64,000 bases of DNA from an uncultured Rhodocyclaceae bacterium (GTDB lineage: Bacteria > Pseudomonadota > Gammaproteobacteria > Burkholderiales > Rhodocyclaceae), in assembly GCA_907163075.1 (NCBI GenBank), contig CAJQTY010000001.1:3162001-3226000 (forward strand). The letters run 5' to 3'. A program made the translations under genes and the position numbers. Within the stretch, counting starts at the first letter, position 1, and the number at the start of each line of letters is the position of its first letter. Under the pieces are notes generated by a model. The model was not told the origin of the DNA and made no database searches. It worked only from the letters and a program-made list of their open reading frames with translations. Below are positions 1 through 64,000 of the stretch, piece by piece.

Positions 1-1518
1 GAGTTCAGGAAGGATGTCGTCGTCGACATCATCTGCTTCCGCAAACTCGGCCACAACGAGCAGGACGAGCCGATGGTCACGCAGCCGTTGATGTACAAGA
101 AAATTCAGGCACACCCCGGAACGCGCAAGCTGTACGCTGACAAACTGGTGGCTGAAGGCGTTCTGACGGGCGATGGTCCTGACGAGATGATCCAGAGTTA
201 CCGCGACCACCTTGATCGCGGCGAACTGCTCTATAACCCGGTGATCGCGGGCTATACCAACCCGATTCTGATCGACTGGACGCCTTTCCTGCCGAAAAAG
301 TACATCGAGAGCTGCGACACCACGGTTCCGGTCAAGGAAGTCAAGCGTCTCGCCGAGCGTTTGACTTCGATTCCCGAGAACTTTACGCTGCACAGCCGCG
401 TCAAGAAGATCATCGACGACCGCCGGCTGATGGGGCTCGGCAGCGTCCCCTTCGACTGGGGGATGGCCGAAAATCTCGCCTATGCTTCGCTTCTCGTTTC
501 CGGCTACGGAGTGCGTGTCTCGGGCGAAGACGTCGGTCGCAGCACATTCTTCCACCGCCACGCTGTACTGCACGATCAGAACCGTGAAAACTGGGACGAG
601 GGCGATTACTACCCGCTCGCCAACCTTCAGGAAAAACAGGCGCACTTTCAGTGCTTTGACTCCGTTCTGTCCGAGGAAGCGGTACTTGCCTTCGAATACG
701 GTTATGCGACGTCGAATCCCTACGAGCTGGTCGTCTGGGAAGCCCAGTTCGGCGACTTTGCCAACGGTGCGCAGGTGGTGATAGATCAGTTCATCGCTTC
801 CGGCGAAACAAAATGGGGTCGTGCCTGCGGCCTGGTCCTGTTGCTACCGCATGGCTACGAAGGGCAGGGTCCGGAGCACTCGTCGGCGCGTATCGAGCGC
901 TTCATGCAGTTGTGCGCGGAAATGAACATGGAGGTCTGCCAGCCATCGACGCCGGCGCAGGTTTTCCACATGCTCCGTCGCCAGGCGATTCGCAAGCAGC
1001 GCAAGCCCTTGATCGTTTTCACGCCGAAGTCGCTGCTGCGCCACAAGGATGCCGTTTCGACGATGGACGAAATCGCCAAGGGCGAATTCCAGCCGGTGAT
1101 CGGCGAAGTGGATTCGATCGACAACAAGAAAGTGACTCGGGTCATTTTCTGTTCCGGCAAGATCTACTACGAGCTCGTCGCCGCCCGCCGCGCGAAGAAC
1201 ATCTCGACCATCGCGATCGCCCGGCTCGAGCAGTTTTATCCTTTCCCGCGGGAAGCATTTGCCGCCGAACTGGCGAAGTATCCGAAGGCCACCGAGATCG
1301 TCTGGTGCCAGGAAGAGCCTCGCAACCAGGGCGCATGGTACTGGATCGCCTCGCGTCAGCATCTCGACCGCTCGTTCAACAGCAAGCAGCACCTGTTGCT
1401 CGTGTCGCGTCCGGCGTCTCCTTCCCCGGCGGCTGGTTACTACAGCAAACATAACGCACAGCAAAAAGCGCTGATCGAATCCGCCCTGGGCGAAATCGGC
1501 GCCTACAATCCAGCCTAA
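1..1518 (+). CDS. sucA: 2-oxoglutarate dehydrogenase E1 component, C-terminal part (5' end outside the window)
   Basis: This is the thiamine-diphosphate-dependent E1 subunit of the 2-oxoglutarate dehydrogenase complex, which decarboxylates 2-oxoglutarate and passes the succinyl group to the lipoyl arm of SucB in the TCA cycle. The frame is open from base 1 and gives 505 codons, roughly the second half of a protein of about 940 residues. The family motif GHNEQDEP lies at residues 17-24 of the visible part, and the transketolase-like pyrimidine-binding region follows (VSGEDVGRSTFFHRHA). sucB starts 12 bases after the stop and lpd follows, the usual operon order. Identity is secure; only the N-terminal half is missing. 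Confidence 0.97.
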   Translation, partial: EFRKDVVVDIICFRKLGHNEQDEPMVTQPLMYKKIQAHPGTRKLYADKLVAEGVLTGDGPDEMIQSYRDHLDRGELLYNPVIAGYTNPILIDWTPFLPKKYIESCDTTVPVKEVKRLAERLTSIPENFTLHSRVKKIIDDRRLMGLGSVPFDWGMAENLAYASLLVSGYGVRVSGEDVGRSTFFHRHAVLHDQNRENWDEGDYYPLANLQEKQAHFQCFDSVLSEEAVLAFEYGYATSNPYELVVWEAQFGDFANGAQVVIDQFIASGETKWGRACGLVLLLPHGYEGQGPEHSSARIERFMQLCAEMNMEVCQPSTPAQVFHMLRRQAIRKQRKPLIVFTPKSLLRHKDAVSTMDEIAKGEFQPVIGEVDSIDNKKVTRVIFCSGKIYYELVAARRAKNISTIAIARLEQFYPFPREAFAAELAKYPKATEIVWCQEEPRNQGAWYWIASRQHLDRSFNSKQHLLLVSRPASPSPAAGYYSKHNAQQKALIESALGEIGAYNPA

Positions 1519-1530
1519 ACCGGAGAGAAC

Positions 1531-2778
1531 ATGATTATCGACGTCAAAGTTCCACAGCTATCAGAATCGGTCGCCGAAGCGACTCTCGTAACCTGGCTCA
1601 AGAAGGTCGGAGAGTCCGTAGCACGAGACGAGAACCTGATCGACATCGAGACCGACAAGGTCGTACTTGAGCTTCCGGCGCCCGCCAACGGCGTGCTGGT
1701 GGAAATCATCAAACAGAATGGCGACACCGTCGGCGCCGGCGAGTTGATCGCACGCATCGACACCGAAGCCGCGGCGACCGTCGCTGCTTCGCCGCCAGCC
1801 AGCAAGGAAGCGCCGGCAGCGGCTCCCGCTCCCAGCCCCGTGGCGAAGTCGGCGGCGGGCGTGACAATGCCGGCCGCGCGCAAGATCCTTGACGAAAAAG
1901 GCGTCGCTTCGGCCGATGTCGCCGGCTCCGGCCGCGGCGGTCGCGTCACCAAGGCCGATGCGCTTGCCGCCCAGCCACCGGCCGCCGCGCCGGCGCCAGC
2001 GGCCAAGCCGGCCCCGGCGCCCGCCGCCGTAATGTCGTCGCTGGCGCCCGCGCCGACGGTTGCCTTCTCGCTGGCGGATCGGCCCGAGCAGCGCGTTCCG
2101 ATGTCGCGTCTGCGTGCCCGCGTCGCCGAACGCCTGGTGCAATCGCAATCGACCAATGCCATTCTGACCACGTTCAATGAAGTGAACATGGGGCCGGTGA
2201 TGGCGCTGCGCAAACAATACGGCGATAAGTTCGAGAAGTCGCACGGTGTTCGTCTCGGCTTCATGGGTTTCTTCGTCAAGGCCGCGGTCGCTGCCCTGCA
2301 GAAATTCCCGATCATCAACGCCTCGGTCGATGGCAACGACATTGTTTATCACGGCTACATCGACATCGGCGTTGCCGTTGGCAGTCCGCGTGGCTTGGTC
2401 GTCCCGATCCTGCGCGATGCCGACCAGATGAGCATTGCCGACATCGAGAAGAAGATCGGGGAATTCGGACAGAAGGCCAAGGACGGCAAGCTGTCGATGG
2501 AAGACCTGACCGGCGGTACCTTCTCGATCTCCAACGGGGGCGTGTTTGGTTCGATGCTGTCGACGCCGATCATCAACCCGCCGCAATCGGCGATACTCGG
2601 CATTCACGCCACCAAGGATCGTGCCGTTGTCGAAAACGGCCAGGTTGTCGTGCGCCCGATCAATTATTTGGCCATGTCCTACGACCACCGCATCATCGAC
2701 GGTCGCGAGGCTGTGCTTGGGTTGGTGACGATGAAGGAAGCACTCGAAGATCCGGCCCGGCTGCTGCTTGGGGTTTGA
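1531..2778 (+). CDS. sucB: Dihydrolipoyllysine-residue succinyltransferase (E2 of 2-oxoglutarate dehydrogenase)
   Basis: E2 core of the 2-oxoglutarate dehydrogenase complex; it transfers succinyl from the lipoyl arm to CoA. The 415 residues show one lipoyl domain (1-76) with the lipoylated lysine K43 in ETDKVVLEL, an Ala/Pro-rich linker, a peripheral-subunit-binding domain (about 108-143, ARKILDEKG then [12 protein letters not shown]), a second Ala/Pro linker, and the catalytic acyltransferase domain with the histidine motif [12 protein letters not shown] near the C-terminus. Length and order are normal for SucB. A GGAGAG ribosome binding site precedes the ATG. It lies between sucA and lpd. 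Confidence 0.97.
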
Positions 2779-2816
2779 TCCGGCACCTGTCTTTTTAACA
2801 CATTCAACGCGGTGAG

Positions 2817-2875
2817 CGCGGAGACGCAGAGGTCGCAGAGAAGTAATTAACTTCTCTTCACTCTGCGTCTCCGCG
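2817..2875. repeat. Palindromic intergenic repeat between sucB and lpd
   Basis: The arms CGCGGAGACGCAGAG (2817-2831) and CTCTGCGTCTCCGCG (2861-2875) are exact inverted copies. Between them lies a second, imperfect hairpin around AGAAGT...ACTTCT. The structure fills the 124-base gap inside the suc operon. It may attenuate transcription or stabilise mRNA ends. It resembles the dispersed GC-rich palindromes common in betaproteobacteria, but no second copy was found in this window. Confidence 0.75.
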
Positions 2876-2902
2876 TTCTCTGCGCCAAAAGAGGTTCGTA
2901 AA

Positions 2903-4327
2903 ATGTCCAGACAATTTGATGTTCTCGTTATTGGCGGCGGCCCCGGTGGCTATGTCGGAGCCATTCGCGCCGCTCAACTCGGTTTTAACGTGGCGTGCTG
3001 CGAATCCAATCCCTACGCCGATCCGAAAGGCGAACCGCGGCTGGGCGGCACCTGCCTGAACGTCGGCTGCATCCCGTCGAAGGCGCTGCTGCATACGTCG
3101 CATTTGTTCGAGGAAGCCGGTCACGGCTTCGCCGCGCAGGGTATCAGCGTCGGCACGCCGAAAATCGACATCCCGACCATGGTCGGGCGCAAGAACACCA
3201 TCGTCAATCAGCTCACCGGCGGCATCAAGGGGCTGTTCAAGAAGAACAAGGTTACTCTGCTCAACGGGCACGGTTCTTTTGTCGCGCAGAGCGAAGGCGG
3301 GTGGCAGGTCAAGGTCGGCGAGGAAGTCGTCGAAGCCAAGAACGTGATCATCGCCACCGGCTCCAAGGCGCGTCACCTTCCCGGCGTGCTGGTGGACAAC
3401 AAGATCGTTTGCGACAATGAGGGCGCGCTCGATATCGATGCCGTGCCGAAGAAGCTGGCAATCATCGGTGCCGGCGTGATCGGTCTGGAAATGGGCAGTG
3501 TCTGGCGCCGTCTCGGTTCCGAGGTCACCATTCTCGAGGCCTTGCCCGAATTCCTCTCGGTGGCCGACGTTGACGTGGCCAAAGAAGCCGCCAAGGTCTT
3601 TGCCAAGCAGGGGCTGAACATCCAGCTTGGCGTAACCATCGGTGAGGTAAAGGCCTCCAAGAAGGGCGTCTCTCTTGCCTATACCGACAAGGACGGCAAG
3701 GAGTTGAAGCTCGACGCCGACCGCCTGATCGTCTCGGTTGGACGCATTCCGAATACCGACGGACTGAACGCCGAAGCGGTCGGTCTCAAACTCGACGAGC
3801 GCGGCCGGGTCGACGTTGACTCCCATTGCCGTACCAATCTGCCGGGCGTGTGGGCTGTCGGCGACGTCGTTACCGGCCCGATGCTGGCGCACAAGGCCAT
3901 GGAAGAAGCCGTCATGGTCGCCGAGCTGATGGACGGGCAGTCGGCTCACTGCAATTTCGACACCATTCCGTGGGTGCTCTACACCAGCCCGGAAATCGCC
4001 TGGGTCGGCAAGACCGAGCAACAGCTCAAGGCCGATGGCGTGGCCTACAAGGTCGGCAAGATCCCGTTCGCCGCCAATGGCCGTGCGCTGGGCATGGGTG
4101 ACACGACGGGCTTCGTCAAGATGCTGGCCGACGCCCAGAGTGATCGCATCCTCGGCATGCACGTGATCGGCGCCAACGCCTCGGAACTGATTTCGGAAGG
4201 CGTCGTGGCGATGGAGTTCGGCGCCGCCAGCGAAGACCTGGCGCGCATCTGCCATGCTCACCCGACGCTGTCGGAAGTGGTGCACGAAGCCGCTCTGGCC
4301 TGCGACAAACGCCCGCTGCATTTCTAA
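2903..4327 (+). CDS. lpd: Dihydrolipoyl dehydrogenase (E3)
   Basis: FAD-dependent E3 component that reoxidises dihydrolipoamide with NAD+. The 474 residues have the normal domain order: FAD-binding GGGPGG at 11-16, the redox-active disulfide C51-C56 in [13 protein letters not shown], the NAD-binding [11 protein letters not shown] in the middle, and the C-terminal dimerisation domain with the active-site histidine in HAHPTLSE. It is the last gene of the suc cluster and is separated from sucB by a palindromic repeat, so it may also be transcribed separately. Confidence 0.97.
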
Positions 4328-4398
4328 AACCTGCACGCGGCAGGGCGTCGAAGCCCGTGCCGTTTTGGCCTGCCCGGTGCGATCCGTCGCGCCGGCGG

Positions 4399-5271
4399 TC
4401 AAAGCCGCAGGGCAAGCGCCAGCGGAATGAAAAACAGCGCCGCGGCGTTGCCGATCATGACGATCGACGCGACCTTGTCCGGTTCCTGCTGGTAGCGCTC
4501 GGCGAAGATAAAGTTCGACACCGCCGGGGGCAGCGCGCCGAAGATGAACAGAATATCCTGATCGGCACGGCTAAGCCCGGCCAGTGCGCCGAATGCCCAC
4601 GCCACGAGCACGCCGGTAAGCGGTGTCGCGATCGCGCCCGCCACCCCGATGCCCCAGGCGCTCAAACTGGCGGTGGATAGGCGCACGCCGAGCGAGAAGA
4701 TCATCAGGCCGAGGGATATGTCGCCGAGGATCCTGCTGGCCGTCATCACCGGTGTCCATACCGATATCTCGAACACGCTGACGGTGACTCCGAGCACTGC
4801 CGCGGCGACGAACGGCTCGCGCCAGATTATGGACAGACGAAACCGGCCTTCGAGCAGCCAGGGGTAGAGCGAGAACTGCAACAGCGTGACCACCAGCATG
4901 AGCACGACGGCGGCACCAAGCGCCTGATCGCCGAAGGTCAGTAGCAGTAGCGGCAGTCCCATGTTGCCAACGTTGTTGAACATCACCGGCGGCACCAGCG
5001 TTTTGATCTCGTAGCCGAGCAGGCGCGCCAGGGGCCAGGCGAGCAGCCCGGAGCCGATCACTACCACCGCGCAGCCGATGGCGATCGGCAGGTTGTCGGC
5101 CAGATTGAAAGTCTTGCCGGCCAGCGCCGAGAAAATCAGTGACGGCAGGAAGACTTCCATGTTGAGCCGGTTGGCGGCAAGCATTTCCGGCCGATGGCGG
5201 CGGCCGTAGGCATATCCGGCAAGCACGATGATGAAAATGGGAAAAACGATGCTGACGATACGAAGCAGCAT
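4399..5271 (-). CDS. AEC-family transporter (auxin efflux carrier/malate permease type)
   Basis: A 290-residue integral membrane protein with about ten hydrophobic segments and the two-half organisation of the AEC family. The cytoplasmic GYAYGRR turn near residue 20 and the motifs PPVMFNNVGNMGLPL and ALPPAVSNFIFAERY (paired broken helices) are typical. Family members export or take up carboxylates such as malate; the substrate cannot be told from sequence. It is convergent with lpd, whose stop is 71 bases away. Confidence 0.85.
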   Translation of the reverse strand: MLLRIVSIVFPIFIIVLAGYAYGRRHRPEMLAANRLNMEVFLPSLIFSALAGKTFNLADNLPIAIGCAVVVIGSGLLAWPLARLLGYEIKTLVPPVMFNNVGNMGLPLLLLTFGDQALGAAVVLMLVVTLLQFSLYPWLLEGRFRLSIIWREPFVAAAVLGVTVSVFEISVWTPVMTASRILGDISLGLMIFSLGVRLSTASLSAWGIGVAGAIATPLTGVLVAWAFGALAGLSRADQDILFIFGALPPAVSNFIFAERYQQEPDKVASIVMIGNAAALFFIPLALALRL

Positions 5272-5408
5272 GAGACGGACTCTTCAGCAAATAACGAGGT
5301 CGGAAGTCTGCTGGAAAAGCAGCCGGACCACAATGAGCTGCATTGTGCCCAAGGCACCCAATTCGCCCATTCCATTCAGTCGCCCCGGTGTACGGGCCGT
5401 GCGCGAAT

Positions 5409-5562
5409 TCAGCCTTTTTTCGCCTGCACGGCGGCGACGGCGGCTCGGAGTCCCAGCAGGAAGATGTTGGCGCTGAAGCTGCAGATCTGCCCGGTGGCGA
5501 TCTCGGCGAATACCGAGTGGTGGCGGGATCGGATTGCCGATCACCGCGTACTTGTCGGTCAT
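5409..5562 (-). pseudogene. Truncated shikimate dehydrogenase-like gene start (aroE relic)
   Basis: The ATG at 5562 overlaps the stop of the CoA-transferase gene (ATGA). The first twelve residues, MTDKYAVIGNPI, match the conserved start of shikimate dehydrogenase, which normally continues into the shikimate-binding HSKSP motif. Here the homology stops after NPI. The same frame is GC-rich nonsense, while another frame reads HHSVFAEIATGQICSFSAN... and ends at 5409. The relic suggests that an aroE-like gene was once translationally coupled to the operon and was lost through deletion or frameshift. The assignment rests on a short N-terminal match. Confidence 0.5.
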
Positions 5563-6812
5563 TTCGCGCGCCCCGTCTGGTCTTTGGCAAGCCCGGCCAC
5601 AGCCGCTTCGGCGTAAAGCACGCCATCCTTGACCATGGCATCGATTTCTTCGGCGCTATAGCCCAGACGCCGGGCGATAGTCCTGTTGTGCTGTCCGAGC
5701 AAGGGCGCGGCCGTAGTCACCGTGGTGTCGCAATCGGAGAAATGGAAGGGCAGGTTGGCCATGCGAATCGTGCCCAGCACCGGGTGCTCCTGCTCGACGA
5801 TCATGCCGCGCGCCTGGATCTGCGGGTCGGCGAGGACTTCGTCGATGCGCTGGACCTTGGCGGAAGGAACGTCGATCTTGTCGAGTGTGGCCAGGCAATC
5901 CGCCACCGTACGTTTCTCAACCCAGGCGCGAACCACCGCCAGAACTTCCAGGCGGTTCTCGTTGCGCCCGGCCGCCGAGTGGAAACGCGTGTCGCCCGCC
6001 AGCGCCTCGCCGCCGATCAACAGGGCCAGTCGTTTCCAGGCATCATCGACCTGCCCGGCAATGACCAGGTAGCCGTCGGTGGCGGTGAATACGCCGTACA
6101 AGGTCGAAGTGGGCAGATCGTGCCCGGTCTGCTCAGGTATTTCCTTGCCGCCGGACAGGGTGTAGCACTGCACGGCATATTCGTGCATGGAGACGAGACA
6201 GTCGTAAAGCGCCATGTCGATGTGCTGACCGCGTCCGGACTTGACGCGGCCGAACAAGGCCGCACAGATCGCGGCGACGCCGTGGGTGCCGGTGTACATG
6301 TCGCCAAGCGCTATGCGCAGCAGCGGAGGCGCCTCGCCGGGCGAACCGACCATGGCCATGATGCCGCTCTTCGCTTCGGCGATCAGGCCGAAGCCGGCGC
6401 GGTGCGAATCCGGCCCGCTGTGACCGTAGGCCGAGATCGAGCAATAGACGAGACCGGGATTGATCTTCGAAAGATCGTCATAGCCCAGCCCGAGTTTCTT
6501 GAGCGCGCCTGGGCGGTAGTTTTCGACGAACACATCGGCTGTTTCCACCAGCTTCCTCATCATCTCGAAACCGCGCGGATCCTTGAGGTTGAGGCACAAT
6601 CCTTCCTTGCCCATGTTCTGCTGCAGGTAGTAGCCGCTTTGCCCCTTGATGAAATAGTGGTGAGCGCGGCCGGCGTCTCCGTCCTTGGGCCGCTCGACTT
6701 TGATCACCTCGGCGCCCAGTGCCGCCAGGCAGCGTGATACGTGCGGGCCGGCGAGAAAGTGGCTGTAATCGATAACCCGGATACCGGCGAGTGGGAGTGC
6801 TTGCGTGCTCAT
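5559..6812 (-). CDS. CaiB/BaiF (family III) CoA-transferase
   Basis: Moves CoA between carboxylic acids through an aspartyl-CoA thioester intermediate. The 417 residues have the family start (LAGIRVIDYSHFLAGPHVSR, then GAEVIKVERP), the FVENYRPG segment, the catalytic-aspartate region ALGDMYTGTHG with D in GDMYTG, and KSGRGQHIDMALYD. Length fits formyl-CoA- or succinyl-CoA-transferase relatives; the acid used is not readable. It is the fourth gene of the operon with the ketopantoate-reductase-like, VOC and MaoC genes, 14 bases after the MaoC stop. Together these suggest activation and hydration of a branched or dicarboxylic acid. Confidence 0.9.
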   Translation of the reverse strand: MSTQALPLAGIRVIDYSHFLAGPHVSRCLAALGAEVIKVERPKDGDAGRAHHYFIKGQSGYYLQQNMGKEGLCLNLKDPRGFEMMRKLVETADVFVENYRPGALKKLGLGYDDLSKINPGLVYCSISAYGHSGPDSHRAGFGLIAEAKSGIMAMVGSPGEAPPLLRIALGDMYTGTHGVAAICAALFGRVKSGRGQHIDMALYDCLVSMHEYAVQCYTLSGGKEIPEQTGHDLPTSTLYGVFTATDGYLVIAGQVDDAWKRLALLIGGEALAGDTRFHSAAGRNENRLEVLAVVRAWVEKRTVADCLATLDKIDVPSAKVQRIDEVLADPQIQARGMIVEQEHPVLGTIRMANLPFHFSDCDTTVTTAAPLLGQHNRTIARRLGYSAEEIDAMVKDGVLYAEAAVAGLAKDQTGRAK

Positions 6813-6826
6813 GGTCGGGCTTTCCT

Positions 6827-7285
6827 TCAGGTGGTGGCTTGCGGGCGGCAGGGAATCATCAGCCGGTGCTCGCCGCGATGAACGACGTCACCCTTCTGGT
6901 TGATCAGTTCCGACGGCAGCACGACAATGCCCCAGCCCGGACGGCTCTTGGACAGGCGCGCGCTGACCACGCGGAACTTCACATGCACGCTATCGTTGAT
7001 CTTGATCGGCAGCAGGAAGTCCCAGGTCCAGCCGAGCGACATGCCGGGGACGAAGCGATAGTCGCTCTGCGTCTTCAGACCGTCGGCGATCGACAGCCCG
7101 AACAGGCCGTGCGCGACGCGCGTGCCGAACGGCGTGGTCTTCGCGTACTCCTCGTTCACATGTACCGGCGTGAAGTCGCCGGTCAGTTCGGCGTAGGCGT
7201 TGATGCGTGCTTCGGTCACATCGTACGTCGGGCTGATACACTCGTCGCCGACTTTGGCTTCGTCAAAATAAAGTTCTGCGCTCAT
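6827..7285 (-). CDS. MaoC-like (R)-specific enoyl-CoA hydratase
   Basis: A hot-dog-fold hydratase of 152 residues. The conserved hydratase-2 motif is seen as YAELTGDFTPVHVNEEYA, containing the catalytic Asp and His, followed by FGTRVAHGLFGLSI. The ATG at 7285 (MSAELYFDEA) was chosen because GGAAGGAATTC stands just upstream; a longer in-frame version has no such site and would run into the VOC gene. It probably hydrates an unsaturated acyl-CoA made by the downstream CoA-transferase; the substrate is unknown. Confidence 0.88.
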   Translation of the reverse strand: MSAELYFDEAKVGDECISPTYDVTEARINAYAELTGDFTPVHVNEEYAKTTPFGTRVAHGLFGLSIADGLKTQSDYRFVPGMSLGWTWDFLLPIKINDSVHVKFRVVSARLSKSRPGWGIVVLPSELINQKGDVVHRGEHRLMIPCRPQATT

Positions 7286-7328
7286 TTTTGAATTCCTTCC
7301 TTGGTTTGATTGATTGACATCTGCGCCG

Positions 7329-7715
7329 TCAGGCCCGCGCCTTGACCGCCAGTACTTCGGCCACCGAGTTGGCATGCGCCTGGATCAGCTCGATGGCCAG
7401 GCCATCGGGCAGGGCAAACCAGTTGCGGCCTTGCGGCAATTCCCTGACGCCCCAGGCCTGGGCTGCAGCCAAGGCTTCCTCGAGGTCTTCGGTCATGATG
7501 CCGAGGTGCGCCAGGCGTCCTTCCGGTCCCTTGAATTCGGGATCGGCCATCAACTGCACGCCACCGACGGTCCACACCTGTTTCGGGGAATCGACCGGGC
7601 CATGCACTTCGCGCAGGCTCATCCCGAGCACATCCCAAAAAAAACGGATGTGCCAGTCGATGTCCTTGACCCAGACCGCGACATGCTCGACATAGGCCTT
7701 TTTCGTGTAAGCCAT
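7329..7715 (-). CDS. VOC-superfamily (glyoxalase/dioxygenase fold) protein
   Basis: A 128-residue protein with the paired beta-alpha-beta-beta-beta modules of the vicinal oxygen chelate fold. Likely metal ligands are H11 (VEHVAVWV), the central AHLGIM histidine and the late glutamate in LAIELIQ, as in glyoxalase I or methylmalonyl-CoA epimerase. In an operon with a CoA-transferase and an enoyl-CoA hydratase an epimerase or lyase role is plausible, but the reaction cannot be read from the sequence. Confidence 0.8.
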   Translation of the reverse strand: MAYTKKAYVEHVAVWVKDIDWHIRFFWDVLGMSLREVHGPVDSPKQVWTVGGVQLMADPEFKGPEGRLAHLGIMTEDLEEALAAAQAWGVRELPQGRNWFALPDGLAIELIQAHANSVAEVLAVKARA

Positions 7716-7736
7716 GAACGTATTCCTCGTGAGGGG

Positions 7737-8678
7737 CTAGGATTTGCCAGCGAAGCTGGACATCCAGCGCTCGATACCCTTGGTGCAGGCCACCAGGGTC
7801 TGGTTGACCGGGGTCGGGATGCCGCTGCGCTGTCCCCAGCGGATCACTGAACCGTTGATGAAATCGACCTCGGTCATTTCGCCTTTTTCCAGGCTTTGCA
7901 GCATCGACGTCTTGAATTCGGGCGGCAGCCCTTCGGCGGCCAGACGCCAGAAATACTGGGGATCCTCGGAGGTCAGCCTGATGTTGCTGGACTTGGCGAC
8001 CGTAATGCCCTCGCTCACTGCGGCGAGCGCGCAGTCGGCAATTTCCGGCACGCTGTAAAGCCCGCCATAGGGCAGCCTGGTGATGGCGCACAGGGCGCCG
8101 GTGGCGACATTGACCAGCAGTTTGTCCCACATCGTTCCGTAGATGTTGGTGCTGGCCGTGGTCAGCAGGCCGGCCCGGTTGAATTCATCGACCACGGCTT
8201 GCAGGCGCGGCGTGAGCTGTCCATCCAGCTCGCCGATGTAGGTCTGTTTGCCCCTGGATCCGGAGATGATGTGGCCCGGGCCGAGGAAAACGCCGCCGAC
8301 GTAGGTCTTGGCGGCCAGAACGCGTTCGCGTCCGGCCACTTCGGCCAGTATTTCCTCGTGGCCCAGACCATTCTGGATCGACATCACCATCGTATGTTCA
8401 CCGATGATCGGAGCCGCCGATTCGATGGCCGCCCGCGTATGGACGGACTTCACAAGGATAATGACCAGATCGACAGGGCCGATCCCCTGGGAGTCGGAAT
8501 AGGCCTTGATCCTGACGGTTTTTTCCTCGTCGCCGACGCGTATCTTCAGACCCGACGCATTGATGGCATCAACATGTGCCTGGAAGCGATCGACCAGTAC
8601 CACCTCCGATCCACCGGCGGCCAGCACTCCGCCAATCGAGCACCCCAGGGCGCCGGCGCCGATAAAACATATTTTCAT
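7737..8678 (-). CDS. Ketopantoate reductase (PanE/ApbA) family oxidoreductase
   Basis: NADPH-dependent 2-oxoacid reductase family. The N-terminus carries the Rossmann motif GAGALGCSIGG (residues 7-17). The catalytic lysine region is seen as VKSVHTRAAIE, followed by MSIQNGLGHEE, and the C-terminal helical domain holds LLVNVATGALCAITR and a late DFINGSVIRWG segment. At 313 residues the length is right. Because it heads a catabolic-looking operon under a LysR regulator, it more likely reduces a pathway-specific 2-oxoacid than makes pantoate. Confidence 0.85.
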   Translation of the reverse strand: MKICFIGAGALGCSIGGVLAAGGSEVVLVDRFQAHVDAINASGLKIRVGDEEKTVRIKAYSDSQGIGPVDLVIILVKSVHTRAAIESAAPIIGEHTMVMSIQNGLGHEEILAEVAGRERVLAAKTYVGGVFLGPGHIISGSRGKQTYIGELDGQLTPRLQAVVDEFNRAGLLTTASTNIYGTMWDKLLVNVATGALCAITRLPYGGLYSVPEIADCALAAVSEGITVAKSSNIRLTSEDPQYFWRLAAEGLPPEFKTSMLQSLEKGEMTEVDFINGSVIRWGQRSGIPTPVNQTLVACTKGIERWMSSFAGKS

Positions 8679-8756
8679 GTTGAGTTCCTTGCCATCGTCT
8701 CTGGCGTTGCTGATCGAGTGGATGCACTTTAGTCAGCGCTTGATATGCTGTCTATG

Positions 8757-8780
8757 CAATGATATAAATACAGTTCATTG
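8757..8780. promoter_or_regulatory. Candidate LysR operator between the divergent genes
   Basis: CAATGA (8757-8762) and TCATTG (8775-8780) form an exact inverted repeat with a 12-base AT-rich centre, inside the 114-base gap between the operon and its LysR gene. Dyads of this form (T-N11-A class) are where LysR regulators bind. The site ends 12 bases before the LysR ATG, so autoregulation is plausible. Confidence 0.5.
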
Positions 8781-8792
8781 TGATTAGCAATT

Positions 8793-9710
8793 ATGAAAAA
8801 AGACGCCAGCGCTACCGTTCTTCTCGACGTCAATCTGCTGCGACTCTTCGACCTGCTCTACAGCACGCGCAGCGTGACGCGTGCCGCCGAGCAGCTCGGG
8901 CTTGCCCAGCCGACGGTCAGCATCTGGCTGGGCAAGCTGCGCCAGCAGTTGAACGACCCGCTGTTCGTGCGCACGCCTACGGGAATGCAGCCGACGCCGG
9001 TGGCGGATGCGCTGATCGCGACGGCGCGCGAGGCGCTGGAATCCCTGCGCCATCTTTCCAACTGGGAATCGATATTCGAGCCGGCCACGACGCAGCGGCG
9101 ATTCCGCATCTGCATGACCGATGCCAGCCACATCACCCTGCTACCGCAACTCCTGGCCCACGTGCGATCGATCGCGCCGGGCGTTCGCCTGGGTGCGGCA
9201 CGGATCGATGCGCAGACGGCGCATCTGCTCGAATCCGGCGAGGCCGACCTGGCCCTGGGGCTGATTCCGGAACTCGGGGCCGGGTTTTATCAGCAGAGTC
9301 TGTTTGTCCAGGACTGGGTGTGCCTGGCCAACGCCCATCATCCGCGCATCGGGGAAGAACTCAGCCTGAGTAGCTATCAGCAGGAAGGGCACATCGGCAT
9401 CGTTTCGGGAACCGGCCATCGCCTGCTCGATGCGGCGCTCGAACGCCAGCACATCACGCGCCAGGTGGTGCTGGAATTGCCCGGCTTTCTCGGGCTGTCG
9501 GCGATCGTCTCGAGTACCGACCTGCTCGTCACGCTACCGCGCCAGATCGGCCAGACGCTGGCGAAGCTCGGCAACGCGCGCGTGTTTCCTTGCCCGTTCC
9601 CGATCCCGTCATTTACCGTCAAGCAGCATTGGCATACGCGCTATCACCGCGACGCGGGCAATCGCTGGCTGCGCGAGGTCTGTGCGGGCCTGTTCCTCAG
9701 CAAGGGGTAG
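8793..9710 (+). CDS. LysR-family transcriptional regulator
   Basis: A 305-residue regulator. The N-terminal winged HTH is seen at about residues 11-70 (LLRLFDLLYSTRSVTRAAEQ, then LAQPTVSIWLGKLR and DPLFVRTPTGMQPT), followed by a periplasmic-binding-like effector domain. It is divergent from the ketopantoate-reductase-like operon and presumably controls it in response to a pathway acid. The operator candidate lies in the shared promoter region. Confidence 0.92.
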   Translation: MKKDASATVLLDVNLLRLFDLLYSTRSVTRAAEQLGLAQPTVSIWLGKLRQQLNDPLFVRTPTGMQPTPVADALIATAREALESLRHLSNWESIFEPATTQRRFRICMTDASHITLLPQLLAHVRSIAPGVRLGAARIDAQTAHLLESGEADLALGLIPELGAGFYQQSLFVQDWVCLANAHHPRIGEELSLSSYQQEGHIGIVSGTGHRLLDAALERQHITRQVVLELPGFLGLSAIVSSTDLLVTLPRQIGQTLAKLGNARVFPCPFPIPSFTVKQHWHTRYHRDAGNRWLREVCAGLFLSKG

Positions 9711-9718
9711 CCGTGCAG

Positions 9719-10153
9719 CCACTTTTCCGCCCAGACACCGAATGTCTTGGCATACTTCACGCGGGCTTTGTCTCGCGCCTTTTCCTAGGGAATCGCTGAT
9801 TAAATGAGAAATAGTCATTCCGGCGAACGCCGGAATCCATAAAAATCAACGAGCTGGACACCGGCTTCCGCCGGTGTGACGAATATATTAGCGCCGCCCT
9901 GGGACGGTAACTTCCCGGAAGCGATCATCTTCATGGTCTCGCCCAACAAGTGCTCGCGGGCCTCCAACAGTGTGATGCCGACGGTTCCGTAGTGCCCAAA
10001 GGTGATGGTCTCCTGCCTGCCGTTGATCGAGTAGTTGTAGCGGAACGCGATCGCCCCGGCAGGGGTGACGGCAGCACAGAGGCCGTCGCGGTCGTTCACT
10101 TTGTAAAGCTTGTCCTGCGGCTTGTCGTTGCGTAGCTTGGTGTCGGTCAGCAT
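9719..10153 (-). pseudogene. Relic of a P4-type integrase N-terminus from an earlier guaA-targeting element
   Basis: From the ATG at 10153 the relic encodes MLTDTKLRN...DKLYKVNDRDG and continues as a near copy of the first 80 or so residues of the intact integrase at 23159-24367. The homology resumes at 9719-9787 (cttttccgcccag...gcgggctttg), matching the intact gene around 24051-24115. Between the blocks a repeat-containing insertion and a +1-type slip (EHLLGE for EQLGE) destroy the frame. The catalytic domain is missing. The relic is followed on its promoter side by the same terminator and att-like sequence as the live integrase, so it marks an older, mostly deleted relative. Confidence 0.88.
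9788..9893. repeat. Small REP-like insertion inside the integrase relic
   Basis: The approximately 100-base segment has no counterpart in the intact integrase. It holds two perfect or near-perfect hairpins, CATTCCGGCG/CGCCGGAAT at 9816-9838 and ACACCGGC-TTCC-GCCGGTGT at 9858-9877. The motif TCATTCCGGCGAA(A/C)GCCGGA recurs near 42,719, in variant form near 28,395 and near 63,013, so this belongs to a dispersed repeat family. Confidence 0.65.
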
Positions 10154-10388
10154 GATCTCCGTCCTATCCCGACTCAAAATACCATCCTCAATACAAGCGC
10201 AAGATACTTAATTTTTTATAGATCAATGCATTAGAAAATCCAAATACCATGCAGCGCTGAAAAATAATGGCATGGTATCGAGCGATGTTCATGGTATCAG
10301 AGCCGATAGTACCGTCCGCCAAGCCATGAAAAATCAGTGCGTGGCGGTGCTGTGTGTTGCCAGTCGATGCCAGACCCAGAAGCAAAAA

Positions 10389-10467
10389 AACCCGCAGTGA
10401 CGCGGGCTTAGAGGTGTTTTGTGCTTCTCAAGGCCTGCCGTTGCCAGACATCAAATCACTCCCACTC
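10389..10467. other. attL of the integrated element (guaA 3'-end duplication) with upstream terminator copy
   Basis: The stretch CCTGCCGTTGCCAGACATC then AAATCA(C/T)TCCCACTC is repeated at 24,648-24,685, where its right half is the last codons and stop of guaA. Read on the minus strand, 10456-10472 still encodes the guaA tail T-I-E-W-E-stop, although no guaA gene is here. The probable core is TCACTCCCACTC at 10456-10467. To its right the element begins; to its left is the leader of the older integrase relic with the hairpin CCCGC-AGTGAC-GCGGG (10391-10406). Confidence 0.85.
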
Positions 10468-10569
10468 TATTGTATTTGGTTGCAAAAACATGACCATTAT
10501 CAATACCTTACGAAGGCACGCCAAACAAATGCCATGAAAAATACCATGCTTCATAACCGTTCCTATTGC

Positions 10570-10899
10570 TTAGATCAACACCCAGCCGTCCAGCGCGAAG
10601 CATGCGGCCATATCTCGCCCCTTGTCCGTAGCACCGCCCAAGCATGCCTTGACCTGCTCGAGAGCGGACCCTTCGACGATTGCGCGAGCGAAATCTAGCG
10701 TTGCGGCGATCTTCTTAGGAACCGTGAGCACAAAGCGCACATGCCCCCATTGGTCGTGCTCCGCGTCATAGGTTGCTTGCCAGTAGTCGTATTCGGCAGG
10801 AAGTTCGAACAGCCTCGCCGCCAGTTTGAATTTCTGCCCGTCCCCCCGCTGGTGTATGCCGAGCGAAATATCATGTTGTGAGACTTGTCTGAGCTGCAT
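10570..10899 (-). CDS. Hypothetical 109-residue protein, last gene of the XRE-PRTase-SLOG operon
   Basis: No family is recognised. The protein is soluble, with an aromatic central segment (YDYWQATYDAEHDQWGHV), a run resembling a beta strand plus basic turn (VRFVLTVPKKIA) and a C-terminal helix. A strong GAGGAGG site precedes the ATG. It starts 18 bases after the SLOG gene stop, so it belongs to the same transcript and may be the effector, inhibitor or partner of that system. Confidence 0.7.
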   Translation of the reverse strand: MQLRQVSQHDISLGIHQRGDGQKFKLAARLFELPAEYDYWQATYDAEHDQWGHVRFVLTVPKKIAATLDFARAIVEGSALEQVKACLGGATDKGRDMAACFALDGWVLI

Positions 10900-10917
10900 G
10901 GAACCTCCTCTTATCGA

Positions 10918-11478
10918 TCAGGCGAACATCTGAATCTGTTCGTGCTTCATTGCGTCGATCCGGGAAAACAGCCTGATTTTCTCGTCGGCCTTCTGCTTGG
11001 CGTGCTCCGACATGAACGAGAGCAGTTCTTCGAGCTGTTCAACGGTGCCGATGTTCTTGAAGACCTTGGCCTTGTGCACGAAGACAACAGATTTCTTCTT
11101 GCGCGTCAAAAGTTCGATGACGTTGCTGAGCGTGCCCGTGCTCTTCGTATCCCAGATCATCAAACCGATGTCCGCCACCTCGGCCATGCGAATGTCCTTG
11201 GCAGTGAAGAATGCACGCGACCCCTGTGAATGGTTTGTTTCGACGCATTGAACAGGCCAATGCCCTACGTTATTCCTAGGCCGCTCACCACTACAAAAGA
11301 CGATTGCTCTTGTCGCACTGTGGTCGACTAGGTACTGTTGGATGGATGTGTCAACCCCGTCGGCATCGCCCACCACGACCTCAAAGTCTTGGGCGACGAT
11401 GTTGTCAATTCGCTCCTTGACTTTCGGGTCAAGGTGCTTGATGTTCATCGAGCCGGCAATGAAAACTCGTGTAGTCAT
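10918..11478 (-). CDS. SLOG-type Rossmannoid nucleotide-binding protein
   Basis: A 186-residue protein with the SLOG-like start TTRVFIAGSMNI, the loop VVGDADGVDTSIQQYL, and a second half with IGLMIWDTKSTGTLSNVIEL, where the last G-T/S-x-N segment resembles the phosphate-binding end of YspA/DprA-like SLOG domains. A basic, helical C-terminus (KQKADEKIRLFSRIDAMK) follows. SLOG domains bind or process nucleotide-derived ligands. The ATG at 11478 was chosen for its GGAG site. The gene overlaps the phosphoribosyltransferase region closely and forms an operon with it. Confidence 0.75.
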   Translation of the reverse strand: MTTRVFIAGSMNIKHLDPKVKERIDNIVAQDFEVVVGDADGVDTSIQQYLVDHSATRAIVFCSGERPRNNVGHWPVQCVETNHSQGSRAFFTAKDIRMAEVADIGLMIWDTKSTGTLSNVIELLTRKKKSVVFVHKAKVFKNIGTVEQLEELLSFMSEHAKQKADEKIRLFSRIDAMKHEQIQMFA

Positions 11479-11480
11479 AA

Positions 11481-12071
11481 TCATCTCCAAGTCAGTGCAG
11501 CTACGTAGATATTCCGTACCTTCGGGTATGCACGCAGCACTTTGCAGGCAGCCTCCATCGACGCCCCTGTATGGAACAAGTCATCGACAACTAGCACATT
11601 CCAGGGGCCACCACCTTGGATACTATCGTTTACGCTAAAGCTGTCGCCGATAGCTTCGATTTTCTCGTCCTTGGTGTTCAGGTCCTTGAGAGACTTCCCA
11701 TTCACCGCTTTCACCAGCAGGTTGTCAAAAACGGGGACCTTCACCAGTGCGCCCAGCTCATTGGCCACTTCGGTGACCGGCTGCCGATGACGCGGATTCG
11801 ATGCCGGCATCGGGACGATGAACCCTATATTGGGTAGCTTCGGGCAGATGTGATCTGCAATGGCCTGCGCGAGAGGCTTTACTTGTGCCCAATCGCTTCG
11901 GTACTTTAGCTGATACGTGGCCTCGCCTACCTCGGTACGGGTCGTGTCAAAGCGTGCATGGCCGTATTCGTCATCCCCAAGATAAACGCTTTGCAGGGTG
12001 TGCTTGTCCAGCACCCATCCACCATCCCATGGCCCGAAAATTTGTCTAAGCGAAGCATTCAAAGCAGTCAT
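11481..12071 (-). CDS. ComF-like phosphoribosyltransferase
   Basis: A 196-residue protein with a type I PRTase fold. The PRPP-binding signature is VLVVDDLFHTGASMEAA (about residues 157-173), with two acidic residues followed by T-G-A-S. The upstream FIVPMPASNPRHRQPVTEVA matches the ComF-type hood region. An N-terminal domain of about 80 residues is not recognised. It starts 14 bases after the XRE gene and runs into the SLOG gene. PRTase plus SLOG pairings are known from predicted nucleotide-based conflict systems; the substrate base is unknown. Confidence 0.8.
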   Translation of the reverse strand: MTALNASLRQIFGPWDGGWVLDKHTLQSVYLGDDEYGHARFDTTRTEVGEATYQLKYRSDWAQVKPLAQAIADHICPKLPNIGFIVPMPASNPRHRQPVTEVANELGALVKVPVFDNLLVKAVNGKSLKDLNTKDEKIEAIGDSFSVNDSIQGGGPWNVLVVDDLFHTGASMEAACKVLRAYPKVRNIYVAALTWR

Positions 12072-12085
12072 CCTTTCGCGCCAGA

Positions 12086-12421
12086 TTAGGCGATTGCTAT
12101 CGTCAGCTGTCCGGTCGGGTCGGTGGCCGGCCGTACTTTGATCTCAATGTCGTACCCGAGACGATTCAGGCACTCCATCAATTTGCGCTCAGAGAGGTTG
12201 GCAAAGTCGCCACGCATCATCCCCGACACCTTCGGTTGTGGAATGCCCATGCGCCGACCAGCCTCTTCTTGGGTCAGGCCAAGACGACGCACGGCGCGGG
12301 TAATCTCGATCACCAGGCCGGACTTGATCTTGAGCTTCTCGGCATTGGGTAGCCCGAGGTCGGCGAACACGTTGCCCGAGCTGGTTTCGATCTCGACGCC
12401 TTCAATCATGCGCTTTGTCAT
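12086..12421 (-). CDS. XRE-family HTH regulator (HigA/HTH_37-type antitoxin-like)
   Basis: A 111-residue DNA-binding protein whose HTH is LGLTQEEAGRRMGIPQPKVS (about residues 50-69), followed by the family tail RLGYDIEIKVRP. Proteins of this type usually act as antitoxins next to a RelE/HigB-like toxin, but no toxin gene stands upstream. It instead heads the PRTase-SLOG operon, so it is probably that operon's repressor or immunity component. AAAGGAG precedes the ATG and a palindromic operator lies 50 bases upstream. Confidence 0.85.
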   Translation of the reverse strand: MTKRMIEGVEIETSSGNVFADLGLPNAEKLKIKSGLVIEITRAVRRLGLTQEEAGRRMGIPQPKVSGMMRGDFANLSERKLMECLNRLGYDIEIKVRPATDPTGQLTIAIA

Positions 12422-12470
12422 GTCGTAGCTCCTTTGCCCACGCTCGCCCCATCCAACGAGTACTTAGTCT

Positions 12471-12486
12471 ATACCACTTCAGGTAT
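12471..12486. promoter_or_regulatory. Candidate operator of the XRE regulator
   Basis: ATACC-ACTTCA-GGTAT is an exact inverted repeat with 5-base arms in the gap between the divergent XRE operon and the 320-residue regulator-like gene. It may serve either protein. No second copy was noticed in the window. Confidence 0.4.
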
Positions 12487-12569
12487 GGAATCAAACAATC
12501 AAGAGATACACATATTGCTCCAATATCGCACAATGCTATCATTACGTTTTTCCACGACAGGAAGCCATC

Positions 12570-13532
12570 ATGTTTAGCAAGATCGCGATTCGGAACATAC
12601 CCAGCCAAATCCTTCGGGCACTTGAAACACTGGCTGACCTCCATGACCGCTCAACGGAGGCCGAAGCTCGGCAAGCGCTGAGAGCCTGGGTTGAGCCGCT
12701 GTTGGTTCAGGACAGTCGAAACACCCGCCGCAAGGAAGTCGCAGAGCGACTCAACCGAATGCTGACGCAAGCCAACTCCGGCCAGCGAGGCACAAAGCTC
12801 ACTCCATCACACATCGCCGAAGCCATTAAGGAGGAGCGAGCGGAAGATGTCGAGGACTGGTTTCTTGCGGAAAAGGAGCCAAGTTTTTCCCAACTGTCGG
12901 CCATCGCAAGCTTCCTAGGCGTCGATTCAGACTGGCTCAAGCATGGCGACAAAACGCTCTATCCACCCGCATATGAACGGTTGTCTGAGAACCCTTTCGA
13001 AGCCGTGGATTGGCTTCTGAGCTGGAACCTCGCCAACAACCAGAATGATGGAAAGCTCAAAACCTTGCACCTGATCCGAGCCGACAATCCCACCGGCGGG
13101 CTGTACATGGTGAAGGAATCCGACAAGGGTCACTTTCGGACGTTTTACACGCCGATTCATGTATCAGAGGAGATTGGTGCAGGCGGTGAAGCTTCACTAG
13201 CCGCGCTTTTCGTTACGCTCGAACTTCTGTACAAGCGCTACACCGCGATGGGTAGCGGCATCATGGTTCTAGGTTACCAACTGCGGCCCGACGACATCGC
13301 GCAATTGACCAATGGAAACACTCACCCCGGGTCTCTGCTCAAGGAGGGATCGCGGTCTATGTGGTGGGAGGACATATGGGATCACGAGATGGCACCGAAG
13401 CATGACTACTGGCCGGGCTGGAAATCACTGTACGAGCGCGTAGAGCGAGTGATCTCGGCCCGAACACATCTGAACGAATTGCGGGCACAGATTCGTCAAG
13501 GCGCGACAACGATGGCTCGCAGCGACAATTAA
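12570..13532 (+). CDS. Two-domain putative regulator: ribbon-helix-helix plus helix-turn-helix
   Basis: A 320-residue protein. Residues 1-45 resemble FitA-type ribbon-helix-helix antitoxins (IAIRNIPSQILRALETLA, then DRSTEAEARQAL). Residues 75-135 look like an XRE-type HTH (LTPSHIAEAIKEER, then PSFSQLSAIASFLGVDSDWL). The remaining 185 residues are unrecognised, with conserved-looking acidic and aromatic patches (GSRSMWWEDIWDHEM). AGGAAG precedes the ATG. It is divergent from the XRE-PRTase-SLOG operon and may control it or the element. Confidence 0.7.
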   Translation: MFSKIAIRNIPSQILRALETLADLHDRSTEAEARQALRAWVEPLLVQDSRNTRRKEVAERLNRMLTQANSGQRGTKLTPSHIAEAIKEERAEDVEDWFLAEKEPSFSQLSAIASFLGVDSDWLKHGDKTLYPPAYERLSENPFEAVDWLLSWNLANNQNDGKLKTLHLIRADNPTGGLYMVKESDKGHFRTFYTPIHVSEEIGAGGEASLAALFVTLELLYKRYTAMGSGIMVLGYQLRPDDIAQLTNGNTHPGSLLKEGSRSMWWEDIWDHEMAPKHDYWPGWKSLYERVERVISARTHLNELRAQIRQGATTMARSDN

Positions 13533-13605
13533 CCCCCTGCCGCGCACAAGACCATCATGGGGGGCCAAGCTCCCGCCGAGCCGATTAGTCGTTGATTGAA
13601 TCTAA

Positions 13606-13791
13606 TCAGCCTTTTTTAGCCTTGCATCTGGCGATGGCCTCCGACACGGTTTCACCAGGCTGAAGGTCGTACAGCTCGCGGGCGTTGGTCGTGGTGATAA
13701 ACGGCGGGACTTCCGCGCTGGGGCCGTCATCGTCCAGGAATGCCGGCTCTTCTTGTGCCCGATCATCGGCGATGCTGCCAGGGCCGCTCAT
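13606..13791 (-). CDS. Small acidic hypothetical protein (61 residues)
   Basis: The ATG overlaps the stop of the preceding small gene (ATGA), which argues for real translational coupling at the end of the tra/trb operon. The protein is acidic in its first half and ends ETVSEAIARCKAKKG, a helix with a basic tail. No family is recognised. A role in transfer or regulation can only be inferred from position. Confidence 0.55.
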   Translation of the reverse strand: MSGPGSIADDRAQEEPAFLDDDGPSAEVPPFITTTNARELYDLQPGETVSEAIARCKAKKG

Positions 13792-14042
13792 TGCGCAGTT
13801 CCCGGAATAAGTCGAGCGGCCTGCTGCTTGATCGAGGCGATATCGTGTGGCCTAGGCTGCGGCCCACCTGATACCTGGCAATTCAGCAAGACGCAGGCGC
13901 TCGTCATCGCCTCAAGAAGATCCACGACTTCACGGCGAGGGCGGCGCACTCTGCCTTGAGTCTGAGCCTCGGCAACCGCCAGCATGTCATGCAAGACCTC
14001 GGCGTACTGTTTGACTCGTTCACTCGTGATAACGGTATTCAT
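13788..14042 (-). CDS. Hypothetical protein downstream of trbL (84 residues)
   Basis: The ATG at 14042 has AGGAG eight bases upstream and starts just beyond the trbL stop. The protein is mostly helical (SERVKQYAEVLHDMLAVAEA, RREVVDLLEAMTSACVLL) with a basic centre. It occupies the position of trbM in RP4 but is not recognisably TrbM. The stop overlaps the next gene. Confidence 0.6.
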   Translation of the reverse strand: MNTVITSERVKQYAEVLHDMLAVAEAQTQGRVRRPRREVVDLLEAMTSACVLLNCQVSGGPQPRPHDIASIKQQAARLIPGTAQ

Positions 14043-14059
14043 GGCTATTTCTCCTGGCG

Positions 14060-15634
14060 TCAATCAAAAACGGATTTAGGGCTTGCATCACTGCTGCCGG
14101 CGCTGGCCGGCATGGACGAACCGAGTCCCCTCTCATCGGCACCGGCCTCTGTCTTGTTGACGAAGGCTGATACCTCATCGGTTGCGCCACTCAGGCTATC
14201 CCCCGCGAATGCTGGTTCCGAGGTATCCCTGGCCTTAATCGCCGCCGCGATCTTGCCGCCCGTGGTTTCGCTGATGCGATCCATCGCAGTGTCCTTCATC
14301 GAGCTGGCCTTGGCCTTGGCAACGTCCCACGACCCTTGCGCCAGGTTGCCAGCCGTGCTGGCCGCCACCCGACCGACCTTGGCGGCCGCAGCAGCAACCC
14401 GCGAACCGCCCGACCTCACTTCACCAGGTGCGCCGCCGCCGTCGGCGGAGCTTGACGAGCCGCCACCGGATGAGCTGCCGCCCATCGCAGGGGCGCTGCC
14501 GCCGCCAGAATCGCCCATTGCTGACGCGAGGGAGCTGCCGCCGCCTGAATCACCACCGGAGCCGCCACCGCCGCCACCCGCAGCAGCCATCAGATCGCCA
14601 GTGCCAGAGCTGCCGCCGCCGCTTTCGGAGGCATTCGCCTTGGAGAAGGCCGCCATGAGGGCCTGTGCGCCACCGGCCATGTTGGTTGCACCAGCGGCCA
14701 GCGCCGCGCCTGCCGTAGCAGCCATTCCTGCTGCACCCATTGCCGCACCGGCAATAGCACCCACACCGAAATTACCGATGCCCGCCTGACCAACACCGGC
14801 ACCGGTGATAACCCCGGACAGTAGTCCCGGAATCTTGGTGACGAGCATCAGCAGGGCGAAGCAAAAAATCAACATCACGCCCAGTTCTTCAAAGTTGAGC
14901 ACACCCTTGTTCATCTTGGCGTAAAAGGTCGAAAGCAAGTCATTGCCAATGCCGACCAGAAGCACCATAGCGAAGAGTTGCACAGCTACCCCGAGGACGG
15001 TCTTGTAGTAGTTGATCGCCATATCCGAAGTCCAGCGTGATCCCCCGAAGCCCAGGAAAAATATTCCGGCATACATCAATATCCACGCGGAAACTAATAT
15101 CAGCAGCATGTTCACCGCAACGGCTGCAAGCAGCAACATGATCCCGGCGCTCAAGGCCGTGCCGACAAAGCTATCAATGGGACTCCAGAGCGACAGGCTG
15201 GTGATTGCCTGCTTCCAAATCATGAAGCCGATATCAACAATGCCCGATGGCGTGACCGACGAAACGCCAGAGGCTTGCTCCCCAAGCTGCTGCAAGGATC
15301 GGATGATCGAGGACGCGAACGAAGGCCCGTTTCTCAGTAACCAGAGGAAGAAGCCGAAGAACAAGATGAAGCGGACAAATTCGGCGAAGAAGTCACCAAT
15401 GTCAGCCTTACGCAGAATGAGCATGCCACCTGTCCATACCAAGCTGATGGTGCCTAGCGTCCAAAAAAGCCACGTGGCCGCGTTCAACACTACGGTTTGC
15501 CAGCTTGATGCACGTGTGGCGAACTCAGTTACTACCTGGTCGAGCATTCCCTGATTGGTGAGCTGGGCGGCAGCACCAGCCGAGTACAGCATCAGAACCG
15601 TGCCGATGAGCGCTGCTGTTTTGATTACCTTCAT
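14060..15634 (-). CDS. trbL: Conjugative mating-pore protein TrbL (VirB6-like)
   Basis: Polytopic inner-membrane channel component of the IncP-type type IV secretion system. The 524 residues begin with a signal-like segment, then carry about six membrane helices to residue 270 (TWLFWTLGTISLVWTGGMLI, FILFFGFFLWLLRNG, AGIFFLGFGGSRWTSDMAIN). A long Gly/Ser/Ala-rich tail (330-420) follows, with a hydrophilic C-terminus. Length matches RP4 TrbL (about 528). It follows trbK by 5 bases. Only trbJ, trbK and trbL are present, so the protein cannot form a pore alone and must work with a helper system or be vestigial. Confidence 0.9.
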   Translation of the reverse strand: MKVIKTAALIGTVLMLYSAGAAAQLTNQGMLDQVVTEFATRASSWQTVVLNAATWLFWTLGTISLVWTGGMLILRKADIGDFFAEFVRFILFFGFFLWLLRNGPSFASSIIRSLQQLGEQASGVSSVTPSGIVDIGFMIWKQAITSLSLWSPIDSFVGTALSAGIMLLLAAVAVNMLLILVSAWILMYAGIFFLGFGGSRWTSDMAINYYKTVLGVAVQLFAMVLLVGIGNDLLSTFYAKMNKGVLNFEELGVMLIFCFALLMLVTKIPGLLSGVITGAGVGQAGIGNFGVGAIAGAAMGAAGMAATAGAALAAGATNMAGGAQALMAAFSKANASESGGGSSGTGDLMAAAGGGGGGSGGDSGGGSSLASAMGDSGGGSAPAMGGSSSGGGSSSSADGGGAPGEVRSGGSRVAAAAAKVGRVAASTAGNLAQGSWDVAKAKASSMKDTAMDRISETTGGKIAAAIKARDTSEPAFAGDSLSGATDEVSAFVNKTEAGADERGLGSSMPASAGSSDASPKSVFD

Positions 15635-15638
15635 ATTT

Positions 15639-15845
15639 TCACCTTTTCGGGTTGGTCAATTCGAGCCAGTTTTTCGGCTTCTCGGTCGGAGCAATCCTGC
15701 TTTCGGTCGATGCCTTATGGGCGCATTGCTGCTGCTCTTCTTGGTTGCTCGGGTTTTTGCAGTCAAGCTCACGCCGACCGCACCCAGAAACCAGAAGCGC
15801 CACGGCCACGGCGAAAATCAGAGGCGTGATGTGCTTGGCTTGCAT
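15639..15845 (-). CDS. trbK: TrbK-like entry-exclusion lipoprotein
   Basis: A 68-residue protein with a lipoprotein signal peptide and lipobox LVSGC (Cys22), as in IncP TrbK, the surface-exclusion lipoprotein that blocks entry of related plasmids. It sits between trbJ and trbL exactly as in RP4. Its C-terminus STESRI...KPKNWLEL closely repeats the C-terminus of the neighbouring TrbJ. If functional it would defend the host, or the element, against a second IncP-type donor. Confidence 0.75.
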   Translation of the reverse strand: MQAKHITPLIFAVAVALLVSGCGRRELDCKNPSNQEEQQQCAHKASTESRIAPTEKPKNWLELTNPKR

Positions 15846-15860
15846 GGTGTGTTCCCCTGG

Positions 15861-16640
15861 TTAGCGGTTTAGTTCGAGCCAGTTCTTCGGGCTGTTGGTC
15901 TTGTCGATGCGACTCTCCGTTGAAGTGGCGTGCGCTGTTGCCTGCTGCGCCTCTTTGTCGGCATCAGCCTGCATCTTGGTAGCCACCGCGTTCTGCTGCG
16001 CGATCAACAGACCTCGAATCTGCAAGAGCTGGTTTGCCTGCTGGCTGGCTAACTGGTTGGCGTAGCCGATTGCCTGCATTTGGCCGCTCGCACCTTGAGC
16101 TGAAGACTGCAAGCGTTGCAGCGTTGCTGAGTCGTTTTGCAGGTTCCTTTGTTGCTGATCCAATCCCTTAAAAAGCGCATCGTTGGCCTTCTTCTGCGAC
16201 TCGCTCCCGAGCTGCCCTACCTGCCCCATCGCTGCCCATTGGGCGGCCGTGCATCCTGCCGACGAGAAACACGGAGAGTATTTGTAGTAGCTCACATCCT
16301 GGAACTTTCCCAGGTAGCTATCGAGGCTGCCGAGCTGGTTCTTGTAGTAATCCAGCGTATTAACGGCATTCATCAAACCGTTGATAGTCGATTGGGCTTG
16401 ATCCCAGATATAGGCGGCTGGTGCCGCCGTGTTTTGAATCATGTTCTCGTACTGCTGCAACTGCGTTTGATATTGCAAAATCTGCTTGAGTGTCTGCGCA
16501 ACTGATTCTTGCGCCGACAAGATATTTTGAGTCAAATTTCCACCGTCGATGACGGGGATTCCAGCATGCGCCGGAATCGATACGCCACCGGCAAGGGTCA
16601 GTACCAGGGCAAGAGTTGCGGTTACTTTGGTCTTTCTCAT
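15861..16640 (-). CDS. trbJ: Conjugal transfer protein TrbJ (VirB5-like)
   Basis: Periplasmic, pilus-tip-associated component of IncP-type secretion systems. The 259 residues start with a signal peptide (cleavage likely after IPAHA, near residue 26), followed by the TrbJ pattern GIPVIDGGNLTQ and long glutamine-rich coiled helices (AQTLKQILQYQTQLQQYENM), then a Gln/Ala-rich helical C-terminal half. A conserved pair of cysteines lies in SPCFSSAGC. A KorB operator match lies 17 bases upstream of its ATG. It is downstream of traJ on the same strand. Confidence 0.9.
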   Translation of the reverse strand: MRKTKVTATLALVLTLAGGVSIPAHAGIPVIDGGNLTQNILSAQESVAQTLKQILQYQTQLQQYENMIQNTAAPAAYIWDQAQSTINGLMNAVNTLDYYKNQLGSLDSYLGKFQDVSYYKYSPCFSSAGCTAAQWAAMGQVGQLGSESQKKANDALFKGLDQQQRNLQNDSATLQRLQSSAQGASGQMQAIGYANQLASQQANQLLQIRGLLIAQQNAVATKMQADADKEAQQATAHATSTESRIDKTNSPKNWLELNR

Positions 16641-16657
16641 ATCAAAACTCCTTTTGT

Positions 16658-16670
16658 TTTAGCGGCTAAA
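16658..16670. promoter_or_regulatory. KorB operator (OB) match upstream of trbJ
   Basis: TTTAGCGGCTAAA is an exact match to the IncP-1 KorB operator consensus TTTAGC(G/C)GCTAAA. It lies in the 33-base traJ-trbJ gap, next to the trbJ ribosome binding site. KorB is the global repressor and ParB-like protein of IncP plasmids. No korB gene is present in the element, so the ligand would have to come from another plasmid. Confidence 0.8.
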
Positions 16671-16673
16671 AAT

Positions 16674-17045
16674 TCACTGGTCAGTCTTTGGCATGACCAC
16701 GGCACGCATGGCCTCGTGCATCTTGTCCTGCGTATCCTCGATCTTGGAAAGCAGGGCGCGAATGGTGGATTCGCCGAATCGTGCGGTTCGCGGGTCGTCG
16801 GTCAGCCAGAGTTTCAGCAGACCACCAAGGCGGCCAAGGTCGCCATTGATACGCGCCAGTTCCTCCACGCGCTTGTGATCCAGAATTCCACGCACCCGGT
16901 AGCCCATACCCACATTCAATAAGTAGGTGGACAGGCTCAAGCCTGTGGCCTTGGCGTTCACCTCGATCTGATTTCGTTCTTCGGGAAGGCAATACACCTT
17001 GATTGGTGGGCTGCATTTCCGTGTCGCTTTGTCGGTTTTTTCCAT
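16674..17045 (-). CDS. traJ: Relaxosome protein TraJ (IncP type)
   Basis: oriT-binding accessory protein that loads the TraI relaxase in IncP plasmids. The 123 residues read like RP4 TraJ throughout: SPPIKVYCLPEER near the start (ribbon-helix-helix), then ARINGDLGRLGGLLKLWL, TDDPRTARFGESTIRALL and a helical C-terminus. Length equals RP4 TraJ. Its ATG lies about 40 bases from the oriT, as in RP4. The cognate TraI relaxase is absent from the element. Confidence 0.93.
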   Translation of the reverse strand: MEKTDKATRKCSPPIKVYCLPEERNQIEVNAKATGLSLSTYLLNVGMGYRVRGILDHKRVEELARINGDLGRLGGLLKLWLTDDPRTARFGESTIRALLSKIEDTQDKMHEAMRAVVMPKTDQ

Positions 17046-17079
17046 CGTTCCGCCTTTCTTTTGACGGCGGTAGCCGTCT

Positions 17080-17180
17080 GCCTCGCAGAGCAGGATGCCC
17101 GTTGAGCACGTAGTGCGAATAAGGGCCAGTGAAGAAGGACAACCCGCTTGCGGGTGGGCCTACTTCACATATCCTGCCCC
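17080..17180. other. IncP/RP4-type origin of transfer (oriT)
   Basis: From 17080 the sequence follows the RP4 oriT nearly base for base: CTCGCAGAGCAGGAT (17082-17096), CCGTTGAGCAC, GTGCGAATAAGGG, then the imperfect inverted repeat GTGAAGAAGG.../...CCTACTTCAC (17129-17168) that TraJ binds. The nic region TATCCTG|CCC follows, with the predicted nick between 17176 and 17177. The order oriT-traJ is as in RP4. The match to the relaxase-recognised nic hexamer suggests an IncP TraI could act on it in trans. Confidence 0.93.
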
Positions 17181-17348
17181 GTACTTCACCGTGCTTTCCG
17201 CACTGACTCACCATCACGGCATCGAACAGCCCCTTGCCTTTAAGCATTCTTCTTTCGATTGAAAGAAGGAAGACGGGAGAAACAACGCCATGAACGATGT
17301 TGCGCATGGTTTTGATGGATGCAATTTCGGCAATTGAACGAAGCAGGA

Positions 17349-17606
17349 TCATTTGCTTGTCCACTTTTGCGACCTACCAGGCCGAGCGGGAAGCAAGAGC
17401 CGGGCATAACGGCGAAACGTCTGATATGTGTACGAGATACGCCCCTCGTCACGGAGCGTTTCCCAAATCGACAGCAGCGAATAACCATCATCGACAGCTT
17501 TTGAAACATCGCCACGAACCAATATGAATGCCGCGCGATTTCTATCATTTCGACCAGCGCTGTTTTTCAATGTGCTATCGGCGATCCGCTCGGATAGGCT
17601 TTTCAT
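17349..17606 (-). CDS. traK: TraK-like oriT-binding protein
   Basis: An 85-residue basic protein resembling the DNA-binding N-terminal part of RP4 TraK. The segment RAAFILVRGDVSKAVDDGY followed by SIWETLRDEGRISYTYQTF parallels the VRADV...GYALVTIWEHMRETGKVKFSYETF core. RP4 TraK (134 residues) has an extra C-terminal tail missing here. In RP4 traK is divergent from traJ across oriT; here both are on the same strand, so this side has been rearranged. The ATG at 17606 has GAGG upstream. TraK wraps oriT to help strand nicking. Confidence 0.75.
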   Translation of the reverse strand: MKSLSERIADSTLKNSAGRNDRNRAAFILVRGDVSKAVDDGYSLLSIWETLRDEGRISYTYQTFRRYARLLLPARPGRSQKWTSK

Positions 17607-17610
17607 GGGA

Positions 17611-17847
17611 TCAGACCTCATAGCCATGCGACTGGAACACTTGAGCCATATTCGAACCTTCCCAGCTTCCCGGCCGACTTATGACCATTGCAGCGTCCTC
17701 GGCCAGCATGACAAGTAGCTTCGATACGGTCTGTTCCCCGTGGCTTGTAAAACCTTTCTGGCGTCGATGTTCATCGGTGCAGCGCACGGCCAATGCGCGA
17801 AGATTTGAAACCGTTTCTTCACTCACTTGGATGACGATTCGCTTCAT
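17611..17847 (-). CDS. Small ribbon-helix-helix-like protein upstream of traK
   Basis: A 78-residue protein starting MKRIVIQVSEETVSNLRALA, a beta strand followed by a helix as in ribbon-helix-helix regulators. The remainder is helical with no recognised family. The ATG at 17847 has GGAG upstream. Its stop lies 4 bases before traK, so the two are co-expressed; a regulatory or relaxosome role is inferred. Confidence 0.6.
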   Translation of the reverse strand: MKRIVIQVSEETVSNLRALAVRCTDEHRRQKGFTSHGEQTVSKLLVMLAEDAAMVISRPGSWEGSNMAQVFQSHGYEV

Positions 17848-18085
17848 TGTTTTTTTCTCCGATGCTGAGGTCGCCGTCCAATAGCGCGGCAACGTCCTTG
17901 GTTTGGAAATACATCCGCCGCCCGATATAGACCTTGCGATGATTCATCTCGTGTGCCCACGCGTCCTTTGGCTTGAGTAATGCCATTCGCAATCCCTCTG
18001 GTTTTCGGCTCAGAGTCGTGGCGACTTGTTCGAGCGTCATGACCACCCCGTATTGCTCTATAAGAATCTCGAATGTCGAATTCAC
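17819..18085 (-). CDS. HTH-type DNA-binding protein, paralogue of the gene upstream of repA
   Basis: An 88-residue protein with a GTG start. Its helix-turn-helix region MTLEQVATTLSRKPEGLRMA and the later VYIGRRMYFQTKDVAALL align with LSIAQLAAVLDRSPDGLRIS and VYFRTSQIAELF of the protein at 21377-21610. Such small proteins are common as plasmid control genes. It heads the traK-traJ-trb transcript and overlaps the following gene, so it may regulate transfer. Confidence 0.65.
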   Translation of the reverse strand: MNSTFEILIEQYGVVMTLEQVATTLSRKPEGLRMALLKPKDAWAHEMNHRKVYIGRRMYFQTKDVAALLDGDLSIGEKNNEANRHPSE

Positions 18086-18196
18086 ATGCTTGGCCTAATG
18101 CTGATTGACTGAAGCTCATGTATGAATTCTTGGGCAGACAGGGGTAAGATGGCAGTGTGAAAAACATCGAGTTTTCTTACTAGGACGAATTGCCCT

Positions 18197-18997
18197 ATGG
18201 CCCGACCAACACGCACCACGACTGAACAACTACGTGGCGGAATACGAGCAGTGGCACTCATGCGCGAGCTGGCCAAGCGAGTCGGAGCGGAGAACCCCCA
18301 TCAGTTCGCCGGATGGTTTGATGAACGTACCGGCATGGATACGCAGGCGTCAGGAAAATGGCGCCTGAATTTCAGTGGCGACCGGCCACTTTCCCCTCAA
18401 CAGCTTCAATTGCTGTCGCGCCTTGATGGCGACGTAGCGCAACTGCACCGCAATGGACCCGCCGACATATGGCGTGCACTGTGGGGAGATGTCCACGAGT
18501 TATGGGCGCTGTCCCGCAGGCGCTTTTGCATCCATGGCTCAACACTGGATGACCGTATATGGTCAGCAATTGAGGACGAATTCGCTGACGAAATTTCCTT
18601 CGGTTCCACGCTCCGGGAATTCGAGGGTGACTTATTGCTCGCCGACGCCTATCGCGAACCGCTCGCGCTTCGTCACTTGACCGAAGCCATCGCCCTCTAC
18701 AGGTTGCACCAGCACATGAACAGCATTGCTCCGTCCGACGTGGATGGTGTCGGCGCGTATCGATGCGTGCACATGTGCTTGGAAGATGCGGCGGTGCGAA
18801 GTGAATTAGGCCGCCTGGGCATTGGTGACCTACTGGCAGGCCATTTAGCTGATATGGAACTTGGCCGACTGGAGCGTGAAAGGTCTTATCGTGCGTCCGT
18901 CGCCGTTGATGACCTGGCCGGGTACGTGAGGAACCCGCTAGCCTTCATATCTCACGACTCCCGGTGGGCGGCACTAGGATTCGCCTGGGCAAACTGA
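18197..18997 (+). CDS. Hypothetical protein of the element (266 residues)
   Basis: Not recognised. The N-terminal 80 residues (VALMRELAKRVGAENPHQFA, then ASGKWRLNFSGDRPLSPQQL) resemble a degenerate HTH seen in plasmid-borne hypothetical proteins. The rest is helical with DIWRALWGDVHELWALSRRR and a C-terminal DSRWAALGFAW. It is divergent from the traK-side operon, and a KorB-operator match lies 31 bases after its stop. It has no primase motif, so it does not replace the missing IncQ RepB. Confidence 0.7.
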   Translation: MARPTRTTTEQLRGGIRAVALMRELAKRVGAENPHQFAGWFDERTGMDTQASGKWRLNFSGDRPLSPQQLQLLSRLDGDVAQLHRNGPADIWRALWGDVHELWALSRRRFCIHGSTLDDRIWSAIEDEFADEISFGSTLREFEGDLLLADAYREPLALRHLTEAIALYRLHQHMNSIAPSDVDGVGAYRCVHMCLEDAAVRSELGRLGIGDLLAGHLADMELGRLERERSYRASVAVDDLAGYVRNPLAFISHDSRWAALGFAWAN

Positions 18998-19027
18998 AAA
19001 CAGCCGGGTTTGATGCTCGCGTGAAAT

Positions 19028-19040
19028 TTTAGCGGCTAAA
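19028..19040. promoter_or_regulatory. KorB operator (OB) match, left of oriV
   Basis: TTTAGCGGCTAAA is the second exact KorB operator match. It lies 31 bases downstream of the 266-residue gene, at the edge of the non-coding replication region. As KorB also acts at a distance, it could affect genes on either side or aid partition. Confidence 0.75.
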
Positions 19041-19067
19041 AATTTGAGTAATGAACGGACAGCTCCC

Positions 19068-19106
19068 GGTAAGAATAATAAGAATAATATTCTTATTATT
19101 CTTACC
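19068..19106. repeat. Perfect 18-bp AT-rich hairpin beside oriV
   Basis: Arms GGTAAGAATAATAAGAAT (19068-19085) and ATTCTTATTATTCTTACC (19089-19106) are exact inverted copies with a 3-base loop (AAT). The stem is almost all A/T, unlike its surroundings. It is either a bidirectional terminator, a strand-opening region or a structured part of the replication origin. Confidence 0.7.
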
Positions 19107-19111
19107 AGCAC

Positions 19112-19261
19112 CGCCCCTCAAGTGTCAATGCCATTCGAGTGAAAAGCGCTGCCGAAGCCACAAGAATGGTCGCCCCATCAAACCAAGACTGTTTTGACGC
19201 CAGAGAGAGAAGAAAAATCCGGGTTCGCATTTCATATGCAACTTCATTGACACTTGAGGGG
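19112..19261. repeat. 150-bp segment bounded by a 19-bp inverted repeat (possible ssi pair or miniature element)
   Basis: CGCCCCTCAAGTGTCAATG (19112-19130) and its exact inverted copy (19243-19261) enclose about 110 bases without a gene. In RSF1010 the oriV contains two oppositely oriented single-strand initiation sites within an inverted repeat, and the location beside iterons and repC fits that. A MITE-like insertion with short flanking GCAC repeats (19108-19111 and 19263-19266) is the alternative. Confidence 0.6.
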
Positions 19262-19271
19262 CGCACGGTTT

Positions 19272-19284
19272 TTTAGCCGCTAAA
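19272..19284. promoter_or_regulatory. KorB operator (OB) match within the oriV region
   Basis: TTTAGCCGCTAAA (the C variant) is the third exact KorB operator match. It sits 11 bases after the inverted-repeat segment and about 300 bases before the iterons. Confidence 0.75.
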
Positions 19285-19584
19285 AAGACAACGGTGCCGG
19301 CGATTCGGGCTACTTTCTTTCTGGCGTCCAAACAGCGGCGTTAGCCGCCCAGAACGCAAAGACCTTGCGCCGATTACGGGGGCACGGTCTGCGAAGTGGC
19401 CGACACTGCTCTTCCCTTCTGGCGTACAACCCAAAGGCCGAAGGCCGACCATCGGCAAAGGCTTGGCGTCGCCCTAAAGGGCGGCGGCAAGTGCCGCGCC
19501 TAGTGGATGATCTTGGAAGATCATGGATGGATTTTTCGAATCGCCAGCAAACCCGCGCCGTTGCTGGGTTTTTCAGATTTTGGC

Positions 19585-19687
19585 GGGGAACGTTACCGTG
19601 GGGATTGGGGAACGTTACCGTGGGGGTGGGGGAACGTTACCGTGGGGGTGGGGGAACGTTACCGTGGGGGTGGGGAACGTTACTCCG
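19585..19687. other. Vegetative origin iterons (IncQ-like oriV)
   Basis: Four tandem 22-bp repeats run 19585-19606, 19607-19628, 19629-19650 and 19651-19672, each built on GGGGAACGTTACCGTGGG with small changes at the 3' end. A partial fifth copy (GGGAACGTTACTCC) runs to about 19687. They lie directly at the 3' end of repC, as iterons of IncQ-like plasmids often do, and are the expected RepC binding sites. The region 18998-19614 holds no gene; it contains this array, the hairpins and two KorB sites. Confidence 0.88.
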
Positions 19688-20514
19688 GGAGCCTTCGGCC
19701 TGCTAATTTCCCATTTCCCTTTGGCGTACTCGCTCACTGTCCAGCCCACGGCGGCAAGCTCGGCAAGTGCCTTGCGGGCGGTCTGGCGGCGCTTTTTCAT
19801 TGCTTCATCGTTGGCCGCATCTGGCCATACATAGCCGCACAGAGTGTCGATTTCAGCCTTGCCAGCCTTGCCGGGGTCAATCCAGCCGCACAGCCGCTGA
19901 TGTAGCAGTCGTGTTGGGTCGGCCTGTAACGCTCGCACCTCGTCCATGTTGATGCGGACATGTTGCCCGCAGCCCATTACAGCTTGGGCAAGCAGGGGGT
20001 TTAGGGCCACATACAGCTTTCCATCCTGCTCATCACTGGCGTACTCGGACAGCAGGCGGAAGCCCTGCCGCTTCCTGCCGTTCTGGGCGATGATGGATAC
20101 CTTCCAAAGCCGTTCGATGCACTCCCGTACCGGCTTGGTGTCGTCGGGGTTGGCATAGCCGATTTCGCGGGCTAACGCCCGATAACTGCCCTTGACCACC
20201 ATTGCATCTTGCTGGACAGCTTCCCACTTCGGTTCAAGGAATAGCCGGAGTTGTCGCCCGCCTTCGGTTTGCGGTTCAGGTGACAGCACAATGCCACTCG
20301 GCCCCGCCATTGCCACCAGTCCTTGCAGGATGCGGAGATCATCAGCACCTAGCGGCTCTGGGCCGCTGAACTCGATGCGCTTGCCGTCGCCGTAGTCATG
20401 CACCACGTCCAGCTTGCCGCGTTTGCGTTCGCCACGCTGAAGGCTGCGGAAAAGTCCGCGGGCAAGGCAATGCGCAGGGTCGTGCCGTGCGTGGGTCAGG
20501 TCATGCTTGCTCAC
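19615..20514 (-). CDS. repC: IncQ-type replication initiator RepC
   Basis: Iteron-binding initiator. It reads like RSF1010 RepC along its length: THARHDPAHCLARGLFRSL near the start, IEFSGPEPLGADDLRILQG, LRLFLEPKWEAV, DAMVVKGSYRALAREIGY, IERLWKVSIIAQNGRKRQGF, LHQRLCGWIDPGKAGKA. The GTG at 20514 is preferred: it matches the RSF1010 start region, has AAAGGGGG upstream and lies within the end of repA, so translation is coupled. The RSF1010-like end (RPKAPG) is followed by about 22 extra Pro/Thr/Val/His residues that are simply the translated iterons. Confidence 0.93.
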   Translation of the reverse strand: MSKHDLTHARHDPAHCLARGLFRSLQRGERKRGKLDVVHDYGDGKRIEFSGPEPLGADDLRILQGLVAMAGPSGIVLSPEPQTEGGRQLRLFLEPKWEAVQQDAMVVKGSYRALAREIGYANPDDTKPVRECIERLWKVSIIAQNGRKRQGFRLLSEYASDEQDGKLYVALNPLLAQAVMGCGQHVRINMDEVRALQADPTRLLHQRLCGWIDPGKAGKAEIDTLCGYVWPDAANDEAMKKRRQTARKALAELAAVGWTVSEYAKGKWEISRPKAPGVTFPTPTVTFPHPHGNVPPPPR

Positions 20515-21373
20515 GTTTTCCCCCTTTCTTTCCTGCGCCATTGCTGGCGGCATCTTGTAGTTCGACGGGCAGCAACACCCCGCCGCTGTGCCGCTGATAC
20601 CAACGGTCTAGCGGGGTCGCGTCGTAGTTTTGTTTGCTCACACCAAAGCGGACAAAGAGACCGCGCCGGTCGTTGCCGATGGGTGAACGATCAAAGCCCC
20701 GGTCACTCATGCGCTCGGCTTCCTGCTCTGTCATCTTGGCGACGTAGCCGCACCAGCGGGCGTTGTCGATCAGGGCCGATGCTCCCCGCGCTGCCTGTTG
20801 CTGGTCAGTCTGCCCTTCACGGACGCTTCCCTTGCTGACATGGTGCAGGTAGAGCACGGATGCGCCCGTAGTAGCCGCAACGTGCTCAAGCACGGCCACG
20901 AGATGGGCCATGTTGCCGTTGCTGTTCTCATCGAGGGCGTGAATGCGGCTCAGGGTATCCAGCACGATCAGCCGCGCCCCGGCGCTGTACTCGATGACAC
21001 GGCGCAAGTGAGCATCATCCATGATGTTCAGGCGCTTGCCCATGATCGGCTCTAGCGCGAGGTTCTCCGCGATGGCTTGGCGGGCTGCGTGCCCGAGGTG
21101 CTGGCCGATGGCATGAATGCGCCGCACAAGCGCGGGCGGCGGGTCTTCCCCGGCCAGATAGACCACGCGCCCGGTGTGTGCGGGAGCAAGGCCCACAAGG
21201 TCGCCACCAGCAACGCTACATGCGATGCTCATCGCCGCTTCCAGCGCCCAGAAGCTCTTGCCTGTGGCCCCTGGGGCGACGAGCGCGCCGACAGTCCCCG
21301 CCAGAAAGCCTGGCCATATGAAATCCAGCGTAGGCGGCTCGTGTTCGAATGCTTCCAGTACATCAATCGCCAC
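20501..21373 (-). CDS. repA: IncQ-type replicative helicase RepA
   Basis: Hexameric DNA helicase of the IncQ replicon (RecA/DnaB fold). The 290 residues carry the Walker A motif APGATGKS (about 33-40), the acidic Walker B-like LIVLDTLSRIHALDENS, the LYLHHVSKGS motif and the QQQAARGASALIDNARW segment, all as in RSF1010 RepA. The start is GTG, with GGGGAATT upstream. It directly follows a small HTH gene and overlaps repC by 14 bases. The third IncQ factor, the RepB primase, is not encoded in the element. Confidence 0.92.
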   Translation of the reverse strand: MAIDVLEAFEHEPPTLDFIWPGFLAGTVGALVAPGATGKSFWALEAAMSIACSVAGGDLVGLAPAHTGRVVYLAGEDPPPALVRRIHAIGQHLGHAARQAIAENLALEPIMGKRLNIMDDAHLRRVIEYSAGARLIVLDTLSRIHALDENSNGNMAHLVAVLEHVAATTGASVLYLHHVSKGSVREGQTDQQQAARGASALIDNARWCGYVAKMTEQEAERMSDRGFDRSPIGNDRRGLFVRFGVSKQNYDATPLDRWYQRHSGGVLLPVELQDAASNGAGKKGGKREQA

Positions 21374-21376
21374 GGC

Positions 21377-21610
21377 TCAATTCCCCGTGTCGTTCAGGGA
21401 CTCGTCACTGAAGAGTTCGGCGATCTGCGAGGTACGAAAGTAAACCCGCTGCCCAATCTTCAAGCGGGTCTTGTTTATCCGTTGCGTCCACTCGTTCGTT
21501 GTGCGCAGGCTGATTCGTAACCCGTCGGGTGAGCGGTCAAGGACAGCCGCCAACTGCGCGATGCTCAACAGCGGGCCGAACCGTTGCAGCAAAGTCTCTT
21601 CTATCGTCAT
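21377..21610 (-). CDS. Small HTH DNA-binding protein heading the repA-repC operon
   Basis: A 77-residue protein from the ATG at 21610. The HTH is LSIAQLAAVLDRSPDGLR, followed by the wing-like KIGQRVYFRTSQIAELF. It is a paralogue of the protein at 17819-18085. Its stop lies 3 bases before the repA GTG, so it probably controls replication genes in the way small repressors do in IncQ plasmids, though it is not the RSF1010 F repressor. Confidence 0.7.
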   Translation of the reverse strand: MTIEETLLQRFGPLLSIAQLAAVLDRSPDGLRISLRTTNEWTQRINKTRLKIGQRVYFRTSQIAELFSDESLNDTGN

Positions 21611-21691
21611 TGCGTAAAACTCCGTAATCAACCGAATGACTACGGAGATTAGGCATCATTGGGATTTACTACACCCCATTAATTGCACATA

Positions 21692-22840
21692 ATGGTTGAC
21701 ATGGAAAAATCGTACTCACCAACGTTTCGAGCCAAAGCAGTCAGCCTAGTCAATGATGAAGGTATGTCTGTGGATCGTGTGGCGAAGCAGCTCGCGATAC
21801 CGAAAAGCACCCTCTTTTGCTGGGTACGTGCCGGCAAAAAGGAACTACCCATTGCCATCTGGGACGGTTGCGATTCCATCGTCTCGGAGGCCATCGGACG
21901 CTTTCAGGATCGCTGGCGGCCATATTCCGCATCCTCGCGGCGTTACCCTATCGGAAAATTGATACAGGAGCTGATCGATCCCGCCGTGTCCGCGTACACG
22001 GCTAAACTGCCACCACGCTACCTAGCCCACCTTCCGGGAGCCGGGACAGGGGTGGCCGTCAGCGGAATTATTCGCTTGGTGGGACTTGATGCAATGGTTC
22101 GGCTGCAACGTCAGTTGCTGCGGGCGTTTATCCTCACAGAGGACAAACAGACTGCAAGAGATAAGCGCTTTGTTGCCACACTCGAATCATTGATCGAATT
22201 GGTATTGGCCTGCTCTTGCAAACGCCCAAAAACGTCAGTTCCCGCGAAGGGAGTCAGCCTGAATGCACAACGGAAACACGGCTTTTGCGATCTCTGCGGA
22301 AACCTGACAGAACTCTCGGCCTTCATGGCGAAGGTTGCAGAGCAGCAGGTCAATGAGACAGAACTTCACGATCAAAAAAAGCTCGAACTCAGCCACCAGT
22401 ATTGCACTGGGCATCGGCCAAAGCTAACGAATGGCGAGTGGAACCCCGCATACAGGCAGGCGAAGCGATCAATAGAGCAATTCAATCTTGAACTGGGCAG
22501 GATAAATCGACAGTGCGCCAAGCGGTCTAGCCCAAATGCGACGACGTCGGGTGACTCGCTGGTTGACAGCTACTTTTTCCACTATTTCTCAGGCCAAACC
22601 TTACAACCTGCCGACAAAGCAGACTTGCGCAACTTAGCGCGGCTGATGGTGGACTCAAAGCTATCGGACACCAGGAAGAAAATATTGATGCTCCGGTACT
22701 CTGGGTTCAATCAGTCGGAGATTGCGGAGCATCTTCTTGGTAAAGACAATCGGGCACTGACGCGTCAAGCAGTATCTAAGGCACTCGCATCGATACCCGC
22801 AATGTTTCACCTGAAGCAAAAGAAACGCCCCGTTCGCTGA
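21692..22840 (+). CDS. Putative DNA-binding protein with HTH, zinc-ribbon-like and sigma-4-like parts
   Basis: A protein of about 382 residues with no clear family. Residues 1-45 look like a transposase/Hin-type HTH (PTFRAKAVSLVNDEGMSVD then VAKQLAIPKSTLFCWVRAGK). The middle holds cysteine pairs CDLCGNLTEL...CTGH that could bind zinc. The C-terminus (ILMLRYSGFNQSEIAEHLLG, then ALTRQAVSKALASIP) resembles a sigma region 4/LuxR-like HTH. It is divergent from the repA operon and precedes alpA. The start is uncertain (21692 or 21701; no clear ribosome binding site). Confidence 0.7.
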   Translation: MVDMEKSYSPTFRAKAVSLVNDEGMSVDRVAKQLAIPKSTLFCWVRAGKKELPIAIWDGCDSIVSEAIGRFQDRWRPYSASSRRYPIGKLIQELIDPAVSAYTAKLPPRYLAHLPGAGTGVAVSGIIRLVGLDAMVRLQRQLLRAFILTEDKQTARDKRFVATLESLIELVLACSCKRPKTSVPAKGVSLNAQRKHGFCDLCGNLTELSAFMAKVAEQQVNETELHDQKKLELSHQYCTGHRPKLTNGEWNPAYRQAKRSIEQFNLELGRINRQCAKRSSPNATTSGDSLVDSYFFHYFSGQTLQPADKADLRNLARLMVDSKLSDTRKKILMLRYSGFNQSEIAEHLLGKDNRALTRQAVSKALASIPAMFHLKQKKRPVR

Positions 22841-22944
22841 CATTACGTGGCGTCAACCAAATTGACCAACAACTAGGCCGACACAATCTGCATTGCCAGG
22901 CACCATCAGGCACATGTTCGCAAGTGACTGAAAGAGGGCAAGGC

Positions 22945-23184
22945 ATGCACGCAACCACAAACAAGACGCTCATCAACCGCAAGAAACTACTGGCGATGAT
23001 TCCGCTGTCTGAGCGCACGATCTTCAACATGGAGCAGCGGGGTGAATTCCCGCGCCGCATCGCTCTCACCAGTCGCAACGTGGCTTGGGACTTGACCGAT
23101 GTTGAGGAATGGATCGAGGCTCGGAAGTCATCGGGCTACCAGGCCACACGCCCCGGCTTCACTCCGTCGGCCGCAGTCGCTTGA
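22945..23184 (+). CDS. AlpA-family excisionase/regulator
   Basis: A 79-residue winged-HTH protein: LINRKKLLAMIPLSERTIFN, then EFPRRIALTSRNVAWDLTDV and EEWIEAR, the AlpA pattern. AlpA proteins regulate or direct excision of P4-type integrases. The ATG at 22945 has AGAGGG upstream; an upstream GTG at 22924 is less likely. Its 3' end overlaps the 3' end of the convergent integrase gene by 26 bases. Confidence 0.88.
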   Translation: MHATTNKTLINRKKLLAMIPLSERTIFNMEQRGEFPRRIALTSRNVAWDLTDVEEWIEARKSSGYQATRPGFTPSAAVA

Positions 23185-24367
23185 CCGTCCACTCATCAAG
23201 CATGTCAGCCCAATCTTGCAACATGGCCGTGCGCTGCTCCCGATATTCGGCCTTGTTGTACACCGCCCTCACACCCTTCTGTTCGTGGGCGAGACACTTC
23301 TCAATCCAATCGGTGTTGTACCCAGCTTCATGTAACAAGGTGCTGGCCGTCCTACGCAAGTCGTGCGGCCCGAACTTCGCCAGGGCCTTGCCCTCCTTCT
23401 GCGCTAGCCTGTAGGTCAGCGTCAGCACCTGGTTGAGCGTGGCACTGCTCATTGGCAAGTCCGAGTCATAACGTGACGGCAGCACGTATTCAGACCCACC
23501 GGCAAACGTCTTGAGCGCGATGAATATGTCCAGTGCCTGCCGAGATAGGTACACGTGGTGCGGGTTGCGCCGCTTCATCCGCTCCTTGGGAACGGTCCAA
23601 AGCGCCTCGCTGAAATTGACCTCGCTCCATGTCGCGTTCGTCAATTCACTCTTGCGCACCATCGTCAACAGCAGCAACTTGGCCGCAGCCCGAATCGAGG
23701 GCGTGGTGCCGATACGCTCCATGTACTGGTACATCAGCCCGATCTCGTCGGGTGTTAGCGCCCGGTCGCGGGGTTCAAACTTGGCAATGGTGGTTGGCCT
23801 GACCATATCCGCCGGATTCTCAACCTTCTGGCCGCGCTCAATCGCCCACCGGAACACCTGCATAACCACCTCGCGCACGTGCACTGCCGTGGCCGGTGCG
23901 CCGCGTTCCACAATGGTATCGGTCAGGGTGCGCAAGTCCTCGTGCGTGATCTCGACCAGCTTCTGGTTGCCGAACTTGGGCTTCAACTCCCGTTCATAGA
24001 CCGCACGGCGCATGTCGCGGGTCGAGTCGGCCATCTGGTAACCGCGTAACCACTTTTCCGCCCAGGCACCGAATGTCTCGGCATCTTTCACGCGGGCTTT
24101 GTCACGCGCCTTCTCCCTGGCCGGTGACTTCCCGGCGGCGATCATCTTCTTGGCCTCGCCCAACTGCTCGCGGGCTTCCGACAGGGTGATGCCTCCGGTG
24201 CCATAGCGCCCGAAGGTGATGGTCTCCTGTCTGCCGTTGATCGAGTAGTTGTATCGGAACGAGATCGCCCCGGCGGGCGTGACGGCCACATAGAGGCCGT
24301 CACGGTCGTTCACTTTGTAGAGCTTGTCCTGCGGCTTGATGTTGCGCAGCTTGGTATCGGTCAGCAT
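23159..24367 (-). CDS. int: P4-type tyrosine integrase targeting the guaA 3' end
   Basis: A 402-residue site-specific recombinase. The N-terminal DUF4102 domain (LTDTKLRNIKPQDKLYKVND) is followed by a SAM-like core-binding domain (about 100-180) and the catalytic domain: the first arginine in RKSELTNATWSEV, the HxxR box in GPHDLRRTASTLLHEAGY, a late histidine in CLAHEQ and the nucleophile tyrosine in AVYNKAEYREQR. It lies next to its attachment site in guaA. The ATG at 24367 is preferred over an upstream TTG. An inactivated copy of its first fifth lies at 9719-10153. Confidence 0.93.
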   Translation of the reverse strand: MLTDTKLRNIKPQDKLYKVNDRDGLYVAVTPAGAISFRYNYSINGRQETITFGRYGTGGITLSEAREQLGEAKKMIAAGKSPAREKARDKARVKDAETFGAWAEKWLRGYQMADSTRDMRRAVYERELKPKFGNQKLVEITHEDLRTLTDTIVERGAPATAVHVREVVMQVFRWAIERGQKVENPADMVRPTTIAKFEPRDRALTPDEIGLMYQYMERIGTTPSIRAAAKLLLLTMVRKSELTNATWSEVNFSEALWTVPKERMKRRNPHHVYLSRQALDIFIALKTFAGGSEYVLPSRYDSDLPMSSATLNQVLTLTYRLAQKEGKALAKFGPHDLRRTASTLLHEAGYNTDWIEKCLAHEQKGVRAVYNKAEYREQRTAMLQDWADMLDEWTVKRLRPTE

Positions 24368-24601
24368 GGTATCCGTCCTATCTCGACTCAAAATACCATG
24401 TTCAAAACAAGCGCGAAATATTCAATTTTCTTTTTATAAATCAATTACTTCGAAAATTTCAATACCATGCGACATTGAAAAATCATGGCATGGTATCGAG
24501 CGCTGTTCATGGCATCAGCGAAGATAGTACCACCCGCCATGCCATAAAAAAACAGTGCTTGGCGGTGCTGTGTGTTGCCAGTCGGTGCCAGACAAAGAAG
24601 C

Positions 24602-24627
24602 AAAAAAGCCCGCAGTGACGCGGGCTT
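24602..24627 (-). terminator. Rho-independent terminator of guaA, supplied by the element
   Basis: On the minus strand, after guaA, AAGCCCGC-GTCACT-GCGGGCTT is followed by TTTTTTG. It lies on the integrase side of the attachment core, so the guaA transcript ends inside element DNA. The same hairpin lies beside the left attachment site (10389-10409). Confidence 0.8.
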
Positions 24628-24647
24628 ACAAGCTTTTTGTGCTTCTC

Positions 24648-24685
24648 AATGCCTGCCGTTGCCAGACATCAAATCATTCCCACTC
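24648..24685. other. attR: element-guaA junction
   Basis: The copy CCTGCCGTTGCCAGACATC then AAATCATTCCCACTC ends inside the last codons of guaA. It matches the left copy ending at 10467, after which the two flanks diverge (guaA here, element DNA there). The likely crossover core is TCA(T/C)TCCCACTC at 24674-24685. guaA keeps an intact reading frame. Confidence 0.85.
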
Positions 24686-26239
24686 GATCGTGGCTGGTGG
24701 CTTGCCTGAAATATCGTAAACGACGCGATTGATCCCACGCACTTCATTGATGATGCGATTGGATACCTTGCCCAGCAGACTGTGCGGAAGCTCGGCCCAA
24801 TGCGCGGTCATGAAGTCCTGTGTTTCGACGGCGCGCAAGGCGACGACGTACTCGTAGGTGCGGCCGTCGCCCATTACGCCGACGGACTTGACCGGCAGGA
24901 AGACGGCAAAAGCCTGGCTGGTCTTTTCGTACCACCCGGCAGCGCGCAGCTCGTCGATGAAGATGGCGTCGGCGCGGCGCAGCAGGTCGGCGAACTCGGA
25001 TTTCACTTCGCCCAGGATGCGCACACCAAGCCCGGGGCCAGGGAAAGGGTGGCGATAGACCATTTCATGCGCCAGACCGAGCGCAACGCCGAGTTCGCGC
25101 ACTTCGTCCTTGAACAGTTCGCGCAGGGGTTCGAGCAGTTTGAGGTTGAGCGTTTCCGGCAGGCCGCCAACGTTGTGGTGGCTTTTGATGGTGTGCGCCT
25201 TCTTGGTCTTGGCTCCGGCCGATTCGATCACGTCCGGGTAAATCGTGCCCTGCGCCAGCCACCTGGCGTTGGCCAGCTTCCGGGATTCAGACTGGAACAC
25301 TTCGACGAATTCGCGACCGATGATCTTGCGCTTCTGCTCGGGATCGGAAACGCCCTTAAGATGTCCGATGAACTGCTCGCTGGCATCGACGTGAATGACC
25401 TTGACGCCCAGATTACGGGCGAAAGTATTCATGACCTGCTCGGCTTCGTTGAGCCGCAGCAGGCCGTTGTCAACGAAAACGCAAGTCAGTTGGTCGCCGA
25501 TGGCACGATGAATCAGCGCAGCGGCCACCGAGGAATCGACGCCGCCGGAAAGGCCGAGAATGACTTCCTCGGTGCCGACTTGCGCACGAATTTTATCGAC
25601 CGCTTCAGCGACGTAGTCGGGCATGTTCCAGTCGTGGCCGCAAGCGCATATATCGCGCACGAAACGACCGAGAATTTCCTTGCCCTTGATCGTATGCGTC
25701 ACTTCCGGGTGAAACTGGACCGCGTAAAGTTTGCGGGTTTCGTCAGCCATCGCCGCGATGGGCGTCGATTCGTTGCTGCCGATGATCCTGAAACCGGGAG
25801 GCAGTTCGGTGACCTTGTCGCCGTGGCTCATCCAGACGTCGAGCAGGCCGTGCCCTTCGGCATTGACACGGTCCTCGATTCCCTTGAACAGTGCCGAGTG
25901 GCCGCGAGCGCGCATCTGCGCGTAGCCGAACTCGCGGGTTGGCGCGCCTTCGACCTTGCCGCCCAGCTGCGCGGCCATCGTCTGCATGCCGTAGCAAATT
26001 CCGAGGACCGGTACGCCAAGCTCGAAAACCACCGGCGGCGCCTTGAAATCCTCGACTTCATAGACCGAATTGGGCCCTCCCGAAAGAATGATCCCTTGCG
26101 GATTGAAATCGCGGATGAATGCCTCGGAAACGTCGTAGGAATGCAGTTCGCAATAGACCTGATGCTCACGCACACGCCGGGCGATCAACTGTGCAACCTG
26201 GGAACCGAAGTCGAGGATGAGTATTTTCTGGTGAGCCAT
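24674..26239 (-). CDS. guaA: GMP synthase (glutamine-hydrolysing)
   Basis: Converts XMP to GMP. The 521 residues comprise a class I glutamine amidotransferase domain (nucleophile cysteine in [11 protein letters not shown], catalytic His/Glu in [10 protein letters not shown]), an ATP pyrophosphatase domain with the P-loop [15 protein letters not shown], and the C-terminal dimerisation domain ending PPATIEWE. The ATG at 26239 ([14 protein letters not shown]) is the family start; a longer frame upstream is unsupported. Its final codons form the attachment site for the integrated element. guaB lies just upstream in the same orientation. Confidence 0.97.
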
Positions 26240-26299
26240 TTTCAAGCCTTGAATGAATAAGGGCGGCCACTGGAGCCGCCCGGCGGGATATGGAATCAA

Positions 26300-27763
<1,464 letters not shown>

Positions 27764-27822
27764 CTATTATCCGAGGTCACAAATTAGTATTATACAGCAT
27801 GCCCCGCGCAGACAGGATGACC

Positions 27823-28266
27823 ATGAAACGCCTTGCCCTTGGTGCCGCCGTGCTCCTCGCCACGACGGCTGTGAACGCGCAGATTTATCAGTGGAAAGAC
27901 GAACACGGCAAAACCGTAATTTCGGACAAGCCTCCCACCGGAAACGTCAGCCAGCAACGAAAAGTAACTTCAGAAACTGCCGCCGTAAACAATTCGACGC
28001 ATAAGTCGACCGCCGAGAAAGAGATGGACTTCCGCAAACGTCAGAAGGAATCTCAGGAAGGGACGGAGAAGACAAGCAAAGAGCAAGCGGCGGCCGCAGA
28101 GAAAAACGAAAACTGTGAACGTGCTCGTCGCCAGCTTCAGGCACTGGACTCCGGCGAAAGAATCGCCATGCAGGACGAGAAGGGTGAGCGCTATTATCTG
28201 GATGACGCGCAGCGCGAGCGGGAGGCGGCCAAGGCGCGCCAGGCGGTGCAATCAAACTGCAGGTAA
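27823..28266 (+). CDS. DUF4124-domain exported protein
   Basis: A 147-residue protein with a signal peptide (KRLALGAAVLLATTAVNA), then the DUF4124 pattern QIYQWKDEHGKTVISDKPP at residues 20-38. A charged, coiled-coil-prone stretch with a conserved-looking cysteine (NCERARRQLQALDSGERI) follows. Proteins of this type are common periplasmic proteins of betaproteobacteria with no assigned function. The ATG at 27823 was chosen because the signal peptide begins there. It is divergent from guaB. Confidence 0.85.
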   Translation: MKRLALGAAVLLATTAVNAQIYQWKDEHGKTVISDKPPTGNVSQQRKVTSETAAVNNSTHKSTAEKEMDFRKRQKESQEGTEKTSKEQAAAAEKNENCERARRQLQALDSGERIAMQDEKGERYYLDDAQREREAAKARQAVQSNCR

Positions 28267-28389
28267 TAACCTCTCCGCATACGACGCGAGCAATTCATTC
28301 TCCAACGCTATGCTTCGCGGGCCTCGGCCCGTCCAGCCTTTCGCGTTCTCACCTTACCCGGTAGTCAGTCAGGCTGAAACACGGTGATA

Positions 28390-28566
28390 ACCCGTCATTG
28401 CGGCGAAAGCCAATGGAATCCAGTGGTGCACTACTGGCTTTGCACTTCCTTCGGTCGGCGCTGCACTCCCTTCGGTCGGCGCTGCACTCCCTTCGGTCGG
28501 CGCTGCACTCCCTTCGGTCGGCGCTGCACTCCCTTCGGTCGGCTTCCGGGTGAAGCCCGGAATGAC
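28390..28566. repeat. Dispersed palindromic repeat, expanded copy
   Basis: The unit begins cccgtcattgcggcgaaagc, passes through ccagtggtgcac and ends cttccgggtgaagcccggaatgacg, so its ends are roughly inverted copies of one another. The same family occurs around the IS630 element (42,719-42,766 and 43,886-43,945). The rest of the 28,267-28,630 gap holds no gene. Confidence 0.75.
28441..28545. repeat. Five tandem 21-bp repeats inside the dispersed repeat
   Basis: Five contiguous copies of the 21-base unit tgcactcccttcggtcggcg+c run 28441-28461, 28462-28482, 28483-28503, 28504-28524 and 28525-28545; the first has one substitution and the last two differences. The other copies of the repeat family in this window carry the unit once, so this is a local expansion, likely by slippage. 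Confidence 0.9.
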
Positions 28567-28630
28567 GAGATATTTGTTTCAACATGAATAGTAGAGGCCA
28601 TTGAAAGACCTGACTGGGGTGTGGACGAAC

Positions 28631-30016
28631 TCAGGCCGGGGGCAGGGGCAGCACGCGGATTTTTCCGGCCTTCAGGAATTTGCTGACGATCCGGTAGATA
28701 TCGGGATCGAAACGCTCGTCGTGGCGCAGGTCGAGCAGGTCATGCAGTGACGCTTCGTTTTGTACCGTGCCCAGGTAGTGCCAGTGATCCACCAGGTGGA
28801 AATCCTCGCGCATCCCGAATTCGTCGCGCTCGATCAAGGCTACCGGCCCGGTGTACGGCCACTCGCTCAGCTTGAACTTCGCCAGTGCGGTCATCAGCCG
28901 GGCGCTGTGCAGCGACAGCGCCTCCTTGCCAATGCACGCGCCGCGGCAGGTTTTCTGCTTGTAGGCGATGCAGGCTTCCCCCGGCTTGCCGGCGCCAAGC
29001 CCGATCTGGCTGTGACACAGGCGGTGCGCTTCGGACAGTTTGCGTAGCGCCTGAACGGCCTCGCGCGGGTTCATGTACAAACCGAAGAGATCCTTGGCCC
29101 GCGAGAAATTCATGTCCCGCGCATGGACGAGGTGCGGGCGGAAATCGCCGGCGCCATGCTCTTCCAGTTTCCATGCGCAGAGATTGTCGGCCGGCTTCCG
29201 CGCGGCGGCCGACAATTGGAGTTCGCCAAGGCGCGCACCGAGTTCGCCGGCGGCCTCGCGCCATTCGATGTGGAAGGTGTTGCGCACCAGCGCCGTATCG
29301 CGGTTGGCCGGGGAATAATGCGCCAGCACCTGCTGACGAAGATTCGCGCTGCGCTTGCTGAGTAGCAACTCGCCGGCTTCGCCGTACATGGCATAGGCGC
29401 CGGGGGCTTCGGGCAGATCGTCGATCAGGGCCGGGTCAATTTGCGCTGGCAGCTCCGGCCGGCCGACGATAGCGTCGATCGAGCCGCGGATGGTTTCCGC
29501 TGGCAACAATTGATGCCAGCGCTGCCAGAGATGCCACAGCACCCGCGCATCCGTCAGCGCGCGGTGACGATCTTCGACCGCGATCGCGTAGCGCTCAACC
29601 AGCGCATCGAGGCTATGGCGGTGATGCTCGGGAAAGAGCTTGCGCGAGAGCTTGACGGTACACAGGCTGGACGCCCGAAAATCGATGCCGATGCGTTTCA
29701 ATTCGCGCTTGAGAAAGGTGTAGTCGAAACGGGCGTTATGGGCGATGAACAGGCGGCCGCGCAGCTTTTCCAGAACGACGGTGCTGAGCTGCTCAAAGCT
29801 CGGAGCGCCGATCACCATGGCATCGTCAATTCCGGTCAGGTGGGTGATGAACGGGGACACCGGCACGCCGGGATTGACCAGGGAACTCCATTCGCGAGCA
29901 CCATGCTGATCGACTTCGATGATGCCGATTTCGATGATGCGATCGTTCGCGAAATTGGCGCCAGTGGTCTCCAGGTCGACAAAGATCAGCGGTTCGGGGG
30001 CAAGGAGAGAATTCAT
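28631..30016 (-). CDS. DnaQ-type 3'-5' exonuclease fused to a UvrC-like GIY-YIG region
   Basis: A 461-residue protein. The N-terminal DEDD exonuclease is clear: IFVDLETTGANFANDRIIE (Exo I), FIAHNARFDYTFLKREL (Exo II) and HRALTDARVLWHLWQ (Exo III, DEDDh). The second half resembles the UvrC/Cho N-terminus (DDLPEAPGAYAMYGEAGELL) with a cysteine cluster CIAYKQKTCRGACIG. Such fusions are usually annotated as a polymerase III epsilon-like/UvrC-like repair nuclease. The ATG at 30016 is where the domain begins; upstream codons derive from a relic. Confidence 0.87.
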   Translation of the reverse strand: MNSLLAPEPLIFVDLETTGANFANDRIIEIGIIEVDQHGAREWSSLVNPGVPVSPFITHLTGIDDAMVIGAPSFEQLSTVVLEKLRGRLFIAHNARFDYTFLKRELKRIGIDFRASSLCTVKLSRKLFPEHHRHSLDALVERYAIAVEDRHRALTDARVLWHLWQRWHQLLPAETIRGSIDAIVGRPELPAQIDPALIDDLPEAPGAYAMYGEAGELLLSKRSANLRQQVLAHYSPANRDTALVRNTFHIEWREAAGELGARLGELQLSAAARKPADNLCAWKLEEHGAGDFRPHLVHARDMNFSRAKDLFGLYMNPREAVQALRKLSEAHRLCHSQIGLGAGKPGEACIAYKQKTCRGACIGKEALSLHSARLMTALAKFKLSEWPYTGPVALIERDEFGMREDFHLVDHWHYLGTVQNEASLHDLLDLRHDERFDPDIYRIVSKFLKAGKIRVLPLPPA

Positions 30017-30108
30017 CGGCAGGGGGATCAGGGCGCGCCCGGCAAGCGCCTCGAAAAAAAGCGCGCGGCCCGCCGGCGCAGGTGAATCGGGATGGTCACA
30101 TTGTAATG

Positions 30109-30330
30109 GTTCATGGCGCTTTCCCCCGGAATAACGCGATGAACTTTTCCTGCTTGGCGCCGAACAGCAGATTGGGTAGCCAGAGCGAAAACTGGGGAAT
30201 ATAGGAGACCATTCAGTGCGCCAACGATGATCATCGGAACGCTGGCCGGAATGATCGGCCCGACGGTCGAGGCGGCGGCGGTGATGGCGGTAGCAAAGCT
30301 GATTGGATAAAGACGCACTCCTTCGCTGCG
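30109..30330 (-). pseudogene. Relic of a second TRAP transporter large subunit (DctM)
   Basis: One frame gives a DctM-like segment (LYPISFATAITAAASTVGPI, then IPASVPMIIVGALNG, about 30210-30312). A second frame immediately after it gives a DctM-like C-terminus (YIPQFSLWLPNLLFGAKQEK, ending at the TGA at 30109). The middle of the gene and the frame are lost, so it has suffered an internal deletion. It is not a copy of the intact dctM next door, which reads MVAPIMPPSVPMIVYG at this place. Confidence 0.7.
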
Positions 30331-30375
30331 CAAGCGCCGGATCTGTTCCACCTTGGAGTGCACCCATGCTGGGCG

Positions 30376-30404
30376 CACAAAAGAAAGGGTGCCCGTGGGC
30401 ACCC
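30376..30404 (-). terminator. Rho-independent terminator after dctM
   Basis: On the minus strand GGGTGCCC-AC-GGGCACCC is followed by TTTCTTTTGTG, 33 bases beyond the dctM stop. Confidence 0.8.
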
Positions 30405-30436
30405 TCGTTGAAATTACCCGAAAGACGTGGCCTCGC

Positions 30437-31771
30437 TTAGAAATAATCCAGAAGCGACGGAGTGTTCCCCTTCGGCACGTAACCAGCAAACCATTCCAGA
30501 GGCCACAGAATCATCTCGGGTATCAAGGTCATCATTAATAGCAGAATGCACTGGGCAATGAAGTAGGGCAGCGTGGGTTTGAGAATTTCCTCCATTCTGA
30601 CTTTCCCCGCGGCGCAGGCCACATTGAGTACCGGCCCCACCGGCGGAGTCAGCAGGCCGAGCACGTTGACCAGGGTAAAGATGATGCCGAAATAAACCGG
30701 ATCGATTCCGGCGGCCTTGAGCAAGGGCAGGAAGATGGGTGTCAGGATGAGGATCGTCGGCACGACGTCCATCGCCATTCCCACCAGCAGCACCACCACC
30801 ATCAGCGTGACGTTCAGTAGCAACGGCCTGTCGACCAATCCGTCCAAAGCGACGGTGATGAGTTGTGGCATGCGGGCGATGGTCATGATGTACGCAGCAA
30901 CCTGGGCTGTCGCGGCAAGAAACATGACCACGGCGGAAGTTTTTGCCGCACTGATAAGGGCATGAAACATGTCCTTGCGCGAGAGTTCGCGGTACACAAA
31001 GACACCCACGAAAATGGCGTACACCACGGCAACGACTCCTGCTTCCGTCGCCGTAAAAACTCCCCCCCTCAGTCCCACGATAATAATCACAGGCAAAAGC
31101 AGGGCCCACAGACCGCTCATAAAAATCTGCAGCTTTTCTTTCAGCGTGATTTTCAGTGCGTTGCTTGGGGGGGCATCCTTACGCGAAACAAAAAACCAGG
31201 CGATGCTCATGATGATTGTCAGATATAAAGCCGGCGCAATTCCTCCCAGGAACAGGGACTTGATCGAGACCCCGGCAGCGACGCCATAGACGATCATCGG
31301 CACCGAAGGTGGCATGATCGGCGCTACCATATTGCCGGCAGCCACGAGCCCTGCCGCCTTGGCGCGGTTGTAGCCGGAATCGGCCATCATGGGGATGAGG
31401 ATCGCGCCTAGCGCGGCGGTGCTGGCCACGGCCGAGCCGACCAGACTGGCGAAAATCAAACAGGCGAGGATCGTTACATAACCCAGCCCACCGCGAACGC
31501 CACCGACAAAAATATTGCAAAAAAAGATGATGCGCTTGGTTAGACCACCGCGATTCATCAATTCTCCGGCAATGATGAAGAAGGGCAGAGCCATCATGCT
31601 CACGCTGTCAACGCCACGCATCAGTTGGGTTGCCACGATCTGTGGATTGGTGGCTGTTCCTCCCATGTGGAGCGCGGTCGCGACGGAACCAAAGAGCAGC
31701 GAAAATGCAATGGGAAGCCCAAGCACCATAGCGCCGCACAGATACACCATAAATAAAATGATCAGGGTCAT
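30437..31771 (-). CDS. dctM: TRAP transporter large permease subunit DctM
   Basis: The Na+-coupled transport subunit of a tripartite ATP-independent periplasmic transporter. The 444 residues form about twelve membrane helices; family motifs include the start YLCGAMVLGLPIAFSLL, LPFFIIAGELMNRGGL, the GNMVAPIMPPSVPMIVYGVA turn and the late PPVGPVLNVACAAG. It is the third gene of the dctP-dctQ-dctM operon. Given the divergent mannonate dehydratase and YiaK-type genes, the substrate is probably a sugar acid. Confidence 0.94.
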   Translation of the reverse strand: MTLIILFMVYLCGAMVLGLPIAFSLLFGSVATALHMGGTATNPQIVATQLMRGVDSVSMMALPFFIIAGELMNRGGLTKRIIFFCNIFVGGVRGGLGYVTILACLIFASLVGSAVASTAALGAILIPMMADSGYNRAKAAGLVAAGNMVAPIMPPSVPMIVYGVAAGVSIKSLFLGGIAPALYLTIIMSIAWFFVSRKDAPPSNALKITLKEKLQIFMSGLWALLLPVIIIVGLRGGVFTATEAGVVAVVYAIFVGVFVYRELSRKDMFHALISAAKTSAVVMFLAATAQVAAYIMTIARMPQLITVALDGLVDRPLLLNVTLMVVVLLVGMAMDVVPTILILTPIFLPLLKAAGIDPVYFGIIFTLVNVLGLLTPPVGPVLNVACAAGKVRMEEILKPTLPYFIAQCILLLMMTLIPEMILWPLEWFAGYVPKGNTPSLLDYF

Positions 31772-31780
31772 GGTCTTCTC

Positions 31781-32308
31781 TTATTGAATGTTGTCCATCT
31801 GTTCCGGGCTGGATTCATGGCGAATCGATAAAATCTCATTCACAGACATCTTGAGTACGACAAGACGGTAAATGTTCACCAGCGCGAGGAGGACGATCGA
31901 AATGCCAGTGATCAGGCCGACGCCATAAACCAGAAAGACCGGAAACTGGGTAGCAACCCATCGATCCGCGAGATTCTGAATGACAAGCTGCCAACTGCCC
32001 ATCGTCAGAATGACCATGACCCAGATAATTCCGGCCTGAATCAGCAGAAAAACGGCTTTCTGGGCGAGCGGAGGGACGCGGGACAGAACGCTGTCGAGAC
32101 CGAGATGCTGATTTTCCCGCATGGCCCCGATGGTGCCGAGGTAAACCAGATTTATGAAGCAGAGGCGGGCGATTTCTTCGGACCAGGCAAACCCTGTGGA
32201 AAAACCGTAGCGTAGTACCACGTTGAGGAAAACCAGGGCAATCATGGTCGCCAGAAAAAAGGCAATCAGAACCTCTATGCCCCGGAAAAGTGCATTGAAT
32301 CTGTTCAT
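31781..32308 (-). CDS. dctQ: TRAP transporter small permease subunit DctQ
   Basis: A 175-residue protein with four membrane helices and the DctQ pattern GFAWSEEIARLCFINLVYLG. The ATG at 32308 (MNRFNALFRGIEVL) has GAGGG just upstream. It bridges the binding protein and DctM; its stop is 9 bases before dctM. Confidence 0.92.
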   Translation of the reverse strand: MNRFNALFRGIEVLIAFFLATMIALVFLNVVLRYGFSTGFAWSEEIARLCFINLVYLGTIGAMRENQHLGLDSVLSRVPPLAQKAVFLLIQAGIIWVMVILTMGSWQLVIQNLADRWVATQFPVFLVYGVGLITGISIVLLALVNIYRLVVLKMSVNEILSIRHESSPEQMDNIQ

Positions 32309-32387
32309 TCTAACCCTCGCAAAGCCGAGAAAAAATGACCCCCGTGATTGTTCCACGGGGGCTCCCCAAAGCCGCTAATCCATATTC

Positions 32388-33377
32388 CTACTTGACGGCC
32401 CGAATCTTGTCAGTCAGCGGCTTGGCCCAGGCCTGTTCCGCGTAAAGCTTATCGGTCAGCGGTTTGATCATTTCAATGATCTTCTGCTGATCGGCAGGTG
32501 AACAGGCGGTTACCGTCATGCCTTTCCCTTTTAGGAACTGGCGATCTTTGTCAACGCTGGCGATATAGTCGTCCCAGGCTTTTGCAGCCGTTGCCTTTGC
32601 TGCATCCCTGATCACCTTCTGATGTTCTGCGCTGAGTTTATCGAAGAAGGGGGCATTGACGAGGATTTCCAGAGTGGCGATGATGTGGTTGGTTTCATAC
32701 AGGTATTTCTGCACCTCGTTGAGGGCTTGGCTGACAACCGTTACCATACCGTTGTCCTGGCCATCGACTACACCGGTCTCCAGGGCGCTGAACAACTCGC
32801 CAAGAGGAATGACTTGAGCGCTGGCGCCAAGGTTTTGCGCGATGCCGACGTGGATGGGATTGCCAGGCATACGGAATTTCTGGCCTTTGAAATCGCCCAC
32901 CGAAGTTAGTTTCTTGTTACTGGTAAAGGTGCGGGCGCTGTTCGGCCCCCAGGCCAGCAGACGAACGGATGGAAATTTTTTATGGAATTCGGCGTTGATT
33001 TCATCCGCGATGGGGCTTGCCCAGACCTTCTTGGCATGATTCATATCCCTGTACAGGAAAGGCCAGTCGGAAATCATCATGGTCGGAAATTCCTGGTTCA
33101 TCGGGGTGCCCACGATGGCAACCTCGATCGTTCCATTCCGCACACCGCCCCAAAGATCGCCTTCGTTTCCCAGGGTGCCGGAGTGATACACATCTACCTT
33201 GATAGCGCCGTTGGTGCCCTTCTCAACCTGGGTCTTGAACACTGAGTCCAGTGCCGCCGCCATCGGGTGAGTGTTGTTCCAGTTGTCGCCGACCTTGATG
33301 GTTATCGGCTGGGCTGCGAATACGCTACTTGCCGCAACAAGCGTCAGACAGGTCGCAAAGATCTTACCGAGTTTCAT
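32388..33377 (-). CDS. dctP: TRAP transporter substrate-binding protein DctP
   Basis: A 329-residue periplasmic binding protein with a signal peptide (KIFATCLTLVAASSVFA, cleavage near 22). Typical DctP segments are seen: DVYHSGTLGNEGDLWGGVRN, the arginine-containing FKGQKFRMPGNPIHV (the arginine salt-bridges the ligand carboxylate) and LGELFSALETGVVDGQDNGM. The arginine shows the ligand is an organic or sugar acid. It leads the operon. Confidence 0.94.
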   Translation of the reverse strand: MKLGKIFATCLTLVAASSVFAAQPITIKVGDNWNNTHPMAAALDSVFKTQVEKGTNGAIKVDVYHSGTLGNEGDLWGGVRNGTIEVAIVGTPMNQEFPTMMISDWPFLYRDMNHAKKVWASPIADEINAEFHKKFPSVRLLAWGPNSARTFTSNKKLTSVGDFKGQKFRMPGNPIHVGIAQNLGASAQVIPLGELFSALETGVVDGQDNGMVTVVSQALNEVQKYLYETNHIIATLEILVNAPFFDKLSAEHQKVIRDAAKATAAKAWDDYIASVDKDRQFLKGKGMTVTACSPADQQKIIEMIKPLTDKLYAEQAWAKPLTDKIRAVK

Positions 33378-33503
33378 TTTTGACTCCTCTGTGTGAAAAA
33401 GACTGTGAGCTGCTCAAAGCGCCATCCTTATGCCATCCACCCGAGGGTCTTCTCTGGCCGACTTCCGAATACAGCAAGCGGTTATCGATATGGAGGGATG
33501 TGC

Positions 33504-33633
33504 ACATGTATGGTAGTATAACAAACCATCCTGTGCAAGGGAAAAAATTTGCGCAATCGGCAGGCTGTTGGGCAAATTTTCCCTCGAAACAGCAAAAATT
33601 CGCTAAGCTGAGTGCTATCTGGTATGGTAGTAA
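33504..33633. promoter_or_regulatory. Two candidate GntR half-operators upstream of dctP and manD
   Basis: ACATGTATGGTAGTAT (33504-33519) and GTATGGTAGTAA (33622-33633) share the GTATGGT core with the palindrome ACCATACATGTATGGT in front of the GntR gene (36789-36804). They lie in the 329-base gap between the divergent transporter operon and manD, where a common regulator would act. No other gene or RNA is seen in this gap. Confidence 0.55.
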
Positions 33634-33706
33634 TGCTAAACTACACAACGTTGTGCAGCGATGTCGTGTTCTGGTTGTCTATACCGAAGTTTGAAAGGAG
33701 ATAAAG

Positions 33707-34912
33707 ATGAAGATTATTAGTGCTGATGTGATTGTTTGCTGCCCCGGGCGCAACTTTGTCACGCTGAAGATCACCACCGATGACGGGGTGACCGGCATCG
33801 GCGACGGCACCTTGAACGGGCGTGAAATGGCGGTCGCCTCGTACCTCAAGGACCACGTCTGCCCGCTGCTGATCGGCCGCGATCCGCACAAGATCGAGGA
33901 TATCTGGCAGTACCTGTACAAGGGCGCGTACTGGCGCCGCGGCCCGGTCACCATGTCGGCGATCGGGGCTGTGGACATGGCGCTGTGGGACATCAAGGGC
34001 AAAGTGGCCAACATGCCCGTCTACCAACTTCTGGGTGGTGCCTCGCGCGAACATGTGATGGTGTACAGCCACGCTACCGGCCGCGACATCCCGGAGACGC
34101 TGGATGCCTTTGCCAAGTATCAGGAGAAAGGCTTCAAGGCCATTCGCGCCCAGTGCGGCGTGCCCGGCATGAAATCCGTCTACGGTGTTTCCAAGGGCGG
34201 AGCCTACGAGCCGGCGACCAAGGACTGGCCGGAAGAGCAATCGTGGTCGACCGAGAAGTACCTTGATTTCGTGCCCAAGCTGTTTGCCGCGGTGCGCGAG
34301 AAATTCGGTTTCGAGACGCATCTCCTGCACGATGTGCACCATCGCCTGACGCCGATCGAAGCGGCGCGCCTGGGCAAGTCGATCGAGGACTATCGTCTGT
34401 TCTGGATGGAAGACCCAACGCCGGCTGAAAACCAGGAGGCCTTCCGCCTGATTCGCCAGCATACGGTGACGCCGATCGCCGTCGGTGAAGTGTTCAACAG
34501 CATTTGGGATTGCAAGCAGTTGATCGAAGAGCAGTTGATCGACTACATCCGCATGACCATTACCCATTCCGGCGGGATCACCCACATGCGCCGCATTGCC
34601 GATTTCGCCGCCATGTACCAGGTGCGTACCGGCAGTCACGGGCCGTCGGACCTGTCGCCGGTGTGCATGGGCGCCGCGCTGCATTTCGACCTGTGGGCGC
34701 CGAACTTCGGCATGCAGGAGTACATGGGCTATCACGAGCAGACCATGGATGTCTTCCAGTGCGACTGGAGCTTCAAGGACGGCTTCATGCATCCGGGCGA
34801 CAAGCCGGGCCTCGGTGTCGAGATCGACGAGGAAGTGGCGAAGAAATACCCGTATGAGCCGGCTTACCTGCCGGTCGCCCGTCTCGAAGACGGCACCTTG
34901 TGGAACTGGTAA
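33707..34912 (+). CDS. manD: D-mannonate dehydratase, enolase superfamily (ManD/RspA type)
   Basis: Dehydrates D-mannonate to 2-keto-3-deoxy-D-gluconate, or acts on a close sugar acid. The 401 residues have the capping domain (1-120, [20 protein letters not shown]) and the barrel with the ManD metal and catalytic residues: the DVHHRLTP motif, then [12 protein letters not shown] and the [10 protein letters not shown] glutamate, and late [17 protein letters not shown] and GLGVEIDEE. These are the features separating ManD from other enolase members. GGAG precedes the ATG. It is divergent from the TRAP operon. Confidence 0.9.
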
Positions 34913-34965
34913 TCGTCCAACGCGGATGCGCAAAACGCATCCGCCAACTTCTGGAGTAAGAGCCA

Positions 34966-35988
34966 ATGGCACGCATACCCTTTGCAACAGTGCAGCAGGT
35001 GGTCGCCGAGGCCTTCATCAAGGCCGGCATGAATGAACAGGATGCAAATACCTGTTCCCGCATCCACACCGAATCGAGCTGCGACGGCATTTATTCGCAC
35101 GGCTTGAACCGGGTCGCGCGTTTTGTCGATTTCCTCAAGCGCGGCTGGGTCGATCCGGACGCCAAGCCTTCGCTTGTCAAGAAACTCGGCGTCATCGAGA
35201 TTTACGACGGCAATCGCGGCACCGGGATTCTCAACGCCTTTCATGCCACCGATCGTGCGATGGCCATCGCCGCCGAGCAGGGTGTGGGCATCGTGACGCT
35301 GCGCAATACCACGCACTGGATGCGCGGCGGCACCTACGGCTGGTACGCCGCTGACCGCGGTTACGTGACGATCAGCTGGACTAACACCGAATCGTGCATG
35401 CCAGCGTGGGGCGGCAAGAACACCCGGCTGGGCAACAACCCGTTCGTAATGGCCGTGCCGCGCAAGAAGGGCCACATCGTGCTGGATATGGCCATGTCGC
35501 AGTATTCCTACGGCAAGTTGCAGGTCACCCGCCTCAAGGGTGCGACGCTGCCGTTCCCCGGTGGTTTCGACAAGGACGGCAAGCTGACCTCGGAACCGGG
35601 GCCGATCGAACAATCGATGCGCATCATGCCGATGGGCTACTGGAAGGGCTCCGGCTTCGCCATCCTGCTCGATACGCTGGCGGCGGTGTTGTCCGAAGGC
35701 CTGGCCACCAACGATATCGACAAAATCCAGCAGGGCAGCTGTACCGGTTGTTCGCAAGTGTTCATCGTGATCGATCCGCGCCAGCTCGGCGGCGAAGAAT
35801 TTACCGACCGCGTTGCCGATGGCGTCGCCGATTACGTGAATTCGTCCACGCCTGACGAGCACAGCTCGGAAGTGCGTTATCCGGGTGAATCCGTCGCGCG
35901 TACGCGCAAGGATCACCTGGCCAACGGCATCGTTGTCGACGACGGGGTGTGGGCCGAGGTGCTCGCGCTGGCCGGCCGCAGCGCCTGA
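34966..35988 (+). CDS. YiaK-type NAD(P)H-dependent 2-oxoacid (2,3-diketo-L-gulonate) reductase
   Basis: Member of the malate/L-lactate/diketogulonate dehydrogenase superfamily with its non-Rossmann NADH fold. The 340 residues include SCDGIYSHGLNRVARFVDFL, the THWMRGGTYGWYAADRGY segment with the catalytic histidine, TRLGNNPFVMAVP, LDMAMSQYSYGK, and LPFPGGFDKDGKLT, all as in YiaK. It starts 53 bases after manD and lies beside a TRAP transporter, as yiaK does in the yiaKLMNO operon. The exact substrate is not proved. Confidence 0.85.
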   Translation: MARIPFATVQQVVAEAFIKAGMNEQDANTCSRIHTESSCDGIYSHGLNRVARFVDFLKRGWVDPDAKPSLVKKLGVIEIYDGNRGTGILNAFHATDRAMAIAAEQGVGIVTLRNTTHWMRGGTYGWYAADRGYVTISWTNTESCMPAWGGKNTRLGNNPFVMAVPRKKGHIVLDMAMSQYSYGKLQVTRLKGATLPFPGGFDKDGKLTSEPGPIEQSMRIMPMGYWKGSGFAILLDTLAAVLSEGLATNDIDKIQQGSCTGCSQVFIVIDPRQLGGEEFTDRVADGVADYVNSSTPDEHSSEVRYPGESVARTRKDHLANGIVVDDGVWAEVLALAGRSA

Positions 35989-36012
35989 GCGCGAGGCAGG
36001 CGCCAGGTGTGT

Positions 36013-36744
36013 TCAGCTGGCGCCGGTCAGGCTTTCCGATTCGAACACGTCGGGAAAGCGCGCCGCGATATCGGGCAGCGAGATGATGATTTCGCGCAGG
36101 TGGCTGCGCATCGCCGCTGCCGCCGCCGCCGGGTTGCCGGCTTCGATGCCATCGACGATGCGGCTGTGCTGTTCGATGATCAGCGGCAGCGGGGTGGCAT
36201 CGTCCAGGCTGAGGTAGCGGATGCGGTCCATCTGCGCCTTGATGCCTTCGATGACTCGCCAGGCGTGGGCGCGGCCCACCGACAGCGAGATGGTGCGATG
36301 GAACTCCTCGTCGAGCGCCAGGAATTCGGCGTTATGCCCGTGCGACACGGCGATCTGCTGCTCGATCAGGTTGCGCAGTTCCTTGATCGCGGTTGGTGGC
36401 GCCGAGGTGGCGGCTTCCTGCGCCACGGCGACCTCGATCGCCTCGCGCACGAAGCGCGCATCAAGGACATCGGCCACCGAGATTTTGACGACGAAGGTTC
36501 CGCGCTGCGGCTGGATATTGACCAGGCGCTCTTCCGCCAGCTTGATGAAGGCCTCGCGAACCGGCTGGCGGCTGGTCGAATACTGGCGGGCGATCTCCGA
36601 CTCGGAGAGCGCCTGGCCCGGGTGCAGATCGCCGCGAATGATGGCGCCACGCAGGTGGCGGTAAAGTTGGGTGCCGATGGAGACAGACTCGATGGGCTGG
36701 AATGCCTGAGGCGCAGGCATTGCGAGCTTGGCGGATTTTTTCAT
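36013..36744 (-). CDS. GntR-family regulator with FCD ligand domain
   Basis: A 243-residue regulator with the N-terminal winged HTH (LSESEIARQYSTSRQPVREA, then FIKLAEERLVNIQPQRGTFV) and the all-helical FCD domain from about 100 on, with metal-binding positions in the DEEFHRTIS and EQHSRIVDGIEAG segments. It is convergent with the YiaK-type gene and presumably controls the surrounding sugar-acid genes; shared operator-like sites support this. Confidence 0.92.
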   Translation of the reverse strand: MKKSAKLAMPAPQAFQPIESVSIGTQLYRHLRGAIIRGDLHPGQALSESEIARQYSTSRQPVREAFIKLAEERLVNIQPQRGTFVVKISVADVLDARFVREAIEVAVAQEAATSAPPTAIKELRNLIEQQIAVSHGHNAEFLALDEEFHRTISLSVGRAHAWRVIEGIKAQMDRIRYLSLDDATPLPLIIEQHSRIVDGIEAGNPAAAAAAMRSHLREIIISLPDIAARFPDVFESESLTGAS

Positions 36745-36788
36745 TCGGAGCGTCTGTGGTTCCAGTTGGAGTGCATAATTTATACTTT

Positions 36789-36804
36789 ACCATACATGTA
36801 TGGT
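36789..36804. promoter_or_regulatory. Candidate GntR operator, perfect palindrome
   Basis: ACCATACATGTATGGT is a perfect 16-bp palindrome, 45 bases upstream of the GntR gene start, embedded in AT-rich promoter-like sequence. It recurs as half sites in front of manD and dctP. Confidence 0.65.
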
Positions 36805-36956
36805 GATTTGTGGCTCGATTTCAAGTCAGAACCGCGGCCGTTGCACGCGAAACGATGGCCAGGCGGAAATGTGCGGGGACTTGGTCGACATCGCGGATAA
36901 TGCGCATGCGCGGCGTTTGCGCGCCGTCAAGCAAGGACAACCAGGGAAACACCGCG

Positions 36957-37046
36957 ATGGGCATGAAGACGTTTGATCCGGAAATACTCGCCGGCCGTAG
37001 CGCGGTGCGCCGGCGCGAGTCGCGTGTGTTCCGGGCGGGAGAGTAG
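36957..37046 (+). CDS. Possible 29-residue basic peptide before the J-domain gene
   Basis: MGMKTFDPEILAGRSAVRRR is followed by a basic tail and stops 3 bases before the J-domain ATG. AGGG lies 10 bases upstream of the first ATG. The tight spacing hints at a leader peptide, but length and composition are weak evidence. Nothing else is visible in 36,805-37,049. Confidence 0.3.
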   Translation: MGMKTFDPEILAGRSAVRRRESRVFRAGE

Positions 37047-37049
37047 GGC

Positions 37050-37337
37050 ATGTCTTTGCAGCAGGATCATTATGCGCGCCTCGGCGTGCCGGCCAGCGCA
37101 ACAGCGGACGCGATCAAGGCCGCCTACCGGAAAAAGGCCGCGCAGTATCACCCGGACAGGAATCCTTCGCCGGACGCGGCGGCGCGCTTCAGGGAAATTC
37201 AGGAAGCCTACGACGTGCTGTCGGACGCGGCCCGGCGCAAGGCTTTCGACGACTACCGCCAGCGCAGCCTGATCGAAGACCCCTTGCCCGTGGCGCGGGA
37301 AATCGCCGAAAAATACATCCAGGGAATCATTCATTGA
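37050..37337 (+). CDS. J-domain (DnaJ-type) co-chaperone, truncated to the J domain
   Basis: A 95-residue protein that is essentially a J domain: HYARLGVPASATADAIKAAY, the HPD motif in YHPDRNPSPDAA, then FREIQEAYDVLSDAARRKAF. J domains stimulate the ATPase of Hsp70 (DnaK). There is no Gly/Phe, zinc or substrate domain; the tail AREIAEKYIQGIIH is helical. It is translationally coupled (TTGA overlap) to an unknown gene and opens a five-gene cluster ending in a ClpX-like ATPase. Confidence 0.93.
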   Translation: MSLQQDHYARLGVPASATADAIKAAYRKKAAQYHPDRNPSPDAAARFREIQEAYDVLSDAARRKAFDDYRQRSLIEDPLPVAREIAEKYIQGIIH

Positions 37338-37870
37338 AAAAGTCGCCTTATTTTTCCGAGCTGATCAGAAGCTACATCGACGAAGTCGACGACCTGATGA
37401 CCGATTCGGCCGGCAAACCGGTGCTGCAGCAGCGCTTGAACGAAAAGCGGTGCGCGATCGACGCCATCCTGCCGATGATCGAGTTCAGCACCGAAATGGT
37501 GGCGGTCGTTTTCTACGACGCCTTCGGCTTCCGCTCACCCGAAATCATGCACGGCGTCGTGCAGAGCGAGCCCGACGATGCCGATTTCCCCGCCTGGGAC
37601 GATCTGAAGAACGAACTGACGGTTGCCGCGTGGGCTGAGCCACTGATCGAATCGTCGCTGAAAGTTCGCGGTGGCGACGCCTTTCTCGTCACCACCGCGG
37701 CGCTCGAATACCTGCGCACGAGAAATGGATTCGATGCGTCGCGCGCTGAACAACTGGCTGGCGAGGAACCCGACGGCGAAGGCGAGGGAGACGACTACGA
37801 CGTCGACGACCTGAGCGAGGCTGGTGCCGACTGGCTCGTCGAACAGGGATTTGAAACGCTGGAACGCTGA
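37334..37870 (+). CDS. Hypothetical protein coupled to the J-domain gene (178 residues)
   Basis: No family recognised. It uses a TTG start that overlaps the J-domain stop, a strong sign of coupling. The N-terminal two thirds is helical (ELIRSYIDEVDDLMTD, EFSTEMVAVVFYDAFGF); the C-terminus has a very acidic stretch (GEEPDGEGEGDDYDVDDLSE), as in chaperone-client adaptors. Its role in the cluster is unknown. Confidence 0.75.
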   Translation: MKKSPYFSELIRSYIDEVDDLMTDSAGKPVLQQRLNEKRCAIDAILPMIEFSTEMVAVVFYDAFGFRSPEIMHGVVQSEPDDADFPAWDDLKNELTVAAWAEPLIESSLKVRGGDAFLVTTAALEYLRTRNGFDASRAEQLAGEEPDGEGEGDDYDVDDLSEAGADWLVEQGFETLER

Positions 37871-37898
37871 ACCTATTTTTTGTACTGAAGGGCTTTAC

Positions 37899-38648
37899 AT
37901 GCATCAGGTTGTCTTGAGATCCGCGGAGTTGATTCTTGCTGGCGACATCGCCGGGGCCGAACGTGCCCTGGTCGCCGTGGCCGACCAGAATGGCGATCAC
38001 GCCCTGGTCAGCATTCTTGACGAGATGCCGCCGAAGGATCTGCTGGCGGTCATGCGCGAGTTCGATTCGGCAAAGGAGTCGGTGGTGAACATGCTGGTCA
38101 CTCCGGAGCAGTTTGCGCGCGCCATCGTGCTCGAGAAGCGGTACGGCGAGCGCACTGGCGAGCGGCTGCGCGCCATGATGAACGCCGTCATTCACCGCGA
38201 CGCGGAGAACGCCGGCGAATACCTGGAAACCATCGCCGACATGGAAGGCGGCTCGGCAACGCTCGCCGATTATTTTGAAGACCGTTACGACGAGGTATTC
38301 AGCTTTGTCGTCACCGGGAGTTTTGCGCCGCAGTTCAATACCGACTCCGGCGCCCAGACGCACAACACCTGGCTCATGGAAAAGATCGAGGAAATCGACA
38401 GCGGCCTGGGTTTCGGCGATTCCATCGAAAAATCGCGGCCGCTGCTGTCGCGCGCCGAAATCGCCGACGGCGACTGGATGGAAACCGCCTGGGTCCTGCG
38501 CTACGAGCTGCCGGATGCGTTCGAGGAGGTAATGCTGACGCTCCGCGACCGCGCGCAAAAACTGGTTGAAATGGCCAATGAACTGGCCGCTTCGGCGACC
38601 ACTGGTTCCGGGGAAGCCTCGGGCGAAGAGGAAGAATCGGCAATTTAA
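37899..38648 (+). CDS. Hypothetical protein of the J-domain/ClpX-like cluster (249 residues)
   Basis: No family recognised. The ATG at 37899 (MHQVVLRSAELILAGDIAGA) has AAGGG upstream. The first 60 residues resemble repeated Ala/Leu helices (AGAERALVAVADQNGDHALV); the central DYFEDRYDEVFSFVVTGSF and the RAEIADGDWMETAWVLRYEL segments are candidate conserved motifs. The C-terminus is acidic. It starts 28 bases after the preceding gene. Confidence 0.75.
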   Translation: MHQVVLRSAELILAGDIAGAERALVAVADQNGDHALVSILDEMPPKDLLAVMREFDSAKESVVNMLVTPEQFARAIVLEKRYGERTGERLRAMMNAVIHRDAENAGEYLETIADMEGGSATLADYFEDRYDEVFSFVVTGSFAPQFNTDSGAQTHNTWLMEKIEEIDSGLGFGDSIEKSRPLLSRAEIADGDWMETAWVLRYELPDAFEEVMLTLRDRAQKLVEMANELAASATTGSGEASGEEEESAI

Positions 38649-38660
38649 GGAACTCGACGC

Positions 38661-39905
38661 ATGCCCGTTGCCGCTACCTCCCTCGCCACCGTTGACCGCC
38701 GGCCGTTTTTCGACAAGGCGCTGCGTTACGGGATCGACCGGGACATTATTTCGCCGCTTCGGCTGCACGGTATCGAGGAGGAGTTCGCCAAGGGCATTGT
38801 CCAGATCGCCAGTTATTTTGGTAGCGCGCACCTGCGACCGGAACTCGAGCTAGCGCTTCGGCGCATGGTGCAACTGATCAGCCTCTACCTCGAGGACGCG
38901 TCCGGCGGAGACTTGCCGACCGCCGCCGCGTCCTTGCGCGACAAAACGCTGCTGTCGCACTCCAAGGGCGGCTCGGAGATGGTCAAGCGCCTGCACGCCC
39001 TGCCGGAAACGACCGTGATCGGCGGCCACTCCGTCTCGCCCGAGAGCCAGCGTGCGTATCTCGACGAGAAGACGCTGGCCGGCACGTTTACGCTGGAAAC
39101 CTACCGTTCGGAACTGGCCATTCGCCAGGAAAACCAGAGCGCGATCGATTTCTCGTTCTGGCTGGCGAAAAAAATGGGTGTGTCACGCGGCGACGTCGAG
39201 GAGGCGGATGCGCTGATTCGAAGCGCCATGCTGGTTATTTTTGTCGACAAGACCGACTTCAAACTCCCGTCGCGCACGGCATTTGTCCGCTTGATCAAAG
39301 CCGCCAGGGTGACGAACGCGAAGCTCAACGAGGCGCGCCTGGAGGCCTTCCTGAAAAATGAACCGGCCGAATTCCAGAGGCTTGCGCGGCGTGCGATGGA
39401 GCGCTTCATCGCCAGGGATCTGCCGCAGATCAGGGCGCCCGGGAGTACGGCCGACAGCTTGCTTTATGGCGATCACGTCCAGAGCTATTTCGTCAGCGAG
39501 AGCCTGGACGAGGACATTCGGGAGTACGACCGCCTGGTGGCCAGGGAATGGGATCGCGTCACGCGCGGTGCGGCGGACGACCCGGCGGTGGTGGCGACCG
39601 TATTTCTCTTCGTGGCGACCGGCCTTCCGCCAAAAGCCTCGATGCTCCTGAAGGACGCCAAGGAAGTCGTGCGCATCTTCCGGACCTCCGGTTTCGACTC
39701 GCAGGCCGTCGTCGATTTTATCGCCAGCCACGCGCCGCAAGCGACCCGTGACGATCTGCGCAAGTTCTGGGAGGACGATCTGAAGAGCGAAGCCGAGCAA
39801 CAACTCGCCGACAACGACCCCAACTGGCCGGACAGCCACATGGAGCGAGCCGTCGAATACCTGCGGACGACCTGCATGGCGGGGTGGAAGGGGCGTCGAC
39901 GCTAG
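38661..39905 (+). CDS. Hypothetical protein of the J-domain/ClpX-like cluster (414 residues)
   Basis: Unrecognised soluble helical protein. Notable stretches are the N-terminal HGIEEEFAKGIVQIASYFG, a central FSFWLAKKMGVSRGDVEEAD, and the SLLYGDHVQSYFVSESLDED motif. No membrane segment, nucleotide-binding loop or signal peptide is seen. It follows the 249-residue gene by 12 bases and precedes the ClpX-like gene after a repeat-filled gap. Confidence 0.75.
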   Translation: MPVAATSLATVDRRPFFDKALRYGIDRDIISPLRLHGIEEEFAKGIVQIASYFGSAHLRPELELALRRMVQLISLYLEDASGGDLPTAAASLRDKTLLSHSKGGSEMVKRLHALPETTVIGGHSVSPESQRAYLDEKTLAGTFTLETYRSELAIRQENQSAIDFSFWLAKKMGVSRGDVEEADALIRSAMLVIFVDKTDFKLPSRTAFVRLIKAARVTNAKLNEARLEAFLKNEPAEFQRLARRAMERFIARDLPQIRAPGSTADSLLYGDHVQSYFVSESLDEDIREYDRLVAREWDRVTRGAADDPAVVATVFLFVATGLPPKASMLLKDAKEVVRIFRTSGFDSQAVVDFIASHAPQATRDDLRKFWEDDLKSEAEQQLADNDPNWPDSHMERAVEYLRTTCMAGWKGRRR

Positions 39906-39939
39906 CGTGGTGTTGCGCCGCCTGGAACTTATAGCAACG

Positions 39940-40150
39940 CCGGTAGGGCGGAAAAGCGCAGCGCCTTCCGCCGTATGAGCCCCATTTGGCGGATGACGCT
40001 ACGCTCATCCGCCCTACGGCACTGCACTTGCGCGCAGGACCCGTTCGCCCGGAGTCTGGTGTAGGTCGGAAAAGCCGAAGGCGCCTTCCGACATTCGGCG
40101 GTGGAGGTAGCGCAAACACGGCGTCGGAATGCGCAGCGCTTTTCCGCAGC
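39940..40150. repeat. Two dispersed palindromic repeat copies between the unknown gene and the ClpX-like gene
   Basis: The first (about 39943-40018) begins gtagggcggaaaagcgcag and ends atccgccctac, with inverted ends. The second (about 40061-40150) begins gtaggtcggaaaagccgaag and passes through ccttccgacattcggcggtgg to gcagcgcttttccg. Related copies lie at 61,205-61,440 and 62,090-62,182. No gene is seen between 39,906 and 40,318. Confidence 0.8.
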
Positions 40151-40318
40151 TTAAAGGTACGCGCTCTGCGCCGCGCGGGCGCACGTCCCCCAGTGCGCGA
40201 TTCCGGCGATTGCTACGCACGGTGCCGGTTGAAACGGAATAAGATTGTGCCTTCCTGATCCTGCAACCGGGACTTGCCGGCATGTTCGCGTCCGGCCACG
40301 TTGATTGAGGGGAAAGCC

Positions 40319-41320
40319 TTGCTGTCCAAAGAGACCACGCCCAGCGTGATAGTGAATTATCTCGACCAGTACGTGATTGGTCAGGACGATGCCAAGAAAA
40401 TACTGGCGGTTGCCGTCTATTCGCACTATCGGAAGATTTCGACCTTCCGGCAGGGCGATGGAGCGATTGCCAAGAGCAACGTCCTGCTCATCGGCTCGTC
40501 CGGAACGGGAAAGACGCTGCTTTGCGAAACCCTCTCGAGAATGCTGGCGGTGCCCTTCGTCACGGCGGATGCGACTTCGCTGGCGCAGACCAAGTATGTC
40601 AACGAAGAGATCGAAGCGGTTCTGCAGCGCCTCGTCGACAAGGCCGACGCTGATGTCGAAAAGGCCCGGTTCGGCATTGTTTTCATCGATGAGATCGACA
40701 AGCTGAAAGCCTCGAAAGCCGAGGCGCGGGTGATTTCCGGCGAGAGCGTGCAGCATGCGCTGCTCAAGATCATGGAAGGCGCGCCGGTCAAGCTCAAGAG
40801 CGGCCAGTACATCGATACGGGCAATATCCTGTTTATCTGCGGTGGCGCCTTTGTCGGGCTCGACAACATCATGGCCAAGACGCACGGCTTTGGCTTCATC
40901 TCGACTTCCGAGGGCGACAACCAGAACATCCTGGAACGGCTCAACAAGCGGGTGAAACCGACGGATCTCTTCGAGTTTGGCCTGATTCCCGAATTTACCG
41001 GCCGCCTGCCGATCATCGCCAAGTTTCAGGACCTGAGCAGGGACATGCTCGTCAGGATCATGAGCGTGCCGAAGAACTCGATTTACCGGCAGTTCATCGA
41101 AATCTTCAGGGCCGAAGGCGTTGAACTGCGCATCAGCCCGAAAGTATTCGAGCAGATTTCCGAGATCGCTATCGAATACAAGACCGGTGCCCGCAGCCTG
41201 CGCGGAATTTTTGAGGAACTGATTACGCCCATCCTCTATGTCGTGCCGGATAACCCGGACATCTTCCGGGTCGAAATCACCTCGCTCTTTGAAGACCCCT
41301 GCCTGCTCAGGCGGACATAG
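40319..41320 (+). CDS. ClpX-like AAA+ unfoldase lacking the zinc-binding domain
   Basis: A 333-residue AAA+ ATPase. The TTG at 40319 is the likely start, with GAGGGG six bases upstream. It opens directly at the AAA+ module (NYLDQYVIGQDDAKKILAVA), so the N-terminal zinc domain of ClpX is missing. Walker A is GSSGTGKT, Walker B FIDEID, the arginine region LIPEFTGRLP and sensor 2 GARSLRGIFEE are kept. The pore loop reads KYVN instead of GYVG, and the ClpP-docking IGF loop is replaced by HGFGF. It probably remodels proteins without ClpP, perhaps together with the J-domain neighbour. Confidence 0.88.
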   Translation: MLSKETTPSVIVNYLDQYVIGQDDAKKILAVAVYSHYRKISTFRQGDGAIAKSNVLLIGSSGTGKTLLCETLSRMLAVPFVTADATSLAQTKYVNEEIEAVLQRLVDKADADVEKARFGIVFIDEIDKLKASKAEARVISGESVQHALLKIMEGAPVKLKSGQYIDTGNILFICGGAFVGLDNIMAKTHGFGFISTSEGDNQNILERLNKRVKPTDLFEFGLIPEFTGRLPIIAKFQDLSRDMLVRIMSVPKNSIYRQFIEIFRAEGVELRISPKVFEQISEIAIEYKTGARSLRGIFEELITPILYVVPDNPDIFRVEITSLFEDPCLLRRT

Positions 41321-41346
41321 GCCTGCCCGCCGCGCCGCGAGAAAAC

Positions 41347-41790
41347 TCAGCGGTATACCAACACCGGAATTTTCGTGTGGGTCAGCACCTTGTGCGTTTC
41401 ACTGCCCAGCAACAGGGCACTGAGTCCGCGCCGGCCGTGCGAGGACATGAAAATCAGATCGCAGCCGCTCGTCGTCGCGGCCTCAATGATGGCCTCGTAC
41501 GGAATATCGCTGGTAAAGGTCAGTTTCGTGCAACTTACTCCGGCTTCCTCGCAGAGCTTTCCGACAAAGCCGAGAACGTCCTGCGCCTGTTGTTCGGCAA
41601 GTTCGGCAAACTGCTCCGGGGTCGTCGAGTCAATCAGCGCCCCTTCGCCGTAATAAGTCACCGGAAACTCCGGCTTGGCGTAGAAGGCGGTAATGTGCGC
41701 ACCGGCTTCTTTGGCGAAAGTCACCGCACGGCGTACCGTGTCCTGGGAGAATTGAGAACCATCAGTAGGAACAAGAATGTGTTTGAACAT
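41347..41790 (-). CDS. Universal stress protein (UspA family)
   Basis: A 147-residue single-domain protein. The start HILVPTDGSQFSQDTVRRAV and the nucleotide-binding end MSSHGRRGLSALLLGSETHK are the family signatures (G-x2-G-x9-G(S/T)). It probably binds ATP and acts in stress or hypoxia responses. It is divergent from the hemerythrin gene and shares its promoter region, so it may respond to the same FNR-type signal. Confidence 0.93.
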   Translation of the reverse strand: MFKHILVPTDGSQFSQDTVRRAVTFAKEAGAHITAFYAKPEFPVTYYGEGALIDSTTPEQFAELAEQQAQDVLGFVGKLCEEAGVSCTKLTFTSDIPYEAIIEAATTSGCDLIFMSSHGRRGLSALLLGSETHKVLTHTKIPVLVYR

Positions 41791-41921
41791 GATGACTCCT
41801 TCGTTATTGTCGGTACTTCCAATATAGACGTAAAACCGCTGCGCGGGACAATCGAATCGGGAGATTTTCCGTTGGGCGCGGCGACGGGGCGGCTGATGCG
41901 GTATCCTTGTTTCATTCGCTT

Positions 41922-41935
41922 TTGATTTTAGTCAA
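41922..41935. promoter_or_regulatory. FNR/Dnr-type binding site upstream of the hemerythrin cluster
   Basis: TTGAT-TTTA-GTCAA differs from the FNR consensus TTGAT-N4-ATCAA at one position. It lies 57 bases before the hemerythrin ATG, suitable for activation at about -41 of a start near 41,970. The site would make the cluster respond to low oxygen or nitric oxide. Confidence 0.7.
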
Positions 41936-41991
41936 TACGCGGCAAGCACGGTTGCCGGAAAATTTGCCGGCATGTCCAAAGGAGGCGACAT

Positions 41992-42450
41992 ATGGAAAGC
42001 ATCCGGGAGTTGATGTCCGATGACCATCGGCTGTGCGACAGCCACTTCGCGGCCGTCGAAAAGGCCGTTGCCAATGGCGCATGGGACAAGGCCGGCGAGG
42101 AATTCTCCCGTTTCAAGGAGGCGGTTTGGAGGCATCTGGACGCCGAGGAGTCGATCCTGTTTCCCGCCTTCGAGGCACGCACTGGTATGAGCATGGGGCC
42201 GACCCGGGTGATGCGTGGCGAGCATGCGCAGATGCGCGAACTGATCGAGGCGGCCGAAACCGCACTGGCGGCCAGGGATGCCGATGAATACTCGGGCAAC
42301 GCCGAAACCTTCCTGATCATGGCTCAGCAGCACAACATGAAGGAAGAGAACATCCTCTATCCGATGTGCGACCAGCAACTGATGTTTCAGCTTGAAGCGC
42401 TGGTGCCGCAACTGAAGAGCGCGATCAACTTCAAGGAGCGCACGAAATGA
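41992..42450 (+). CDS. Hemerythrin-like protein
   Basis: A 152-residue four-helix-bundle protein of the hemerythrin HHE class with histidines and glutamates placed for a di-iron site: DDHRLCDSHFAAVEKAV, FKEAVWRHLDAEESILFPAF, MRGEHAQMRELIEAAE and MAQQHNMKEENILYPM. Such proteins bind oxygen or nitric oxide or help Fe-S repair. It overlaps the DUF2249 gene by 4 bases and follows an FNR-type site. Confidence 0.9.
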   Translation: MESIRELMSDDHRLCDSHFAAVEKAVANGAWDKAGEEFSRFKEAVWRHLDAEESILFPAFEARTGMSMGPTRVMRGEHAQMRELIEAAETALAARDADEYSGNAETFLIMAQQHNMKEENILYPMCDQQLMFQLEALVPQLKSAINFKERTK

Positions 42451-42683
42451 CCCGACCGACGGCGGACAGAGTGATCGATGGGCGCGACATGGAGCCGCCG
42501 GAGCCTTTCGTGAACACCATGGAGGCGCTCGACTCGATCGGTCCCGGTGAACGGCTTCTGCTCCTTATCGGTCGCGAACCCCTACCGCTTTATCGGGCGC
42601 TCGAACTCAACGGCTTTGCCTGGGAGACCGGACGATCTGCGGACGGCAGCTTCGAAGTATCGATCTGGCGCAAGCAACCCTAG
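42447..42683 (+). CDS. DUF2249-domain protein
   Basis: A 78-residue protein of the small TusA-like DUF2249 fold: RVIDGRDMEPPEPFVNTMEA, then the LLLIGREPLPLYRALELNGF core. DUF2249 proteins commonly accompany hemerythrin-like genes in denitrifiers. Its start overlaps the hemerythrin stop (ATGA), so it is co-translated. Confidence 0.85.
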   Translation: MTRPTADRVIDGRDMEPPEPFVNTMEALDSIGPGERLLLLIGREPLPLYRALELNGFAWETGRSADGSFEVSIWRKQP

Positions 42684-42766
42684 TCGTCCGTCATGGTGGA
42701 ACACGTTGATAACCGGTCATTCCGGCGAAAGCCGGAAGCCGACCGAAGGGAGTGCAAAGCCATTAT

Positions 42767-43885
42767 TGATCCGGCCAGATGAAGTTTGAAGTTTCAAGCG
42801 GCATATTTGACCCGTGGATCCTGGAAGAAGCTTTTGACCCGCTCGGGTGATTGTTCGAGTTTGACCATGTGTTCTGTGGCAGCGAGTTTCAGTTTTGCCT
42901 TGGTACGCACCGGCACCTTGGTGCCGATAGCATGCTTGAGGTCGGCGTTAAGGCGTTCTTCTGGATTCAGTTCCGGGCTGTAACTGGGCAGATAGAAGAG
43001 TTCGATTTTGTCCTGATGTTCAGCGGCCCATGCCTTGACCGGTTTGCTGTGATGGACTCGCAGGTTGTCGAGAATCAGAAACACCTTCTTGCCGGCATCC
43101 TTGATCAGGGCTTCAAGGAACTCAATCAATTTGTCGGAATTGAAGGCCTCATCAATGATCATCCAGCGTGTCTTTCCCTGGTTTGTCACCGTGGCAATCA
43201 TCGACAACTTCTGCCGGGTACCCCCCACGGTGAAGGTTACCGGGGTCTTGCCAGCCGGTGCGTAGCAACGACCGCGCACATCGGTATTGACCAAAGCAGT
43301 CTCATCGCCCCAGTGAATCTCGCCACCCTCTGCCTTGGCACGTTTCTCAATCTCGGGGTATTGCTCATCAAGCCAAGCCTGTACGGCTTCCGGTCGCTGC
43401 TCGTAAGCCTTTTTGATCGGCTTCTGTGGGGTGAAACCCCAGCGCGACAGATAGTTGCCGACACCGCGTACCGATAGCTTGATGCCGTACTCCCGTTCGA
43501 TCAGTTGCATCACTGCCGCCCGGTTCCACAGCGCAAATTCCATCTTCAGTTGCTCTGGGCGCTTATCGCAAATGATTTTTCGGATCGTCTGCTCTTGCTC
43601 TTCGGTCAATGTTCGCCCTTGGCCAGCGCGCTTGCCGCGCGTGGCTGGTCTGATGGCAGCAAGGCCTCCTTCTTCATAGCGATCAATGGCAGCACGAACT
43701 GTCGGATACGAAAGCCCACAGAGTTCGACGATTTGCATTACGCCGTAACCTTTGCGATGTAACCGCACGACTTGCTTCCGCCGTTCATGCAGTTGCTCAA
43801 GTGTTGAATATCTTGCGTCGTCTTTTTCCATTCATCCAACATGGGGATCGATCCGAATATTTCAAGCATTATCGTGCCGAGTCAA
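42767..43885. mobile_element. IS630-family insertion sequence, complete
   Basis: The element is 1,119 bp long and flanked by TA on both sides (42765-42766 and 43886-43887), the target duplication of this family. Terminal inverted repeats begin TTGATCCGGCCAGATGAAG (left) and TTGACTCGGCACGATAATG (right, reverse strand), imperfect over about 26 bases. One transposase gene fills it. Confidence 0.88.
42794..43831 (-). CDS. IS630-family transposase
   Basis: A 345-residue single-frame transposase. The N-terminal HTH (LHRKGYGVMQIVELCGLSYP, TVRAAIDRY) is followed by a winged region and the DDE domain: the first Asp in IHWGDETALVNTDVRG, the second in FLILDNLRVHH, and the glutamate in YSPELNPEERLNADLK. 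All three acidic positions are intact, so the copy may be active. Confidence 0.93.
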   Translation of the reverse strand: MEKDDARYSTLEQLHERRKQVVRLHRKGYGVMQIVELCGLSYPTVRAAIDRYEEGGLAAIRPATRGKRAGQGRTLTEEQEQTIRKIICDKRPEQLKMEFALWNRAAVMQLIEREYGIKLSVRGVGNYLSRWGFTPQKPIKKAYEQRPEAVQAWLDEQYPEIEKRAKAEGGEIHWGDETALVNTDVRGRCYAPAGKTPVTFTVGGTRQKLSMIATVTNQGKTRWMIIDEAFNSDKLIEFLEALIKDAGKKVFLILDNLRVHHSKPVKAWAAEHQDKIELFYLPSYSPELNPEERLNADLKHAIGTKVPVRTKAKLKLAATEHMVKLEQSPERVKSFFQDPRVKYAA

Positions 43886-43990
43886 TAGTGCACCACTGGC
43901 TCTGCACTCCCTTCGGTCGGCTTCCGGGTCAAGCCCGAAATGACGATTTTTAGTCTATTTGTTTTCAACATGACTGACTACTAGCGCAGC

Positions 43991-45304
43991 ATGCAGGCAC
44001 TTCTCTCGTATGATCAGTCGCCGCCGATCGCCGCGCCATTTCGCTTCTTCCTGACTGTTCCGTGCTTCGGCATCCTCGCCGGCGCGCTGCTGCTGTGGAG
44101 CGGGCCGGGGATCTTCGATTCGCGCTGGACACCTGCCGCACTGGCCTTGACCCACCTGATCAGTGCTGGCTTCATGCTGCAGGCCATGCTCGGCGCCATG
44201 ATCCAGATTCTGCCGGTAATTGTCGGCGCCAACATGCTCCGGCCACTACGCGTGGCGGCCATCGTCCATGCCGCGATCAGCCTTGGCGCACTGTTCCTGG
44301 TCGCTGCCTTCCTCAGTTTCTCGCCGGCCCTGTTCAAACTCGCGGCGACGTTTCTTGGCCTCGGCGTCGCCGTTTTTGTCGGCTTGGCGGCGCACGCGCT
44401 GCACGGCATCGCGTCGACGAATTCAAGCTCGCAAGGACTCAAGCTGGCGCTTGTCGGCCTGACGGTGACGGTCGGCCTGGGCGTGCTGCTTACGGTGTCG
44501 CTCGGCTGGTCGTTCAATCTGCCACTCATACTGTTAGCCGAGATTCATCTGGGCTGGGGATTCGTGGCGTGGGGTACGGTTTTGCTGGCGGCCGTCGGCT
44601 ATGTGGTGGTGCCGATGTTTCAGCTCACGCCGGCTTACCCGGACTGGTTCGGGCGACGATTCGCGGCACTCGCGCTGGCCGTGGTGAGCCTGTGGACGCT
44701 CGCCGAATTTGGCGAAATGAAGTTCGTGGCGCCCGTGCTCGGTGCCGCCGTCGTGGCGCTTGCCGCGCTGTTTGCCGTGGTCACGCTGAACATCCAGCGG
44801 CGCAGCAAACGCGCCCGATTCGACGCCAGCCAGCATTATTGGCGGGTGGCCATGCTCAGCGCACTCGCCGCGTGCGCCGTGTGGCTGCTGGCGAGAACCG
44901 TCCCGGCTGTCGGCGAGTGGCAGGGATGGCCGCTGTTGTGCGGCGTGCTGGTTCTTTTCGGCGGCTTCATGTCGGTCATCGTCGGCATGCTGTACAAGAT
45001 CGTTCCCTTCCTGATCTGGTTGCATTTACAGAACCAGGGGCAGGGGCGGGTGATGGCGCCAAACATGAAAAAAGTGATTGCCGAACGAGAAATGGATCGT
45101 CAGATGCTGGCGCACTTCTCCGCCCTGGCACTGCTGCAGCTCGCCGTATTCTGGCCGCCGCTGTTCGTCTATCCGGCCGGACTGGCGCTGCTGGTGGCCA
45201 ATGGGTGGCTGTTGCGCAACCTGCTGTCGGCGCTGTCGCTCTATCGTGAACACCAGCGAAAGATCGAGTCGGTGACCCGCGGGCAGCCGCCGTCCGGGCA
45301 ATGA
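43991..45304 (+). CDS. NnrS/heme-copper-oxidase-like membrane protein
   Basis: A 437-residue protein with about twelve hydrophobic helices. Histidines placed in helices (LALTHLISAGFMLQ, IVHAAISLG, LLAEIHLGWGFVAWG) suggest heme binding, as in NnrS-like and cbb3-subunit-I-like proteins seen with nitric oxide metabolism. It was probably contiguous with the hemerythrin-DUF2249 pair before the IS630 insertion. The family assignment is approximate. Confidence 0.7.
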   Translation: MQALLSYDQSPPIAAPFRFFLTVPCFGILAGALLLWSGPGIFDSRWTPAALALTHLISAGFMLQAMLGAMIQILPVIVGANMLRPLRVAAIVHAAISLGALFLVAAFLSFSPALFKLAATFLGLGVAVFVGLAAHALHGIASTNSSSQGLKLALVGLTVTVGLGVLLTVSLGWSFNLPLILLAEIHLGWGFVAWGTVLLAAVGYVVVPMFQLTPAYPDWFGRRFAALALAVVSLWTLAEFGEMKFVAPVLGAAVVALAALFAVVTLNIQRRSKRARFDASQHYWRVAMLSALAACAVWLLARTVPAVGEWQGWPLLCGVLVLFGGFMSVIVGMLYKIVPFLIWLHLQNQGQGRVMAPNMKKVIAEREMDRQMLAHFSALALLQLAVFWPPLFVYPAGLALLVANGWLLRNLLSALSLYREHQRKIESVTRGQPPSGQ

Positions 45305-45687
45305 TCTATCTCGCGCTTAAACATTTGCATGTCACCTGTGTCGTCCTCAGCGGTGCCGGCTTTTTCCTGCGCGGGCTGTGGATGCTGTTCGATTCGCCCC
45401 GGCTGGCGGAGCGCTGGGTCCGGGTGGTGCCGCATGTCGTCGATACCGCGCTGCTTGCGAGCGCCATCGCCATGGCCGTGCTCAGCGGACAGTATCCGCT
45501 CGTGCAGGCGTGGCTGACGGCCAAGCTGAGCGGGCTGCTGGCCTATATCCTGTGCGGTACGATGGCGCTCAAGCGCGGCAGAAGCAAGGCCGTGCGCGCC
45601 GTCTTCCTGGTACTCGCCGTGCTGGCTTACGTCTACATCGTTTCGGTGGCGCTGGCGCGTCATCCGCTCGGTGTTTTTTCCGGGTGA
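45301..45687 (+). CDS. SirB2-family membrane protein
   Basis: A 128-residue protein with four membrane helices and the SirB2 start LALKHLHVTCVVLSGAGFFL. Function is not established. Its ATG overlaps the stop of the previous gene (ATGA), so it belongs to the same cluster. Confidence 0.82.
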   Translation: MIYLALKHLHVTCVVLSGAGFFLRGLWMLFDSPRLAERWVRVVPHVVDTALLASAIAMAVLSGQYPLVQAWLTAKLSGLLAYILCGTMALKRGRSKAVRAVFLVLAVLAYVYIVSVALARHPLGVFSG

Positions 45688-46094
45688 GGCAGCTTGGTGC
45701 TCGTCAGCTGGCCTGGTTTGAACGGGCATCCGGATTCTCCGGCGGACGCGAGTTCAATCTTCCAGGTTGCCAACCGCTTGGGTGGGGGGTGCAACCGACC
45801 CTCAACTGCCTGATGATGTTTGCAAGGGCTTTGGCGGCTTTATGATCATCAAGCTGCCATTCGAAACCTTGGCCTGGCGGTCGCCTCATCGTCACTTTGC
45901 CGCCGTTCGAACATCTCCAACAGAAGCAGAAGCCATGAACTGCAACGGTTGCTTGTCAAAATGACTACTCACTTCTAAAGACAGGCCTTCAATGGACTCA
46001 CTCACCGGCTCCGCATAGCAGCGTCGAGTGAGACGCCCAGTCTTCACTTCTCTCCACTCGCTCTGCCGCGCTACAGACGTATGTCACCCAAAGT
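45688..46094. other. Non-coding stretch without recognised features
   Basis: About 400 bases with no convincing gene; several short open frames lack ribosome binding sites and recognisable sequence. No tRNA-like or repeat structure was seen. It may contain decayed gene remnants. Confidence 0.5.
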
Positions 46095-46400
46095 TTAGCG
46101 CCGAACGCCCACGCGGTTAGCTCCCCCGTTCCGGTTGGTTGCACTAACACCTGCCGCGCCAACATTTCCAGCAGCTCCGGGTTGGTTGATGCCGGGGTCA
46201 ACCATGCCCACCCCTGGTGCGCCTACGCCAACGCCGGGAGCAACCCCCACACCCGGAGCACCGACACCGGGCGCTGCTACTGGGCGCGCGACACATCCTT
46301 TCGGTACGCCCACGGTCTTGCAATAAACGACGGCGCTCGCGGGTATGGCGGCGAAACCTAGGCCCAAAGCCAGCACTGAAGTTACAAATAGACGGTTCAT
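46095..46400 (-). CDS. Small exported Gly/Val/Pro-repeat protein
   Basis: A 101-residue protein with a signal peptide (VTSVLALGLGFAAIPASA, cleavage near 23), a short Cys-containing segment (VVYCKTVGVPKGCVARP) and then low-complexity repeats of the type APGVG-VAPGVG-VGAPGVG. Its composition suggests a secreted, disordered or surface protein. No family recognised. Confidence 0.75.
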   Translation of the reverse strand: MNRLFVTSVLALGLGFAAIPASAVVYCKTVGVPKGCVARPVAAPGVGAPGVGVAPGVGVGAPGVGMVDPGINQPGAAGNVGAAGVSATNRNGGANRVGVRR

Positions 46401-46715
46401 GATTCACTCCCACAACATCAAATAAATGCCAAAAGCGGCACTTCAAGATACGGATTCAAAGTTTACTCCTACGACGCCGATGGTTTGGGCAAATGTCCTT
46501 AGCGGCCTCACCTGTCCCAGAATGTGTCAAAACGCAAAATCAGCTTTAAAATGCAGGACAAACCGAGCCTTCAAGAGTTCAAAATAGGGCCTCTTAGTCT
46601 TGAAGGACTCGGCCCTAGCCTCTGTCCTTCTTCTTGTTGCCGGTTAGTTGCACTAATTCATGCCGCCAGACCCAAATGTTGATTTTATGGATAACGGGCT
46701 GTCTGGGCCAGGCTC
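46401..46715. other. Intergenic stretch with a decayed duplicate of the preceding gene end
   Basis: The only feature seen is the segment ccggttagttgcactaattc at 46,639-46,658, which closely resembles ccggttggttgcactaacac at 46,132-46,151 inside the Gly/Val/Pro-repeat gene. It may be the remnant of a second copy. No gene is otherwise supported. Confidence 0.35.
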
Positions 46716-49478
46716 TCATTTATTCCCTTTTCCAGCTTTTGGCGCGCCCGGCACAAAGGCGGCCAGCTTGCCCCCGGCCAGCGCCTGTTCAGCGCTCATC
46801 TGGCCGAAAAGCTGGATGGTCTTGGCCACCAGTCCGGTCCAGCCCGTCTGGTGGCTGGCACCGAGTCCGGCACCATTGTCGCCATGGAAGTATTCATAGA
46901 AGAGAATATAGTCGCGCCAATGCGGATCGTTCTGGAACTTCTCCGTGCCGCCATAGACCGGGCGCTGGCCGTTTTCGTCCTGCAGGAAGATGCGGCCAAG
47001 CCGGTCGGCGATCTCCTTGGCGACTGCAAAGAGATTCATCATAGTGCCTGAGCCAGTGGGGCATTCGATGGTGAAGTTGTCGCCGTGGTACAGGTAGAAA
47101 TTAAGCAACGCCCGGATGATCATCGTGTTCACCGGCATCCAGACCGGCCCGCGCCAGTTTGAGTTGCCGCCAAACATGCCGCTGTCCGACTCGCCCGGCA
47201 GGTAGTCCACCCGGTACTCTTGGCCCTGCACGTGAAAGACGAACGGGTTCTTTTCGTGGAACCTGGAGAGCGAGCGGATGCCGTAGGGGCCAAGGAACTC
47301 CTTCTCGTCGAGCATCTTCGTCAGGATCCGGCGCAGCCGCTCCGGGTTGACCATGGCCATGATCCCCCGCTCGGCCACGCCGAAGTGGCCCTCGCCGGTG
47401 GGGTGTATCGATTGCTTAAGCTCGGGCATGCGGCGTAAGCGTTCTGAAATCTGGGCCATCGTTCCGGGAATGGACTCGCGTTGTACCTTTTCGATGACCG
47501 TGGTCGCGCACAGTGGCAGCAGCCCGACCATTGAGCGCACCTTGAGCCGCGTGGCGCTGCCGTCCGGCAGCCGCAGCAGGTCGTAGTAGAAGCCGTCCTC
47601 CTCGTCCCACATGCCGTCCTGACCTGTTTTGTTCATGGCTAGGGCGATGTAGTAGAAGTGCTCGGCAAACTTGACGACCATGTCCTCGTAGGTACGGTCA
47701 TGGACGGCGAGCGCAGTCGCCAGCTCCAGCATGTTCTGGCTGAACAGGGCCATCCAGGCGGTGCCGTCCGCCTGCTCAAGATGCCCACCCGTGGGTAGTG
47801 GTGAACTGCGATCGAAGACGCTGATGTTGTCGAGGCCGAGAAAACCGCCTTCGAAGACGTTTTTGCCGAAGCGGTCCTTGCGGTTCACCCACCAGGTGAA
47901 GTTCAGCACCAGCTTGTTGAAGGTTTCCCTGAGGAAATCGACATCTGTCTCACCATGCAAAGCCTGCTCGGTGCGCAGCAGGAAGAGCGTGGCGAAGGCG
48001 TGGACTGGCGGGTTTACATCGCTGAAGTTCCACTCATAGGCGGGCATCTGGCCGGTCGGGTGCAGGTAGGTGCCCTTGAGCATCAGTTTCATCTGCGCCT
48101 TGGCAAAGTCAGGGTCCACGATGGCCAGCGGCAGTGTGTGGAAAGCCAGATCCCAGGCCGCATACCAGGGGTACTCCCACTTGTCGGGCATCGAGATGAT
48201 GTCCTGGTTAACCATGTGGAACCACTCCGAGTTCCGGCCACTGCGATAGCCGGAATGGAGCGGGTTGGTGTTGTGTTCGTCCAGCCAGTTGTCGCCGTCA
48301 AAGAAGAAGAACTGTTTGCTCCACAACATGCCGGCGAGGGCTTGGCGCATCACGTTGGCCTGGTCTGGCGTAACGGAAGGCGGTGTCACGGAGCGGTAGA
48401 AGTCGTCCGCCTCCTGCTTGCGGGCGGCAAAGGTTTGCTCAAACGCCTTGCCGAATGCGGCTGCTTTTGCTTTTCCGCGCTCGCCCGTAGCGTTTTTGCT
48501 TGCCAGACGCAGGCGAACCGTGGCGGACTGGCCGGGTTCAACCGTCAGCCGATAATGTGCCGCGACTTTGGTGCCCTCTTGTGCAGGATTCACCGCATCC
48601 TGATGGCCTCCGACCACGCAGTTGTTGACGCCATCCTTGACATAGGGGCTGTCATTGGTCTGGCCGGGGAAGAGTCGGGCATGGTTTGTTTCGTTCTCGG
48701 TAAAGAGTAGCGGGACATTGCCTTCGCAGGAAAAGACGTATTCACCGAGCAGAGGATGCGACGCCGTGACAGCGCGGACACCTCCGGCCATCTTGCTTTC
48801 CTTGAGGGTTGGCTTCTCATCACCCCGATTGGATTGGGCAATCCACGATGCCCAGTCGTTGCGGAACCACAGCGTTGGAAGGAGATGGATTTCAGCTGCC
48901 TCCGGCCCGCGGTTGACAACGCTAATCTGCACCAGCAGGTCGTCCGGTCCGTCCTTGGCATACTCCACAAAAACGTCGAAATAGCGGTCTTCATTGAAGA
49001 CGCCGGTGTCGAGCAACTCGTACTCCATCTCCTTGCGGTTGCGCCGCGCGTTGGTTTCGACCAGATCGGCGTAGGGGTAGGCCGCCTGCGGGTACTTGTA
49101 GAGGTACTTCATGTACGAGTGGGTCGGCGTGCTGTCGAGGTAGAAGTAGTATTCCTTCACGTCCTCGCCGTGGTTGCCCTGGCTATTGGTCAGGCCAAAG
49201 AGCCGCTCCTTGAGGATCGGGTCCTTGCCGTTCCACAGGGCGAGCGCGAAGCAGAGATGCTGCTTGTCGTCGGAAATTCCGGCCAGGCCGTCCTCACCCC
49301 AGCGATAGGCGCGCGAACGGGCCTGATCGTGGGTGAAGAAATTCCAGGCGTCGCCGTTCTCGCTGTAATCCTCGCGCACGGTTCCCCATTGGCGCTCGCT
49401 GAGGTAGGGGCCCCATTGTTTCCAGTTGGCCTTTTCCTCCCGCGCCTCGTCGAGTCGAATCTGTTCAATGGTTTTCAT
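46716..49478 (-). CDS. GH63-like glucosidase (MGH1-type glycoside hydrolase)
   Basis: A 920-residue soluble enzyme with the bacterial GH63/MGH1-like architecture: an N-terminal beta domain (NWKQWGPYLSERQWGTVRED, the family start) and a C-terminal (alpha/alpha)6 barrel with FFFDGDNWLDEHNTNPLHSG, WEYPWYAAWDLAFHTLPLAI, TGQMPAYEWNFSDVNPPVHA and the late NWRGPVWMPVNTMII. The ATG at 49478 is preferred because it has AAGGGC upstream and matches the family start. Likely substrates are glucosylglycerate-, mannosylglycerate- or trehalose-like osmolytes; the exact one is not readable. Confidence 0.87.
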   Translation of the reverse strand: MKTIEQIRLDEAREEKANWKQWGPYLSERQWGTVREDYSENGDAWNFFTHDQARSRAYRWGEDGLAGISDDKQHLCFALALWNGKDPILKERLFGLTNSQGNHGEDVKEYYFYLDSTPTHSYMKYLYKYPQAAYPYADLVETNARRNRKEMEYELLDTGVFNEDRYFDVFVEYAKDGPDDLLVQISVVNRGPEAAEIHLLPTLWFRNDWASWIAQSNRGDEKPTLKESKMAGGVRAVTASHPLLGEYVFSCEGNVPLLFTENETNHARLFPGQTNDSPYVKDGVNNCVVGGHQDAVNPAQEGTKVAAHYRLTVEPGQSATVRLRLASKNATGERGKAKAAAFGKAFEQTFAARKQEADDFYRSVTPPSVTPDQANVMRQALAGMLWSKQFFFFDGDNWLDEHNTNPLHSGYRSGRNSEWFHMVNQDIISMPDKWEYPWYAAWDLAFHTLPLAIVDPDFAKAQMKLMLKGTYLHPTGQMPAYEWNFSDVNPPVHAFATLFLLRTEQALHGETDVDFLRETFNKLVLNFTWWVNRKDRFGKNVFEGGFLGLDNISVFDRSSPLPTGGHLEQADGTAWMALFSQNMLELATALAVHDRTYEDMVVKFAEHFYYIALAMNKTGQDGMWDEEDGFYYDLLRLPDGSATRLKVRSMVGLLPLCATTVIEKVQRESIPGTMAQISERLRRMPELKQSIHPTGEGHFGVAERGIMAMVNPERLRRILTKMLDEKEFLGPYGIRSLSRFHEKNPFVFHVQGQEYRVDYLPGESDSGMFGGNSNWRGPVWMPVNTMIIRALLNFYLYHGDNFTIECPTGSGTMMNLFAVAKEIADRLGRIFLQDENGQRPVYGGTEKFQNDPHWRDYILFYEYFHGDNGAGLGASHQTGWTGLVAKTIQLFGQMSAEQALAGGKLAAFVPGAPKAGKGNK

Positions 49479-49542
49479 TTTTTGCCCTTTATATTCAGAA
49501 AGAATCCAGAAGCTCGGAAAGGCCAAAGTCAAGCATACCTTG

Positions 49543-51285
49543 CTAGGTCATCGAAAGGATGGTGCGCGACAGCATGCCGCCGGCAATCGTTCTGGCCTTG
49601 AACCCATTTTGCAGCAGTACGCGTGTCGCGTAATAGGCACGCTGACCGGACCGGCAGATGACGAGAATTTCCCGATCACGCGGCAACTCACCGAGATGCG
49701 CCCGGAGCTGGCCGATCGGGATGTTCACTGCGCCCGGTACGTTCTCTACCGCGAGTTCGACCGGCTCGCGCACATCCAGAAGGAAACCATCCCCGATGGC
49801 ATCCCAGTGACTCAGCGGCATATCGCCGCGCAGGATATCGGCGGCGACCATCCCGGCGAAGTTGACCGGGTCCTTCGCGCTTCCGAACTGCGGCGCGTAG
49901 CACAGCTCCGCTTCCTCGAGGTCGTAGATGGTGGCGCCCATCTGCAGCGCCATGGCCAGTGCGCTGATCCGCTTGTCCACACCATCTTCGCCAATCGCCT
50001 GCGCGCCAAGTAAGCGCCCGTCGGATTTGCGGAAGAGTATCTTCATCGCAATCGGCCGCGCACCAGGGTAGTAGCCGGCGTGCGAATTCGGGTAGAGGTA
50101 GATCTTTTCATAGTCGTTGTCGTCGATCCGCTTGAGCGTCTTTTCGCTGGCACCAACCCAGGCGGCCGCAGCACCGAAGAGACCGATGATCGAGGTCCCC
50201 TGGGTGCCACGGAAGCGCGACTGGCGGCCGGCAATCACGTCGGCAGCGATGCGCCCCTGCCGGTTGGCCGGCCCGGCGAGGGCGATGAGACTCCACTGGC
50301 CGGTGACGAAATCCTTGACTTCAACGGCATCGCCTACGGCAAAGATATCCGGATTGCTGGTGCGCATTTGCTCGTCGACACGAATTCCGCCGCGTTCGCC
50401 GATCTCGAGGCCGGCCGTTTTCGCCAGGACCGTATCCGGGCGCACGCCGAGCGCAATAATCACGATGTCGGCCGGATGCATCTTCCCGGACTTGGTGAGC
50501 ACTTCAAGCGAACCGTTTGCAGCCTGTTGAAATCCGGCCACCCCGTCGTTGAGTGCCAGACCGATACCATGCCGCTCGACGTAGCCTTCGACAATGCGCG
50601 CCATTTCCTGATCAAGCGGCGCCAGCACCTGATCGAGCATTTCGACGAGGGTTACGTCGAAGCCGCGATGCACGAGGTTCTCCGCCGTCTCGAGGCCGAT
50701 GAAGCCGCCACCGATGACTACTGCACGTGTTTTCGGCCTAACCGTCTGGAAGCCGGAGTATTTGTCCATTCCGGTGAGAAACAGGGAGCCGCGTTCGATC
50801 CATTCACGGATCGCCCGCGCATCGGGCACCGTCCGTACCGGAAAAATACCCGGCAGGTCGATTCCGGGCAGGGGTGGACGTACTGACGGCGCGCCGGGCG
50901 ACAGCACCAGCGTGTCGTAGGTTTCGCTCGTCACTTCACCGGTCGTGACATTGCGCAGCTCGATCGTCTTCGTATCCGGCACCACCCTGATGGCTTCGCA
51001 ATTGGTGCGCACCTCGACATTGAACTGCAGCCTGAACGTATCCGCAGTCGCCACCATGAGGCTCGCTTCTTTTTCGATCACCCCGCCAACGTGGTAGGGC
51101 AAACCGCAATTTGCATAGGAGACATACGGTCCGCGTTCCACCATGAGGATCTCCGCATTTTCATCCAACCGGCGCAGGCGCGCCGCGCAAGATGCACCAC
51201 CCGCTACACCGCCGACGATGACGACTTTCGTTTTTCGTTCAGACTTCAATTTACTTTCCACAATCGTCTCCTCAAAAACAGTCAT
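49543..51285 (-). CDS. CoA-disulfide reductase/NADH oxidase family protein with C-terminal rhodanese domain
   Basis: A 580-residue flavoprotein. The FAD motif VVIVGGVAGGASCAARLRRL opens the protein, with the single redox cysteine in PYVSYANCGLPYHVGG (the CoA-disulfide reductase signature), an NAD-binding GGGFIGLETAENL in the middle, and a dimerisation domain. The last 100 residues form a rhodanese domain with the active-site cysteine in VICRSGQRAYYATRV. CoADR-RHD proteins reduce CoA disulfides, persulfides or polysulfides. It overlaps the BASS-transporter gene by 4 bases. Confidence 0.92.
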   Translation of the reverse strand: MTVFEETIVESKLKSERKTKVVIVGGVAGGASCAARLRRLDENAEILMVERGPYVSYANCGLPYHVGGVIEKEASLMVATADTFRLQFNVEVRTNCEAIRVVPDTKTIELRNVTTGEVTSETYDTLVLSPGAPSVRPPLPGIDLPGIFPVRTVPDARAIREWIERGSLFLTGMDKYSGFQTVRPKTRAVVIGGGFIGLETAENLVHRGFDVTLVEMLDQVLAPLDQEMARIVEGYVERHGIGLALNDGVAGFQQAANGSLEVLTKSGKMHPADIVIIALGVRPDTVLAKTAGLEIGERGGIRVDEQMRTSNPDIFAVGDAVEVKDFVTGQWSLIALAGPANRQGRIAADVIAGRQSRFRGTQGTSIIGLFGAAAAWVGASEKTLKRIDDNDYEKIYLYPNSHAGYYPGARPIAMKILFRKSDGRLLGAQAIGEDGVDKRISALAMALQMGATIYDLEEAELCYAPQFGSAKDPVNFAGMVAADILRGDMPLSHWDAIGDGFLLDVREPVELAVENVPGAVNIPIGQLRAHLGELPRDREILVICRSGQRAYYATRVLLQNGFKARTIAGGMLSRTILSMT

Positions 51286-52118
51286 TCGTCGGCGCGCAGC
51301 AGGCGTGCCACCCCCAACAATACAACAAGCCCCGCAACGGCACCGACCAGCAACATGATCACAACAGCCGGATCGTCCAAACTCTCTACGGATACCACCA
51401 GTGCGACAGAAATGTTTCGCTGTCCACTGGCCAGGGCAAGAACAGTGCGCTTACGGGAATCCATTCCGCCAACGGCGTAGCCAAGCAGCACCATGGCAAC
51501 GACAAACAACACGTAGGTGCCAATGGCATAGCTGCCCAGTGTTTCGTAGAGGGCTTGAAGGTTAAGCCCCACCAGTAGCAGCAGTAGCAGCAGAAAGGTG
51601 AGGTTCGACAACTTGCGCAAGATGGGTAGCAGGATATTGTTGACGCGTCCCAAACGCGCATTCAGCGCAAACCCGATCGCTAGTGGAAATAACATCGAAA
51701 ATATCAGTGGTTCGGCGATACGCACGGGATCAGGCGACACCCCCAGCACAATGAACGGAAGTACCACAGGCACGAAAACGATGCTGCCAACCATCAGCAG
51801 CAGCATGATCGCCACCGAATAGGGCAGATTGCCGCGCGCGACATCCGCCAGCTTGGGGATGAACGGAGCCCCCGCCGCCGCCCCGAGCAGCAGCAATCCG
51901 GTGGCATGCGCTGGCTGTAGCGGAATCGTCCTTGACAGCAGAATGGCCAGCAACGGGGCCGCGACAAAGTTCAGCGACAGCGCCACGATTACGCTCCGCG
52001 GTTCTTTCAGTGGCGCCAAAACATCGCCCAGCCGCTGGCTCATGCCCGTCACCAGCATGCTGCTGACGACATAAGCCAAGACCGTGACTTCACCAAGTTT
52101 CTCGAGAATTTCGATCAT
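51282..52118 (-). CDS. BASS-family (bile acid:Na+ symporter-like) transporter
   Basis: A 278-residue membrane protein with about nine helices and the BASS-type motifs LNFVAAPLLAILLS, GAAAGAPFIPKLADVARGN and ALASGQRNISVALVV. The substrate may be a small anion; its coupling with the CoA-disulfide reductase-rhodanese gene (ATGA overlap) suggests an organic or sulfur-containing anion. Confidence 0.85.
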   Translation of the reverse strand: MIEILEKLGEVTVLAYVVSSMLVTGMSQRLGDVLAPLKEPRSVIVALSLNFVAAPLLAILLSRTIPLQPAHATGLLLLGAAAGAPFIPKLADVARGNLPYSVAIMLLLMVGSIVFVPVVLPFIVLGVSPDPVRIAEPLIFSMLFPLAIGFALNARLGRVNNILLPILRKLSNLTFLLLLLLLVGLNLQALYETLGSYAIGTYVLFVVAMVLLGYAVGGMDSRKRTVLALASGQRNISVALVVSVESLDDPAVVIMLLVGAVAGLVVLLGVARLLRADE

Positions 52119-52240
52119 TGCACATCATACCGAATAATTAGCACGAGCCCGAAAGGATGCGCTTGATGATCAAGCTGGACCGACTGACTGACGCCAGTCC
52201 TTGACGGTGGGGTAAGGTATTTCATCGTCATGATGACGTG

Positions 52241-52334
52241 TCAAGCCATGATACTCACGCCACCATCGACATAGACGGTGCTGCCGGTCAAACGCTGGGC
52301 GTAGGAGGTAGCAAGAAAAGCGCAGGAGAGATGC
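52241..52334 (-). pseudogene. Relic of an enoyl-ACP reductase-like (FabI/SDR) C-terminus
   Basis: One minus-strand frame reads ASLLRFLATSYAQRLTGSTV then YVDGGVSIMA and stops at 52241. This is the SDR-type end FLATPYAQ-LTG-TVYVDGG of FabI-like proteins. An in-frame stop precedes it and the remaining 200 or so residues are absent. The rest of 52,119-52,700 holds no gene that I can support. Confidence 0.65.
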
Positions 52335-52700
52335 TTAGCGGCTTGTCATTGGACAACCGATCGAGAGTTTAGTTGATAAGGGGCCGTTGGCGCATTGACT
52401 TTCAAAGCGATGCGCTATTTCATATCGCTTTCGTGCAATCATGGCAAGCGCACCGATGAAGCACTTGACCTGCCAATCACCCGATCTGCGAAATTGTCGG
52501 AGACGCACGAGCATGGCGGCGGCGGATTTCAGATCAATGCTTCACGCGTCCTCACTGCAAAATCTTGCGCGTTTGATCGCCCTACAAAAAGTGAATCCCG
52601 CCTGAATCTGTATCTATCGGAGAATAGGGTGAATGCGCCAGGCACGAACCAATCAAGCGCTGCCGTAATCGCAGCCTGACCTTAACTATCGGGACTGACA

Positions 52701-53126
52701 ATGCTCCAAACTGTCTTTATCGCATGCGGCCTAGTCGCCGTCACGGTCTTCGTACATGCCATCGGTCTCGCACTAATTCTGAGGATTTTGCGTAGATTGA
52801 ACGCTGCGCCGCCGACGAGCTTTTGGCCGATTGCCTGGTTGTTGGTCCGCGTAGCGTGGGCGCTGATCCTGATTCACCTCGTGGAGATAGCGGTCTGGGG
52901 GGCGTTCTATTTCTGGCAGGATTGTCTGCCCGATGCCGAGTCGGCATTTTACTTTGCTGGTGTCACCTATACGACCGTCGGCTACGGTGATCTGGTTTTG
53001 CAGACGCCATGGCGGATGCTCGGACCGGTGGAGGGGTTAACCGGCATTCTGATGTGCGGACTATCCGCCGGCATATTCTTTGCGGTAGTTAGCAGAATTT
53101 TCTCGTCACACATTAAACAAAGCTAG
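52701..53126 (+). CDS. Two-helix potassium channel
   Basis: A 141-residue protein with membrane helices at about 4-30 and 45-70, a pore helix and the K+ selectivity filter in TYTTVGYGDL, and a last helix (LMCGLSAGIFFAVVSRIF). No regulatory domain is attached. It precedes the cation antiporter gene by 10 bases, so the two could form an ion-homeostasis pair. Confidence 0.88.
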   Translation: MLQTVFIACGLVAVTVFVHAIGLALILRILRRLNAAPPTSFWPIAWLLVRVAWALILIHLVEIAVWGAFYFWQDCLPDAESAFYFAGVTYTTVGYGDLVLQTPWRMLGPVEGLTGILMCGLSAGIFFAVVSRIFSSHIKQS

Positions 53127-53136
53127 TGGGAGACTC

Positions 53137-54231
53137 ATGAAAGAATTGCTCTAGGAAATCCGTGGCAACCCGCTGCTCTGGTTGCTGGCCTTTGTTCCCG
53201 CAGTATTTGTCGTGCAGACATTAAGGCCCGGCGCCCACACTTTGTTGTTCGTTCTATCCGTCTTTGCCATCGTGCCGCTGGCGGCGCTGCTGAGCCATGC
53301 CACCGAATCAGTCGCAGCCAAGACGGGCGATGCTGCCGGAGGACTGCTCAATGCCACTCTGGGAAATCTGACAAAACTAGTCATCGCTCTCGCCGCTTTG
53401 CGCGCCGGCGAATACATGCTGGTCAAGGCGTCGATCGCTGGTGCGATCGTGACCAACACGCTGTTCGTGCTGGGGGCGTCGTTCCTTCTCGGCGGAATCA
53501 AGCACCACGTACAGGAATACAACAGGGCTAGCGCCCGTTTGCAGGCTGGTCTGCTATTCCTGGCCACGGTGGCGCTATTGGTGCCGTCAGCCGTCGCCCA
53601 AGCGGATTCGGTCGCAGGTGCGGCATTTACCCAAACGCTGAGCGTAGGTCTGGCGGTTCTGCTCATTGTCGCCTATGGACTAGGCATGCTCTTTTCCCTA
53701 AAGACGCACCGCGAACTGTTTGCCAGTGCTGAGCATGCTGAGGAGAGCGAAAAGCCGTGGCCGATTAGCCTGGCGCTGTCCACGCTGGCTGGTGTCACGT
53801 TATTGGTCGCACTCGTGAGCGAAGTTTTTGTGGAGTCGGTCCAGAAGGCAGCGGAATCTTTTGGGATGTCACCTGCGTTCGTGGGATTCATTGTCGTGGC
53901 GCTCGTGGGCGGTGCGGCCGAAATGGGCTCGGCGATTTCTGGTGCGCGCAAAAATCGGCTGGACCTGAGCGTGGGCATCGCGATGGGCAGCGCATCCCAA
54001 ATTGCACTGTTCGTGGCGCCGGCATTGGTGCTACTCAGCTACGTCATCGGCCCGTCACCCATGGATCTGCGACTCTGGCCAGGTGCGGTGGTGATGATGC
54101 TGATCGCCACCCTGACCGCCTCACTCGTCACGAATAGCGGTCGTTCAGCCTGGTTTGTCGGGGTGTTGCTGATATGGGTGTATGCGATCTTCGCCATGAC
54201 GCTTTACTTGTTACCACCTCATATGGCCTAA
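53137..54231 (+). pseudogene. Calcium/proton antiporter (ChaA/CAX family) with an early in-frame amber codon
   Basis: A 349-residue frame starting at TTG 53182 encodes an apparently complete antiporter (HATESVAAKTGDAAGGLLNA, then TLGNLTKLVIALAALRAG; second repeat VALVGGAAEMGSAISGARKN). The natural start ATG at 53137 (MKELL) is followed at codon 6 by TAG (53152-53154), and the frame then continues EIRGNPLLWLLAFVP, the normal family N-terminus. GGGAG precedes that ATG. The gene is therefore either a recent nonsense mutant or rescued by re-initiation at TTG 53182, losing about 15 residues. Confidence 0.82.
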
Positions 54232-54416
54232 AGCGGGGGTTCGATTAGGCACAAGAACACCTTCGAACCCACTACTCCAAACCCCGTTTGGTGCAAGCGC
54301 GTTTCAGACTCTCTCGAAAGAAGTCGACGCTCATCGTGATCTCCCATCGAACATCCGTTGGATGTGAAGCGCAATGAGCAACTCGCTGATCAGTTGTTCC
54401 GCCTACTGCAACGCAC

Positions 54417-54635
54417 CTACTGACATTCAAAGGTCGTCGTACAGTTATTAGTGTTGCAGTTTATTGGCTTGATCTTTACAGCCACTTTGCCTGATTTTGC
54501 GCACTGCGCGTTGGCTGTCGCTTGCGCTTGGAAAGGATCGGGGCCAGCACCGACGACCGGATAGTAGGCAGGCTCTGGGTAGGCAACACAGCCTGAAAGA
54601 ATTACGGAAACTAGAAGCAAGCAGCTTTTCATCAT
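54417..54635 (-). CDS. Small lipoprotein
   Basis: A 72-residue protein whose start MMKSCLLLVSVILSGCVAYP is a lipoprotein signal peptide with lipobox LSGC. The mature part has a Tyr/Pro-rich head and four late cysteines (INCNTNNCTTTFEC), likely disulfide-bonded. Function unknown. The ATG at 54635 has AGGA upstream. Confidence 0.78.
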   Translation of the reverse strand: MMKSCLLLVSVILSGCVAYPEPAYYPVVGAGPDPFQAQATANAQCAKSGKVAVKIKPINCNTNNCTTTFECQ

Positions 54636-54835
54636 AGATTCAGTCCTAAAGAATCGACGCCGAGATTCCAATGAATTGATCGGCCTCGTTACTCGAATTC
54701 AACAGAGGCGGCGTATACCTACGGCACGTTGTTCACGCCGGGACGTTCGTAGCGAAGAAGCGCTCTACTTACAACCTTGGATATTTCTGTTTCGACACTC
54801 GTTGTACCGTAAGCGCGTAACGCCCCCACGTACCT

Positions 54836-56446
54836 TTATGGTGAGATTGGTGGTATCAGACCCGGGCGTATCGGCAACAGCGAGTCGATCTGATTGTTGC
54901 GGCACGTTGGCAACTTCTCCAAGGTTTCACGCAGCCAAGCGGCCGGATCAAGTCCATTGAGCTTGGCGGTGGCGAGCAGGGTCTGAATCGCGGCGGCGCG
55001 TTTTCCAGCGCGTTCCGATCCGACGAAAAGCCAGTTCTTTTTCCCGATGGCAATCGGCCGAATGATGTTCTCAACCGGATTGTTGTCGATTGGCAAACAT
55101 CCGTCCGTGGCATAGCGACGCAAGGCCGTCCAGCGCCGAAGGCTGTAATCGATGGCTTTCGCGCTTCCTCCGCCATTTGCTACCGTCACCCGAACCCGTA
55201 GCAGCCAGTCGTGCATCGAGTGCAGCAACGGCAGCGCCTCATCCCGGCGTAATTGCGCGCGTGCCGCGGCGTCCATATGTGCTCCCTGCTTCTCAACCGC
55301 GTACAACACCGCGATTCGGCTCAACGCCTCCAGCGCCATCGGATTGGCGTGGGCCGCATTCAGATCGAAGAATTTCCGGCGCGCATGCGCCAGACAGGCA
55401 AGCTCCGTCACCCCCTTGGCAAACAACGCTTTGTAACCTGAGAAATCATCAACCATGAGATGACCCTGCCACCCATCCAGGAAATCTCGGGCATGTTGTC
55501 CGGCGCGACTGGTCTGGTAATCAAAGACGACGATCGGCGGCCCGGTCTCCAGTACATTGCTGCGATAGGCCCAAAGATACGCCCGTTTCGTCTTGCCTTT
55601 CCCGGGATCGAGCTGCGCGACCGGTGTTTCATCGGCATGCAGCACCGCCCGCTCGAGCAGCAGCGCGGCCAGGCGATCAGCGAGCGGTTGCAGGGACACG
55701 CCGATCCGGCCGACCCATTCGGCCAGGGTGGAGCGCGACAGAATGACCCGCTCGCGCGCCGCGATCTGCTCCAGCCGGTAGAGCGGCAGATGGTCCATGT
55801 ACTTGCCGATGATCAGCCAGACGTACAAACCGACCGCGGCCAGGCCACCATCGATCACCGCTGGCGGGATCGGCGCGGCAGACACCGTCTCACAGGCACG
55901 GCAGGCGTACTGCGGACGGATGTGACGATGAACGAAGAAACGAGCTGGTTCGACATCGAGCTGTTCGCTAATGTCCTCACCGATCTTGACCAGATCCTTA
56001 CCACATTGACCGCACGTGCAGGACTCCGGTTCGTGACGGTGTTCGATGCGGGGCAGGTGCTCAGGCAAGGGTTGGCGACCGGCACGAGGGCGAATCGTTG
56101 GCGGTGCTGCCAGGGATGCCGGTACACCGAGCAGTCGCCTGGCCAGTTCATCCGCCGCCGCGGCGCTATCGCTGGCCAGCGTTTCCTGGAACAAATCGCG
56201 TTGCTCGACCGACAGCGCTTCGCTGCTGGCCCCGAACCGCATCCGGCGCAGATGGGCCAGTTCCAGCGTGAGGGCCTGGATCTTGGCCTTGGCGGCGAAC
56301 AATTCAGTGTCGCGTTCGGTGACTTGCTGACGGGCTTTTGCGGCGTCATTTTGGACTTGGTCGAGCAGCGTTTGAACGGCGTCCGTGATCCAAAGTGAGA
56401 GCGACGGGTCAGGGTTAAATCGAGCCAGTTCAGCATTAAAATCCAT
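54836..56446 (-). CDS. tnpC: IS66 transposase (TnpC)
   Basis: A 536-residue DDE transposase: an N-terminal coiled coil (LFAAKAKIQALTLELAHLRR), a zinc-binding-like region (CTCGQCGKDLVKIGEDISEQ, then RPQYACRACE), and the catalytic domain with VLHADETPVAQLDPGKGKTK (first Asp), LMVDDFSGYKALF (second) and the C-terminal PVENIIRPIAIGKKNWLFVG (glutamate). All parts are present. Confidence 0.93.
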   Translation of the reverse strand: MDFNAELARFNPDPSLSLWITDAVQTLLDQVQNDAAKARQQVTERDTELFAAKAKIQALTLELAHLRRMRFGASSEALSVEQRDLFQETLASDSAAAADELARRLLGVPASLAAPPTIRPRAGRQPLPEHLPRIEHRHEPESCTCGQCGKDLVKIGEDISEQLDVEPARFFVHRHIRPQYACRACETVSAAPIPPAVIDGGLAAVGLYVWLIIGKYMDHLPLYRLEQIAARERVILSRSTLAEWVGRIGVSLQPLADRLAALLLERAVLHADETPVAQLDPGKGKTKRAYLWAYRSNVLETGPPIVVFDYQTSRAGQHARDFLDGWQGHLMVDDFSGYKALFAKGVTELACLAHARRKFFDLNAAHANPMALEALSRIAVLYAVEKQGAHMDAAARAQLRRDEALPLLHSMHDWLLRVRVTVANGGGSAKAIDYSLRRWTALRRYATDGCLPIDNNPVENIIRPIAIGKKNWLFVGSERAGKRAAAIQTLLATAKLNGLDPAAWLRETLEKLPTCRNNQIDSLLPIRPGLIPPISP

Positions 56447-56519
56447 GCCATCATTATACTCTTCAAAAGTCCTGAAAGCACTGCAAATAGGTCGTTACAG
56501 AAGAATTGAGTCACCTTCT

Positions 56520-56867
56520 TCATGCACGCCAGTGGGCCGGCGAAGCGGCATCCAGTCGCTGCCAATCGACCCCCGCAATGAGCCATCGCCATTGCACATC
56601 GGTGAGGGTAAATACCGGCGTATTTGTACTTGGCCAGGTGAAGTGACCTTGATGCAAACGGCGCTGACAAAGCCAGACGCCGGTGCCATCCCAGATAAGC
56701 AGCTTGAGTCGATTCTGCCGGCGGTTGCGGAAGGCGTAGGCGCTGCCATCGCACGGCGTGCGGCCGAGGGTGGTCTGTATCCGCTGCGAGAGTCCGTCGA
56801 TGCCGGCGCGCATGTCGATCGCTTCGACCACCAGCCAGACCTGAGTCGGCGTCGGCATCGGCATCAT
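56520..56867 (-). CDS. tnpB: IS66 accessory protein TnpB (Orf2)
   Basis: A 115-residue protein with the family motifs VVEAIDMRAGIDGLSQRI, GSAYAFRNRRQNRLKLLIWD and GVWLCQRRLHQGHFTWP. The ATG at 56867 overlaps the tnpA stop (ATGA). Confidence 0.92.
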   Translation of the reverse strand: MMPMPTPTQVWLVVEAIDMRAGIDGLSQRIQTTLGRTPCDGSAYAFRNRRQNRLKLLIWDGTGVWLCQRRLHQGHFTWPSTNTPVFTLTDVQWRWLIAGVDWQRLDAASPAHWRA

Positions 56868-57172
56868 GGCAGTTGCTTCAGAAGGTCGGACAACCACGGT
56901 GCATTCGTTGCCGGCAATTCGATGCGCCAGCCACCGGGACTGTGCAGTCGTACGACGTTGTTTGCCACAGGAGCGGGCGCGCCAAGGTGCGTCGGTATCA
57001 GAGTCAACGGGGCTTTCGCCGCCGCTATCGCTTCCTTGTCCTTGCGATGCCAGCGATAAAACGCCTTCTCTCCTAATCCGTTATTTGCGCAGTACGCTTT
57101 CTGCGTCAGGTCGCTTTGATGCCAAGCATCAAGATGCTCCCGCCAGAAATCCGCCCCGTGTCGCTTCGCCAT
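56864..57172 (-). CDS. tnpA: IS66 accessory protein TnpA (Orf1)
   Basis: A 102-residue protein with an N-terminal HTH-like segment (FWREHLDAWHQSDLTQKAYC, then GEKAFYRWHRKDKE) typical of IS66 Orf1. It is the first gene of the element and lies 76 bases inside its right end. Confidence 0.88.
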   Translation of the reverse strand: MAKRHGADFWREHLDAWHQSDLTQKAYCANNGLGEKAFYRWHRKDKEAIAAAKAPLTLIPTHLGAPAPVANNVVRLHSPGGWRIELPATNAPWLSDLLKQLP

Positions 57173-57406
57173 TGGCCGTCCCTTCGGAAAAGCGTCAAGC
57201 GTGCATGGGCTTGGCCGTGGCGTACAGATGGGCGCGACGGAGCCTTACGTTGTACCGCAGGGTTCATGCACCCCTTGCCGTTCCTTGTATTCCCTCTACC
57301 GCCCATGCTCGTCTGAGCGCTCCTCACTCTGGCGCTGCTTTGCTCTGCGGAAATCGCTCCGCGCTACTCATCAGCCTCTTCCGCCGCGTCCGCCACGCTA
57401 AAGACC

Positions 57407-57440
57407 CTCGGCCTTATGTGGAGCTCCACATAAGGCCGAG
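57407..57440. repeat. Perfect 34-bp palindrome
   Basis: The two 17-base halves, CTCGGCCTTATGTGGAG and CTCCACATAAGGCCGAG, are exact inverted copies with no spacer, centred between 57423 and 57424. It lies between the IS66 element and vapC, in an otherwise featureless stretch (57,257-57,727). Abutting ends of lost mobile elements would give such a structure. Confidence 0.85.
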
Positions 57441-57727
57441 CTGCGGTCCGTGAGAAGCCATTTTCGAAAGGCTGCCATGCCGGATCACGGCCACCGATTT
57501 TTGACCAGCCACGGTTGAATGGCCGCAATGGAAGAGGTGCGGTCGCTCAAGCCTCAAGCACTGAGTGGCCGGCCAGGCCGATGAGTGGGCCGACATCCAG
57601 CAATGTCGAACGGCCGATGTCTGATGAGTTACCCGCCGTTCAAACACCTCTGTTTTTGGAGGCCGCTACGTCCGTTGATGGCCGAACTCTGCCTGATGAC
57701 ATTTTCACATCCTATCTATCGAACCGG

Positions 57728-58141
57728 TCAGTGGTTCGCTGATTCGATCCAGTTCTCGACGGTCACGCCAGGGTATCTGGCAAAGTCTTTTTCGTTGTTG
57801 GTCACCAGCATCACGTCAAGTGATACGGCATGAGCAGCAATCAGTTTGTCTAGGGCATCTTTCCTGGTGGCATCGCGGGTTGCCATACGAATCGGACCGT
57901 AGGCGACTCCGGCCGCAGCATCGAAAGGCATCACTGGGATATCTTCCACCAAGCCAGCGAGGTTGATGCGCTCTTGCTCTGGGTTTCGCGACGCGGCAAC
58001 GCCGTATTCCAGTTCTGCATACGTGATTGATGACATCACCACATCGCCGACATAGCACTGAGAAAAGCGCCGGGCGACTTCTTCCGGCTGATTCTTCATC
58101 AGGTAGATGCACATGTCGGTATCGAGCATGTAGCGAGGCAT
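57728..58141 (-). CDS. vapC: VapC-type PIN-domain toxin (ribonuclease)
   Basis: A 137-residue PIN-domain RNase, likely cleaving tRNA. The acidic site is visible: the first Asp in YMLDTDMCIYLMK, a Glu in SSITYAELEYGV, and the C-terminal KDALDKLIAAHA and TNNEKDFARYPG acids. It overlaps vapB by one base and is expressed with it. Confidence 0.92.
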   Translation of the reverse strand: MPRYMLDTDMCIYLMKNQPEEVARRFSQCYVGDVVMSSITYAELEYGVAASRNPEQERINLAGLVEDIPVMPFDAAAGVAYGPIRMATRDATRKDALDKLIAAHAVSLDVMLVTNNEKDFARYPGVTVENWIESANH

Positions 58142-58377
58142 TACAGCGAGTCCCTTTCGGCTTGTTCCTGATCGCCACGACCTTCGGCCATGAAGTCCGT
58201 CGAGAACCTGGCGAACTTGGCAAGCACGCCAGACAACGAGCGCCGGGCGGGGCGAATGCGGATTTCATCGCCGTCACGTTCGATCTCCAGGTCCATATCC
58301 ATGCTTTCATAGGCAATATCAGCCGGAATGCGGACGGCCTGCGAGTTGCCATTCTTGAAAGCTCGGGTAGTGCGCAT
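58141..58377 (-). CDS. vapB: VapB-type AbrB-fold antitoxin
   Basis: A 78-residue antitoxin: an N-terminal SpoVT/AbrB DNA-binding domain (RAFKNGNSQAVRIPADI, then DLEIERDGDEIRIRP) and a C-terminal toxin-binding helix (SGVLAKFARFSTDFMAEGRG). The ATG at 58377 has GGAG correctly spaced. It neutralises the VapC encoded directly downstream. Confidence 0.9.
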   Translation of the reverse strand: MRTTRAFKNGNSQAVRIPADIAYESMDMDLEIERDGDEIRIRPARRSLSGVLAKFARFSTDFMAEGRGDQEQAERDSL

Positions 58378-58430
58378 TGCTAACTCCATCGATGGATGTA
58401 CGACGTATGTACTCTAGTCAATTGTTCGAA

Positions 58431-58456
58431 GAATGTAAATACACGGATGTACATTC
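58431..58456. promoter_or_regulatory. Candidate VapB operator
   Basis: GAATGTA and TACATTC form an inverted repeat with a 12-base spacer about 55 bases upstream of vapB. VapB-VapC complexes bind such repeats to repress their own operon. Confidence 0.45.
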
Positions 58457-58491
58457 GTGGTGTTGGTAGCAGGAAGAGCGACGACGCAGCA

Positions 58492-58670
58492 ATGACTCCC
58501 TTGCGACTGACGCCTGCCATGCCCGTCAATTTCCTCCATCTCCCAGGCCTCAGCGTGCTGGACTTCAAGGAAACCGAGACGGACAACCATGTAAGCGCGG
58601 AGCCAATGCCTCCTCTGACACCGTTCGACGCAGCGTCGGCAATCGGGATAAGAAACGCCATTCGATTGCC
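58492..58670 (+). pseudogene. Degenerate N-terminus of an ISL3-like transposase
   Basis: The plus-strand frame MTPLRLTPAMPVNFLHLPGL then SVLDFKETETDNHVSAEPMP resembles the start of ISL3-family transposases (LP-L-VLDF-E...YHV-AE). The zinc-binding cysteines that should follow are not present and the frame soon diverges. It is probably an inactive fragment; the family call rests on a short match. Confidence 0.45.
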
Positions 58671-58745
58671 CTGTTTCAACCGGCTCCGTTCACCGGAAAG
58701 TCCGGATATCCGTTTAAACTAGCCAGACATTTTGTATGCCCAGGG

Positions 58746-60155
58746 ATGCCTCGATACATGACCGCCATTGCAACAAACTTCGTTTTTGATCCGCAGATCA
58801 TCCGTCGTTTCGATATCAACGGACCGCGCTACACCTCGTATCCGACGGCGGACCGCTTCGTCGAAACCTTCGGCGCCGACGCCAGCCGGCACTGGCTGGG
58901 CCAGCGCGGCACGGGCGCCGAGCGCCAGCCGCTGTCGCTGTACTTCCACATCCCGTTCTGTAACACCATTTGCTACTACTGCGCCTGCAACAAGATCATC
59001 ACCAAGGACCACGGTCGCTCGGCCAAGTACCTTAAATACCTGGCCCGGGAACTGGCGCTGCAGAGCAGCTACCTGGCGCCGGGCGACAACGTCGTCGAGC
59101 AGCTGCACTGGGGCGGCGGGACGCCGACCTTTCTCTCGCACGACGAGATGCGCCAGTTGATGGCGGCTACGCGCCGGCATTTCCGGCTCATCGACGACGG
59201 CGAATACTCGATCGAGGTCGATCCGCGTAAGGTTGACCAGGCCACCGTCGAGTTGCTCGGCGAACTCGGTTTCAACCGCATGAGCGTCGGCGTGCAGGAT
59301 TTCGACGAGCGCGTGCAGCAGGCGGTCAACCGCATCCAGAGCGAGGCCGAGACCTTTGCCGTGATCGACGCCGCGCGCGCCAACGGCTTCAAGTCGATCA
59401 GCATCGATCTGATCTACGGCCTGCCGCGGCAGACGGTTGCCGGCTTTAACCGCACGCTGGACCGCGTCATCGCCGCTAGCCCGGATCGCCTGTCGATTTA
59501 CAACTATGCGCACCTGCCGGCGCTCTTCAAACCGCAGCGGCGCATTCTTGAATCCGACATGCCGAGCGCCGACGCGCGCCTGCAGATTCTGGCCATGGCC
59601 ATCGACAAGCTGACCGAGGCCGGCTACGTCTTCATCGGCATGGACCACTTCGCCAAGCCCGACGATGAACTCGCCATCGCCCAGCGCGAAGGGCGGCTGC
59701 ACCGCAATTTCCAGGGCTATTCCACGCATTCGGATTGCGACATGATGTCCTTCGGCATCTCGTCGATCAGCAAGGTCGGGCCGAGCTACTGCCAGAACGT
59801 GAAGACGCTCGACGAATACTACGATTCGCTCGACAAGGGCGAGTTGCCCGTCTACCGCGGGATCGAACTCGACGCCGACGACATCTTGCGGCGCTCGATC
59901 ATCCAGTCGCTGATGTGCCACTTCGAGCTCTCGATGGATGTGGTCGAAGTCGCGCACGGGATCGATTTCCGAGCCTACTTTGCCGGCGAACTCGCGGCGC
60001 TGGGCGAGATGGTGGCGGGTGGATTGCTACTTATCGAGGAGCGGCGGATCGTCGTGCTGCCGCCGGGCCGCATGCTGGTGCGGGCGATTTCGATGGTCTT
60101 CGACAAGCACCTGCGCGCCGACCGCGAAAGCAAGCGTTATTCGAAGGTGATCTGA
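58746..60155 (+). CDS. hemN: Oxygen-independent coproporphyrinogen III oxidase
   Basis: Radical SAM enzyme that decarboxylates coproporphyrinogen III to protoporphyrinogen IX without oxygen in heme synthesis. The 469 residues carry the HemN 4Fe-4S/SAM motif in FHIPFCNTICYYCACNKI, the ELLGELGFNRMSVGVQDFDE region, and the family C-terminus YFAGELAALGEMVAGGLLLI. The start is either 58746 or the ATG 12 bases later. It is consistent with a facultatively anaerobic host. Confidence 0.96.
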   Translation: MPRYMTAIATNFVFDPQIIRRFDINGPRYTSYPTADRFVETFGADASRHWLGQRGTGAERQPLSLYFHIPFCNTICYYCACNKIITKDHGRSAKYLKYLARELALQSSYLAPGDNVVEQLHWGGGTPTFLSHDEMRQLMAATRRHFRLIDDGEYSIEVDPRKVDQATVELLGELGFNRMSVGVQDFDERVQQAVNRIQSEAETFAVIDAARANGFKSISIDLIYGLPRQTVAGFNRTLDRVIAASPDRLSIYNYAHLPALFKPQRRILESDMPSADARLQILAMAIDKLTEAGYVFIGMDHFAKPDDELAIAQREGRLHRNFQGYSTHSDCDMMSFGISSISKVGPSYCQNVKTLDEYYDSLDKGELPVYRGIELDADDILRRSIIQSLMCHFELSMDVVEVAHGIDFRAYFAGELAALGEMVAGGLLLIEERRIVVLPPGRMLVRAISMVFDKHLRADRESKRYSKVI

Positions 60156-60311
60156 GCGGCGGCGGCCGACCGGCTGCTGGATGCCGGGCACGCAGGCCTT
60201 TGGCGCGGCGAAGATTTTCCTCGTCGCGCCTGAGCAGGCGCCTGCGTACGTCGTCCACGCCGTACCGGGCGAAGTAGATGCCTGCGCACTTCCCGCAAAC
60301 CCTGTTCCCGC

Positions 60312-61148
60312 TTAGGTGGACGTCGCGGCCGTTTGCGGCGTGCGGAGTCCCGCGTGTGCCGCCAGTTGCCGCCAGATCTCCGGGTTGGCGACCAGTACCG
60401 GGTTGCCGCGCCGCAGCCCGTCATTTTCCATGAAGGCGGTGGATTTTCCGCCCGCCTCGCTGACGAGCACCAGACCGGCGAGCGCATCCCACGAGTTCAT
60501 GTGGGGTTCGTAGTAGCCGATCAGTCGACCGGCGGCGACGTAGGCGATCATCAGCGCGCCCGATCCGTTGCGGATGAACATGCCGCCGTCGCGCATGACG
60601 GCCCCGAGAAACGCGGTGAAGTCGTCGTTGTCGACGCGAAACGACGTGCCGACGCCGAGCACGCCGTCCTTGAGTGTCGTTCCGGCGTGCACGCGTAGCG
60701 GCCTGGCAGCGCAGAACGCACCGCTGCCCACCCGGGCGTGGAAAAGTTCGTTGGCGTTCGGGTCGAAGACCACGCCGATCATCGGTTCGCCGCGGTAAAG
60801 AACGGCGATCGAAATGCACCACGAATACATGCCGTTGACGAAGCATGCCGTTCCGTCGATGGGATCGACGACCCACAGGTACTCGGCATCGCCGCGATCG
60901 GCACCGCCTTCTTCGCCGAGGAAGCCATCCGCCGGAAACACGTCGAGCAAGCGGGTCTTCACGTACTGTTCGACGTCGCGGTCGGCCGCGCTGACCATGT
61001 CCTGTGCGCCCTTGAACTCGATCACCAGTTGTTCGCGGTGGCGAAACATTTCAAGCGCCATCGCTCCAGCCTGTAGCGCGATCGTTTGTGCGAGCAGATA
61101 GCGGGCCTCGAGCGGGCTGGCGGTTGCCGGGGCATCTTTACGGTTCAT
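60312..61148 (-). CDS. Inositol-monophosphatase-family phosphatase
   Basis: A 278-residue Mg2+-dependent phosphatase of the IMPase fold. Metal-binding motifs are seen: FLGEEGG, WVVDPIDGTACFVNGMYSW (D-P-I-D-G-T) and the late NSWDALAGLVLVSEAGG. Substrate could be myo-inositol-1-phosphate, histidinol phosphate or PAP; this is not readable. Confidence 0.92.
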   Translation of the reverse strand: MNRKDAPATASPLEARYLLAQTIALQAGAMALEMFRHREQLVIEFKGAQDMVSAADRDVEQYVKTRLLDVFPADGFLGEEGGADRGDAEYLWVVDPIDGTACFVNGMYSWCISIAVLYRGEPMIGVVFDPNANELFHARVGSGAFCAARPLRVHAGTTLKDGVLGVGTSFRVDNDDFTAFLGAVMRDGGMFIRNGSGALMIAYVAAGRLIGYYEPHMNSWDALAGLVLVSEAGGKSTAFMENDGLRRGNPVLVANPEIWRQLAAHAGLRTPQTAATST

Positions 61149-61204
61149 GGTCGAAATTCCTCATCGATGGATTGCGCATCGTGCGCTTGCCGCGGCTCAG
61201 CCCG

Positions 61205-61440
61205 GCAGCGCGGTCGGCAAAGCCGAAGGCGCCTGTTCCGACATTCGGTGGTGGAGGTATCGCCAGCACGGTGTCGGAATGCGCTGCGCTTTTCCGACCT
61301 ACGGTACGGCGCTTGCGCGTTGGGCCCGTTCGCCCGGAGCCTGGCGTAGGTCGGAAAAGCCGAAGGCGCCTTCCGACATTCGGCGGTGGATATGCCTCGC
61401 CCGCGATGTCGCAACGCGCGGCGTTTTTCTGCCGCATTGG
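61205..61440. repeat. Two tandem copies of the dispersed palindromic repeat
   Basis: Copy one (61,210-61,313) and copy two (61,346-61,432) each follow the plan gtcggaaaagccgaaggcgc, ccttccgacattcggcggtgg, then a gcgctgcgcttttccgacc-like end, with variation. They match 40,061-40,150 and 62,090-62,182. No gene lies between 61,149 and 61,467. Confidence 0.85.
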
Positions 61441-61467
61441 TGGCTTGCGATGCAAGCACTTTGATCG

Positions 61468-61974
61468 TTAGACAAATCCTACCCGCAGGAGTGTGGCGAG
61501 GAGGCTCTTGAATTGCTCATAGCCTGACTTTGGATCCATGGCGTAGCCGGTCTCTTGCAGGAACCGAATCGCACTTTTCGTGGTGTCGATGTAGTTGACG
61601 GGCGAATTTTCAAAGCGAGTTCGTTCCTCGGGCGTGAGTTCAACGAATGAGCCGTTTGGGCCGACTTTCCCGAGCGGTACACCCATATTTTGCAGTGTGA
61701 AAAGTTGGTCGACGTCGATCTGTCCTGATTTGTGGAGCTGTTGCGCCACCGCCTGCATTTGCTTCGGCGTCATGTGAGTAAAGTCGTAGTTCGCGTATGA
61801 ACTGCCGCTGTCGACTTCGACGGGGTTCTTTGCAGCCGCCAGCAGGGTGACGCTCTGTTTCGGCTGATTGGTGGTGGCGACACTTGCCGTTCCAGTCGTT
61901 TGTAACGGCAATTTTTGCCGCGAAATGCTGACAGGCAAGTATCCCGGATAAGCGTTGTTTGGCTGAACGATCAT
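61468..61974 (-). CDS. Hypothetical protein (168 residues)
   Basis: The ATG at 61974 has GGAGG five bases upstream and is preferred over a longer frame. No signal peptide or membrane segment is seen. The N-terminal half is Thr/Ala-rich; the second half (HMTPKQMQAVAQQLHKSGQI, then DVDQLFTLQNMGVPLG) is helical with a repeated Gln pattern. Not recognised. Confidence 0.7.
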   Translation of the reverse strand: MIVQPNNAYPGYLPVSISRQKLPLQTTGTASVATTNQPKQSVTLLAAAKNPVEVDSGSSYANYDFTHMTPKQMQAVAQQLHKSGQIDVDQLFTLQNMGVPLGKVGPNGSFVELTPEERTRFENSPVNYIDTTKSAIRFLQETGYAMDPKSGYEQFKSLLATLLRVGFV

Positions 61975-62535
61975 GCAGTCCTCCGTTATGGCGATGTCTT
62001 GCCCGGTGCCACGCAACTCTCGTGCCATCGGCACCGGACACGCCGTGGCGGCGCGTCTCCGGAATCGCGGATGGACACGCGTTCAGCGCGGGCGGAAAAA
62101 AGCCGAAGGCGCCTTCGGGCGTATGGCGGCGGCGGGTATCTCGCCTGCGGTGTCGGAAGGCGCTGCGCTTTTCCGACCTACGACGCTGCGGCTTACGTGC
62201 CGAGTCGGCGCATGCCGCGTGCCAACCCACGGCTAGTGGCGGACTCCTTTGGCGCTCTTGGAGAATTCCTCTGGCGATAACGGGTGGCTATCGCGGCATG
62301 TCGCGGATTACCCAGCGCTTACCGAGATGCATCGATCGCCGTCATTCAGGCCTATGTGGTCAGCTGGAACTCTTTTTCCACAGGGGTCTCCAATAAAAAC
62401 GAGCCAGGCAGCCAGCAGGGTTCGTCGTTGGCGCGTCGCCGGTATGGCCGTCAAGTGATGTGCGTTCGCCGTGTCTAAAAAGGAGTTTTTACTCAGCCCA
62501 AATGAAGGAATCTGCAAACTGAAAAGGAGATGGAA
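61975..62535. repeat. Dispersed palindromic repeat copy in an otherwise gene-free gap
   Basis: The repeat copy occupies about 62,090-62,182 (gaaaaaagccgaaggcgcct ... gcgcttttccgacctacg). No gene, tRNA or other feature is seen in the remaining 450 bases. Confidence 0.7.
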
Positions 62536-62922
62536 ATGGCCAATTGTGCAAACTACGATGTGGTGTCGGACGGCAATGTCCTTATCGATGTGGCCCAGGA
62601 TCCGGATCACGATTTTGCGTTGGGATTCGACTCAAGCATCAACCTTGGAATCCAGTCAGTTCTCTCATACATGATTGACCCCGGTTCGACGGGCGTGACG
62701 TTCAAGATGTCGATTGTTAATGCCAATATTCCCATCAACAGTGACCAGATCATAACAATCGTCGTCCCGCCGACCACGCTTCCTTCTCAGAGTCCCTATG
62801 TTCGCCAGGAAGTCATCAGTGCCAACGTATTCAAGAAAGTCGGCAACACCCTGCGAGTTCAGGTTACTGCCGGGCGAGCGAACTTCTCGGACATTGTGAT
62901 CATGTACAAATCCATTTTGTAA
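62536..62922 (+). CDS. Hypothetical beta-rich protein (128 residues)
   Basis: The ATG at 62536 has AAGGAG six bases upstream and is preferred over the ATG at 62530. The protein is predicted to be beta-rich, with alternating hydrophobic stretches (VTFKMSIVNANIPINSDQII) and no signal peptide. No family recognised. It is isolated, with repeats on both sides. Confidence 0.75.
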   Translation: MANCANYDVVSDGNVLIDVAQDPDHDFALGFDSSINLGIQSVLSYMIDPGSTGVTFKMSIVNANIPINSDQIITIVVPPTTLPSQSPYVRQEVISANVFKKVGNTLRVQVTAGRANFSDIVIMYKSIL

Positions 62923-63053
62923 ACGAGGAACCACGCGAAAAGGGGCGTCGGGGCACGCGCAATCGCATGAACGTGCCTGGAATGGCCAGCGGCCGGTCGA
63001 TCCAAACCTCGTCATTCCGGCCGACGCCGGGTATTCCTCAGATGCGCAGGCGG

Positions 63054-64000
63054 TCAGACGAAAGCGTTTTCCTTGGACTGTGAAAAATGCATCACGCCAT
63101 AGACACACAGGCCGGAACTCACCAGCAGAATGGTTGATAGCGCCGCCGCAATACCGAACTCGCCATCCAGCACCGCGTTGTAAACACGCACCGGCATGGT
63201 CGCGGTTGGGGCGGTGTACAGCAGCAGGGTGGAGGACAGTTCGTTGATCGCGGTGATGAAACTCATCATGGCGCCGGCGATCACGCCGGGCATCATGAGC
63301 GGCACGGTGACCGTGGCGAAGGCCTTGGCCGGCGACGCTCCCAGGCTGACAGCGGCCTCTTCGATCGACGGTTTGATCTGGCGCAGCACCGAACTGGTGG
63401 CGCGCACGCCGTAGGGCAGACGCCGGATGAACAGGATCAGGACGATGATCGAACCGGTTCCCACCAGGTCCAGCGCGCCGCTGTTGAACGTGAGCAGGAA
63501 GCCGATGGCCATGACGACGCCGGGCACCACGTAGGGGACCATCAGGATCGAATCGAGGAAACCGGCCAGCCGCGTTTCGCGGCGCACGATGATGTAGGAC
63601 ATGAGCACGCCGGCCACGGTGATCAGGAGGGTCGCCAGCAGCGAAAACCTGAAGGTATTGGCGATCACCTCCGGCACTTCCTGGATTACCCGCGCATAGC
63701 TGTTGAGCCCGAAACCGCCGCTGAACACCGGCCCTTTCGTCTGCAGGAACGAGGTATACACCACCACGGCGATCGGCAGCGTGGCGAGCCCGACGACGGC
63801 GTAGCAGAAGGCGTGAATCGCCGCTGAAGTCAGACCCGTGCCGCGTTTCTGGAGATTCAGGCTGGTCATCGAGCCAGCGTAGCGTCGCTTGCCGATCATG
63901 TGGCGCTGCAACAGCACAGCGAGCATCGAGATCACGATCATCAGCATCGAGATGCTCACCGCCATGGTCGGCGTCCCGCCCATCTCCGAAGTGTATTGGT
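63054..64000 (-). CDS. ABC transporter permease, FbpB-like, C-terminal half (5' end outside the window)
   Basis: The frame is open to the window end. The visible 315 residues show about seven membrane helices and the permease-ATPase contact loop EEAAVSLGASPAKAFATVTV (EAA-type, with G and downstream LMMPGVIAG). The pattern matches the second half of fused iron(III)- or 2-aminoethylphosphonate-type permeases of about 550 residues. The start and the partner binding protein and ATPase lie outside the window, so the substrate is open. Confidence 0.85.
   Translation of the reverse strand, partial: QYTSEMGGTPTMAVSISMLMIVISMLAVLLQRHMIGKRRYAGSMTSLNLQKRGTGLTSAAIHAFCYAVVGLATLPIAVVVYTSFLQTKGPVFSGGFGLNSYARVIQEVPEVIANTFRFSLLATLLITVAGVLMSYIIVRRETRLAGFLDSILMVPYVVPGVVMAIGFLLTFNSGALDLVGTGSIIVLILFIRRLPYGVRATSSVLRQIKPSIEEAAVSLGASPAKAFATVTVPLMMPGVIAGAMMSFITAINELSSTLLLYTAPTATMPVRVYNAVLDGEFGIAAALSTILLVSSGLCVYGVMHFSQSKENAFV

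Follow-up and report, generated by a model that had tools for sequence, protein, structure and literature searches.

A guaA-integrated island combining IncP-type transfer genes, an IncQ-type replication module and exact KorB operators: a candidate mobilisable parasite of IncP plasmids

Introduction

Few known plasmids are as promiscuous as those of the IncP group, whose KorB protein acts as a repressor and as a partition protein (ParB), not as an activator. GIsul2 was proposed in 2017 to be a relaxase-less, IncP-dependent island that swaps TrbJ and TrbL, and was likened to SGI1; it is said in the same source to carry no relaxosome genes (PMC5704250). Excision of GIsul2 as a circle has been demonstrated (PMC9376610). 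SGI1 itself carries sites for the ParB of its helper, which according to PMC10954446 stabilise SGI1 and destabilise the helper. For RK2, only O_B3 is described as a competent centromere, the other sites being destabilising (Williams 1998, as cited in PMC10954446 and PMC5577506). Here we compare with these systems an island from an uncultured Rhodocyclaceae bacterium, contained in a stretch of 64,000 nucleotides (the window). GIsul2 was represented by the two sources named above and by its sequence in pAB3 (locus L067).

Results

The island measures 14.2 kb. It is bounded on either side by an att copy, and one of the two copies falls within the 3' end of guaA. End-to-end repeat alignment bore out the borders given in the initial annotation (10456..24685) and revealed a repeat of ~300 bp common to both island ends, which terminates in ATCAAATCAyTCCCACTC. 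This terminal sequence contains GAGTGGGA, the att core described for GIsul2 in PMC9376610. The left copy (ATCAAATCACTCCCACTC, 10450..10467), with the core as given in that source, marks the border with what remains of a second island of this kind; the right copy (24668..24685) overlaps the 3' end of guaA, listed as an open reading frame at 24674-26299. The remnant, which retains the N-terminal part of an int gene, occupies about 9.7-10.46 kb and adjoins the left end.

Integrase and AlpA are both related to those of GIsul2. The tyrosine integrase (23159..24391, reverse strand; Pfam PF00589 above cut-off) is 89% identical to that of GIsul2 (tblastn against L067), and the AlpA-type excisionase/regulator (22924..23184, forward strand; PF05930 above cut-off) is 86% identical to its counterpart. 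A regulator-like protein of the island core (21683..22840, forward strand; 385 aa) displays an HTH, a CxxC/CxxH middle part and a sigma-r4-like C-terminal HTH; its predicted model was weak (pLDDT 63.8, pTM 0.43), and its top PDB matches had E values of 0.42 and 0.54. Ahead of RepA, a small HTH-like protein (21377..21631, reverse strand) matched HTH_17 below the Pfam cut-off.

The IncQ hallmarks RepA, RepC and iterons are all present on the island, as initially annotated. The RepA helicase (20501..21373, reverse strand) matches Pfam AAA_25 above cut-off as well as plasmid proteins, the RepC initiator (19615..20553, reverse strand) matches PF06504 above cut-off with 525 bits, and the iterons, spaced by 22 bp (19585..19694), overlap the 3' end of repC. 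An inverted repeat with 19-nt arms at the origin (19112..19263) presumably occupies the place of the IncQ ssi sites, and an AT-rich palindrome at 19068..19106 resembles one in the GIsul2 origin. Neither a RepB primase nor MobA was found among the main ORFs using the ORF list and Pfam scans, and because no RepB primase was seen, replication of the island is uncertain.

A leftward traK-traJ-trb gene row starts at 18085, all on the reverse strand. It encodes a TraK-like protein (17349..17627; DUF5338 by Pfam, and compared with RP4 TraK), TraJ (16674..17045) and TrbJ (15861..16640), both passing the NCBIfam equivalog cut-off, a TrbK-like small lipoprotein (15639..15845) and TrbL (14060..15634; PF04610 cut-off passed). 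An RP4-like oriT region (16998..17179, reverse strand) extends into the start of traJ, and alignment with RP4 from oriT to the traJ start gave 157 identical columns out of 196. Identity to the RP4 proteins amounted to 65% for TraJ, 62% for TrbJ, 51% for TrbL and, over 58% of TraK, 37% for the TraK-like protein. The annotated IncP oriT, TraJ and TraK-like protein were thus confirmed, and TrbJ and TrbL were recognised by family profiles; TrbK is assigned by position and a lipoprotein-like start only, with no useful alignment to RP4 TrbK, and by its position it may be an exclusion protein.

RP4 queries for TrbA, B, C, E, F, G, I, M, TraI and TraG all remained without match in the window. The absence of further Trb proteins, as initially claimed, holds for the Trb proteins in this set. 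Genome-wide, no match was obtained for the relaxase profile PF03432, which matches 1 of 14 controls, or for TrbE in a protein search with RP4 as positive control. The claimed lack of a relaxase stood genome-wide and that of a coupling protein, for which TraG was searched, stood within the window. With neither its own relaxase nor any further queried Trb protein, the island differs from an ICE carrying its own relaxase and a full T4SS. No helper plasmid was found in this genome.

The cargo (10918..12421, reverse strand) comprises three genes: one for a PRTase-like protein that is similar to ShosT/PsyrT toxins, one that overlaps it and matches PHROG 289 (GTP-binding domain), and one for a protein with an XRE-type HTH. 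A protein without assigned function (18197..18997, forward strand) has relatives in other such elements. NCBIfam, PADLOC and PHROGs returned little for most unassigned ORFs, and a promoter scan was uninformative, with fewer matches than in shuffles.

Three exact KorB operators are located on the island: at 16658..16670, between traJ and trbJ and outside the trbJ frame, and at 19028..19040 and 19272..19284, which flank the origin on opposite sides of its repeat, the latter at 10 bp from a repeat arm. Allowing ≤2 mismatches, the window contains four matches against 0.69 expected, a number reached in 1 of 100 shuffles. The exact motif occurs three times in the 5.2 Mb genome, always inside the island; because the reversed control pattern also occurs twice, the evidence lies in clustering and exactness and not in the count alone. 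The leftward row begins ~0.9 kb away from the 19028 site; the distance from the origin sites is about 2.1 kb to the repA start and 3.6 kb to alpA. KorA operators with ≤2 mismatches were absent from the island, the single match in the window (2 mismatches) lying outside it. The KorB_C Pfam profile was silent everywhere, controls included; a protein search with an RP4 positive control, used instead, returned only three ~30% ParB-like matches in the genome. The initial observation of three exact operators and no KorB was upheld.

Related islands were compared at 19 loci, defined by integrase plus regulator or as GIsul2. L006 and L031 (stretch without int) were left out, the short search loci L001 and L072-L086 were set aside beforehand, and at L087 and L090 a contig end leaves only part of the island. 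GuaA was seen at 17 of the 19, the exceptions being plasmid-borne L067 and the L091 stretch. Exact KorB sites were present in 17/19 islands, and in 11/13 once near copies (L011, L012, L016, L045, L088, L098) were removed. These 13 non-redundant islands contain 24 KorB 13-mers, compared with none for any of 119 permuted palindromes. In 13 whole genomes, 28 KorB sites were found versus 9 for the reversed pattern, and every one of the 28 is located within or close to IncP-type genes or an island of this sort. The anatomy described above is a direct observation, and so are the recurrence and the specificity of the sites.

Within the islands, the sites are not confined to IncP-derived genes: some are next to the IncQ-type origin and some behind int. 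L089 and L092, which have the int/regulator backbone in common and a divergent transfer module, contain no exact site. In 8 of the 10 loci with RepC the origin site is placed 8-10 bp from the repeat arm, five of these eight (L011, L012, L016, L045, L088) being near copies of another; since the window and the L004 type are ~80% identical over the segment that runs from the iterons to the origin arm, the origin site may persist by chance. GIsul2 has a KorB site at trbJ only and none at the origin. Six IncQ-type plasmids had no KorB site even at 2 mismatches; their repeat-arm word differs, which makes them inexact controls for the origin. A site 1.07-1.14 kb away from where the alpA match starts is present in L005, L017 (centre-base variant), L091, L096 and L097. 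RP4 has one site at the trbJ start and another at the traJ/traI border. The idea that the encoded peptide alone preserves the trbJ site is weakened by the window site, which is out of frame, but retains some likelihood, as L051 and L054 have the LAAK peptide without an exact site.

Discussion

We propose, with a probability of roughly 0.6, that the island belongs with GIsul2 as an integrative mobilisable element without a relaxase, and that its helper is an IncP-type plasmid, a joint explanation that includes the use of KorB. The steps that we infer from the gene content would be as follows. Int and AlpA would excise the island from guaA, and the IncQ-type RepA and RepC may replicate the excised circle. 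The TraI relaxase of the helper would nick the RP4-like oriT, aided by TraJ and the TraK-like protein of the island, and TrbJ and TrbL of the island would be incorporated into the helper's pore. KorB of the helper would bind the exact operators beside the origin and in the transfer operon. The SGI1-like parasite of IncP plasmids initially suggested remains the best reading, although the same idea has been published for GIsul2 (PMC5704250). What looks new are the KorB operators: no report of KorB sites on guaA, GIsul2 or IncP islands was recognised in a literature search whose coverage mostly excluded subscription papers.

The sites are probably working KorB sites. Their initial description as helper-sensing sites fits in that they are exact matches to the KorB operator of the helper and recur in relatives, but not in its logic: because KorB is a repressor and ParB, they would not be activator boxes like those of SGI1/AcaCD, and two of the three flank the origin. 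The origin sites would most likely serve to partition the excised circle through KorB/IncC of the helper, with KorB titrated against the helper, and silencing of island genes would be a close second. Helper-driven partition with interference is a possibility that we place somewhat short of even odds. Three observations lower its odds and raise those of operators and of leftovers: near copies make up five of the eight islands that have an origin site, one site is ~0.9 kb from the leftward row, and L051/L054 retain the peptide without the site. Tentatively, guaA islands may have placed sites for the helper's ParB by their own origin and integrase, such that KorB/IncC segregates the circle and becomes titrated; this parS mimicry would have evolved separately from that of SGI1/IncC, across diverse hosts.

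Alternatively, the sites may be operators from which sliding helper KorB silences excision, replication or transfer genes as long as the helper is present in the cell, these being freed in a KorB-free recipient. KorB alone gives 4-5 fold promoter repression from 1.5 kb (PMC11790492), a range that includes the 19028 site and the sites near alpA in five other islands, and one site is positioned between traJ and trbJ. Against this, the island has no KorA operator, its origin sites are distant from repA and alpA, and in other islands sites are found at convergent gene ends; we regard silencing as plausible without favouring it. A merely passive inheritance of the sites, together with traJ-trbJKL, from the IncP DNA that supplied these genes would agree with the two RP4 sites and with L051/L054, where the peptide may matter alone; it is unlikely given that diverged islands have sites on non-IncP parts (the IncQ-type origin, the int/regulator junction) and that the window's trbJ site is kept outside the frame. 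A dead remnant, no longer mobile, as the degraded second int end and the unseen RepB and helper might suggest, is likewise unlikely, with core genes as open reading frames, both att copies present and the same plan recurring in several named hosts.

If KorB indeed also serves unrelated islands, SGI1 on IncC and guaA islands on IncP would be distant parasite lineages that exploit one and the same weakness, namely the partition protein of the helper. In that case IncP-dependent elements could be recognised by a simple DNA marker, an exact KorB site in the absence of korB, and the proposal, if true, offers a direct test of island persistence after excision and of the effect on helpers.

Compared with known systems, the island is closest to GIsul2, with which it has in common insertion in the guaA 3' end, the att core, RepA (47% identity) and RepC (60%), trbJ-K-L without other queried trb genes or a relaxase (TrbJ 66%; TrbL 48% over part), Int and AlpA, and the trbJ KorB site. 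Beyond GIsul2 it has TraJ, the TraK-like protein, the RP4-like oriT, the 385-aa regulator and the origin KorB sites; alpA is oppositely oriented, and the cargo differs from the ars, CR2 and sul2 of GIsul2. Because TraJ and the TraK-like protein are present, we consider it a variant of the GIsul2-type guaA IME and not the same element. 'IncP islands', compared by their description in PMC5704250, resemble it in guaA (Brucella suis) and in TraJ/TraK with TrbJ-K-L (Burkholderia glumae), but encode a MobP relaxase. IncQ-type plasmids (e.g. pQ7, pBRST7.6) share RepA/RepC and the iteron region, and differ in having no KorB site and their own mobilisation genes. Mobilisable traK-traJ-traI plus trbJKL plasmids (e.g. 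pSE5418-aacA3) likewise have trbJKL without other queried trb genes and a KorB site at trbJ, but are free plasmids with their own TraI relaxase and ParA. SGI1 differs in integration gene, IncC helper, replication module and activator-driven control, and in its pore proteins, TraN/TraH/TraG there and TrbJ/TrbL here; no common descent is claimed. It resembles the island in that it has no relaxase and carries pore subunits related to those of the helper; SGI1 also carries helper ParB sites, to which the exact KorB operator sequences in the window may correspond (PMC5704250 and PMC10954446). By analogy, the closest parallel to the KorB sites is the mimicry of helper parS by SGI1 (PMC10954446).

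Island layout and related islands

The genome (5.2 Mb) comprises four contigs, with the window at 3162001-3226000 of contig C1. Leftward from guaA, the island (10456..24685) encodes int, the overlapping alpA, a regulator-like gene (21683-22840), a small HTH-like gene, repA and repC, followed by iterons, an origin-type inverted repeat, an uncharacterised gene, small genes, a TraK-like gene, oriT and traJ, and leftmost by trbJ, trbK, trbL and cargo. A repeat of ~300 bp is present at both ends and terminates in the att core also found in GIsul2 (PMC9376610). The island represents a GIsul2-type variant. Since a decayed int end adjoins its left border (about 9.7-10.46 kb), a tandem pair of such islands was probably once present here. 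This remnant of a second guaA island (9700-10456) consists of an N-terminal part of int with its upstream region, and bears a short repeat-like insert near 9815-9900. The cargo at 10918-12421 resembles a ShosTA/PsyrTA-type toxin-antitoxin: a PRTase-like protein (PADLOC ShosT, E 3.4e-10; PsyrT, 1.8e-9) is accompanied by two further genes, one overlapping and with a match to PHROG 289 (GTP-binding domain; E 7e-10), the other of the XRE-type HTH class. The regulator-like protein has an additional transposase-like HTH of ~44 aa near its N-terminus, absent from eight aligned relatives.

The other RP4 proteins used as queries, TrbA, B, C, E, F, G, I, M, TraI and TraG, had no match in the window. The whole genome contained no PF03432 relaxase, no TrbE and, beyond three ParB-like matches of ~30%, no KorB, while RP4 as positive control gave full matches for TrbE and KorB. 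Within these searches, the initial annotation held for the missing relaxase, coupling protein and KorB, and for the other Trb proteins queried. TrbK is named from gene position; its alignment to RP4 TrbK was not useful. Among the matches listed (60 of 440), the closest to the island TrbJ by identity was from plasmid pYKCG107 (84% over 83% of the query).

A TrbJ scan of genome contigs yielded 64 loci, and regulator searches gave matches in 10 of 399, 1 of 369 and 5 of 398 genomes (own genome included each time). When 80 loci were sorted, 46 encoded one or more of TrbB/E/F/G/I, another 29 had TrbJ or TrbL and none of those in the stretch examined, and 5 had neither. Seven of the 29 share one plan (the window, L004, L011, L012, L016, L045 and L088), which L031 follows in the portion examined. 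Another order, int and regulator first and then AlpA, was found in L003, L005, L017, L091 and L096-L098, with RepA detected in L005, L017, L091 and L096. As L003 and L091 encode a relative of the TraI relaxase, relaxase loss is not general among such islands. L067 is GIsul2 in pAB3. L107 (contig end) and L090 (contig start), from the same genome, are possibly one island split across contigs; L107 encodes a 59% relative of the uncharacterised gene (18197-18997), with a KorB site behind it.

Number and specificity of KorB sites

The three exact KorB operators of the initial annotation were confirmed: the 13-mer, TTTAGCSGCTAAA, occurs at 16658, 19028 and 19272 and nowhere else in the genome, where the reversed pattern used as control occurs twice. 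At least one exact site was present in 17 of 19 islands examined. With near copies removed, exact sites remained in 11 of 13 islands, with a total of 24 across 115 kb; of the 119 palindromes made by permuting the half-sites, none was present. Across 13 genomes, the motif occurred 28 times versus 9 for the reversed pattern. By our assignment, 21 of the 28 lay in island stretches and 3 were next to tra/trb genes of other contigs; the remaining four were all in the genome of L092, outside its island, where a contig encoding KorB/IncC homologues carries three of them and the fourth is close to TrbM/TrbE homologues. No exact site was found within the L089 and L092 islands, which keep the int/regulator backbone and have a divergent transfer module (TrbJ/TrbL 27-31%).

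Positions of KorB sites

An exact site marked the trbJ start in 60 of 77 loci with TrbJ and was in frame (LAAK) in 58 of these; the L044 match begins too late for the frame to be read. In the window, 18 bp separate this site from the downstream ATG, and its frame is closed by stops. The 17 loci lacking an exact site include L008 (cut by a contig end), L018 (centre base differs), and L051 and L054, which keep LAAK. RP4 has a site at the traJ/traI border, a position also seen in compared elements. Diverged islands carry sites immediately beyond the convergent ends of int and the regulator gene or alpA; this site is absent in the window, where int and alpA overlap. Of the 10 loci with RepC, 8 have a site at the IncQ-type origin, at a distance of 8-10 bp from the repeat arm, GIsul2 and L031 being the other two, and the window has a second site on the opposite side of the repeat. 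The int/regulator-end and origin sites fall outside IncP-derived genes. No KorB site was present in six IncQ-type plasmids even at two mismatches, though their origins lacked the same arm word.

Because five of the eight islands with the origin site are near copies, and the window and the L004 type share about 80% identity over the iterons-to-origin-arm stretch, this site alone could be kept by chance. What supports the KorB sites is their recurrence at several positions together with their specificity.

Two further observations concern other elements. The Xanthomonas plasmid pXAM48 (L099), with trfA and trb genes, contains 179 bp (16001-16179) that are 89.6% identical to the island origin flank (window 19416-19594); a KorB site is found ~240 bp from this plasmid stretch. 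A close pair of KorB-type sites, one exact and one with a changed centre base, follows trbL in L010 (12640-12690) and L015 (12620-12670). Both are Pseudomonas elements that encode TraJ, a TraK-like protein and TrbJ/TrbL, and no guaA integrase in the stretch examined.

Discussion

It is the recurring KorB sites that deserve attention; a literature search, thin on subscription journals, found no paper on such sites on these islands. The initially suggested likeness to SGI1 is already in print for GIsul2.

KorB would be bound beside the island origin. Our first choice, at a probability of about 0.40, is that the sites serve partition and interference with the helper, the IncP-type plasmid supposed to mobilise the island, because the origin lies between two of the three sites, and proximity to an origin is common for parS sites. 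Against partition counts what Williams is said to have reported in 1998, that O_B3 is the only RK2 KorB site working as a centromere. Nearly as likely, the sites would serve to silence island genes: the leftward gene row begins ~0.9 kb from site 19028, and KorB is a CTP-dependent sliding repressor with a range of more than 1 kb (PMC11790492). KorB is also the ParB of IncP-1 plasmids (PMC5577506).

The life cycle would be that of GIsul2, with the island's own TraJ, TraK-like protein and oriT. Int-driven excision and integration have been shown for GIsul2 (PMC9376610), which has been proposed to employ the IncP relaxase and to reshape the IncP pore (PMC5704250). For partition and interference the comparison is SGI1, whose two parS-like sites are bound by ParB of the IncC helper, stabilise SGI1 and help to expel the helper (PMC10954446).
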